From NCBI RefSeq assembly GCF_025210435.1, contig NZ_JAOART010000011.1:1-38590 (forward strand): DNA of 38,590 bases, written 5' to 3'. The notes under the pieces were generated by a model. It did not search any database. It saw nothing but the letters and a program-made list of their open reading frames with translations, and was not told the DNA's origin. The DNA is from Anaeromicrobium sp. Lineage in GTDB: Bacteria > Bacillota > Clostridia > Peptostreptococcales > Thermotaleaceae. Within the stretch, counting starts at the first letter, position 1, and every line of letters starts with the position of its first letter. The translations under genes and the position numbers were made by a program. Shown here piece by piece: positions 1 through 38,590 of the stretch.

Positions 1-150
1 AAAATCTTTGGAACCCTGGAACGTCACAACATCCTATGCTACTCCAACATGACTCATGAACCTATCTACGAAGATTCACACTTTCGCTTGTGACAAGGAC
101 TTGGGTGGAAAAGATTTTCAATATATTTTCCTGAAATAGGCACACATAAA
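1..150 (+). repeat. dispersed ~237-bp hairpin repeat, copy A (cut by window start)
   Basis: The right 150 bases match the other copies almost base for base, from AAAATCTTTGGAACCCTGG to the ATAGGC end of the outer stem. The left third lies outside the window. It sits downstream of the minus-strand DUF3298 gene and its terminator. Confidence 0.9.
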
Positions 151-177
151 GCCAATTTCCCAACCATATAACTATTC

Positions 178-208
178 AAAAATAAGACCTAGAATAAATC
201 TAGGTCTA
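178..208 (-). terminator. Rho-independent terminator of the DUF4163/DUF3298 gene
   Basis: On the minus strand AGACCTAGA and TCTAGGTCT form a perfect 9-bp stem with a 5-base loop, followed by a T-rich run. The stop codon of the gene lies in the ascending arm. Confidence 0.8.
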
Positions 209-1654
209 TTTTATAACATATTCATCCTTTAGACTATCCCCTATGTGTGAAATTTTTATAGGAAATTCTACTATACCTGCCGCATAGGGACCTATTTCAT
301 ATAATCCAAAGTATATAACCAAAGAATCATCCTTAAAATAAAATCCCTGATCATCCCTTATGGATTCAAATCCCTCATAGGGCAGATAAATATCTTCTAC
401 TTTTTCACCTCTACTTATACCCTCAGCCTTTGCTTGTTCATGTATGTCTTTTATTTGTTTATTTATTTCATCATTTATTATTTTTTTATAATCATTGTCA
501 TTTTTAAATATATCCTTTAATTTTAATATTTTTCCATTATTCAAATCCACATTATAAGCCACATCTTCATGATTTCCATGGGCACCACCTGTATAGGTAT
601 AATAAGTAATATATATACTAAGTAAATTTCCCCTATTATATTTTTCATCAAAGGTCACATTTGCCACATATGGTCTTTGTGTATATCCTATTTTTTCAGA
701 TTCCTCCATGGCAGCTTTACCATCTTCATACATTTTATCTCTAAAATCCATTATTTCATTTTCAAACAGATTATTTAGATTATCTTGTATCTCCTCATAA
801 TCTATGCCATCTTTTTCTATTTCTATGGCCTTGATAACAGGAATATTTAGGATACCTTTTAAATTATTATCATCAACAACTATTTGTTTCCTATCCACAA
901 CTACAAAGGAGCTTTCCATTTCCATATTAGTACTAAAATCTTGTCCAAAACTTTCAATAGGAATTCTAAATTCCCTATACCCCTTACTATAAGATCCTAT
1001 TGTTCCTGGTTTAAATACTATTACAAGGTTATCCTCTTCTAAGTAATATTCCTCATTTAATGAAATCTTAACACTGCTCGTATTATAATCTTCTGGATTT
1101 TTATCTATTTCCTCTTTTATATACTTTTCTATAACCTCTAAATAATCCTTCCCTTTGAATAACTTACCTAATCCAACATCTTGCCCAGTTTTTAGATCTA
1201 TGTTATAAGTATTTTTAATTTCATAGGAATAATTTTCACTTTCCCTTGTATTAATGGAAATTACAACAGATAGTAGATTCTCATCCTCATAGGTACTCCT
1301 AGTAACTACATTAACCTCTTTAGGTTCATACTCCTCATCATCCTTATTAAATTCATCATAAATATATTTTTCATCCTGGGTTTTTAAGCTTATATGATCT
1401 TCTAACTCATATTTTATATGATTATTAATTTTTCCTTGAACATCCTTATGAGACATACCCTCTAATTTAATAGAGTTCCCCTTAACCTTTATGTAGGGTT
1501 TATCTATACTTATATTTTCACTTATGACCTTAGGCTTCTCCCTTGTAACTGAAGAAACACTAGTAGCTATCTTAGCACTCTCACAAGCCGGAGCAAATAA
1601 AAGTACTCCCCCTAACATGGCAACTGCCATAATCCTTACTATAATCCTTCCCAT
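206..1654 (-). CDS. exported protein with two DUF4163/DUF3298 (RsiV/PdaC-like) modules
   Basis: A 482-residue protein with an N-terminal hydrophobic signal segment (residues 5-22) ending in APAC, which may be a weak lipobox, so it is either a lipoprotein or secreted. Two modules of the same layout follow (about 50-240 and 260-475). The second holds the family hallmarks YTYTGGAHG near residue 350 and YEIGPYAAGIVEFPI near the end. The first has the matching GSYSKGYREFRIPI but no GGAHG. This fold occurs in the outer domain of the lysozyme-sensing anti-sigma factor RsiV and in deacetylase PdaC. Here there is no cytoplasmic anti-sigma part and no catalytic deacetylase domain, so ligand binding at the cell surface is an inference. 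A GGAGG site lies 8 bases before the ATG. The gene is monocistronic, with repeat copy B about 110 bases upstream. Confidence 0.82.
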   Translation of the reverse strand: MGRIIVRIMAVAMLGGVLLFAPACESAKIATSVSSVTREKPKVISENISIDKPYIKVKGNSIKLEGMSHKDVQGKINNHIKYELEDHISLKTQDEKYIYDEFNKDDEEYEPKEVNVVTRSTYEDENLLSVVISINTRESENYSYEIKNTYNIDLKTGQDVGLGKLFKGKDYLEVIEKYIKEEIDKNPEDYNTSSVKISLNEEYYLEEDNLVIVFKPGTIGSYSKGYREFRIPIESFGQDFSTNMEMESSFVVVDRKQIVVDDNNLKGILNIPVIKAIEIEKDGIDYEEIQDNLNNLFENEIMDFRDKMYEDGKAAMEESEKIGYTQRPYVANVTFDEKYNRGNLLSIYITYYTYTGGAHGNHEDVAYNVDLNNGKILKLKDIFKNDNDYKKIINDEINKQIKDIHEQAKAEGISRGEKVEDIYLPYEGFESIRDDQGFYFKDDSLVIYFGLYEIGPYAAGIVEFPIKISHIGDSLKDEYVIK

Positions 1655-1764
1655 TTTCCTTTCGCCTCCTACCTATATACTAACCCTAGTTTACTCCTTT
1701 TAAGCACAAAAGTAGTTACGAAAGAATTACAAAACTTTAACATAAAGAATTCACAATTTATATA

Positions 1765-2003
1765 TATAGATTTCTTGGTTTTAAGATTGTTTTATATAGT
1801 AACTTGCCTATAAGGGAAAATATATTGAAAATCTTTGGAACCCTGGAACGTCACAACATCCTATGATACTTCAACATGACTCATGAACCTATCTACGAAG
1901 ATTCACACTTTCGATTGTGACAAGGACTTGGGTGGAAAAGATTTTCAATATATTTTCCTGAAATAGGCACACATAAATCTGGTTTATAAATACGAAATCT
2001 ATA
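1765..2003 (+). repeat. dispersed ~237-bp hairpin repeat, copy B (full length)
   Basis: Starts with TATAGATTTC and ends with GAAATCTATA (10-bp inverted ends). Inside are the outer stem GCCTAT/ATAGGC and a stem of more than 20 bp starting GGAAAATATATTG, closed by CAATATATTTTCC. It lies between two minus-strand genes. Confidence 0.9.
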
Positions 2004-2005
2004 TT

Positions 2006-2061
2006 TATAGATTTTATGATTTTAAATTTTCCTTATACAGTAACTTACTTAGGATGGAAAA
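2006..2061 (+). repeat. left-end remnant of the ~237-bp repeat
   Basis: TATAGATTT followed by TTATACAGTAACTTACTTAGG matches the first ~55 bases of the repeat and then stops. It directly follows full-length copy B, as if a tandem copy had been truncated. Confidence 0.7.
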
Positions 2062-2078
2062 GCCCATATTAAATCGCC

Positions 2079-3242
2079 TTACTTCTTCTTCCTCTCGTCA
2101 TTAAAAAAATCATCTATCATAATCACACTAATTGCTGTAATAGGAATGGTTGCAGCCAATCCAATACTTCCCGATAAGGCCCTTATGATTTCCACAGCGG
2201 CCATTTCTAGATTAACTATTTCCTTAGTAGTTGCACCTGAGGCTAAGAAAAATAACATAAGCTGCATGGCTCCACCCGTATAAGCTAATATCAATGTATT
2301 AGCCATGGACCCCATAATATCCTTACCTATATTCATACCAGATTTAAACAAATTAGCCTTATTAATATCTGGCTTTATACTCTTTATTTCAAACATGGAA
2401 GATCCTATGGATATGCTCACATCCATTACGGCGCCTAAGGCCCCTATTATTATGGCAGAAAATAATATTCCCTTAAAATTCATATTATAATTTTTTGTCA
2501 TATAAACTAAAGACTGCATATCCTCATCTGCAAGGCCTGTTATTTTACATAGATTCCCTACGAACATGGCAAGTACCCCTGCCACTATGACTCCCCCTAA
2601 AGTTCCTATAATGGCAGATAGGGTTTTTTTACTCATATCTCCTATTATTAAAAGGGTTATGGCTATTATGACACTACAAGTCATTATGGTAATAAGTATT
2701 GGGTTATACCCCTTTAGTACTAGCGGAATTAAAAGCTTCACTATCATAAACCCTGTAAATATTAAAGTAAATATGGATTTAAATCCACTTTTTCCTCCTA
2801 TAACTAATAAAATTACAAAAAAGAAACAGACAAATAAATATATGTATATTTCCCTAGACTTATCATATATATGAAGATTCTCTACCTTACTATTCTCATC
2901 ATCCATCAAAGTAAGAACTATATTTTCTCCCACTTCAACCTCTATATTATACACATCCATAGTCTCTATAGTATTTCTCATAACATAAGTTTCACCCCTA
3001 TGGTCTCCACTAGTTATTTCCACCTCAAACTCTTGGGTCCTATAACTACGCTTAGACTCCTTATCATCCCTATCATCCAAATACATTTTTATCACCCGAG
3101 CATCCACCGTCTCTCCCCTTTTATCTAGGGCCCTACCATAGTACTCACTACCTAAATCCATAAATCCAACTACTACCATTATAAGTATAGCTATTCCATA
3201 TACACCTATCTTATATTTCTTATCATTTATCATTTTTTTCAT
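2079..3242 (-). CDS. YibE/F family membrane protein
   Basis: A 387-residue polytopic membrane protein of the YibE/F family. After a first membrane segment (about 12-28) comes an extracytoplasmic domain (about 30-130) with the family's VDARVIKM and GDHRGETY-type beta-strand motifs. A block of roughly seven membrane segments (about 132-375) follows, with the typical stretch GALGAVMDVSISIGSSMFEI near residues 265-285. Length is typical. The biochemical role of the family is not established. An exporter or channel role is only inference. The stop is followed by no obvious strong terminator before the repeat remnant. Decayed repeat copy C begins about 65 bases upstream of the ATG, so promoter elements must lie close to or inside repeat DNA. 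Confidence 0.88.
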   Translation of the reverse strand: MKKMINDKKYKIGVYGIAILIMVVVGFMDLGSEYYGRALDKRGETVDARVIKMYLDDRDDKESKRSYRTQEFEVEITSGDHRGETYVMRNTIETMDVYNIEVEVGENIVLTLMDDENSKVENLHIYDKSREIYIYLFVCFFFVILLVIGGKSGFKSIFTLIFTGFMIVKLLIPLVLKGYNPILITIMTCSVIIAITLLIIGDMSKKTLSAIIGTLGGVIVAGVLAMFVGNLCKITGLADEDMQSLVYMTKNYNMNFKGILFSAIIIGALGAVMDVSISIGSSMFEIKSIKPDINKANLFKSGMNIGKDIMGSMANTLILAYTGGAMQLMLFFLASGATTKEIVNLEMAAVEIIRALSGSIGLAATIPITAISVIMIDDFFNDERKKK

Positions 3243-3307
3243 AAACCATTATCCTTTCTTCAAAAGTAAAAAATAAAAAGCTCCATGACTCCCTAAAACA
3301 CATATAT

Positions 3308-3402
3308 TTACAGATTCAAGGCTTTCCCCACGCAGCAACTTGCCTACGAAGAAAAATGTATTTAAATCTTTTGGTATCCTGGACCGTCACAACATCATAT
3401 GC
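3308..3402 (+). repeat. decayed partial ~237-bp repeat, copy C
   Basis: CAACTTGCCTACGAAG, then CTGGACCGTCACAACATCATATG, aligns with the left half of the element and breaks off just before the internal loop. It abuts copy D head to tail. It shares the GCCTAC variant with divergent copy E. Confidence 0.75.
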
Positions 3403-3406
3403 ATAG

Positions 3407-3622
3407 TATAAATTTCGTAACACTAAAATTTCTTTATACAGTAACTTGCCTATAAGGGAAAATATATTGAAAATATTTGGAACCCTGGAACGTCACAACA
3501 TCCTCTGCTACTCCAACATGACTCATGAACCTATCTACGAAGATTCACACTTTCGCTTGTGACAAGGACTTGGGTGGAAAAGATTTTCAATATATTTTCC
3601 TGAAATAGGCCCATCCAAAGCC
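3407..3622 (+). repeat. dispersed ~237-bp hairpin repeat, copy D
   Basis: Left end TATAAATTTC, then the full core from CAGTAACTTGCCTATAAGG to GAAATAGGCC. The right inverted end has decayed. It lies between the yibE/F gene and the terminator of the nucleotidase gene. Confidence 0.88.
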
Positions 3623-3656
3623 AATTTTCACATAGAGCCCTTTATTCTTCACTTTT

Positions 3657-3694
3657 AAAAAGAGGATAAGACAAATTGTCTCACCCTCTTTATT
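3657..3694 (-). terminator. Rho-independent terminator of the 5'-nucleotidase gene
   Basis: Read on the minus strand, AAGAGGGTGAGACAA pairs with TTGTCTTATCCTCTT and is followed by a T run. It lies a few bases after the stop codon. Confidence 0.88.
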
Positions 3695-3699
3695 ATCAA

Positions 3700-5481
3700 T
3701 TACATAGCAGGAATTAATAACTTTTGTCCTGGTAAAATTACATTAGGATTTTTTAAGTTGTTTAACTTAGCAATTTCCTTGTAATCCACACCATGGGCTT
3801 TTCCTATTTTCCATAATAGGTCATCAACCTTAACTACGTATACAACTTCAGATTTAGCCGCTGGCTTAAGTTCTACCATAGGCTTTTTATCAACCTTTTT
3901 ATCTAATGTTGCTGCAAAACCTTTAACTACTGCTTCTCTCATATCATCCTTAGAGATTTCCACATTCATAGCTCCATCAAAGTTAAATCCGTCTCCACCC
4001 TTAGCTGGGTTATCAATGTTGTAGATAAAGTCATTAGTAGCTACACTATATAACTTGTCCATTTGAACTTCTACTCCATTAACTTTCATAGAAGAGATCT
4101 TTTGTCCAACTTCTTTAGTAACATCATAAGTTACGTCAATACCTGAGTATTGAATCATACCAATATCTTCATTTCCAATACCATGCTCAAGTAAGGCCTT
4201 TATATGGGACCCTTTTAAATCCATCTTCACTAGGAAGTTATCAAAAGGTAATACTTCATATAACTCTCCTAAAGTAACATCTCCAGCATCTATTGAAGTT
4301 CTAATTCCACCACCGTTAGTAATGGCAATATTAGTACCTGCAGCCTTAGCTAAATATTCACAAATTAATGTTCCTAAAGCTGAAGGCTCCTTAGAATATC
4401 TTTCATGTGCTAACTCAGTAGGCGTATATCCTACCACCTTAGAAGTGATTGGCTCAAGTTTTTTATCATACTTATTATAGATTCCATCTCCATTAGTATC
4501 TGCAACTAATTCAGACTTTCTCTTATATAAAGTATCAACTGCCACGTCAATCTTTTCTAATTTCTTATCTTCTCCAAATACTAAAGACATTTTTCCAAGT
4601 GCTCTTCCGTATTTGTATCCTTGTACAATAGCCTTTCCATTCACATGTCCTGCAACAGATTGATGAGTATGTGCAGAAATGATTCCGTCTAAGTTCTCAA
4701 TACTAGTTAATCCCTTGTCCACTACTTCACCAGTGATAGCACCAGTTTCTCTGTCTTGGAAAGAACCAACGTGAGTTAAAGCTAATACTACGTCTACTTT
4801 TCCTTCAGATTTTAAATAATTAGCCCAGTGCTCAGCACTTTCTTTAATAGGTCTAAATTCAATACCTTTAATATTTTCTGCTTTTGTAGTATAAGCAGTT
4901 CTTACTGTAGTAAGTCCAATAAATCCAATTTTAATACCGTCTTGTTCAATGATTTCATATGGCTTTGCCCATGCTACAGGCTCATTAGTTTTTGTGTCAT
5001 AAATATTTGATGCTAAGAATTTAAATCCTCCATCCTTAGACCAGTTCTCAATTTTATCAACACCCCAGTCAAACTCATGGTTACCTACTGCTGATACTTT
5101 AGTGTCAAGTGCACTAAACATTTCAGATACTACAGAACCATAAGTTAAGTTTGACATGGCACTACCTTGATAGTTATCTCCAGCTGCTACGAAAATAGTA
5201 TTTGGGTTCTTTTCCTTATATGTCTTAACGGCATTAATTACCTTAGACATACCCATGTTCTTACCCGTTTCTCTAGCATCTTCCTTCACGTTTCCATGGA
5301 AGTCATTAATAGTAATAATGTCTACTACTGTTTTTCCCTCTTGGACAGTACTAACGTTTTCCTCAGTAACAGTAGTTTGTGTTTTTTCCTTAGTTTCTTC
5401 AGCATATGTACCTACTGGGAACATGGCTAAAGTCAACATAAGTGCTAACAATGTCATAGCTGTGATTCTTTTTAGTCTCAC
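3700..5481 (-). CDS. secreted 5'-nucleotidase / 2',3'-cyclic phosphodiesterase with C-terminal LysM
   Basis: A 593-residue secreted metallophosphoesterase. Signal peptide 1-27 ends in TYAEE. The N-terminal metallophosphatase domain shows DFHG (60-63), GDNYQG (101-106), GNHEFDWG (133-140), THVG and SAHTHQ metal ligands. The C-terminal 5'-nucleotidase substrate domain has TNGGGIRTSIDAGDVT and LPFDNFLV. A LysM repeat occupies about 546-593 (VYVVKVDDLLWKIGK ... LPGQKLLIP) and should tether the enzyme to peptidoglycan. The family dephosphorylates extracellular nucleotides so that nucleosides can be taken up. A GAGGGAGG-type site precedes the ATG. Monocistronic with its own terminator. Confidence 0.92.
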   Translation of the reverse strand: MRLKRITAMTLLALMLTLAMFPVGTYAEETKEKTQTTVTEENVSTVQEGKTVVDIITINDFHGNVKEDARETGKNMGMSKVINAVKTYKEKNPNTIFVAAGDNYQGSAMSNLTYGSVVSEMFSALDTKVSAVGNHEFDWGVDKIENWSKDGGFKFLASNIYDTKTNEPVAWAKPYEIIEQDGIKIGFIGLTTVRTAYTTKAENIKGIEFRPIKESAEHWANYLKSEGKVDVVLALTHVGSFQDRETGAITGEVVDKGLTSIENLDGIISAHTHQSVAGHVNGKAIVQGYKYGRALGKMSLVFGEDKKLEKIDVAVDTLYKRKSELVADTNGDGIYNKYDKKLEPITSKVVGYTPTELAHERYSKEPSALGTLICEYLAKAAGTNIAITNGGGIRTSIDAGDVTLGELYEVLPFDNFLVKMDLKGSHIKALLEHGIGNEDIGMIQYSGIDVTYDVTKEVGQKISSMKVNGVEVQMDKLYSVATNDFIYNIDNPAKGGDGFNFDGAMNVEISKDDMREAVVKGFAATLDKKVDKKPMVELKPAAKSEVVYVVKVDDLLWKIGKAHGVDYKEIAKLNNLKNPNVILPGQKLLIPAM

Positions 5482-5590
5482 AATGATACCTCCCTCTTTT
5501 ATAAAAAATTAATGCATGTACCGTTTATTATATAATATTTTTCTAAAATAATAAAGGAAAAGTGTCCACAAATATCCATAAAACAATTTA

Positions 5591-5618
5591 GGATGTGTCC
5601 TCATGTCCACATCCTTTT
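5591..5618. other. small hairpin, possible weak terminator
   Basis: GGATGTG and CACATCC form a 7-bp stem with a 10-base loop. It lies beyond the end of the Ter operon and after element 5619-5776. The T run is poor on either strand, so terminator function is uncertain. Confidence 0.4.
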
Positions 5619-5776
5619 AGGCATATGAAAGAAATAAACTAGTCAATTTCCTGAGGGATTTGGATTATTTTCAAGGCATGGTGAGCGAGCATATTAAACA
5701 TATGTAAGCGATTCCATAACGAAGAAAATAATTCAAATAACCAGTAAAATTACCAGCTTATTTTTTGAATATTCCT
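5619..5776. repeat. second inverted-repeat element (~158 bp)
   Basis: The outer ends AGGCATATGAAAGAAATAA and (reverse strand) AGGAATATTCAAAAAATAA are imperfect inverted repeats. Inside, GGATTTGGATTATTTTC pairs with GAAAATAATTCAAATAACC. The unit is a nested hairpin reaching the stop codon of the last Ter gene. A shorter relative is at 17769-17888. MITE-like; family not recognised. Confidence 0.65.
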
Positions 5777-6315
5777 TATATTATCTTCATATTATTTAGG
5801 TTTCTTACTGCTTCTATTACAAAGTTCCCTGTTTCATAGGTAATTGTATTGAATTTCCACTGATCCTTATACTTATATATTTCTCCAATTATGAAAGTCT
5901 CATTTTCTAAGTTTAACTTAGCCTCTATGGAAAATACATTAGATTTTAAAATCCTCTCAGTTGCCTCTACCTTTAAATTTAGTTCACTAATATCTAATCC
6001 TTCTTTGTAATAGGATAGGGCTAGTATGATTTTGTCATAGGATTCTTCTAGAAACTTTAAATTCAAATATAAACCCTTCACAGATCTGTCCTTATAATAG
6101 TCTTCCCTTAAAAGAATATTTTTATCTTCCCTAAAGGGCCTGTTAAAATAAATAATATTCTCTTCCTCTAAAACATTATTTTTTACAGGAAATACATAAA
6201 AATCCAAGTCCATATTCCCACCTAAAATGTCATGAACAATATCTATCTTTAAAGGATTATCCCTCTCTATTTTTCCTATTACGATTTTTTGTCCCCTTAT
6301 TAAATTGTTTTCCAA
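5776..6315 (-). CDS. divergent TerD-like domain protein
   Basis: About 179 residues, the last gene of the Ter operon. The start chosen is TTG at 6315, behind GGTGGAG, because it places NNLIRGQKIVIGK where TerD paralogues have [13 protein letters not shown]; a GTG at 6327 would overlap the upstream gene by 10 bases. The TerD fold is visible in MDLDFYVF and in the near-terminal FIIGEIYKYKDQWKFNTI, which matches [17 protein letters not shown] of the paralogues at 14-17 kb. The acidic GDGDDE loop of the true TerD proteins is missing, so one calcium-binding element appears lost. A structural or partner-binding role within the Ter complex is inference. Confidence 0.7.
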   Translation of the reverse strand: MENNLIRGQKIVIGKIERDNPLKIDIVHDILGGNMDLDFYVFPVKNNVLEEENIIYFNRPFREDKNILLREDYYKDRSVKGLYLNLKFLEESYDKIILALSYYKEGLDISELNLKVEATERILKSNVFSIEAKLNLENETFIIGEIYKYKDQWKFNTITYETGNFVIEAVRNLNNMKII

Positions 6316-6317
6316 GG

Positions 6318-7088
6318 TTATCTCCACCCTTTAAAAGAAAAATCTAAATTAACATATATAATTTTACCATGATCCCTACCATACTCTAATAAATCATAGG
6401 GATTAATATTATTTTTATTAAAAGTTACCCTATTAGAAGAAACTTTTATTAGATTACTTAATTTACACATATTATTAACTAAACATACATTTTTATGAAA
6501 ACTTTCATTTAAAATATTTATTAAAAACATTTTCACTTCTTCTGTAGGTTTTTCATTTATCCTTAAAAAGCTACTAATATATTTTTTCACAAACCTTCTA
6601 TCCAGTAAGGTGGATTTAAATTCATCCATTTCCATGTTTGATATGCTTATTCTATTTTCATTTAAAACTTCCTCAATTTCATGGTCCTTATTAATTTCTT
6701 CCATACTGTTTACATTTAAAGAAACTAAATAGACCTTCAAAAATTCACTATTTTTATAGAGATAATAAAAATATTCTGCCAAGTCTGTAGTTATCCTACT
6801 CACTCCCTCAAATAATCTTTTACCATTTGAGGATATGGGCTCCATTTGAAAATATCCATTACAAAGACCATTAAATTCATGGGAAATAAAGTATATATGA
6901 AAGGAAATATCATTTCCAATGGCTTTAGATTTAACAGTAGCAATCTTAATTTTACCCACATTTCTAAACATATCCCTATAAAAAAGCATATGACTTTTCA
7001 TCTCAAAATCCACATATTTAAGAGTATTAACCCTACTTTCCATAGTAAAGTTTTCACCTATCATATGTATGCATTGTCTTTTATCCAT
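6318..7088 (-). CDS. unknown Ter-operon protein, 256 aa
   Basis: I do not recognise this protein. It is soluble-looking, lysine- and asparagine-rich, with no signal peptide or membrane segment. It lies between telA (8-base gap) and the TerD-like gene (2-base gap), so it is certainly co-transcribed with them. An N-terminal beta-rich half (about 25-105, with QCIHMIGENFTMES and KSKAIGNDISFHIYFISHEFNG) is followed by a mainly helical region and a C-terminal strand KIIYVNLDFSF. AGGTGATAAG precedes the ATG. Functional assignment rests only on its place in the Ter locus. Confidence 0.7.
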   Translation of the reverse strand: MDKRQCIHMIGENFTMESRVNTLKYVDFEMKSHMLFYRDMFRNVGKIKIATVKSKAIGNDISFHIYFISHEFNGLCNGYFQMEPISSNGKRLFEGVSRITTDLAEYFYYLYKNSEFLKVYLVSLNVNSMEEINKDHEIEEVLNENRISISNMEMDEFKSTLLDRRFVKKYISSFLRINEKPTEEVKMFLINILNESFHKNVCLVNNMCKLSNLIKVSSNRVTFNKNNINPYDLLEYGRDHGKIIYVNLDFSFKGWR

Positions 7089-7096
7089 CTTATCAC

Positions 7097-8287
7097 CTAC
7101 GCATTTTTATATGATAGTAATTTTCTCTTTTGTTCTTGTTCAAGCTCTATTAATTCCTTCTCCACATTTTGACGATTAGCCCTTCCCTCTTGGTATATTT
7201 TCATACTTTCGTCAATGGTCTCTAGTAATTTATTATGGGTCTCCCTTAATGTTTCAATACTAATGACTCCTCTTTCACTTTCCTTAGCTATTTCTATGGA
7301 ATTTACCTTCAATAACTCTGCGTTTTGTCTTAACATATCCTCCGTTGTATCTGTAACTTTCCTTTGAAGTTCCAGGGCAGTTTTTTGTCTATTTAAAGAT
7401 ACTGTTAAAGCTATTTGATTTTTCCAAATTGGAATAGTATTTAAAATACTAGATTGGATTTTATTAGCTAATATCTTATCATTACCTTGAATCAATCTTA
7501 TTTGGGGCAATGTTTGAATTGCCAGTTCTCTACTTAATTTTAAATCATGGATTCTTTTTTCGATTTCTGCAAGCATCCTTGAAAAATCATTGTACTTTTG
7601 AATATCTAGCATATTTCCACTATTTTCTGCTTGTCTCTTTAAATCTAATAATACAGTTTCCTTAAGTTCCTTATATTTCACTTCTCCTGCTCCAATATAT
7701 AGTTCTAAATGTCCTAAGTATTCCATATTTTTATTGTATAAAGCATCTAATACATTTACATCCCTTATTAGTTCTTGTCTAGCCTTATCTAGGGATACTA
7801 CTATTTTATCCACCGTATCCGTAACATTTTGAAGTTTATTTTTAACACTATTAGCACTTTTAGCAAGTTTTCCAAAGAAAGGTATCTTATCCATTATGGA
7901 TTTTTTATCACTTAGGGACTCTAAATCTACTCCTTGAATAGTAGTAAGCAAAGTTCCAAGGCCATCTCCCACTACTCCTGCGTCCTTATTTTTCACCCCT
8001 TCTAAAATTCCATCTGCAAATTTAGCAATACTTCCTTGAATCTCCGCACCAAAATGACTGATTCCATTAGAAGTAGTAATATCCATTTCATTTTTAACCG
8101 TATCTAATTGTTGTGGGCTAAACTTAGTTAAATCTACAGTAATTTTAACTTCCTCCATCTGTACAGGAGTAGTTTCTTCCTTTTTTAGCATGACCTTATT
8201 ACTTTCAATTGGTACTAATCCTTGTCCACCATTTTCATTTACCTTATTATCCGTGTCAATAGTATTTAATAAATCTTGAAATCCCAT
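7097..8287 (-). CDS. telA: TelA-family toxic anion resistance protein
   Basis: A 396-residue TelA/KlaA (B. subtilis YceH) family protein. A low-complexity N-terminus (1-45) is followed by the long alpha-helical TelA domain (about 60-390). The conserved C-terminal block is present: PIWKNQIALTVSLNRQKTAL, DTTEDMLRQNAELLK and ETHNKLLETIDESMKIYQEG. Known: the family is linked to tellurite and cell-envelope stress resistance and travels with TerD genes; its biochemical activity is unknown. GGGAGG lies 8 bases before the ATG. It is the fifth gene of the operon, 13 bases after the small unknown gene. Confidence 0.93.
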   Translation of the reverse strand: MGFQDLLNTIDTDNKVNENGGQGLVPIESNKVMLKKEETTPVQMEEVKITVDLTKFSPQQLDTVKNEMDITTSNGISHFGAEIQGSIAKFADGILEGVKNKDAGVVGDGLGTLLTTIQGVDLESLSDKKSIMDKIPFFGKLAKSANSVKNKLQNVTDTVDKIVVSLDKARQELIRDVNVLDALYNKNMEYLGHLELYIGAGEVKYKELKETVLLDLKRQAENSGNMLDIQKYNDFSRMLAEIEKRIHDLKLSRELAIQTLPQIRLIQGNDKILANKIQSSILNTIPIWKNQIALTVSLNRQKTALELQRKVTDTTEDMLRQNAELLKVNSIEIAKESERGVISIETLRETHNKLLETIDESMKIYQEGRANRQNVEKELIELEQEQKRKLLSYKNA

Positions 8288-8300
8288 ACTTTATCCTCCC

Positions 8301-8756
8301 TTAATTAAAATCTGATTTTACTAGATCATTAATAGTTTTTAAATCTATTTTTAAGTTAGAAGAATTTTCTTCCTTAGTTCTTTTTATTACCTTATATAGT
8401 TTATCATTTATAGTATTTAGGGTTTTTACAAATTCATCTATTTCATCCTGGGACCAATTATCTTCATCATAGGTTTCTAATACTTTTTTTATCATATCAA
8501 TATACTTTAAAAGTAGCAATTCATCTACAGATACTAGGGACTCTTCATTGGCCTTATGAAAATCTATAATGTTCATATAGTATGAAACAAATAAAATCAA
8601 ATTTGAAAAAACTCTATTTTCTTTCACATGTGGTATATATGCTTCTATTTCTCTTAAAGTTATAAGTTCCCTATCTAACTGAGATTCTTCCTTCACAGGA
8701 GCATCTTCTATTTCAGGTTCTGGGGATTTTTTAAATATGTTAAAAATAGAAATCAC
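8301..8756 (-). CDS. small helical Ter-operon protein, 151 aa
   Basis: Unrecognised 151-residue protein, highly charged and predicted from its sequence to be almost fully helical, with an acidic N-terminal linker (EPEIEDAPVKEES) after a short MISIFNIFKK start. No membrane segment. A GTG start follows AGGAA closely, so the start is not certain. It precedes telA by 13 bases and follows the HAD gene by 33. In other Firmicutes telA neighbours are often small helical partners, so a TelA partner role is a reasonable but unproven guess. Confidence 0.68.
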   Translation of the reverse strand: MISIFNIFKKSPEPEIEDAPVKEESQLDRELITLREIEAYIPHVKENRVFSNLILFVSYYMNIIDFHKANEESLVSVDELLLLKYIDMIKKVLETYDEDNWSQDEIDEFVKTLNTINDKLYKVIKRTKEENSSNLKIDLKTINDLVKSDFN

Positions 8757-8789
8757 TTCCTTTATTTTATCATTCCATTGTCCATATGA

Positions 8790-9581
8790 TTAAAATTCAC
8801 CTATCTTCAATTCTACTTTTTTTATTATTTCTTCTGCACATAAAATTCCTGATTCATCCGTAAACTCTATTGTATCTATTTTATCATAAGTCTTATATAT
8901 TTCTCCATGGGTTGGAGCTATTGAGTAATTTGCCATATTAAGTATGGGCATATCAAGTAGAGAATCTCCCGATGCAAATACGGTATTTTTCTTTTCCATA
9001 TTTTTTATATATTCAATGGGACTCCATTTGTTTATACAATTAGGGACAAAATATAATTTCCTTCCTTGAAGGGACATGTTCCAATTCATTTTATCTAGCC
9101 ATTTATTAAATATATCTAATGTTTCTTTATGGACATTTTCCTCATCTACTATATTGTATAAAAATAAATTATCAGCATCATAGCCCCTAAGGACCCAATG
9201 ACCTTTTACCTTGTCAAACTCATTTCTAATTTCATCTATGGGAGCACATTCCTTTAATTTACTTTGGATAATACTTCTCCACTCTTCATCTACTTTTCCA
9301 TCTATTAATATATTTCCCCCATTACTTACCACTGCATATTTAGGAGAAATAACTTCATTTAACATGAATATTCTTTTATATTGCTTAATAGTTCTAGTGG
9401 TTACAGGTACAAATAATAATTTATCCTTTAATTTACTTAAATGATCAAAGGCCTTCTTAGTCATATAAGAAATTTCCTTTTCATCCATTCTCTCCACTAA
9501 AACTATTTCTTCCCTACATATATTTTCTATAAATTTTTTAGAATATATTAGTGTTCTATCTAAATCACTGGCAAAAATCAT
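8790..9581 (-). CDS. HAD-superfamily phosphatase (Cof-like) of the Ter operon
   Basis: A 263-residue HAD hydrolase. Motif I is DLDRT (residues 6-10, nucleophile D6, acid D8), motif II lies in VVSNGGN (84-90), and motif IV is GDSLLD (205-210). A cap domain lies between about 90 and 190, as in the Cof/type IIB subclass. The start overlaps the stop of the preceding fused phosphoribosyltransferase gene by 4 bases, so translation is probably coupled. In Ter-linked biosynthetic clusters a HAD phosphatase accompanies the PRTase, StiP and CitE-like proteins and is proposed to dephosphorylate a nucleotide-like intermediate. The substrate is not known. Confidence 0.9.
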   Translation of the reverse strand: MIFASDLDRTLIYSKKFIENICREEIVLVERMDEKEISYMTKKAFDHLSKLKDKLLFVPVTTRTIKQYKRIFMLNEVISPKYAVVSNGGNILIDGKVDEEWRSIIQSKLKECAPIDEIRNEFDKVKGHWVLRGYDADNLFLYNIVDEENVHKETLDIFNKWLDKMNWNMSLQGRKLYFVPNCINKWSPIEYIKNMEKKNTVFASGDSLLDMPILNMANYSIAPTHGEIYKTYDKIDTIEFTDESGILCAEEIIKKVELKIGEF

Positions 9582-12052
9582 GACTCTTTCCCCTTTAAAT
9601 TTTTAATAATTCCACAACATAAGTAGGACATATTTTCATATATTTCTACAGGAACATTTTTTTCCTTTGCTAAAATTAAAATATGTTCTAAATTAGGAGA
9701 CTTTTCCCTTATGAGAATCTTCCAAGGAACTCGTCTTAATAATACCCTAGTAGTCTCACCTATTCCAGGCTTTATTAAATTAATGTCATCCACATTAAAT
9801 TCAAGGGCCATGTCCTTAACGGCCCTCAGTCCACTCCAATCAGGACTACTTATTTCTTCCTTTAGCCCTTCTTTTATTTCATTAGAAACCTCAGGAAATT
9901 CCTTTTCTATACTATTTATATAAAAGTTAGAAAGATCTTTCTCCTTTAGTTCTTCATAATATTTTCCTCCATGAAAATCATGAGGCCCCACCAAATCCTT
10001 CCTATGGACAGTCCTACTTACAAGACCCGATACGGTAGAATTTAGACAAGCACTAGGTATTAAGAAGTCTTCCCTTGTTCCACAAAGGGATACACAATAG
10101 GCTGGGTCTGCTAATACGGCTAAATCATCATCTAATACATAACCATATTTCTTTTCAAAGTCTATTTTAGCTTCCTTAAGGACCTTTGTTATGGCTCCCT
10201 TTCCTGTCCATCCGTCTATGAACTGAATATGGCCTTTAGGATGTTTCTCTATTATGTACCTAATGGCATTTTCATCAATGCCCTTACCCCTTATGATAGA
10301 CACACTATAGTGGGGAATGTGTAGATTATACTTATCTTTCATATATGTTCTTATTAGTACTCCTATGGGAGTTCCAGCCCTGGCTAAGGATACTAATACT
10401 AGGTTTTTACCACATTTGTTTAATATTTTTTCACTGACTATGCCTACAGCAGCCGCTACCTTTTTACTATAGGAATTTAAACTTTTGTAAAATAGGTCTA
10501 TATATTCCTCTGAGGGTTCATATTCTACAGGTAACATTTCTGAATAGTGTACTCCACTTTGAATGAGTTTTTCCCTTTCACTAGTCTCCTGTTCCTTTAC
10601 TAAATCATTTATATTCTTTAATAAAAAGGTCACATCCTCATCCTTATAACTGCCTAGTTTATCTGTTTTCACAGTTCTTTTTCCCATGCATATTACTATA
10701 TTTATTTTAGGTATGGGTAATGTTTTTAAGAAGGATTTTAACTCATCTAATCTTTCTTCTGATATGTTTCTCTCTAGGAATAAAAACATATCATCATATT
10801 GATTTTCATGTAAATTGTATATATAGTTTTCCACAGAATTATTATTAAGACTTTTATGGGGATACTTACTTTTTATGGCATAGGATCTTTCATCATTTAC
10901 ATATATGGGACTTCTAGTGGTAGAATGATATTTTATACCCTCTCCCATATACGTACTAATCCTCATGGGTACATACATGAACTCTTCCGTTCCTAGGACT
11001 AATGTGTCTTTACCAATTCTCTTTTTTCCTAGAAGTTTACCTATTTCCTTAAATTTATCCAAAGTAGCAAACTCATCCCTTGTACTTATGCCAAATCTTC
11101 CACACTCACCAATATAAGGAATATAATTTATTAGTTCTCCATTAGTGGAAGGATAATACACAGGTGTGAAATAACTTTCTTCAAATAGGTTTATAACTTC
11201 TATTTCACTATCTTTCTCATTTTCATATTCATATACCCTATCATTTATTTCACCCTTTTGTTCCACATTCATGGCTCCACTTATTAGGGATACTACATTT
11301 ATTTTTATATTTAAATTCTTTTCAAATTCCTCATATAATAATTTATCTTCTCTATTTCTCCAATCTAAAATAGTTAAAACAGTATACTCTTTTCTTTTAT
11401 ACTTACTATTTATATCCTTTATTATATTTAATGCAGTTTTTCCCGTAGTTATTTCATCATCTATCAATACTATTTTCTTTTCATTATTAAGAAAATCCCC
11501 ATCTATGGAATAAAACCTGTGACTAGTAGCATGGGAATGTTCCTCTTCAAAGTTTATAAGGGACTCTTTTTTATGAAGAATCTCCCTTGTAGTATGGATA
11601 TAGGTATGTTCTCCCTTAAAGGAGCTAAATACTCCATGACCTAGTCCTGTGGCCGTCTCAGCAAAACCTATAAATATGGTAGGATCCTTTAAGTCTATCC
11701 GATTATTAATCTGCTTTTCATATGTTTCATCCATATGTTCATGATAATTTATACAATCACATATTTTTTCTATCATTCCATCATGTTTTTTATATATTTT
11801 ATCCATGTAACTATGGGCTAGAACACTTGAAGTTAATATTCCTAATTTAGGGTTAAGGGGTATATGCTTACCTAGTAATTTACTTACAAATAAAAAACTT
11901 CTCTTTTTATTCTTCCTAGCAGCCATATTCATAACCTTCTTAAGATCTAAGCCATAGGGATTTTCATCTATTTTAATATTAACCTTTAATTTATCTTGTA
12001 TTTCATATTTATAATTTTCTTTTAAGGAAACTTTCATAATCTTCTTCTCCAT
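9578..12052 (-). CDS. fused phosphoribosyltransferase - TRSP - StiP protein
   Basis: About 824 residues. The N-terminal half is a PRTase_2 domain with the PRPP loop VLIDDEITTGKT (about 195-206), followed by the TRSP domain with STTRSP (377-382). The C-terminal half is a StiP-type domain: SLARAGTPIGVL (about 555-566), FIDGWTGKGAI (611-621, a second PRPP-loop-like motif), LADPAYCVSLCGTREDFLIPS and HDFHGGKYY. In many genomes these are two separate neighbouring genes, so this is a fusion. Known: such proteins form the biosynthetic arm of Ter-type stress loci, thought to make a nucleoside-like metabolite; no product has been shown here. I chose the ATG at 12052, preceded by GGAG at 7 bases; ATGs at 12064 and 12037 are alternatives. 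The start lies inside the end of the CitE-like gene, so the two are coupled. Confidence 0.88.
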   Translation of the reverse strand: MEKKIMKVSLKENYKYEIQDKLKVNIKIDENPYGLDLKKVMNMAARKNKKRSFLFVSKLLGKHIPLNPKLGILTSSVLAHSYMDKIYKKHDGMIEKICDCINYHEHMDETYEKQINNRIDLKDPTIFIGFAETATGLGHGVFSSFKGEHTYIHTTREILHKKESLINFEEEHSHATSHRFYSIDGDFLNNEKKIVLIDDEITTGKTALNIIKDINSKYKRKEYTVLTILDWRNREDKLLYEEFEKNLNIKINVVSLISGAMNVEQKGEINDRVYEYENEKDSEIEVINLFEESYFTPVYYPSTNGELINYIPYIGECGRFGISTRDEFATLDKFKEIGKLLGKKRIGKDTLVLGTEEFMYVPMRISTYMGEGIKYHSTTRSPIYVNDERSYAIKSKYPHKSLNNNSVENYIYNLHENQYDDMFLFLERNISEERLDELKSFLKTLPIPKINIVICMGKRTVKTDKLGSYKDEDVTFLLKNINDLVKEQETSEREKLIQSGVHYSEMLPVEYEPSEEYIDLFYKSLNSYSKKVAAAVGIVSEKILNKCGKNLVLVSLARAGTPIGVLIRTYMKDKYNLHIPHYSVSIIRGKGIDENAIRYIIEKHPKGHIQFIDGWTGKGAITKVLKEAKIDFEKKYGYVLDDDLAVLADPAYCVSLCGTREDFLIPSACLNSTVSGLVSRTVHRKDLVGPHDFHGGKYYEELKEKDLSNFYINSIEKEFPEVSNEIKEGLKEEISSPDWSGLRAVKDMALEFNVDDINLIKPGIGETTRVLLRRVPWKILIREKSPNLEHILILAKEKNVPVEIYENMSYLCCGIIKNLKGKES

Positions 12053-13112
12053 TAAACACTCCATATATATTTGACTTTTTTATAACTTTATTTGCCCAAT
12101 TTAAATGGGGCTTAATTTCATTCATCTTATTCCCAAATTCACTCTTTAATACACCTGTAGTACCATTATTATTTTTTATAATATTTAAAGCATCTAAATA
12201 TTCTTCCTTCTTAACTATCAAGGTACTTTGTACAGGCATAATATGGGATGGATGGATAACAGTCTTTCCCATAAAACCATTTATTTTATCCATGTAAGCC
12301 TCATTAATAAGACCCCTTATGAATTTAGAATCCTTCCTATTTTTCATAGAAGAAAAGTATTCCCAAACGGGCCCTGAAATCACATAGTTTTCTTCTTCCC
12401 TAATAAAATAATTTAATATATCTAATAAACAATCACTTATTATGTTCACATCATATATGGACTTATCATATGGCCTTCTGATTCCAAAACTACTACAAAA
12501 ATCTGTAGCTCCTACCCTTATATTTAATACCCTTTTTCTATAATCCCCAAGTATGATCCTTACCTTTTCTAATTCATCATATCTACTATCTTTATATAAT
12601 ATTTCCTTTGTCTCTAATATGGGCATTCCATATAATTCCTTATATTTAAAACTCTCTATAATATTAAAGAATTCATATCCATTATGGGAAGAGAACTTAG
12701 GAAAAACAAAACCTGTTATTAAATTTATATTTTCACCTAACAATTCTATTATATGTTTTAAATGCTTCGGATTCCTTACCCTTATAAATAAAAGGGGAAT
12801 ACTTTCATAATCTATTATTCCTTCTTTTAACTTATCATTTATATTCCTCAAGTGCATAAGAAGATTTTCCTGGGCCCTTTTAACCACATTATCTCCAATG
12901 GCATCTTCTAAACATATTACCATGGATACTAGCCCTTCTATCTTTCTATTTATAATATAATTAGAAATATTTCCATTCACTGCTGGTACATACAAGGTTG
13001 CACCTAATCCATAGGACAAGATATCTAATGAATCATCCCTACTAAAATCTTTAGGTAACAAATAAAACATTTTCTCTTCTTCATCTTCTCTCAAATAATC
13101 AAAATACCTCAT
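12009..13112 (-). CDS. CitE-like (HpcH/HpaI) C-C lyase of the Ter operon
   Basis: About 367 residues, first gene of the seven-gene Ter operon. HpcH/HpaI/CitE family marks are in order: VICLEDAIGD (catalytic/metal acid), LFIRVRNP, FVFPKFSS, MPILETKEIL, RVGATDFCSSFGIRRP and GKTVIHPSHIMPVQ. The family cleaves or forms C-C bonds in oxo-acid thioesters or sugar-acid-like compounds using a divalent metal. Here it probably acts with the PRTase/StiP and HAD proteins on an unknown metabolite. The start is placed at ATG 13112 because AGGGGGG lies 6 bases upstream. A longer reading frame to 13187 would run into repeat copy E and has no better site. Confidence 0.88.
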   Translation of the reverse strand: MRYFDYLREDEEEKMFYLLPKDFSRDDSLDILSYGLGATLYVPAVNGNISNYIINRKIEGLVSMVICLEDAIGDNVVKRAQENLLMHLRNINDKLKEGIIDYESIPLLFIRVRNPKHLKHIIELLGENINLITGFVFPKFSSHNGYEFFNIIESFKYKELYGMPILETKEILYKDSRYDELEKVRIILGDYRKRVLNIRVGATDFCSSFGIRRPYDKSIYDVNIISDCLLDILNYFIREEENYVISGPVWEYFSSMKNRKDSKFIRGLINEAYMDKINGFMGKTVIHPSHIMPVQSTLIVKKEEYLDALNIIKNNNGTTGVLKSEFGNKMNEIKPHLNWANKVIKKSNIYGVFNGEEDYESFLKRKL

Positions 13113-13162
13113 AAGCACCCCCCTAGGGTTTTTCTTTTTATCTTTATTACATAAAGTTATCA

Positions 13163-13388
13163 ATTCAAATCTTTCCCCATACAACAACTTGCCTACGAAG
13201 GAAAATATATTAAAATTTTTTGGAATCGTGGAACGTCACAACATCATATGAATAGTAAACATGACACGTGAACCTATATTTAATATTCACATCTTAGCAT
13301 GTGACAGGTGACTTCGATGGAAAAAAATTTTAATATATTTTCCTGAAGTAGGCCTACATAAGTTTGCTTTAAATCTAACAAATCTATA
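13163..13388 (+). repeat. dispersed hairpin repeat, copy E (divergent, covarying)
   Basis: Same architecture as the other copies but many substitutions, often paired: GCCTAC/GTAGGC instead of GCCTAT/ATAGGC, ATTAAAATTTTTT/AAAAAATTTTAAT instead of ATTGAAAATCTTT/AAAGATTTTCAAT, and ATCG/CGAT instead of ACCC/GGGT. It lies about 50 bases upstream of the Ter operon start and shares its right TATA with copy F. Confidence 0.85.
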
Positions 13389-13617
13389 TAGATTTATGAA
13401 CACTAAGCTTTCTTTATACAGTAACTTGCCTATAAGGGAAACCATTGAAAATCTTTGGAACCCTGGAACGTCACAACATCCTATGCTACTCCAACATGAG
13501 TCATGAACCTATCTACGGAGATTCATACTTTCGCTTGTGACAAGGACTTGGGTGGAAAAGATTTTCAATATATTTTCCTGAAATAGGCCCACATAACCCT
13601 GCTTTGCCAAATCTATA
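13387..13617 (+). repeat. dispersed hairpin repeat, copy F (tandem with E)
   Basis: Begins TATAGATTT, ends AAATCTATA. The left arm of the long stem is shortened (GGGAAACCATTG). Together with E it fills the 0.6 kb between the three-gene terD operon and the CitE-like gene, leaving little other sequence for a promoter. Confidence 0.88.
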
Positions 13618-13673
13618 TATATATATAAATTAAAACCTAATTTTATTCAACAAAAACTTTATATAGGGAATTT

Positions 13674-13704
13674 AAAAAAGGCTGCATTATAACAGCCTTT
13701 TTTT
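13674..13704 (-). terminator. terminator of the three-gene terD operon
   Basis: AAAAAGGCTG - CATTATAA - CAGCCTTTTTTT: an 8-10 bp stem with T runs on both strands, just after the stop of the last terD gene. Confidence 0.92.
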
Positions 13705-13716
13705 AAGCCCCATTTA

Positions 13717-14298
13717 TTAATCTACTTGTAGGCCATAATTTTTACATAATGCATATAGGCCACCTTCAAATCCACTTCCTACAGCTTTAAACTTCCACTC
13801 TCCATTATATCTATAAAGTTCACATACTACTAAAGCCGTCTCCACAGAGAATTCTTCTCCTAGATTATATCTCAATATTTCATTTCCCGTATCTTCATTT
13901 ACTACCCTTACATAGGCATTAGAAACTTGACCAAAATTTTGTCTTCTCACAGGTGCATCATGGATAGTTACTGTAATACCTATTGTGTGAACATGGTCTG
14001 GAACCTTTTTAAAATTAACCTTTATTTCCTCATCGTCTCCATCACCTTCACCAGTTCTATTATCTCCCGTATGGATTACAGAACCATTTCCACCTTCAAG
14101 ATTATTATAAAATACAAAATCCTTATCGTTTATTACCTTTCCATTTTCTCCTGCCAAGAAAGCTGACGCATCTAAGTCAAAATCATATCCACCAGAATAT
14201 TTATTAGTATCCCATCCAAGTCCTATTATTACCCTTTCAAGACCTGGTTCTTGTTTAGTTAAATCTATCCTTTGTCCCTTACTTAAATTAATAGACAT
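13717..14298 (-). CDS. terD: TerD family protein (paralogue 1)
   Basis: A 193-residue TerD protein; start at ATG 14298 behind GGTGGAG (an in-frame GTG 9 bases earlier is part of that site). Canonical marks: [31 protein letters not shown] (calcium-binding acidic loop) and [20 protein letters not shown]. Known: TerD proteins bind calcium and associate in a membrane-linked stress complex giving tellurite, phage and envelope-stress resistance in other bacteria. Last gene of a three-gene operon, 22 bases after paralogue 2 and followed by a terminator. Confidence 0.93.
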
Positions 14299-14320
14299 AA
14301 TCTCCACCCTTTCAATAATA

Positions 14321-14923
14321 TTATTTGTATCTATTCATAATTTGGCTTAAAGAAGAATCCATAGTTCCTTCTCCAATGGCAGCAAACTTCCAATCCTTAC
14401 CACTTCTATATATTTCTCCTACCATTAAAGAAGTTTTACCAGCATAATTATCCGTTAAATTATAACGAAGAAGGTCTTTTCCTGTTTTGTTATCTTCTAT
14501 TCTAATAAAAGCATTTTGAACTAATCCAAAATCTTGCTTTCTTTTTATACAATCATATATGTTTACTACAAATACTAATTTCTTTATTCTCTCAGGAATT
14601 TTCTCAATTTCCACAAATATTTGCTCATCATCTCCGTGGCCTCCACCTGTAAGGTTATCACCCGTATGACGTATTGCTCCACATTTACTCTTTAAATTAT
14701 TAAAATAAATCAAATCATCTTGATATCTAAATCTATCATTTTCTTCTAACATGATTACAGAAGCATCACAATCAATCTCTGCTCCTCCACCACCAAATAA
14801 GGCCGATAAAAATCCTCCACTTTTCTTAACCGGGTCCCAACCTAATCCTACAAGCAATCTAGATAACCCTTCATTAGACTTAGTTAAATCAATCCTCTGA
14901 CCCTTTTGCAAATTAATAGCCAT
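14321..14923 (-). CDS. TerD family protein with glycine-rich insert (paralogue 2)
   Basis: A 200-residue TerD-family protein of the subtype with a Gly/Phe insert ([11 protein letters not shown]) before [10 protein letters not shown], and GHGDDEQI in place of GDGDDE. It ends with [20 protein letters not shown]. Start at ATG 14923, behind GGGAGTGAG. The closest relative in the window is the gene at 16870-17478, so two TerD subtypes coexist. Middle gene of the operon. The changed acidic loop may alter calcium binding, which is inference. Confidence 0.92.
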
Positions 14924-14957
14924 AACTCTCACTCCCTAAACCTTAATTCAAATATAT

Positions 14958-15539
14958 TTATCCTACATTAATTCCAAAATTAGCACAAAGTGCTCCTAAT
15001 CCACCTTGGAATCCACTTCCTATTGCATTAAATTTCCACTCTCCACCATGTCTATAGATCTCTCCTACCACAACAGCTGTTTCTATACTAAAATCTTCTC
15101 CTAAATCATATCTTATTAACTCTTCATTTGTTTCTCCATTTACTACCCTTATGTACGCATTAGATACTTGACCAAAATTTTGACCCCTTTCAGTGGCCTC
15201 ATGGATTGTAGCTGAAAAATCAATCTTCGTAATATTAGCAGGAACTTTACTTAAATCTATAGTTACCTGCTCATCATCTCCATCACCTTCACCAGTTCTG
15301 TTATCCCCTAAATGAACTACAGAGCCATTTCCACCTTTAAGATTATTATAAAATACAAAATCACTATCACTAGAAACCTTACCATCTTCCTGTAATAAAA
15401 AAGCTGCCGTATCTAAGTCAAAGTCATGACCACCATCATATTTATTCGTATCCCATCCAAGACCTACTAATACACGAGTAAGACCTGGGTTTGTTTTAGT
15501 TAAATCTACCTTTTGTCCCTTTTTTAAACTAACTGCCAT
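14958..15539 (-). CDS. terD: TerD family protein (paralogue 3)
   Basis: A 193-residue canonical Ter[63 protein letters not shown]. First gene of the three-gene operon. Start at ATG 15539, with AAGGAG 8 bases upstream; an ATG 6 bases earlier is too close to that site. It is very similar to paralogue 1, as expected from local duplication. The 250-base gap to the divergent transporter should carry both promoters; a TATAAT reads on the minus strand at 15640-15635, but I see no good -35 partner. Confidence 0.93.
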
Positions 15540-15723
15540 GTTCATCTCTCCTTTTAATCTATCTTCTTAAAATTCTTACTTTTCCATATTATTTAATCTT
15601 ATTCTACATTTTTTATCCAAATCCTTCAAGGTCTATTATAACTAAAAAAAGGCGATATTTAAATATTTTAGTGTATTTTTACATTTTTCGACCATTTCCT
15701 CACCTTTTTGCCATTTTTTTAAT

Positions 15724-15752
15724 TTGATTTATCTTCCCTTATTAACTATAAT
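15724..15752 (+). promoter_or_regulatory. promoter of the cation exchanger gene
   Basis: TTGATT (15724-15729), 17-base spacer, TATAAT (15747-15752). The TTG of the -35 box also opens a longer reading frame, which argues against that frame's use as the start. Confidence 0.75.
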
Positions 15753-15795
15753 ATTGTTTATAAGTATGTTTACAATTAAAAGGGAGGGAATTTTT

Positions 15796-16833
15796 ATGTT
15801 CCATTGGATAAACAATATTTGGATTGCCCTACTAATGTTAGGAGCAATGACCTGGGTAATTAACTTCGCATCAGATAAATTAGGAGATGCCCTACACATA
15901 CTAGGGGTAAAACTTAATATTCCTACGTCAGTAAGGGGTGCAACCTTCGATGCAGTTAGTTCTTCATTTCCAGAATTTTCAACAGCCATGGTTGCCGTGT
16001 TAGTTTACAAGGAGTTTGCTGATATTGGTATTCCTGCCATTGCCGGTTCAGGAATATTTAACGTATTACTTATTCCTATGCTTAGTATTATTGCATATAA
16101 AGGGAAAGATTTACTAAAGGCTGAAAAATCTGTAGTATATAGGGATATGTTCTTTTATTCTTTAAGTGTTATATCTCTTATGCTTATGGCTTATAGTGGT
16201 AAATTTACTACCTTATCAGGAATAATCCTTATGAGTATATATGTTTGCTACGTATTTGTATTATATATTCAAACTAAGAACTTCAGACGTTCTCAAAACG
16301 AAAGTGCTGCTGCCATTGAAGAAGATGAGGAAGAAGAAGAGGATATGAGTTATGGCCAAATATTTATTACGGTGGCTCTAGCAATCGCAGCCCTATGGGT
16401 AAGTTGTGATGCCATAGTCCAATCTGCCATAATTATTGCAGCCACATTTAATATTCCTACTATTATAGTATCTGTTATCATCCTAGCAGCATGTACATCC
16501 ATACCAGATACATTACTATCTGTAAAATCAGCTTCCATGGGAGATGCAGATGGAGCCGTATCAAATGCAGTTGGATCTAACATATTTGATATTTGTATTT
16601 GTTTAGGTTTCCCAATTTTAATATCAGGAAAGGACATTGTTGTTAGCTTTGGTAACAACCTGGTAATTTTCTCTTTCCTACTAATCTCCATGATTACAAC
16701 AGGAAGTTTACTTTTAAAGAAAAATGGAGTTTCTAAAAAGGATGGTTTCATAATGGCCAGTGTATATGGATTATTCTTAGTATACATTGTAGGAGTAGCC
16801 ACAGGATTAATTCCACTTAATATATTAGGATAA
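15796..16833 (+). CDS. CaCA-family sodium/calcium exchanger-type transporter
   Basis: A 345-residue polytopic membrane protein with the two inverted alpha-repeats of the CaCA superfamily: residues 41-95 (RGATFDAVSSSFPEFSTA ... GSGIFNV) and 220-272 (ACTSIPDTLLS ... AVGSNIFDICI). An acidic loop, EEDEEEEED, lies at about 175-183. About ten membrane segments. Family role: exchange of calcium or another cation for sodium or protons. Start at ATG 15796 with AGGGAGGG 7 bases upstream; the promoter sits where a longer TTG frame would begin. It is divergent from the terD operon and convergent with another terD-type gene. Because TerD proteins bind calcium, calcium handling coupled to the Ter system is a reasonable inference. 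No TerC gene is seen in the window. Confidence 0.88.
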   Translation: MFHWINNIWIALLMLGAMTWVINFASDKLGDALHILGVKLNIPTSVRGATFDAVSSSFPEFSTAMVAVLVYKEFADIGIPAIAGSGIFNVLLIPMLSIIAYKGKDLLKAEKSVVYRDMFFYSLSVISLMLMAYSGKFTTLSGIILMSIYVCYVFVLYIQTKNFRRSQNESAAAIEEDEEEEEDMSYGQIFITVALAIAALWVSCDAIVQSAIIIAATFNIPTIIVSVIILAACTSIPDTLLSVKSASMGDADGAVSNAVGSNIFDICICLGFPILISGKDIVVSFGNNLVIFSFLLISMITTGSLLLKKNGVSKKDGFIMASVYGLFLVYIVGVATGLIPLNILG

Positions 16834-16838
16834 AAATT

Positions 16839-16866
16839 AACCCACCGAATTGTTTGGTGGGTTTTA
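16839..16866. terminator. bidirectional terminator between exchanger and terD-type gene
   Basis: AACCCACC - GAATTGTTT - GGTGGGTT, with T-rich flanks on the + strand and a less regular one on the minus strand. It lies between two convergent stop codons. Confidence 0.85.
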
Positions 16867-16869
16867 TTA

Positions 16870-17478
16870 TTACATATATTTCTTTACTATACTACTTATG
16901 GAAGTATCCCTAGTTCCCTGGCCTATGGCTGCAAACTTCCACTGGCCTCCATGTCTATATAACTCTCCCACTATTAGGCTAGTTGCTCCTGAATAATCAT
17001 CTGTTAAGTTATACCTTAAAATCTCATTATTTCTATTAGCATCTACTGCCCTAATAAAGGCATTTTGAATCATACCAAAATCTTGCTTTCTCTTTTCGCA
17101 GGCATATATATTTACTACAAATACTAATTTACTTGTTTTAGGTGATACACTACTAAGTTCTACAAGTACTTGCTCATCGTCTCCATCTCCATCTCCAGTT
17201 AAATTATCTCCAGAGTGTATGACAGCACCACACTTACTTTTTAAATTGGCAAAATATACAATATCCTTTTTATCTCTTATTTTTCCATTTTCATCTAACA
17301 TAAGTACAGATGCATCACAGTCAATATTAGGTGCTGATCCACCACCAAATAGACCTCCCATTAAACCTTTTCCACCACTTTTTACAGGATCCCATCCTAG
17401 TCCTATCATCAATTTACTAAGTCCTGGATCATTTTTAGTTAAGTCCACTCTTTGACCTTTTTTTAAGCTAACTGCCAT
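16870..17478 (-). CDS. TerD family protein with glycine-rich insert (paralogue 4)
   Basis: A 202-residue TerD-family protein of the same subtype as paralogue 2: KSGGKGLMGGLFGGGSAPN insert, IDCDASVLML, then an intact [10 protein letters not shown] acidic loop and LIVGELYRHGGQWKFAAIGQG. Monocistronic, AGGGGAGAG before the ATG, with repeat copy G 59 bases upstream. The conserved KQDFGMIQNAFIRAVD block matches [16 protein letters not shown] of paralogue 2, supporting duplication and separation of one ancestral gene. Confidence 0.92.
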   Translation of the reverse strand: MAVSLKKGQRVDLTKNDPGLSKLMIGLGWDPVKSGGKGLMGGLFGGGSAPNIDCDASVLMLDENGKIRDKKDIVYFANLKSKCGAVIHSGDNLTGDGDGDDEQVLVELSSVSPKTSKLVFVVNIYACEKRKQDFGMIQNAFIRAVDANRNNEILRYNLTDDYSGATSLIVGELYRHGGQWKFAAIGQGTRDTSISSIVKKYM

Positions 17479-17536
17479 GTTATATCTCTCCCCTTTTTAA
17501 TAAATTAAGGTTATTTTAATACCATTCATTACTTAT

Positions 17537-17772
17537 AGATAGATTTCTTGGTTGTAAATTTATTTTATACAGTAACTTGCCTATAAGGGAAACGATTGAA
17601 AATCTTTGGAACCCTGGAACGTCACAACATCCTATGCTCCTTGAACATGACTCATGAACCTATATACGAAGATTCACACTTTCGCTTGTGACAAGGACTT
17701 GGGTGGAAAAGATTTTCAATAGTTTCCTGAAATAGGCACACATAAATCTGGTTTATAAATACGAAATCTATA
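17537..17772 (+). repeat. dispersed hairpin repeat, copy G (both stem arms shortened)
   Basis: Ends GATAGATTTC and GAAATCTATA. The long stem is shortened on both arms together: GGAAACGATTG pairs with CAATAGTTTCC, where other copies read GGAAAATATATTG/CAATATATTTTCC. Confidence 0.9.
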
Positions 17773-17888
17773 AGGCATATTCAAAAAATAAATTAGTCAT
17801 TTCACTGGTTAGTTTATTTCTTTCATATACCTAATTTTACATTATTTAAAATATACCTTCAACCATATGATTTTTCATATGCCTTATA
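17769..17888. repeat. second inverted-repeat family, short form, at the ftsH 3' end
   Basis: TATAAGGCATAT (17769-17780) and ATATGCCTTATA (17877-17888) are perfect 12-bp inverted repeats; the right one overlaps the ftsH stop codon. Inside, AAAAAATAAATTAG pairs imperfectly with TTAGTTTATTTCTTT. Its left half resembles the ends of element 5619-5776. It may also serve as the ftsH terminator. Confidence 0.6.
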
Positions 17889-19743
17889 TCCTATACTTTT
17901 TTACTAACTCATAGAACTCCTCACCAGATAAAGATTCCTTTTCAAGTAATAGATTAGACACCTTATCTAAAAGTTTCATATTATCAATCAAGATTTTCTT
18001 AGCCCTTTCATGGGCTTTTTTAATAATACCTAAAACCTCTTCATCTATTTCCTTACCCGTTTGAGCACTATAGTTTTTAACAGGACTTCCATCCATATAC
18101 CTACCAGAAGAAGATTCTAATCCCATCATATCAAATTTATCACTCATACCATAGATGGTTATCATTCTCCTTGCCATTTCTGTGGCCTTTTCTATATCAT
18201 TAGAAGCACCTGTAGATATTTGATTTAATTTTACTTCTTCAGCTGCCCTTCCTGCTAACATTACTACTATTTTTTCTTCTAGTTCTTCCTTTGAAACTAA
18301 ATATTTTTCCTCCGTAGGTAGGGACAAGGTGTATCCTAAGGCTCCCATGGTAGTAGGAACTATGGTAATCTTAGTAACAGGGTCAGTCCTTTCTTGTAAA
18401 GCTCCTGCTAGGGCATGGCCAGCTTCATGATAGGCCACAGATATTTTCTCACTCCTAGACATTATCCTATCCCTCTTGGCCTCTCCTGCAAATACGGCCT
18501 CTATAGATTCTTCTAAATCCCTTTGACTCACCTTATCTTTACCATGTCTAACAGCCCTTAGGGCCGCTTCATTTACCATATTTGCCAAATCTGCTCCAGA
18601 TGAACCTGCCGTCATCTTGGCTATATTCTCTAGATTCACATTATCTTCTAATTTAACTTTTTTCACATGGACCTCTAATATCTTTTTTCTACCTATGAAG
18701 TCTGGCTTATTTACTATGACACGCCTATCAAATCTACCAGGTCTAAGTAGGGCCTTGTCTAATATTTCTGGTCTGTTAGTGGCAGCTAATATTACTATGG
18801 GTTGTTCTGATGAATCAAATCCATCCATTTCTGTTAGCAATTGATTTAATGTTTGTTCCCTTTCATCATTTCCTCCAATACCTGCCGTATCCCTAGCCTT
18901 TCCTATGGCATCCACTTCATCTATGAATATTATACATGGTGCCTTTTTCTTTGCTTTATTAAATAGATCCCTAACTCTAGCTGCTCCCATACCTACAAAC
19001 ATCTGGACAAATTCAGATCCGGATATGGAGAAAAATGGAACGTGGGCTTCTCCAGCTACGGCCTTTGCAAGGAGAGTTTTTCCTGTACCTGGTGGTCCAA
19101 CTAACAATAATCCCTTTGGCAATTTTGCTCCTATATCCTTATACCTCTTAGGGTTATGGAGATAGTCTACCACCTCCTCTAAGGATTTCTTAGCTTCCCC
19201 TTGTCCTGCCACATCTTGGAAGGTCACTCCTGTATTTTTCTCCATATTATATTCCTTTGCATTACTCTTACTCATGGACATGGGATTCATGTTTTTCATT
19301 CCCTTAGACAGGGTCATTCCTATTATTTTTCCTAATCCTATGAATATGAAAAGGGGAACTATCCAGGATAAAAGTATCTCTCCTAAGGGTCCCTTCCTTT
19401 CATCTACTCCTCCATATTCATTGACTCCCCAGGCCTTTAGATTATCTAATAAATCTATATCCATTAACCTTTCTGTGTAATAGATCTTTCCATTACTATC
19501 TTTGTCCTTTGCCGTAATATAGAGGGTATCTGATCCTATTTGTACCTCCCTAATTTTACCTTGTCGTCCTAGTTTTTCAAAGGCACTATAGCTTATTTTA
19601 TCTGGCTTAAATGGATTGAAAAACATATTAAATATAATAAGACAACTTATCATTAGTAATCCATAATAAAATAAATTTCTATACATCTTCTTATTTTCAT
19701 CAGGATCATTATTAGAACCATTAGATCTACTCATATTGTACAT
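17884..19743 (-). CDS. ftsH: ATP-dependent zinc metalloprotease FtsH
   Basis: A 619-residue membrane AAA+ protease that degrades misfolded membrane proteins and short-lived regulators. Two N-terminal membrane segments (about 23-42 and 122-143) flank an extracytoplasmic domain. Walker A is GPPGTGKT (216-223), Walker B IIFIDEVDA (271-279), the second region of homology runs through ATNRPEILDKALLRPGRFDR, and the zinc site HEAGH is at 439-443. Length is normal for the family. A second ATG at 19734 has somewhat better spacing (8 bases) to AAGGA and may be the true start. The gene is alone; in many Firmicutes ftsH follows tilS-hpt, which is not the case here. Confidence 0.95.
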   Translation of the reverse strand: MYNMSRSNGSNNDPDENKKMYRNLFYYGLLMISCLIIFNMFFNPFKPDKISYSAFEKLGRQGKIREVQIGSDTLYITAKDKDSNGKIYYTERLMDIDLLDNLKAWGVNEYGGVDERKGPLGEILLSWIVPLFIFIGLGKIIGMTLSKGMKNMNPMSMSKSNAKEYNMEKNTGVTFQDVAGQGEAKKSLEEVVDYLHNPKRYKDIGAKLPKGLLLVGPPGTGKTLLAKAVAGEAHVPFFSISGSEFVQMFVGMGAARVRDLFNKAKKKAPCIIFIDEVDAIGKARDTAGIGGNDEREQTLNQLLTEMDGFDSSEQPIVILAATNRPEILDKALLRPGRFDRRVIVNKPDFIGRKKILEVHVKKVKLEDNVNLENIAKMTAGSSGADLANMVNEAALRAVRHGKDKVSQRDLEESIEAVFAGEAKRDRIMSRSEKISVAYHEAGHALAGALQERTDPVTKITIVPTTMGALGYTLSLPTEEKYLVSKEELEEKIVVMLAGRAAEEVKLNQISTGASNDIEKATEMARRMITIYGMSDKFDMMGLESSSGRYMDGSPVKNYSAQTGKEIDEEVLGIIKKAHERAKKILIDNMKLLDKVSNLLLEKESLSGEEFYELVKKYRI

Positions 19744-19812
19744 CCTTTCCTCATGTAATATATATAGTATATTTCATATGTCTAAATAAAATACTTTCTA
19801 TCATTTAAGCTT

Positions 19813-19853
19813 ATAAAAAAATAAAGCACCTATTATAAAAATAGATGCCCTTT
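19813..19853 (-). terminator. terminator of the zinc-ribbon gene
   Basis: On the minus strand AAAGGGCATCTATT pairs with AATAGGTGCTTT and is followed by ATTTTTTT. Confidence 0.8.
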
Positions 19854-19865
19854 AATCTTTATTTA

Positions 19866-20018
19866 TTATCTTCTATTATTTTGCTTTCTAGCGTCTCTAC
19901 ATGGCTTACATCTCTTAGGCTCATTGTCGAATCCCTTTTCCTTATAGAATTCTTGCTCCCCTGCTGTAAATACAAATTCTTCCCCACAGTCCTTGCACAC
20001 AATTTTCTTATCTTCCAT
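19866..20018 (-). CDS. small zinc-ribbon protein
   Basis: About 50 residues, too small for an enzyme. Two knuckles, CKDC and CKPC, spaced by about 30 residues (VCKDCGEEFVFTAGEQEF ... PKRCKPCRDARK), match the short zinc-ribbon domain family common in Firmicutes. GGAGG lies 7 bases before ATG 20018; an ATG directly in front (20021) is equally in frame. Monocistronic with its own terminator. Function unknown in the family; nucleic-acid or protein binding is assumed from the fold. Confidence 0.85.
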   Translation of the reverse strand: MEDKKIVCKDCGEEFVFTAGEQEFYKEKGFDNEPKRCKPCRDARKQNNRR

Positions 20019-20257
20019 CATACATCCTCCTAATTCCTTTAAGAATTTTAAAGCATAATCATAAACTAACATATTTCTTCTAAAGGTTAATTAGAAGGAA
20101 TACCTAGATACATTTGCCATAATTTTATTATGCCTAAAATATGCCTATATGTCAATATGAATATTCTGAATTATCCCGCATTTTCCAAGACCTATTAGCT
20201 AACTATATACTAAAATCCCATAGTATAAAAGTTCATTTATTGTGAATATTATTCTTA

Positions 20258-20494
20258 TATAGATTTCTTGGTTTTAAGATTATTTTATACAGTAACTTGC
20301 CTATAAGGGAAACCATTGAAAATCTTTGGAACCCTGGAACGTCACAACATCCTATGCTACTCCAACATGACACGTGAACCTATATACGAAGATTCACACT
20401 TTCGCTTGTGACAAGGACTTGGGTGGAAAAGATTTTCAATATATTTTCCTGAAGTAGGCTCACATAAAGTAAGTTTATGAATACGAAATCTATA
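20258..20494 (+). repeat. dispersed hairpin repeat, copy H (abuts spmA)
   Basis: TATAGATTTC to GAAATCTATA. It carries GTAGGC opposite GCCTAT (a G-T wobble in the outer stem). The right end is only about 20 bases before the spmA start codon, leaving room for just the ribosome binding site. The 185 bases to its left (20073-20257) show nothing recognisable. Confidence 0.9.
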
Positions 20495-20514
20495 TAAAAA
20501 AGGGGGAAGGAAAA

Positions 20515-21126
20515 TTGATTAATGTTATTTGGCTTTTATTTTTAGTAGTAGGAATAACAGTTGCCATGTTTAGTGGTAATGCACAAGTAGTAACTGATGC
20601 GGCTATTGATTATGCAGAAGTGGCAGTAGAATTATCTTTAGGTCTTATAGGGGTTATGACCCTATGGCTTGGAATTATGAGAATTGCAGAAAGTGCAGGG
20701 TTAGTTAAATTATTGGGAAAGGCATTAAAACCAATCATGATAAGATTGTTCCCAGAAGTTCCTGAGGATCATCCTGCCATGGGAGCCATGGTTATGAATA
20801 TGGCTGCAAATATATTTGGCCTTGGAAATGCGGCCACTCCACTGGGTCTTAAGGCCATGAAGGAATTGCAAGAAATTAATCCTCACAAGGATACGGCTTC
20901 CAATGCCATGTGTACTTTTTTAGCAATAAATACATCTTCTGTCACATTAGTATCATCTAGTGTTATTGCCTATAGGGCAGCTGCTAATTCTGCTAATCCA
21001 GCAGAAATAATAGGACCTACCATCATAGCCACAGTGGCATCTACCATAGCAGCTGTAATAGCAGTGAAACTATTACAGAGATTACCAGCATTTCAAATAA
21101 AACCAGAAAAAGAAATGGAATCTTAA
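20515..21126 (+). CDS. spmA: spore maturation protein A
   Basis: A 203-residue membrane protein with about four hydrophobic segments. The family core is MGAMVMNMAANIFGLGNAATPLGLKAM, LAINTSSVTLVSSSVIAYRAAA. SpmA and SpmB act in the mother cell during sporulation and are needed for spore core dehydration and heat resistance. Start is TTG, with AGGGGGAAGG 5-6 bases upstream. It is 11 bases ahead of spmB and certainly co-transcribed. Repeat copy H fills the region where its promoter or 5' leader must be. Confidence 0.94.
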   Translation: MINVIWLLFLVVGITVAMFSGNAQVVTDAAIDYAEVAVELSLGLIGVMTLWLGIMRIAESAGLVKLLGKALKPIMIRLFPEVPEDHPAMGAMVMNMAANIFGLGNAATPLGLKAMKELQEINPHKDTASNAMCTFLAINTSSVTLVSSSVIAYRAAANSANPAEIIGPTIIATVASTIAAVIAVKLLQRLPAFQIKPEKEMES

Positions 21127-21137
21127 GGGGGGATATT

Positions 21138-21680
21138 ATGTTTCAAAATATTATGGGAGCAGTTTCAACCTATGCAATACCACTTATATTATTGTTAATA
21201 CCACTATATGGATATATAAAGAAGGTAAAGGTATATGAGGCATTTACTGAGGGTGCTAAGGAAGGATTTTATACGGCAGTTAGGATAATTCCATACTTAG
21301 TTGCCATGTTAGTTGCCATTGGAATATTTAGAAAATCGGGAGCGATGGATATACTAAATGGCATATTAAGACCTATTACAAATTTAATAGGTATGCCAGC
21401 GGAAGTATTACCAATGGCCCTTATGAAACCCCTATCTGGTGGAGGTGCATCTGGTATTATGAATGACTTGTTTACTACCTATGGTCCCGACTCCTTAATA
21501 GGTAGAACTGCATCTATTATGAATGGCTCTACAGAGACAACCTTTTATGTATTAGCCGTATATTTTGGCTCTGTGGCAATCAAAAAGACTCGTCATGCAG
21601 TATTAGCAGGATTAATTGCAGATGGAGTAGGAATTATTACAGCTGTTATAGTGGCTAGAATTATGTTTGCATATGCCTAA
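21138..21680 (+). CDS. spmB: spore maturation protein B
   Basis: A 180-residue membrane protein with the SpmB signature: YKKVKVYEAFTEGAKEGF-like block (residues 23-42), MKPLSGGGASGIMNDLF and SIMNGSTETTFYVLAVYFG. It belongs to the nucleoside-transporter/FeoB gate-like family and partners SpmA in spore core dehydration. GGGGGG-type site before the ATG, 11 bases after spmA. The next gene starts 13 bases after its stop. Confidence 0.94.
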   Translation: MFQNIMGAVSTYAIPLILLLIPLYGYIKKVKVYEAFTEGAKEGFYTAVRIIPYLVAMLVAIGIFRKSGAMDILNGILRPITNLIGMPAEVLPMALMKPLSGGGASGIMNDLFTTYGPDSLIGRTASIMNGSTETTFYVLAVYFGSVAIKKTRHAVLAGLIADGVGIITAVIVARIMFAYA

Positions 21681-21693
21681 GGAGGGATATATA

Positions 21694-22623
21694 ATGATTA
21701 AACCTAAAGGTTTAAGAAATGGTAGCCTAATTGGAATAGTAGCACCAGGAAGTCCTACGGAAGGAGAAAAGATAATAAATAGTAAAAAAACATTAGAGGC
21801 TATGGGATTTAAAGTTAAGTTAGGAAAGAGCTGTTATGAAAGATATGGATATTTATCTGGCACGGATAAAATAAGGGCAGATGATTTGAATAACATGTTT
21901 GCAGATAAATATATAGAAGGGATAATTTGTTTAAGGGGTGGATATGGGTCTGGTAGAATACTTGAAATGATAGATTATAATAATATAAGAAAAAATCCAA
22001 AGGTATTTGTAGGTTATAGTGATGTAACTGCCCTGCATATGGCCATAAATCAAAAATCAAATTTAATCACTTTCCATGGACCTATGGCCGCATCTAATAT
22101 GACCACCCATTTAGATGATTTTACATATGATTCATTTATGAATATGATAGGAGATAATGATTTTTATGGAGAAATAAAAAATCCATTAGATGAAGAACTA
22201 CAGACCCTATCAGGTGGCCTATGTATGGGAAAAATAACTGGAGGCAATATGGCTATAATTTGTTCCACATTAGGAACAAATTATGAAATAGATACTAAAA
22301 ATAAAATTCTATTTTTAGAAGACATAGGAGAAGAACCCTATAGGGTAGATAGGATGCTTAATCAATTAAAATTAGCAGGTAAATTAAGAGATTGTGTAGG
22401 AATAATATTAGGCGATTTTAAAGATTGTAATGGCAGTGATTCTAATAATAGTTTAGAACTAGAAGAAGTATTTTATCAATTCCTAAGATCCTTAGAAAAA
22501 CCTATATTATGTAATTTGAGGGCAGGCCATTGTATGCCAATGATTACACTACCCCTAGGAGTAGATAGCACAATACATGCTACAAGGAAAAGAATATTTG
22601 TAAATGAAAAGACTACAATTTAA
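21694..22623 (+). CDS. LD-carboxypeptidase (peptidase S66)
   Basis: A 309-residue muramoyltetrapeptide (LD-) carboxypeptidase; the family removes the terminal D-alanine from tetrapeptide stems of peptidoglycan. N-terminal GIVAPGSP, then RGGYGSGRIL and the nucleophile in GYSD (S109). The partner acid is in FLEDIGEEPYR (E209) and the histidine in AGHCMPMITLPLG (H279), giving the Ser-Glu-His triad. No signal peptide, so cytoplasmic recycling is likely. Start at ATG 21694, with AGGAGGG at 6 bases; an upstream ATG would overlap spmB. Third gene of the spmAB transcript, fitting a role in spore cortex or wall-precursor turnover (inference). Confidence 0.92.
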   Translation: MIKPKGLRNGSLIGIVAPGSPTEGEKIINSKKTLEAMGFKVKLGKSCYERYGYLSGTDKIRADDLNNMFADKYIEGIICLRGGYGSGRILEMIDYNNIRKNPKVFVGYSDVTALHMAINQKSNLITFHGPMAASNMTTHLDDFTYDSFMNMIGDNDFYGEIKNPLDEELQTLSGGLCMGKITGGNMAIICSTLGTNYEIDTKNKILFLEDIGEEPYRVDRMLNQLKLAGKLRDCVGIILGDFKDCNGSDSNNSLELEEVFYQFLRSLEKPILCNLRAGHCMPMITLPLGVDSTIHATRKRIFVNEKTTI

Positions 22624-22700
22624 AAAAAATGGGAGTATGTAAATAACTTTGTTGTTTTGAAAACATAAGATTCCTACTTGATAATAAATAACTTTACTTA

Positions 22701-22814
22701 ACGAGGCAAATCAGATATTGTATTCATATATAATCACATTCAGAGAAATTTTTTTGTAATATATATAGGATTCTACAAAATGGTAAGATTATAGTATGGA
22801 TATTTTTGCCTCGT
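22701..22814. repeat. inverted repeat pair between convergent genes
   Basis: ACGAGGCAAA (22701-22710) and TTTGCCTCGT (22805-22814) are perfect 10-bp inverted repeats about 94 bases apart, in the 208-base gap between the convergent LD-carboxypeptidase and glycosyltransferase genes. Possibly a decayed element or a long-range terminator stem. Confidence 0.5.
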
Positions 22815-22831
22815 AATATTTTTATTGCAAT

Positions 22832-23983
22832 CTATATAGATTTCTTTTCATAAAAATAATTATATATGTCATGTGTCCTATTTGAATTTTCTACTATTAG
22901 TTTATTAACCAATTGAACTATGGCATCCCTAGAGTAGGGTTTTGATAAATTCTTTAATTTTTTCTTCATATTTCCTAATTCTTCTGGCTTTTGGATTAGA
23001 CTGTCTATAACCTTTACCATATGGTTTATTTTTTTTGTTCTAAGGGCTACCCCCGACTCAATTAAAAAATCTGAATTCTCCTCTTCTTGCCCAGGGATCA
23101 CATAGGGAATAATCATGGGGATGTTTTTGGCTATAGATTCTGAAACTGTCAATCCTCCTGGTTTTGTAATAATCACATCTGATATATCCATTAACTGAGG
23201 TATATTTTTAGTAAATCCATATATGGACATCTCCTTATTATTCAATTCTCCCTCGTATTTTTTCTCTAATTTATTTTTTAATTTCTTGTTATTTCCACAA
23301 ACCACTATAATTTTCATTCTATTTTTACTAGTCATAATGTTTTCTAGTACTTTTTCCATGGCCTTAAGGCCCATACTTCCACCCATTAATAGTAATGTAA
23401 ATACATCTTCTTTATTCCTTTTTTTATCAATAGAACATAAAAAAAATTCTTTTCTTATGGGAATTCCATAATGAAAAATCTTTTGTTTTTCTATTCCTTT
23501 TTTCATCATATGGACCTTTGTATAGTAACTCCCCGTAATATAAGCGTCCACATTTTTATGGATATAGGTTTGATGAGCCTTATAATCTGTAACAATAGAT
23601 ATAAATGGGATAGATATTTTTCTTTTAAGCTCTCCTATAATATTTACTACAAAGGGATGGGTAGCAATAATCAAATCTGGTTTATGTTCTTTTATTAGAT
23701 TGTATATTTTATCTTCCATTAATTTTGTTATAATACTAACCATTCTTGAGCTTATTATTTTTCCATTACTTTTTTTATATAGCTCACTATATGCCTTAGG
23801 AAATATTTTCAACAACAATTCATATCCTTCTGTTACAATGGAATTCATTACTTTATTTGTTTCCTTTAAAGCATCTAGCTTCACAACATCATATCCATTA
23901 TTCTCAAATAATTCTTCTAAGGATGTGGCAGCTTCATTATGGCCACCTCCTGTTGAGGCTGTAAAAATTAATAACTTTTTCAT
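22832..23983 (-). CDS. UgtP/MGDG-synthase-like glycosyltransferase (GT28)
   Basis: A 383-residue GT-B glycosyltransferase. The N-terminal MGDG-synthase acceptor domain starts with LLIFTASTGGGHNEAA and includes DLIIATHPF and PFISIVTDYKAHQTYI. The C-terminal donor domain has LLMGGSMGLKAM, YGFTKNIPQLMDISDVIITKPGGLTVSE and PYVIPGQEEEN. The family includes processive diacylglycerol glucosyltransferases that make glycolipids and lipoteichoic acid anchors, working at the inner face of the membrane from UDP-sugar. The exact donor and acceptor cannot be read from sequence. Monocistronic; GAGGGGGAGG site before the ATG. Confidence 0.88.
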   Translation of the reverse strand: MKKLLIFTASTGGGHNEAATSLEELFENNGYDVVKLDALKETNKVMNSIVTEGYELLLKIFPKAYSELYKKSNGKIISSRMVSIITKLMEDKIYNLIKEHKPDLIIATHPFVVNIIGELKRKISIPFISIVTDYKAHQTYIHKNVDAYITGSYYTKVHMMKKGIEKQKIFHYGIPIRKEFFLCSIDKKRNKEDVFTLLLMGGSMGLKAMEKVLENIMTSKNRMKIIVVCGNNKKLKNKLEKKYEGELNNKEMSIYGFTKNIPQLMDISDVIITKPGGLTVSESIAKNIPMIIPYVIPGQEEENSDFLIESGVALRTKKINHMVKVIDSLIQKPEELGNMKKKLKNLSKPYSRDAIVQLVNKLIVENSNRTHDIYNYFYEKKSI

Positions 23984-24172
23984 ATGAGCCTCCCCCTCTC
24001 TTTTATTTCTAGTGTAAACTATATCGATTAAAAACTCCTTCTGAACTGCTGTTTTTTAAAGTTAAACTCAACTCTATGCCTAGCAACACCATGGCATTAA
24101 AATTCAGGAAGTTCTCTACACATATTTGTTGCTTTTTACAACTTTATAAGACCACATTTATTAAACTAACAT

Positions 24173-24411
24173 TATAGATTTCTTGGTTTTAAGATTGTTT
24201 TATATAGTAACTTGCCTATAAGGGAAAATATATTGAAAATCTTTGGAACCCTGGAACGTCACAACATCATATGCTCCTTGAACATGACTCATGAACCTAT
24301 CTACGGAGATTCACACTTTCGCTTGTGACAAGGACTTGGGTGGAAAAGATTTTCAATATATTTTCCTGAAATAGGCCCACATAAAGCAAGTTTATACACC
24401 AGAAATCTATA
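24173..24411 (+). repeat. dispersed hairpin repeat, copy I (full length)
   Basis: TATAGATTTC to GAAATCTATA, 239 bp, nearly identical to copies B and D. It ends 18 bases after the stop of the minus-strand EEP gene. The 189 bases to its left (23984-24172) hold only a small ATGCC/GGCAT stem near 24080. Confidence 0.9.
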
Positions 24412-24429
24412 GAACTTCATTAGAAATAA

Positions 24430-25500
24430 TTATGCTGAAATATTTAGATTATTTTCTTCAGCTTTTGGTCGTATCCTTATGCTAACTGGGTGATGGTCCG
24501 TATCCTTAAACTCAAGGTTAAATCCATTAATTTCAACAATTTCAATATTAGGTGATACTAAAAAACCATCTATAACACATGTATAGTTTTTGTCCTTTAT
24601 ATAAGGTTTTTCTAATGTTCTCACCGTTGGATTATATTTATCAACGCCCCACTTCCATCCTTCTGGCTTAAACTCACGGGGCATGTCTTTTACCCAAAAC
24701 AAATGTTTTTTAGGCGTATCATGATTAAAGGAAGTTCCTATAAGTCTATGATTCCAATCGCCTCCAATAATTACATAATTTCCTTTTTTATACTCATTCA
24801 CTGTAAATTCTTTTATTTCTTTTAATTGTTCATTCCTAGTGTTTCCATTCTTGTCAAAGGCTGCTAAATGTATATTCACAATAACCCACTCTTTACTGCT
24901 ACTCTCAATTGGAAATCTCTGAACAACAAAGTTGTATTTTTGATTCAATATTCCTGTAAGTCCTTTTCTCTCTAATGGCAATGCAATTCGTGTAGATGAA
25001 GATGGTACATATGTTGAAAAAATTGTATTTCCACTAATGAGCCTCCCTAAAATGGGAATACTTTTAATATAAAGACTGGGTGAATAAACATAGTTATATG
25101 CCTTTAAAACACTTTTGAGCTTCTCTAAATTATTTATGTAAAAAGTAATTTTTGACTCTAATGCTACCTCTTGAAATAAATAAATATCACTAGGATAACT
25201 TTTTATAAATTTACCTATATTATTTAAATGCTTATAAACCATATTCTTCGATTTTGGAAATATATTTTTTCCTCCATCCATAAAAAAATCAGCTTCATTT
25301 CCCAAGCCACCATATCCAATATTCCAAGTTAGGATTGAAATACTCTGATTCTTCTTTATATAATTACTTGTTTTAATATTTGTCTTTAATCTTTCTTGTT
25401 TTTTAGGTTTAAATGAAAACAATTGTATATAAGCCCAACTTCCAATAACTAGTATTAGACTACCTAAGACAATAACCATATATCCATAATTCATATTCAT
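24430..25500 (-). CDS. membrane-anchored endonuclease/exonuclease/phosphatase family protein
   Basis: A 356-residue EEP-superfamily protein with an N-terminal membrane anchor (about 5-28). Motifs in order: ILTWNIGYGG (Asn ligand), YLFQEVAL (metal Glu), VIIGGDWNH (Asp/Asn) and DTDHHPVSIRI (Asp-His). A long insert around FKPEGWKWGVDKYNPT is typical of a clostridial subgroup. The superfamily includes DNases, sphingomyelinases and inositol phosphatases; the substrate here is unknown, but the anchor puts the catalytic domain outside the membrane. Monocistronic; AGGAAAGG before the ATG. Confidence 0.87.
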   Translation of the reverse strand: MNMNYGYMVIVLGSLILVIGSWAYIQLFSFKPKKQERLKTNIKTSNYIKKNQSISILTWNIGYGGLGNEADFFMDGGKNIFPKSKNMVYKHLNNIGKFIKSYPSDIYLFQEVALESKITFYINNLEKLKSVLKAYNYVYSPSLYIKSIPILGRLISGNTIFSTYVPSSSTRIALPLERKGLTGILNQKYNFVVQRFPIESSSKEWVIVNIHLAAFDKNGNTRNEQLKEIKEFTVNEYKKGNYVIIGGDWNHRLIGTSFNHDTPKKHLFWVKDMPREFKPEGWKWGVDKYNPTVRTLEKPYIKDKNYTCVIDGFLVSPNIEIVEINGFNLEFKDTDHHPVSIRIRPKAEENNLNISA

Positions 25501-25529
25501 TTTCCTTTCCTTTCAAATTTAAATACCCT

Positions 25530-25655
25530 CTAAAATCCAATAATTAACTCTCCTTGCCACTCCATTATGGTTGCCAAGTAATTGGAACTTGGTAGTATAG
25601 CTCCTACAGTCTCAGGTTTTAATATATATTTTAAAATAAATGACAGTCTTTTCAT
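25530..25655 (-). pseudogene. truncated SAM-dependent methyltransferase (N-terminus only)
   Basis: With GGAGG ahead of its ATG, the frame reads RLSFILKYILKPETVGAILP, then SSNYLATIM, the usual N-terminus of a class I methyltransferase family (phospholipid / rRNA-adenine methyltransferase-like), then stops after about 41 residues. The SAM-binding domain (YGPGTG-type motif) is absent from the rest of the intergenic DNA, so the gene has lost its 3' portion, probably by deletion next to the EEP gene. Confidence 0.6.
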
Positions 25656-25878
25656 GTATATTCCTCCATATTTTTTATTCAATATTAGTTTAAATAAAAA
25701 ATATAAAGAAATAGGCATTAAAATTATTAAGATTTCTTAACATTTCAGTATGCTTATACGGTGAAATGAAAAATATTGAAATTTTAGTAAAAGATCTATG
25801 GTTCCTAGGTCTTGATAGAAAAATACGGGTAATAATTACCAAAATGGGAAAAAACATTGCAGCCTTAGATCTAAAGGT

Positions 25879-25974
25879 TTATTTATCCTTTAAATATGAA
25901 TGTAAATTACCTGCAGTTTTCATGTTACCTTCTTCTAAAACATTGCTCAAAACATTCTTTAGTAGTGTACTCAT
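25879..25974 (-). CDS. possible 31-residue ORF with hairpin-masked ribosome binding site
   Basis: ATG at 25974 is preceded by AAGAAGGAG, an excellent site. The frame encodes STLLKNVLSNVLEEGNMKTA and ends KDK, a helical peptide that could be the N-terminus of a lost larger protein. The ribosome binding site is the distal arm of a hairpin: CTCCTTCTCGGC pairs with GCCAAGAAGGAG (25982-26027). I cannot assign a function; either a small regulated protein or gene debris. Confidence 0.35.
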   Translation of the reverse strand: MSTLLKNVLSNVLEEGNMKTAGNLHSYLKDK

Positions 25975-26065
25975 AAAAAATCTCCTTCTTGGCTTTGATT
26001 ATACTGTTAATTATTGCCGAGAAGGAGTTGGATCTTTCATAAGAGCATAGTTTTTCTCACACTCC

Positions 26066-26103
26066 AAAAAAATTTTGGCAAGGGTTAATAAAAGCCCTTG
26101 CCA
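26066..26103 (-). terminator. terminator of the coat-protein pair
   Basis: On the minus strand GGCAAGGGC - TTTTATTAA - CCCTTGCC, followed by AAAATTTTTTT. It lies 8 bases after the stop of the second coat-type gene. Confidence 0.92.
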
Positions 26104-26111
26104 TTTCTTAA

Positions 26112-26387
26112 TTACATATCCTTTAATATACTATTGTATTTATCCTGTACATTTAAAACATAGTGATAATCAGCTTCATCACTTAAGTTCCAACCCCGTT
26201 TGTTCATGGTATGAACAATATTTTCTTGGTTTTGTAATATATTTTTTTCACACTCATAGAGAAGTTGTCTTAGATTAATTGATGGAGATTTAGTCATACT
26301 ATTAGTATAAGATAGAGATAATTGATTTTCACACATTAAAAGGTCCTTTAAAAGTTCTTTTTCTGAAAGATAGGAATGAAATTTCAT
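26112..26387 (-). CDS. CotF-like spore coat protein
   Basis: A 91-residue helical protein of the CotF-like group: SEKELLKDLLMCENQLSLSY, TNSMTKSPSINLRQLL, HTMNKRGWNLSDEADY. These ferritin-like helical proteins are found in the coats of Bacillus and Clostridium spores. AAGGAGCG lies 8 bases before the ATG. It follows the companion gene by 16 bases and is followed by a strong terminator, so the pair is one transcript, presumably under mother-cell sporulation control; no sigma-K or sigma-E promoter could be fixed with confidence. Confidence 0.82.
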   Translation of the reverse strand: MKFHSYLSEKELLKDLLMCENQLSLSYTNSMTKSPSINLRQLLYECEKNILQNQENIVHTMNKRGWNLSDEADYHYVLNVQDKYNSILKDM

Positions 26388-26403
26388 AAGAATCGCTCCT
26401 TAA

Positions 26404-26601
26404 CTAGTTGAGTTCATTTAAATAGTTTAATAAAGCTTGAAAATTTTCCTTATGAGTATTTCCATTGTGGGCACATAAATTTTTAAATTGGGTGTCAGTA
26501 CATAAGGTAGCATATTGGCTAAATTTTTTATACATTATGTACTCCTTATCCAGATGTTCCTCTAGGATTTCCAATGAATGGGTGTCTATATTTTTAGACA
26601 A
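26404..26601 (-). CDS. small CotF-related spore protein
   Basis: A 65-residue helical protein with a TTG start behind AGGAGCG. THSLEILEEHLDKEYIMYKK, FSQYATLCTDTQFKNLC and ENFQALLNYLNELN resemble the small companion of CotF-like proteins in clostridia, which pairs with a longer CotF-like partner. First gene of the two-gene transcript. A role in the spore coat is inferred from family and pairing. Confidence 0.75.
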   Translation of the reverse strand: MSKNIDTHSLEILEEHLDKEYIMYKKFSQYATLCTDTQFKNLCAHNGNTHKENFQALLNYLNELN

Positions 26602-26745
26602 TGGTCACGCTCCTTTCTAATGTATTTCTTTTATATTATTATTTCTTATAGATTTATTTATAGTCGTGAAAAAATTTAATAAAAATAGAAAAAAATATAT
26701 ATAATATTGAAAAAATGAAAAAACTAAATAAAATAGAAAAATTTA

Positions 26746-26774
26746 TTGACAGGGCACTGGATGTTTGGTACTGT
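26746..26774 (+). promoter_or_regulatory. promoter of guaBA
   Basis: TTGACA (26746-26751), 17-base spacer ending in TGG, then TACTGT (26769-26774): consensus -35 with an extended -10 that makes up for a weak -10 hexamer. It lies about 25 bases before the riboswitch. Confidence 0.7.
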
Positions 26775-26797
26775 ATATAACAACAACCAAATATTTA

Positions 26798-26946
26798 GTT
26801 TGCTCGTATATGTTTAGAGATATGGTCTAAACGTTTCTACATGGTTTCCGTAAAAGACCTAACTATGAGTGAGATTACTAATGTATATTATAGTACGTTA
26901 TTTATAAATCCATGTAATTTCACTCTGAAATTAATGGATTTTTTTA
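26798..26946 (+). promoter_or_regulatory. guanine riboswitch with transcription terminator (guaBA leader)
   Basis: Aptamer 26798-26873. P1 is GCTCGTA/TATGAGT; P2 is TTTAGA/TCTAAA around the ATATGG loop. J2/3 reads GTTTCTAC, and P3 is GGTTT/AGACC around the CCGTAAA loop. The pairing-specific base after P3 is C in AACTATG, so the ligand is guanine (adenine types have U). Terminator 26906-26946: AAATCCAT-TAATTTCA / TGAAATTA-ATGGATTT, then T run. Antiterminator: GAGTGAGATTAC (26867-26878) is complementary to GTAATTTCACTC (26914-26925, one G-U pair) and overlaps the 3' strand of P1. So guanine stabilises P1, frees the terminator and switches guaBA off. Confidence 0.93.
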
Positions 26947-26991
26947 TTGTATATAAATAATTTAAGGCACAGATTATAAGGAGAGGGATAG

Positions 26992-28455
<1,464 letters not shown>

Positions 28456-28466
28456 GGAGGAATATT

Positions 28467-29999
28467 ATGGATAATCAATTAGTATTAATAGTAGACTTTG
28501 GTGGTCAATATAAAGAGTTAATAGCAAGAAGAGTAAGAGAAGCCAACGTATATTGTGAAGTGATTCCATACACTAAGGCTATGGAAGTTATAAAGGAAAG
28601 AAAACCTAAGGGAATCATATTTACAGGGGGACCAAACAGTGCCTACTTAGAAGATTCTCCACAAATTGCAGAAGAAGTATTCCATATGAATATTCCAATC
28701 TTAGGTATTTGCTATGGAGCCCAATTAATGGCCCATACTCTAGGTGGTAAAGTAACTAAAGCAGAAACTCGTGAATATGGAAGGGTAGAACTTAAATTAA
28801 ATCATACTAAAGATATATTTAAGGATATAATAGACAGTTCTAAATGTTGGATGAGTCACACGGACTACATAGAGTCTATTCCAGAAGGTTTTGAAATAAT
28901 AGCTACTACAGAGGCATGTCCTGTGGCTGCCATGAAACATAAGGAAAAAAGCCTTTATGGAGTTCAATTCCATCCAGAAGTTGAACACAGTGAATATGGC
29001 TTTGAAATGTTAAGAAACTTCTTATATGAGGTTTGTGGATTAACTGGAGAATGGAATATGCATAACTTCACTGAAAATGCCATAAAGGAAGTTAAAGAAT
29101 TAGTAGGAGATAAAAAAGTATTATGTGCCCTATCAGGTGGAGTAGATTCATCTGTGGCAGCAGTACTTGTCCATAGGGCCATAGGAGATAATTTAACTTG
29201 TGTTTTCGTAGATCATGGTTTACTTAGAAAAAATGAGGGAGATCAAGTAGAAGAAATATTTAAAAATAAATTTAATATGAATCTTATAAGAGTTAATGCT
29301 CAAGAGAGATTCTTAAGTAAATTAGCAGGTGTATCAGATCCTGAAATGAAGAGAAAAATCATAGGTGAAGAGTTCATAAGATTATTTGAAGAAGAATCTA
29401 AGAAACTTGGACATATAGATTATCTAGTACAGGGAACTGTATATCCAGACGTTATTGAAAGTGGTACAGATACGGCTAGTGTTATAAAATCCCATCATAA
29501 CGTGGGTGGACTTCCTGAAGATATGGATTTCGCACTAATAGAGCCTTTAAGACAATTATTTAAAGACGAAGTTAGAAAAGTTGGAGAAGAATTAGAGATT
29601 CCAGAAGAAATCGTATGGCGTCAACCCTTCCCAGGACCAGGTCTTGCCATAAGAGTTTTAGGAGAAGTTAGGGAAGATAAGTTAAAGATAGTTAGAGAAT
29701 CGGATCACATATTCCGTGAAGAGATCAGAAAGGCCGGCCTTCAAAGGAAAATATGGCAATACTTCACCGTATTACCTAATATAAAATCTGTAGGTGTTAT
29801 GGGTGATGAAAGAACTTATGCCCACACAGTAGGAATAAGAGCTGTTACATCCTCAGATGGAATGACTAGTGACTGGGCTAGAATACCATATGAAGTAATT
29901 GAGAAGATTTCAAATAGAATAGTAAATGAAGTGGACAATGTAAACAGAATAGTTTATGATGTGACTTCTAAGCCACCTTCAACTATTGAGTGGGAGTAA
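28467..29999 (+). CDS. guaA: GMP synthase (glutamine-hydrolysing)
   Basis: A 510-residue enzyme converting XMP to GMP. The class I glutamine amidotransferase domain has GICYGAQ (C82), and H169 and E171 in FHPEVE. The ATP-pyrophosphatase P-loop is SGGVDS (223-228). The C-terminal dimerisation domain ends in STIEWE. AAGGAGG lies 7 bases before the ATG; the stop is followed by a terminator. The last 12 bases, GAGTGGGAGTAA, are repeated at 36255-36266 as the right att site of the integrated element, so the last codons in use now come from the element junction. The reading frame is intact. Confidence 0.97.
29988..29999 (+). repeat. attL core in guaA
   Basis: GAGTGGGAGTAA, the last codons E-W-E and stop of guaA. 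Matches attR 36255-36266 at 10 of 12 positions, with an unbroken 8-base GAGTGGGA. Confidence 0.8.
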
Positions 30000-30005
30000 A
30001 AATAG

Positions 30006-30053
30006 AAACCTCTACAGCCTTTTAATTTCAAGGGTTGTGGAGGTTTTATTATT
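30006..30053 (+). terminator. terminator after guaA, brought in by the element
   Basis: AACCTCTACAGCC pairs with GGGTTGTGGAGGTT around a 12-base loop, followed by TTATTATTT. Because it lies inside the element boundary, it replaces the ancestral guaA terminator, which should be the hairpin at 36312-36360. Confidence 0.85.
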
Positions 30054-30059
30054 TGTGGT

Positions 30060-30078
30060 GATATTAGTTTGATATTAA
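30060..30078 (+). repeat. left arm-type integrase site
   Basis: GATATTAGTTTGATATTAA; 17 of 19 bases are shared with 36135-36153 in the same direction. Each contains GATATTA twice at 11-base spacing, as expected for binding by the small N-terminal integrase domain. Confidence 0.55.
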
Positions 30079-30102
30079 GTATTGGATAAGAGTAAAAAAA
30101 TT

Positions 30103-30561
30103 TTAACTTTTATTCATATCCTCAGGCCAATTCAGTTTCCACTCATAATACTCTTCTTGAGATATTCTACCGCTTTCAAGAGCTTTTTTCTTTTCATACC
30201 ATTCTTCTAAAAGATGATCAAGTCCCATCAAATGTAATTTAATTCTATTTCCTGATTCACCATTTTCTTTTATTATTTCTTCTGCTTCCATATCGATTGA
30301 ATTATACTCATCTAAATAAAATAGTGTATGAATAATTTCTTGTGAATTTGATAAAGCAGGTGCCATAAGATAATTGGGGTTTACTTTTAAAGTTTGAGCA
30401 ATTGCAAAAACTATTTTTTCTTTAGGAACTCTAGTACCGGATTCATATTGGGCAATTCTAACATCTGCAGTTCTATCGCTAAATCCTATAGCTAGTCCTA
30501 GTTCCTTTTGTGTAAATCCACGCTTTATTCGTATTTTTTTAATTTTATCTCCAATAGCCAA
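30103..30561 (-). CDS. XRE-family repressor of the integrative element
   Basis: About 152 residues. The N-terminal helix-turn-helix (KIKKIRIKRGFTQKELG ... RIAQYESGTRVPKEKI, about 6-65) is a Cro/C1-type domain. The C-terminus (about 75-152) is acidic and helical, with EEYYEWKLNWPED. The preferred start is TTG 30561 behind GGGGTGAG; an ATG at 30606 gives a longer form. It is transcribed away from xis-int across a 0.18-kb control region carrying three AAACA-N4-TGTTT-type sites, so it most likely represses the excision genes and itself. Element lysogeny-type control is inference from layout. Confidence 0.85.
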   Translation of the reverse strand: MAIGDKIKKIRIKRGFTQKELGLAIGFSDRTADVRIAQYESGTRVPKEKIVFAIAQTLKVNPNYLMAPALSNSQEIIHTLFYLDEYNSIDMEAEEIIKENGESGNRIKLHLMGLDHLLEEWYEKKKALESGRISQEEYYEWKLNWPEDMNKS

Positions 30562-30632
30562 ATTCTCACCCCAATCCAAAATAAAGTCTTTGATTAAATT
30601 ATACAAGAGATAAAGTAAAATGCAATAATATT

Positions 30633-30720
30633 AAGCAAAAAAGTTTAATATATTATCTGTATCCTATTGACATAAACAAAAATGTTTAGTAAAATACAAA
30701 TAACTTAAACAAAAATGTTT
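30633..30720. promoter_or_regulatory. operator cluster and xis-int promoter
   Basis: Promoter: TTGACA (30667-30672), 17 bases, TAAAAT (30690-30695). Operators: AAACAAAAATGTTT at 30674-30687 (between -35 and -10) and again at 30707-30720 (just downstream), plus a degenerate AAGCAAAAAAGTTT at 30633-30646. Each is a dyad (AAACA/TGTTT). A similar AAACAAATAAGTTT is near attR (36221-36234). Confidence 0.75.
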
Positions 30721-30742
30721 AATACGAATAGGGGGAAGCAGT

Positions 30743-30949
30743 TTGAAAAATCAAATATTTATTCATGCAAAAGAAGTAGCAGTAGAGTTAAACATTTCAG
30801 AAGCACATGCCTATAAAATAGTAAGAGATATGAATAAAGAATTAAGTAAACAAGGATTCATGACAATCTCAGGAAGGGTAAGTAGAAAGTTTTTCTATGA
30901 AAAATTCTATGGGATGGAAGGTGGTGAATTACATAGTGTCAGCATATAA
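30743..30949 (+). CDS. excisionase-like small DNA-binding protein
   Basis: 68 residues, TTG start behind AGGGGGAAG. KEVAVELNISEAHAYKIVRDMNKELSKQG is a winged-helix/MerR-like helix-turn-helix typical of Xis proteins next to integrases, followed by RVSRKFFYEKFYG. The 3' end overlaps the integrase start in another frame, so they are translationally linked. It should direct integrase towards excision (family knowledge; no test possible here). Confidence 0.8.
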   Translation: MKNQIFIHAKEVAVELNISEAHAYKIVRDMNKELSKQGFMTISGRVSRKFFYEKFYGMEGGELHSVSI

Positions 30950-32015
30950 AGATAAAAAAACAGGAAAATGGTACTTGTTCTTCTACTATAAAGATTGGCA
31001 AGGACAACGTAAAGGAAAGACAAAAAGAGGATTTAAGACAAAGCGTGAAGCGTTAGAGTGGGAACGAGAATTTTTACAGAAGAGCGATGCCAATTTGGAG
31101 ATGACATTTGAAGCTTTTGTAGATATCTATACCAGCGATATTCAAAATAGATTAAAAGAAAATACATGGCTTACCAAAAAGAGTATTATTGATCAGAAGA
31201 TCCTACCGTATTTTAAAGATAAAAAACTTTGTGATATCAAGCCAGCAGATGTTATTGCATGGCAAAATGAAATCATGTCATTAAAGGATAAACAGGGGAA
31301 GGTATTTTCCCCTACTTATCTTAAAACCATACATAATCAGCTCAGTGCGATTTTCAATCATGCAGTAAGATTTTATGAATTAAAGTCTAATCCTGCTAGA
31401 AGAGCGGGAAATATGGGCAAAGAAAGAACGAAAGAAATGCTTTTTTGGATAAAAGATGAATATACTATGTTTTCAGATGCTATGATGGATAAACCTATTT
31501 CATTTTATGCTTTTGAAATATTATATTGGTGTGGTCTTCGCTTAGGTGAACTTCTGGCATTAACAAAAGAAGATATGGATATTGAAAAAGGGACTATAAG
31601 AATCAATAAATCATATCAGAGAATCAAATCCAGGGATGTCATCACAGAACCGAAGACGCCAAAAAGTATCCGTGTCGTAAAAATGCCTGATTTTCTTACA
31701 GAAGAAATCCAAGAATATATGAAGTCGATTTATGGTATTAAAGACAACCAGCGATTGTTTCCAATTACCAAGGGATATCTTCATAACGAAATGAAAAGAG
31801 GATGTAAGGAAACAGGTGTTAAACGTATTAGAGTACATGACCTTAGACATTCACATGTGTCATTACTGATTGAAATGGGATTTTCAGCAGTAGCAATTGC
31901 TGATAGAGTGGGGCATGAAAATATTGATATTACTTATCGCTATGCACATCTATTTCCTTCAAAGCAAGTTGAAATTGCAGATAAGCTTAGTATTGAGCGA
32001 GGTGAAGGCATATGA
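30936..32015 (+). CDS. int: tyrosine recombinase (integrase)
   Basis: About 359 residues. An N-terminal arm-binding AP2-like domain (KTGKWYLFFYYKDWQGQRKG) is followed by a SAM-like core-binding domain (about 55-140, TFEAFVDIYTSDIQ). The catalytic domain has R202 (CGLRLGE), H301 and R304 (HDLRH), H327 (GHENI) and nucleophile Y336 (YRYAH). The full catalytic set is present, so the protein should be active. The start is uncertain: GTG 30936 (11 bases after AGGTGG), GTG 30924 or ATG 30897 are all in frame. It integrates the element into guaA. A 4-base overlap (ATGA) couples it to the MobC-like gene. Confidence 0.92.
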   Translation: MSAYKDKKTGKWYLFFYYKDWQGQRKGKTKRGFKTKREALEWEREFLQKSDANLEMTFEAFVDIYTSDIQNRLKENTWLTKKSIIDQKILPYFKDKKLCDIKPADVIAWQNEIMSLKDKQGKVFSPTYLKTIHNQLSAIFNHAVRFYELKSNPARRAGNMGKERTKEMLFWIKDEYTMFSDAMMDKPISFYAFEILYWCGLRLGELLALTKEDMDIEKGTIRINKSYQRIKSRDVITEPKTPKSIRVVKMPDFLTEEIQEYMKSIYGIKDNQRLFPITKGYLHNEMKRGCKETGVKRIRVHDLRHSHVSLLIEMGFSAVAIADRVGHENIDITYRYAHLFPSKQVEIADKLSIERGEGI

Positions 32016-32338
32016 AGAAGACGTTAGATAAAAAGAACAGGTGGCGTAATAAAGTTGTGGCATTTAGAATGTCAGACGCAGAAGCACGAATGCTTGATGA
32101 TAGAGTTCGAACTTCTGGATTAAGTAAGCAAACATATTTAATTAATAGAGTCTTAGAACAAGAGGTTGTAGTAAATGGCAATCCAAGAGTATATAAAGGT
32201 TTAAGAAATCTATTTAGAGAGACTTTAGAGCGATTAGAAGTACTAGAGAAAGTAACAGAAAATGATTCGGAATTATTGGAGTTGATTCTTTATATGTCAA
32301 CGATTATGGATGGTTTAAAGGAGAGAGCAGATGAATAA
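32012..32338 (+). CDS. MobC-like ribbon-helix-helix protein
   Basis: 108 residues. An N-terminal ribbon-helix-helix (NKVVAFRMSDAEARMLDDRV, RTSGLSKQTYLINRVLEQE) is of the MobC / plasmid-mobilization accessory type; the C-terminus is a helix-rich ELLELILYMSTIMDGLKE tail. Such proteins bind near oriT and help the relaxase nick DNA. No relaxase gene is found in this element. It overlaps int by 4 bases and the next gene by 8, all one operon. Confidence 0.75.
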   Translation: MKKTLDKKNRWRNKVVAFRMSDAEARMLDDRVRTSGLSKQTYLINRVLEQEVVVNGNPRVYKGLRNLFRETLERLEVLEKVTENDSELLELILYMSTIMDGLKERADE

Positions 32339-33341
32339 AAATTTAGAAACAGTCACAGGGAAACAATTGATGGAAATGGAGCTAAAACAACCAAGGTCTA
32401 TAATAGATAAAATAATGCCATCAGGACTTCATATCCTTGCGGGAAGTCCGAAAATAGGTAAGTCATGGTTAGTTCTATGGCTTTGTCAAAGCATTGCTAC
32501 TGGTGAAGATGTGTGGGGATTTCAGACAAACAAAGGAACGGTTTTATACCTTTGCCTTGAAGATCGACTTCCTCGTATTAAAAACCGATTAATGAGTATT
32601 ACTGAAAGTGGTAGTGATGCTACTGCATTTGCGACAGAAACACTACCCCTTGGTGGTGGTTTAGTAGAGCAGATAGAAGATTATATTCTCAATAACCCTG
32701 ATACATTATTAATTGTTATTGATACACTTCAGCAAATCAGAAGTTTAGGATCAGATAATATGAGTTATGCCAATGATTATAAGGATATAAGTGCACTAAA
32801 AGCAATTTCCGATAAGTACGATATCGCCATTGTGTGTGTTCACCATCTTAGAAAGATGAAAGACGATGATCTGTTCAATATGATATCTGGTACCATGGGT
32901 TTAAGTGGGAGTGCTGATGGTAGTTATGTTTTAGTAAGAGATAACAGAATGGCATCAAAAGCAACGCTGTATATAACAGGAAGAGATGTAGCTGATACTG
33001 AAATTAGGCTAGAATTTGATAAAGTCAACTGTTTATGGAAGCTCATCGAACACGATGCTTTTGAATCTTTTGAAAGTGATGAACCAATAATTAGGGCAGT
33101 ATGTCAATATATCAAAGAAGAAGAGCAGTACCGTGATACATCAACTAATCTACTTAAAAAATTAACTGAGAAGGGTTTTAAAGAAGATATAACACCTGCT
33201 ACTTTGTCAAAAAAACTGAGGGTCCATGCAGATATGTTAAAGGAAAAATTTAATATTCATATTGAATTTATCAGAAAAAGTGACAAGCGTATTTTATCTA
33301 TTTGTGACGGTAATGACGACAATGACAGTAATATAGCCTAG
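32331..33341 (+). CDS. RepA-like AAA (AAA_25) ATPase
   Basis: 336 residues. Walker A is AGSPKIGKSW (37-46), then YLCLEDRLPRIKNRL (about 73-87), Walker B LLIVIDTLQQI (D131), and VCVHHLRK with GSADGSYVLVRD. This is the RecA-fold hexameric helicase-like family (RSF1010 RepA type) common on plasmids and integrative elements. It probably acts in replication of the excised circle. The C-terminus ends in an acidic G-N-D-D-N-D-S-N tail encoded by in-frame TGAC repeats that continue beyond the stop codon (see 33305-33394). Confidence 0.85.
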   Translation: MNKNLETVTGKQLMEMELKQPRSIIDKIMPSGLHILAGSPKIGKSWLVLWLCQSIATGEDVWGFQTNKGTVLYLCLEDRLPRIKNRLMSITESGSDATAFATETLPLGGGLVEQIEDYILNNPDTLLIVIDTLQQIRSLGSDNMSYANDYKDISALKAISDKYDIAIVCVHHLRKMKDDDLFNMISGTMGLSGSADGSYVLVRDNRMASKATLYITGRDVADTEIRLEFDKVNCLWKLIEHDAFESFESDEPIIRAVCQYIKEEEQYRDTSTNLLKKLTEKGFKEDITPATLSKKLRVHADMLKEKFNIHIEFIRKSDKRILSICDGNDDNDSNIA

Positions 33342-33394
33342 AATTTAAGCGTCATGACGGTAAAATAGCTATATAAATAACCGTCACACCGTCA
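33305..33394. repeat. iteron-like TGACGG cluster
   Basis: TGACGG at 33305 and 33355, with the variants TGACGA at 33314 and TGACAG at 33323; inverted CGTCA at 33350 and CCGTCA at 33381 and 33389. The last part forms a hairpin TGACGGT/ACCGTCA. The cluster starts inside the ATPase gene and runs to the next ribosome binding site. It looks like a replication or transfer origin site. Confidence 0.55.
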
Positions 33395-33421
33395 TTAGTT
33401 CATAACCATGGAGGTAAAAGT

Positions 33422-33802
33422 ATGGCATTGATACAATTTGGTAAAAAAGAAATTGAAGCATTAGAAAAAGCAAATCAAAAGTTAATACAAGAATTAGGAA
33501 AGGAAAAGGCATTAGGTGAAAAACTTAATGCTTTACTCATTTCAAAAGAAAAAGAAATCGATGAATTACAACAACAACTTAGGGATATTGAAAAGGTGAA
33601 AATTGATGATCAAAAGCTTGAAAAAATAATAAATACATCTAACAAAAACTCAAAGGCGACAATAGAAAACATAGACATTATAAGAAAATTAAAAGAAGAA
33701 GGACATTCTTTTAGATCAATAGCAAAGGCACTTAGTGAAGCGACAGGAACCCCATTTGCTCATTCAACAGTCAGGTATCTATATAATAAATACATCAAAT
33801 AG
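33422..33802 (+). CDS. coiled-coil HTH protein of the element
   Basis: 126 residues. A long coiled coil (about 8-65, heptad-like EALEKANQKLIQELGKEKAL) is followed by a C-terminal resolvase-like helix-turn-helix (IDIIRKLKEEGHSFRSIAKA ... HSTVRYLYNKYI). GGAGG lies 7 bases before the ATG. It follows the iteron-like cluster, so a DNA-binding partner of the RepA-like ATPase or plasmid-type control protein is a fair guess. No enzymatic motif is seen. Confidence 0.75.
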   Translation: MALIQFGKKEIEALEKANQKLIQELGKEKALGEKLNALLISKEKEIDELQQQLRDIEKVKIDDQKLEKIINTSNKNSKATIENIDIIRKLKEEGHSFRSIAKALSEATGTPFAHSTVRYLYNKYIK

Positions 33803-33805
33803 CAT

Positions 33806-34200
33806 GTACAGGGGAGCTGCACAGAACCTCTGCTTTAGTAGAGGGCAAGCTTCCACTTTGTCTAACAAAAGTGTTTGATGTGAAGTATCCCATGCCCTCT
33901 AAATATTCTGGAGCGTTGCTCTGAAAGCTTTAAATGTGAATATTAATACCACAACAGTTTTGATGAACTATTTTCAACATGGGGTTTTAACCTCACTGTT
34001 TAAGTTTTAGATGTAGACATTGACCGTTTCCCCTTAACTTTAACAGATTCTGTTAATCAAAGATTAATCTCCGTGCTCAAGGTACACTTATTTGTACTTA
34101 AATGGGTAAACGACACATGTTAATATACGGATGCTTTGGTCTCACTTACCTCCCCGTGCTTTGTAGTGTAGCTACATCTATTCTCATTATATTACATACA
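33806..34200 (+). ncRNA. candidate structured non-coding RNA or origin region
   Basis: No convincing reading frame in any strand, yet clearly richer in G+C than the surrounding AT-rich DNA. Visible stems: CCTCTGC/GTAGAGG with a TTTA loop, AGAGGGC pairing with GCCCTCT about 50 bases later, CACTTT/AAAGTG inside it, GAGC-GTT-GCTC, AACAGA/TCTGTT, AAGGTACA/TGTACTT and TGTAGCTACA. It fills the gap between the HTH gene and the cargo promoter. Either a large structured RNA or an oriT/replication region; I could not match a known class. Confidence 0.4.
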
Positions 34201-34239
34201 TGCATAGGATTCAGTGGCTTTTTAATCCCGTTTTGTGCC

Positions 34240-34269
34240 TTGACGAATGATTGTTAATATGTGTATAAT
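34240..34269 (+). promoter_or_regulatory. promoter of the ATPase/RloB-like cargo
   Basis: TTGACG (34240-34245), 18-base spacer, TATAAT (34264-34269). A near-consensus promoter separate from the element's backbone operon. Confidence 0.75.
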
Positions 34270-34280
34270 ACAAATGAAGT

Positions 34281-34315
34281 TAAAATTTAAAACGAAAATT
34301 GTGTTTTAAATTTTA
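34281..34315. promoter_or_regulatory. 13-bp perfect palindrome at the cargo transcription start
   Basis: TAAAATTTAAAAC (34281-34293) and GTTTTAAATTTTA (34303-34315), with loop GAAAATTGT. It lies at about +5 to +40 of the predicted transcript and has no T run, so it is a repressor site or leader hairpin rather than a terminator. A related AACGAAAAATGCGTT lies at 34363-34377 next to the ribosome binding site. Confidence 0.5.
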
Positions 34316-34391
34316 AAAAAGGTTGATAATATATAAAAATTAGCATATAATATATTGTATAGAACGAAAAATGCGTTTAAAGGAGAAAGTG

Positions 34392-35567
34392 ATGAGACTG
34401 CTTAAAATAAAAGTAAGTGGATTAAAATTATTTTCAAAAAATCTAGAAATAGACTTTACAACACTACAACGTGTAATAAAAGAAAAAAATGAGATGCTAT
34501 ATAAGATCTCACCGCAAATTTATCAAAATAAGGCAATTTCTTTTATTGGAATTAATGCATCTGGTAAAACAAGTACTTTGAAGGTAATATCATTTATTAT
34601 TCAAATGCTAAATAATAAGCCTATAAATAATATTAAAAGTAACGAGATATTGAGTGGTATCTCTGGTGAAGAGAAGATTGTTTTTGAATTATATTTTAGT
34701 ACACCTTCAGATACAGTTAATAAGCTTGTTACTATTATTAAGAAAGATAAGTTGTTTGATGAGGATGAAGAAAAATATATCATTGAAGATGAAAAAATGT
34801 GGAGCAAGGATATTAAGGGTATTAAGACTAAAAAAAGTTTATTTGTATTTGATAATATGGAACCTGCACAAGTTAGAGATAGAAATGAAGAGTTTTTGGC
34901 TGATGATGTAAGTATTGTGATAGCATTAAATAAACGGAATAATAGTAAAATATATTGCGAAGATTTAATTAATTGGACAAATATTAATTTAATCAGAGTT
35001 TTAGGAGATTTCCCGAAAGAACTGATAACTTTTCTTGATTCTAGTATTGAGTACTTGGAAAGTGAAGTTAAAGAAGGGGAAAAGAAGATTACAATTAGAT
35101 TGAAATTTAAAGGAAAAGAAGAGATTGTTCTTTATTCACCACTGGAATTGGAAAAATACTTATCTTCTGGAACAATAAAGGGTATAAATGTATTCGTGAA
35201 CGCTATGATGGTATTATCTAAAGGAGGATATTTACTTATTGATGAACTTGAAAACCACTTCAATAAGGAGATTGTGGCAACATTAGTAAGATTTTTTATG
35301 AAAAACAAGGTTAATAAAAAAGGGGCTACTATACTGTTTACAACACATTACCCAGAGTTGTTAGATGAATTTGAAAGAAATGATAATATATATATAGTTA
35401 GAAATGAAGGTGGGATAAGTGTTGAGAATCTTTCAAATATTTTAACGCGAAATGACATTAAGAAAAGTGAAATATACCAAAGTGGTTATTTACAAGGAAC
35501 TGTTCCTGCATATACAGCATACATGGATTTGAAAAAATCTATTATGAAATATGGAGGAGAGTTATGA
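34392..35567 (+). CDS. OLD/AbiLi-like AAA ATPase (putative defence protein)
   Basis: 391 residues. An ABC-type ATPase of the AAA_15/21 group: LLKIKVSGLKLF start, Walker A GINASGKTS (about 53-61), Walker B YLLIDELENHF (LIDE about 282-285) and a TTHYPE switch histidine (H319). There is no TOPRIM domain at its C-terminus, unlike OLD or GajA. It is coupled by a 4-base overlap to a small RloB-like protein, which fits the arrangement of AbiL (AbiLi/AbiLii) and PARIS-like systems, where an ATPase holds or triggers a toxic nuclease on phage infection. The start at ATG 34392 has AAAGGAG at 7 bases; an ATG at 34371 lacks a site. Function is inferred. Confidence 0.8.
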   Translation: MRLLKIKVSGLKLFSKNLEIDFTTLQRVIKEKNEMLYKISPQIYQNKAISFIGINASGKTSTLKVISFIIQMLNNKPINNIKSNEILSGISGEEKIVFELYFSTPSDTVNKLVTIIKKDKLFDEDEEKYIIEDEKMWSKDIKGIKTKKSLFVFDNMEPAQVRDRNEEFLADDVSIVIALNKRNNSKIYCEDLINWTNINLIRVLGDFPKELITFLDSSIEYLESEVKEGEKKITIRLKFKGKEEIVLYSPLELEKYLSSGTIKGINVFVNAMMVLSKGGYLLIDELENHFNKEIVATLVRFFMKNKVNKKGATILFTTHYPELLDEFERNDNIYIVRNEGGISVENLSNILTRNDIKKSEIYQSGYLQGTVPAYTAYMDLKKSIMKYGGEL

Positions 35568-36085
35568 ATTTAGAAGGTTATGTGGCGTGCATATGTGAAG
35601 GTTCTGCAGAACAGGCTGTTATGGACATACTTTTAGAAGAAGAGAAATTGATATTTAGCGAAGAAAAACTTCTTACCGGAGAAATCATTCGTTGTAGAAA
35701 GGCGAAGAGTTTTGAAAGGAAATACTTAAGAAAAGGTTTTAAAGAAAAAATTACTATCTTGAGAATATTAGATTCTAGAAGAGAGAAATTCAACTTAAGT
35801 AAAGCTTATATAGATAAAATTAAGGTCATAGATATCATTACAGCCCCTGAAATAGAGATGCTAATTATTATGAATGAGGATAAATATGATGCATTCAAAA
35901 GTTCAAAAATGAAGCCTAGTGAGTTTTGTAAAATTAAGTTAAAATATGACAGTGTTAAATCTTATGAGTTTGTAAAGGACTATTTTTCGGATGTAGATCA
36001 GTTGATAAATAGTATTAATGAATATAAAAGAGTGTCTAAAATAAGGAAAGGTGAGTATACACTTTCAGACTTAATTAGTGTGTGA
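35564..36085 (+). CDS. RloB/TOPRIM-like putative effector partner
   Basis: 173 residues, start overlapping the ATPase stop (ATGA). The N-terminus YVACICEGSAEQAVMDILLE resembles the EG-x-x-E start of TOPRIM/RloB-like folds; ITILRILDSRREKF supplies a possible second acidic site. TAPEIEMLIIMNEDKYDAFKSSK has the shape of the RloB element NPxFExWL followed by its helix. A strict DxD motif is missing, so nuclease activity is uncertain. The domain assignment is from pattern memory and is tentative. Paired with the ATPase it is the candidate toxic effector of an abortive-infection module. Confidence 0.6.
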   Translation: MNLEGYVACICEGSAEQAVMDILLEEEKLIFSEEKLLTGEIIRCRKAKSFERKYLRKGFKEKITILRILDSRREKFNLSKAYIDKIKVIDIITAPEIEMLIIMNEDKYDAFKSSKMKPSEFCKIKLKYDSVKSYEFVKDYFSDVDQLINSINEYKRVSKIRKGEYTLSDLISV

Positions 36086-36089
36086 AATG

Positions 36090-36103
36090 TTGAGTGTACT
36101 CAA
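36090..36103. promoter_or_regulatory. short palindrome near the right end of the element
   Basis: TTGAGTGTACTCAA: 6-bp arms around GT, 5 bases after the RloB-like stop. The loop is too short for an RNA hairpin, so a protein site is more likely. Confidence 0.35.
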
Positions 36104-36134
36104 GTGCCTATTTCCCCCTGTATTTAGGATAAAT

Positions 36135-36153
36135 GATATTACTATGATATTAA
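36135..36153 (+). repeat. right arm-type integrase site
   Basis: GATATTACTATGATATTAA, 17 of 19 identical to 30060-30078 and in the same direction, about 100 bases inside attR. Confidence 0.55.
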
Positions 36154-36254
36154 AAACCCACAAAACCTCAAATAATACAAATAAAACGTCCTAAATTCCA
36201 CGTAAATTACCATCTAAGCTAAACAAATAAGTTTAATTTATTTTCTGATTTATC

Positions 36255-36266
36255 GAGTGGGAATAG
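36255..36266 (+). repeat. attR core with relic of the guaA end
   Basis: ATC-GAG-TGG-GAA-TAG reads I-E-W-E-stop, the same C-terminal residues as intact GuaA. This is what is left of the ancestral 3' end of guaA pushed 6.3 kb away by the insertion. Confidence 0.82.
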
Positions 36267-36311
36267 GTAGTAATAAAAATAAATAGATGTATAAATCCTA
36301 TTAGTCTACAG

Positions 36312-36366
36312 ATAGGTGTCTATGATTTTGTTCAATATATGAACAATCATAGACACCTATTTTGAT
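36312..36366 (+). terminator. strong hairpin, probably the ancestral guaA terminator
   Basis: ATAGGTGTCTATGATT...GTTC pairs with GAAC-AATCATAGACACCTAT (about 20 bp with a 2-base bulge), then TTTTGATTT. It lies about 45 bases after the attR stop codon. A near copy is at 37270-37318. The 217 bases from 36367 to 36583 hold nothing recognisable apart from the CPBP ribosome binding site. Confidence 0.75.
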
Positions 36367-36583
36367 TTATGAACTTATAGCTGATATTTTTCTAACTTTA
36401 TATAATCTTTTCAACTAAATGTCTTTGATTTGGTAGTGCTAAAATACAGAAAAAGAGTTATACTTAATATTAAGAGTAATATTACATACTTGTTTTCAAA
36501 AAATTATAGGTTTATCAGATGAAAATTATTGTGGATAGGATAGAAGAAAATATGGTGGAAGGTCTATTTGAATAGGTAATTTT

Positions 36584-37255
36584 ATGAAGGATACAAAGAA
36601 AGTCATATATTTATCATTAGTTATATGTATTAGTATGTATATAATAGAGCAAATTTTAAATGTGGATTATTTTGTGAAAAGTACATGTAAAATAGGATTA
36701 TTCACATTTATTCCATATTTATATATTAAACTAGTAAAAAAGGAAAGTATAAAAAATAGTTTGAACTTAGGTGAATTCCAACTAAAGAGGCTAAAATTGG
36801 GCTTTATTCTAGGTTTCTTTTCATTTAGTATTGTAATAATAGGATATATTATATTTTCTAAATATATAGATACACAAACTCTAGTAGAAAATTTAAATAA
36901 AATCAAAGTAAATAAAAATAATTTCATATATATAGGACTATATATAATATTTGTAAACTCCTTTTTAGAAGAATTTTTCTTCAGGGGATTTATATTTTTA
37001 AATATATATGAAGAAGGTAATAAGCATATGGCTTATATATACTCAAGTGCATTATTTGCTCTATATCATATGGGAATGATACAGAGTTGGTTTAATATGT
37101 ATTTAATAATATTATGTATGATATCTTTAATGGGAGTGGGTATAGTATTTAACTATTTAAATACTAGAAGTAAAAACTATATGAACTCATGGATAGTTCA
37201 TATATTGGCAGATATAAGTATTATATTAATTGGATTTAAAATCCTATGGAATTAG
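36584..37255 (+). CDS. CPBP family intramembrane metalloprotease-like protein
   Basis: A 223-residue membrane protein with about seven hydrophobic segments. The CPBP (CAAX protease / bacteriocin-processing, Abi) motifs are present: EEFFFRG (E129, E130, R134), ALYHMG (H162) and a third motif near WIVHILAD (H206, D209). The family includes protease-like proteins for bacteriocin immunity or prenyl-protein processing; the substrate is unknown. AGGT lies about 7 bases before the ATG. Flanked by twin hairpins, it is a stand-alone unit outside the att boundary. Confidence 0.85.
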   Translation: MKDTKKVIYLSLVICISMYIIEQILNVDYFVKSTCKIGLFTFIPYLYIKLVKKESIKNSLNLGEFQLKRLKLGFILGFFSFSIVIIGYIIFSKYIDTQTLVENLNKIKVNKNNFIYIGLYIIFVNSFLEEFFFRGFIFLNIYEEGNKHMAYIYSSALFALYHMGMIQSWFNMYLIILCMISLMGVGIVFNYLNTRSKNYMNSWIVHILADISIILIGFKILWN

Positions 37256-37269
37256 AAATGAAAAAAATA

Positions 37270-37318
37270 AGTGTCTATGATTTTGCTTAATTTATGAGGA
37301 ATCATAGGCACTATTTTA
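37270..37318 (+). terminator. terminator of the CPBP gene, twin of 36312-36366
   Basis: AGTGTCTATGATT pairs with AATCATAGGCACT, then ATTTTATTTT. It shares the stem sequence, with one change, and much of the loop with the upstream hairpin. Confidence 0.82.
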
Positions 37319-37370
37319 TTTTAAGTAGTATTGCAATGGGTCATAAGAAAAATAAAATAACAAAAAAACA

Positions 37371-37429
37371 TTGAAGTAGATAGATATATATGGTAAAATG
37401 TGAACGAGATTAAATCGAGCACGATTTAA
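37371..37429 (+). promoter_or_regulatory. promoter and operator of the OhrR-like gene
   Basis: TTGAAG (37371-37376), 17 bases, TAAAAT (37394-37399). Just downstream is TTAAATCG-AGCA-CGATTTAA (37410-37429), a perfect 8-bp dyad suited to a MarR dimer, so autorepression is likely. Confidence 0.7.
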
Positions 37430-37459
37430 ATAATTGAAGAAGGGACCCTTTAGTAAAAT

Positions 37460-37894
37460 ATGAAAGATGATATTTTAAAATTAGATAATCAATTATGCTT
37501 TGCATTATATGCTTGTTCAAAAGAAATTATTAGATTATATAAGCCTATACTGGATGAATTTGGTATAACCTATACTCAATACATTACTTTGCTGGCTTTA
37601 TGGGAAGAGGATAATGTTATTGTTAAAGATCTGGGTTCTAAATTATTACTTAGATCTAATACACTTACGCCCGTATTGAAAAAATTAGAAAATATGGATT
37701 TGATTGAAAGAATACGAGATAAAAATGATGAAAGAAATGTTTATATTAAATTGACAAAAAAGGGAGCTGAAATGAAGGAAAAAGCAATTATAATTCCTCA
37801 AAATGCCTTTTGTCAAACGGGACTTGACCTAGAAGAATTGAGACATCTAAGGAGTCATTTGAAAAAATTATTAGAGAACATGATAAATCTTTAA
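37460..37894 (+). CDS. MarR-family regulator, OhrR-like
   Basis: 144 residues, winged helix. The N-terminus KLDNQLCFALYACSKEIIRL closely follows the OhrR pattern LxNQLCFxLY, with the peroxide-sensing cysteine at C13 and Y17, and a second Cys at 19. DNA-binding: VKDLGSKLLLRSNTLTPVLKKLE, wing DKNDERNVYIKLT. OhrR represses organic hydroperoxide resistance genes until the Cys is oxidised. Here the downstream gene is a flavin-type oxidoreductase rather than ohr. AAGGGACC lies before the ATG; the operator is in its own promoter. It is 53 bases ahead of the next gene. Confidence 0.87.
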   Translation: MKDDILKLDNQLCFALYACSKEIIRLYKPILDEFGITYTQYITLLALWEEDNVIVKDLGSKLLLRSNTLTPVLKKLENMDLIERIRDKNDERNVYIKLTKKGAEMKEKAIIIPQNAFCQTGLDLEELRHLRSHLKKLLENMINL

Positions 37895-37947
37895 TAAATT
37901 AAAAAATAAATGAATAAAATGTTAAATATGAAAGGGGAGCGTTTTAT

Positions 37948-38352
37948 ATGGAAAAGATCATAAAGTTTTTAAATGAGAATAAATCAGGTGTTTTAGCTAC
38001 ATGCCAAAACAATAGACCACATGGAAGACCACAACATGTTCACTTAATAAAGGATGGTAAGTTTTATTTTACTACAGCAAATGTTAAGAATGCTTATGCT
38101 CAACTTAAAGAGAACCCATATATTGAGTTTGTAGTAAATACAGAAGACTTTACTATGGTAAGGATAAGTGGTGAAATTAAGTTTACTAATGACCTAGATG
38201 AAAAACAAATGGTTATGGATAATGCTTCATTAGTTAAAAAGGGGTATAAAACAGCAGATAATCCACTACTAGAAGTTTTCTATTTAGAACATGGGGAGGC
38301 AAGTTTAACAAAATTATTCACAGGGGAGCCAACGGAAACTTTCACATTCTAA
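37948..38352 (+). CDS. pyridoxamine 5'-phosphate oxidase-family protein
   Basis: 134 residues, split beta-barrel FMN-binding fold: FLNENKSGVLATCQNNRPHG, GRPQHVHLIKDGKFYFTTAN, KNAYAQLKENPYIEFVV and MVRISGEIKF. The short length and lack of PdxH active-site motifs suggest a general flavin or heme-type oxidoreductase and not vitamin B6 synthesis. AAGGGGAG lies 8 bases before the ATG. Co-transcribed with the OhrR-like regulator, so an oxidative-stress role is a fair inference. Confidence 0.87.
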   Translation: MEKIIKFLNENKSGVLATCQNNRPHGRPQHVHLIKDGKFYFTTANVKNAYAQLKENPYIEFVVNTEDFTMVRISGEIKFTNDLDEKQMVMDNASLVKKGYKTADNPLLEVFYLEHGEASLTKLFTGEPTETFTF

Positions 38353-38396
38353 GTAAAAATTGTAGATGTATAATTTTATCATAAGGATTAAGTAAA

Positions 38397-38445
38397 ATAC
38401 CTGGGTAATTGTTTTTATGGCAATTATTCAGGTATTATTTTTTAT
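38397..38445 (+). terminator. terminator serving as group II intron target
   Basis: ATACCTGGGTAATTG pairs with CAATTATTCAGGTAT (mostly perfect 15-bp stem), then TATTTTTTATAG. It ends the marR-oxidoreductase operon. Confidence 0.88.
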
Positions 38446-38447
38446 AG

Positions 38448-38590
38448 GTGCGTGCCCAGCAAAGCTGTAATTTGCTTACTGGTGAAAGTCCAGTCTAGGT
38501 AGTTGCCAAGAAGCCTAGTAGCTATAAGACCAGCGTTATTAGAGATAGTAGCGTTGAAGCGTTTTGAAAATGTGCCTTTATGGTGCTAGC
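38448..38590 (+). mobile_element. 5' end of a group II intron (cut by window end)
   Basis: It begins GTGCG, the conserved group II 5' end, followed by CCAGCAAAGCTG, TTACTGGTGAAAGTCCAGT and CTAGGTAGTTGCC, typical of domain I. The junction sits directly after the T tract of a terminator, the preferred target of class C introns. The maturase/reverse transcriptase and domain V lie outside the window, so the class is not settled. Confidence 0.75.

Follow-up and report, generated by a model that had tools for sequence, protein, structure and literature searches.

An IS630-type MITE family with a conserved folded core and a common orientation to replication in Anaeromicrobium sp.

The window, a stretch of 38,590 nucleotides from Anaeromicrobium sp. 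(contig NZ_JAOART010000011.1), contains copies of an intergenic element of about 239 bp. We consider it highly probable that these are non-autonomous DNA transposons (MITEs) with IS630-derived ends and a folded core that is kept by selection and oriented to replication. MITEs are usually viewed as passive deletion products in which folding is incidental. Here, the majority of copies share one orientation to replication, including at sites whose flanking genes do not, and in two sister species different sub-families have amplified while one architecture was kept through compensatory change.

Copies and distribution

The element is a high-copy intergenic repeat, and some copies are decayed. In the 3.96-Mb draft genome its core pattern has 191 exact matches, against none for a control pattern; a first pattern that was too narrow gave 5. 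A sequence-only reading had listed eight copies in the window. All were recovered within a few bases of where it placed them, with changed boundaries for two: the 3407 copy, whose right arm is decayed, extends to about 3645, and the approximate start of the divergent copy is 13150. The earlier list lacked two partial copies, at about 2004-2060 (left arm) and about 3296-3406. The copies are as follows, with scores from the R1 model.

1..183 (right end approximate), + strand: copy that runs off the contig start and lacks its 5' part; 180.9 bits over 1-150
1765..2003, + strand: complete element with ends TATAGATTTC...GAAATCTATA; 228.9 bits
2004..2060, + strand: partial element, left arm alone, adjoining the 1765 copy
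3296..3406, + strand: older divergent element of which the left half is present, broken by insertion of the 3407 copy; nhmmer match 3334-3404
3407..3645, + strand: element with decayed right arm; 219.4 bits
13150..13388, + strand: element of a divergent sub-family, ATCG/CGAT helix; 188.9 bits
13387..13617, + strand: element in tandem with the 13150 copy, with a TA junction common to both; only the left arm shortened; 216.2 bits
17537..17772, + strand: element with the long stem shortened in both arms; 215 bits
20258..20494, + strand: complete element between divergent genes; only the left arm shortened; 219.5 bits
24173..24411, + strand: complete element, reference copy; 227.7 bits

The one sister genome examined holds 73 model matches, with the same fold and a very different sequence. 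The element was amplified separately in the two sister species, with different sub-families in each. The R1 model has matches in 3 of 17 genomes of the family, this genome included, and the R2 model in the same three of 394 order-level genomes (with a limit of six scored candidates in each genome, weak relatives could have escaped). Among 391 class-level genomes, in a listing without G001 and G009, a pattern search matches this genome only. A pattern search of genome contigs gave, among the matches listed, one Marinisporobacter MAG contig. Fifteen pattern matches in viral contigs were judged to be chance from the surrounding sequence, and a plasmid or phage origin was rejected, with no match in either collection.

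The sequence-only reading could not assign the element to a named family; the ends described below place it among the IS630-type MITEs. Two Rfam searches gave no match and a third only chance-level matches; a known Rfam RNA family was rejected, as nothing scored above the gathering cut-off. In the top-ranked papers of a literature search we recognised neither this family nor a comparable orientation bias in a MITE.

The element is intergenic and without coding capacity. An overlap of more than 100 nt with an open reading frame of at least 100 aa occurs in 1 of 156 copies here and in 0 of 50 in the sister. In this genome an open frame of about 30-40 codons runs through GGAAC in many copies; at least 35 codons are reached in 48 of 129 copies here and in 1 of 44 in the sister. 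The lack of a frame of that length in 43/44 sister copies led us to reject the element as coding sequence. An intrinsic terminator was also rejected, since the element, as read from its sequence, ends without a T-run.

Origin of the ends

The element is an IS-derived MITE of the IS630 type with a conserved folded core. It has terminal inverted repeats (TIR) and ends in TATAGATTT...AAATCTATA. With at most two mismatches per end, anchoring succeeded for 119 of 130 full copies; the anchors were picked by the motif itself, so the 11 copies that do not have it are left out. Both motifs are exact in 69/130, and there is no conservation outside the ends.

The target duplication is TA, judging by sister-genome sites that lack the element. 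Of the anchored copies, 21/119 were placed on available sister-genome stretches; 20 of these sites lack the element (gap below 65 nt), and those that could be read have a single TA. Read by eye, a single TA is seen through both flanks at L198_7026, L106_7287 and L167_3094. L123_15900 and L112_6032 were read on the right flank only, L106_5486, L164_10449 and L117_13409 are compatible with one TA, L106_2628 has TG, and the remaining ones among the 21 are unreadable. A longer duplication was rejected: 23/119 copies match at 2 bases outside the ends (15.4 expected), a mild and unexplained excess, and there is no excess at 3 to 8 bases.

Five IS630 transposase gene fragments in this genome have right ends that all terminate in AAATCTATA. 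The transposase fragment scores 75.7 bits against Pfam DDE_3 and 88.4 bits against NCBIfam NF033545, the latter below the whole-protein cut-off of 100 because the gene is cut. Over 34 nt, the right arm of the MITE is identical to the IS end at a median of 76%, against a 99th percentile of 68% for random 34-mers of the window. Similarity to the IS is lower past the outermost 10 bases of the arms; the inner 24 nt of the right arm have a median of 67%, equal to the random 99th percentile, and those of the left arm have 50%, the level of random sequence. Of the IS, right ends alone were located; no left end was found at the available contig ends. No full-length IS630 transposase was found in this genome, and a DDE_3 search of the sister genome gave no match. 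In our reading the ends come from an insertion sequence of the IS630 family in this genome. Its transposase most likely moves the elements, presumably in trans, by cut-and-paste into intergenic TA dinucleotides.

Orientation

The near-fixed orientation of the element does not appear in the sequence-only reading. With a cut-off on GC skew, 114 of 122 copies here (93%) and 41 of 46 in the sister are oriented against the G-rich strand. The counts are 119/133 and 43/50 with no skew cut-off, and 87/92 and 30/32 where both 4-kb flanks agree. The folded core is oriented to replication. The bias is far above that of the few comparable elements checked; the pneumococcal MITEs BOX, RUP and SPRITE have 61-63% in the extracts of the published description used here (PMC3049150). 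On contig C144, oriC was rejected as the cause of a skew switch, as no dnaA was present among the ten proteins scanned there.

Orientation may be set at insertion, with the transposition complex engaging the fork through the single-stranded lagging template or the sliding clamp, and with the fold as a recognition structure for transposition. We regard this as somewhat unlikely. It agrees with the common orientation of 21 of 23 copies that lie here between divergent or convergent genes, and use of the lagging-strand template is described for the group II intron RmInt1 and IS200/IS605 in the portions consulted of PMC8914252 and PMC6006769. Exceptions to the orientation also do not clearly stand out by age in either direction (median scores 197 vs 193, n=8; 154 vs 149, n=5). 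Against it, the five IS630 copies that share these right ends have no common orientation: three lie one way round and two the opposite way, in a small sample of which four were judged from flanks of about 1.4 kb; the bias thus seems to be no property of the ends. The ends are moreover nearly symmetric, and a TA duplication is directionless by itself.

It is improbable that orientation is a by-product of transcription, in which copies are kept only if their sense strand runs with the upstream gene and genes mostly follow replication. The common orientation of 82/86 copies between two leading-strand genes would fit, as would the frequent position of copies shortly after a stop codon (median distance from core to ORF end 75 nt) and the single gene-neutral copy of the sister, which runs against replication (0/1). 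However, the divergent and convergent contexts here keep the bias, and 3/5 copies between two lagging-strand genes still follow replication.

The folded core

The reference copy at 24173-24411 has a predicted folding energy of -75.5 kcal/mol, against -43.0 for shuffles (z -7.6), and the energy of its complement is -80.7 kcal/mol (z -7.9); for each, 0/200 shuffles were as good. Among 51 distinct copies from three genomes, 91.8% of paired cells hold standard pairs, compared with 77.6% for shuffled partners and at most 49.7% for slid partners. The matched changes described by the sequence-only reading are real: two-sided kept changes occur at 8/39 predicted pairs in 36 genomic copies and at 25/39 in the 51 distinct copies. 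Sub-families use different helix letters with pairing kept (GTCACA/TGTGAC, ATGACA/TGTCAT, ATCAGA/TCTGAT, ATCACA/TGTGAT; in the short helix ACCC/GGGT, AGTG/CACT, AGGT/ACCT). Selection on the folded form of the core, as that reading had proposed, is well supported by these kept pairs. It had contrasted this with an IS-derived MITE that has no fold conservation; given the IS630-type identity, the first half of that description applies to the element and the second fails.

Conservation also extends to certain sequence blocks within the loops and beside them (GGAAC, ACAACATC..TATG, GATTCACACT, GACTT) and, in both species, to an asymmetric loop of GGAAC opposite AAGGACTT or AGTGACTT. Overall, unpaired core columns are not more alike between species (36/55) than paired ones (52/78). 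On the + strand, G-T wobbles outnumber A-C here (93 vs 51), where loop substitutions lean likewise, and in the sister (48 vs 36); the loop control covers the first genome alone.

A joint shortening of both long-stem arms, also claimed earlier, holds for the 17537 copy and not as a general rule. In 131 copies of this genome the arms are long/long in 77, short/short in 19 and mixed in 35 (association p 0.0003), the mixed ones including 13387 and 20258 in the window. The short helix is fully paired in 106/131, and the mismatch seen most often is chimeric, ATTG opposite GGGT, in 12 copies. Mixed arms and chimeric helices reveal recombination between copies. Internally deleted derivatives are also present.

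Matched changes could instead come from quasi-palindrome correction, by template switching between arms at the fork. So long a hairpin is a good substrate, and the deleted derivatives and the arms shuffled between copies are consistent with it. However, correction would erase internal loops too, yet the GGAAC loop is kept in both species, and we think this explanation as improbable as the transcriptional one. An ordinary inert MITE with incidental fold and orientation would account for the IS630 right end, the TA duplication and the high-copy, intergenic, partly decayed repeats, and is very unlikely given covariation above both the shuffled and the slid controls and an orientation of 93% against the pneumococcal 61-63% (PMC3049150).

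Possible function

Unlike a plain deletion derivative, the element has a core of about 165 nt, with no coding frame common to both species, whose fold is a single long hairpin with interruptions; selection keeps this fold and the loop blocks while paired letters change together. For the reason behind the kept fold and orientation we can offer only inference. We tentatively suggest that the folded core acts strand-specifically at fork or transcript passage, most likely as an RNA co-directional with replication. This RNA strand would be the complement of the orientation used here. Head-on copies would be lost for harming the fork or transcript, and a protein partner recognising the loop blocks is implied.

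A broader and rather doubtful reading makes the element a bacterial analogue of a SINE, a DNA transposon that took up a structured nucleic-acid module whose RNA or single-stranded DNA fold works with the replication fork. If true, hundreds of copies would be oriented marks along both replichores, with possible effects on the passage of the fork, on chromosome organisation or on the fate of transcripts. With about 190 copies here, 73 matches in the sister and 20/21 comparable sites empty, the family offers naturally replicated insertions in which constraint on orientation and fold can be studied.

Comparison with known elements

IS200/IS605, REP and group II introns share replication-linked orientation with the element. 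They use the lagging strand and other enzymes, without TIR and TA duplication. IS200/IS605 or REP elements (HUH transposase) are defined by having neither TIR nor target duplication, and the TIR and TA duplication found here exclude such an element. Correia/NEMIS and bcr1 are, like this element, small mobile folded intergenic repeats, a likeness by description and not by sequence; we know of no orientation bias of such kind in them. BOX of Streptococcus pneumoniae, also compared by description and not by sequence, is similar in its high copy number (125), TIR and extensive predicted RNA structure, with some copies expressed; it differs in its modular boxA-B-C build, ISSpn2-like ends and 60.8% on the leading strand, as far as the published extracts go (PMC3049150). 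RUP of the same species is, in those extracts, a folded MITE with IS630-Spn1 ends and 110 copies in the genome analysed, and so resembles the element in its IS630-like ends, MITE features, high copy number and fold. However, RUP is simple and 107 bp long, and its leading-strand share of 60.9% mirrors coding bias (PMC3049150), whereas the element described here has 239 bp, deep covariation and 93% orientation.

Copies of the element

All eight window copies claimed in the sequence-only reading are present as described. We added two partial copies, at about 2004-2060 and 3296-3406. The core gave 191 exact matches in the host genome (86 on one strand, 105 on the other), and a control pattern gave none. 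Our search model of the element, R1, matched 150/150 scored candidates of this genome and 73/150 of G001, the sister genome and the only other one of the genus in the comparison. About one third of the draft was read as stretches, which hold 156 copies. A contig end lies within 300 bases of 23 of these, which indicates that the draft breaks at the repeat. Other features of the window are:

5776-17478: tellurite/stress-type cluster enclosing two MITE copies (TerD paralogues, TelA, StiP-PRTase-TRSP-PELOTA fusion, C-C bond lyase, Na/Ca exchanger)
26784-26885: purine riboswitch preceding a gene for IMP dehydrogenase
38476-38590: fragment of group II intron D1-D4, cut by the window end

G009, from another genus of the family, has three copies (L099, L100 and L101), one of them cut by a contig start. 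The same locus is found in a Marinisporobacter MAG (NCBI lineage Thermotaleaceae):

L099:1250-1429 (= L221:1250-1429): near-consensus copy in the Marinisporobacter MAG

L099 reaches scores like those of copies in the host genome, so that transfer between genera or contamination of the MAG is likely. No match was seen at E 1e-5 in 14 other genomes of the family.

Fold of the core

The reference copy (window 24173-24411, + strand) folds much better than shuffled sequence (z -7.6), as does its complement (z -7.9). For 36 copies of the host genome, RNAalifold gives 39 pairs, with two-sided changes in 8. The G001 copies are strongly diverged, and the same helices are rebuilt in different letters. 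Helix variants comprise a first set (GTCACA/TGTGAC, ATGACA/TGTCAT, ATCAGA/TCTGAT, ATCACA/TGTGAT) and a second (ACCC/GGGT, AGTG/CACT, AGGT/ACCT). The same exchanges are visible by eye between the fixed blocks GGAAC, ACAACATC and GACTT.

In an alignment of 53 rows (51 distinct, two of these cut at a contig end), standard pairs fill 91.8% of 1952 cells, compared to 77.6% with partners shuffled and 34.5-49.7% when slid by 1-3 columns. Two-sided changes occur at 25/39 pairs and in 305 cells (shuffled means 17.3 and 104), counts that are inflated by related rows and come from an alignment fitted to the R1 structure. Taken as a class, unpaired core columns resemble each other between the two species no more than paired ones do (36/55 vs 52/78); particular blocks do. 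Wobble counts lean to the + strand, and loop substitutions lean likewise. The short helix is imperfect in 25/131 copies. A long arm is mixed with a short arm in 35/131, showing that arms are shuffled between copies. Arm-to-arm correction does not account for everything seen. In many host-genome copies an open frame, 30-40 codons long, runs through GGAAC (window about 24234-24334, + strand); it is not kept in G001.

Among the matches listed are mini-derivatives of about 57-90 nt, in which the core hairpin is lost at varying points and outer-arm sequence is kept. Both TIRs are present in 4/6, and the breakpoints lie partly at short shared words, as slippage deletions would give.

L104:15183
L110:2726-2814
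L110:8008 (-)
L126:12934-13021
L127:16285-16370
L127:17542-17598

Ends, empty sites and the IS630 partner

Both ends were anchored on TATAGATTT and AAATCTATA, with at most two mismatches each, in 119/130 full copies, the other 11 being left out of this set; both ends are exact in 69/130. Outside the anchored ends of the 119 copies there is no conservation and no excess of flank matches at 3 to 8 bases. Matches of 2 bases just outside the ends are in mild excess (23 vs 15.4 expected).

The 119 copies were compared with 0.59 Mb of G001, where flanks match at 69-96% identity. We could place 21, and the element is absent at 20 of these sites, which places most compared insertions after the species split. 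The one other site, L117_6837, holds a sister-type element in the gap. A single TA is seen through both flanks at three empty sites and by the right flank only at two. Three others are compatible with a single TA, one has TG instead, and the remainder are unreadable.

Searching with Pfam DDE_3 turned up a fragment of a transposase gene where contig C114 begins; the same search gave no match in G001. The fragment, a cut gene, scores 88.4 bits against the NCBI IS630 model, under the whole-protein cut-off of 100. A DNA search with it found seven places in the host genome:

C114 start; ends of C94, C137, C39 and C42: IS630 transposase sequence
two further places: short matches of 34-37 nt

The five transposase-bearing copies all end in AAATCTATA. 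Their last 34 bases match the right arm of the element with a median identity of 76% (random 99th percentile 68%), and the left arm, reversed, with a median of 65% and a best value of 79%. When the terminal 10 bases are left out, the medians fall to 67% (right) and 50% (left), for a random median of 50% and 99th percentile of 67%. The left half of the probable mobiliser, this IS630 element, did not turn up at the contig ends covered. It is well supported that the element belongs to the IS630-type MITEs; its unusual part is the cargo. A different IS630 transposase gene occurs in G009 (L204:1015-2010), split over two reading frames.

Orientation relative to replication

GC skew in Bacillota marks the leading strand, and replication direction was inferred from it. 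Neighbours on a contig among 150 listed copies have the same direction in 65 cases and different directions in 7. The element lies opposite the G-rich strand in 59/61 matches of a first batch, which comprised the window and 20 stretches picked for several copies, included weak partial matches, and took skew over the whole stretch (the window by its left part). With skew taken 6 kb to each side in all stretches, 114/122 copies in the host genome and 41/46 in G001 follow this rule, after dropping copies no further than 300 bases from a contig end, those with |skew| below 0.08, and matches below 40 bits or 100 bases. The 23 dropped contig-end copies agree in 15 cases. Putting back low-skew copies gives 119/133 and 43/50, and requiring both 4-kb flanks to agree in skew gives 87/92 and 30/32. 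Ten host-genome stretches had been chosen for mixed-strand contigs, so that the rate is if anything understated.

Of the eight host-genome exceptions, two sit where the skew switches sharply on contig C144, near 60 kb, and this switch coincides with a copy. At L105:17855 (C144 near 59.85 kb), skew goes from -0.34 to +0.32 at the copy, and the genes flip too. Either a real inversion has its end in this copy, or the assembly is mis-joined at this point. In G001, back-to-back inverted element pairs occur at L062:1501-1912 and L082:1501-1865, and their members make up 2/5 of the exceptions there.

Between divergent or convergent genes, 21/23 host-genome copies follow replication (p 7e-5), and thus the directions of genes do not account for the host-genome rule. 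G001 has only one such copy, which goes against the rule. Between two lagging-strand genes, 3/5 copies follow replication. Co-transcription with genes does not explain the whole pattern.

A core that is conserved as a fold and whose orientation goes with replication is consistent with a nucleic acid acting on one strand. Our first choice, tentatively, is that a folded transcript in head-on orientation would be selected against. Of the five IS630 copies, three have one orientation and two the other. Insertion directed by the replication fork is our second choice and is somewhat less likely. The strand bias can be set beside that of known repeats. For S. pneumoniae, PMC3049150 gives leading-strand shares of 60.8% for BOX, 60.9% for RUP and 63.3% for SPRITE, and these shares mirror coding bias.
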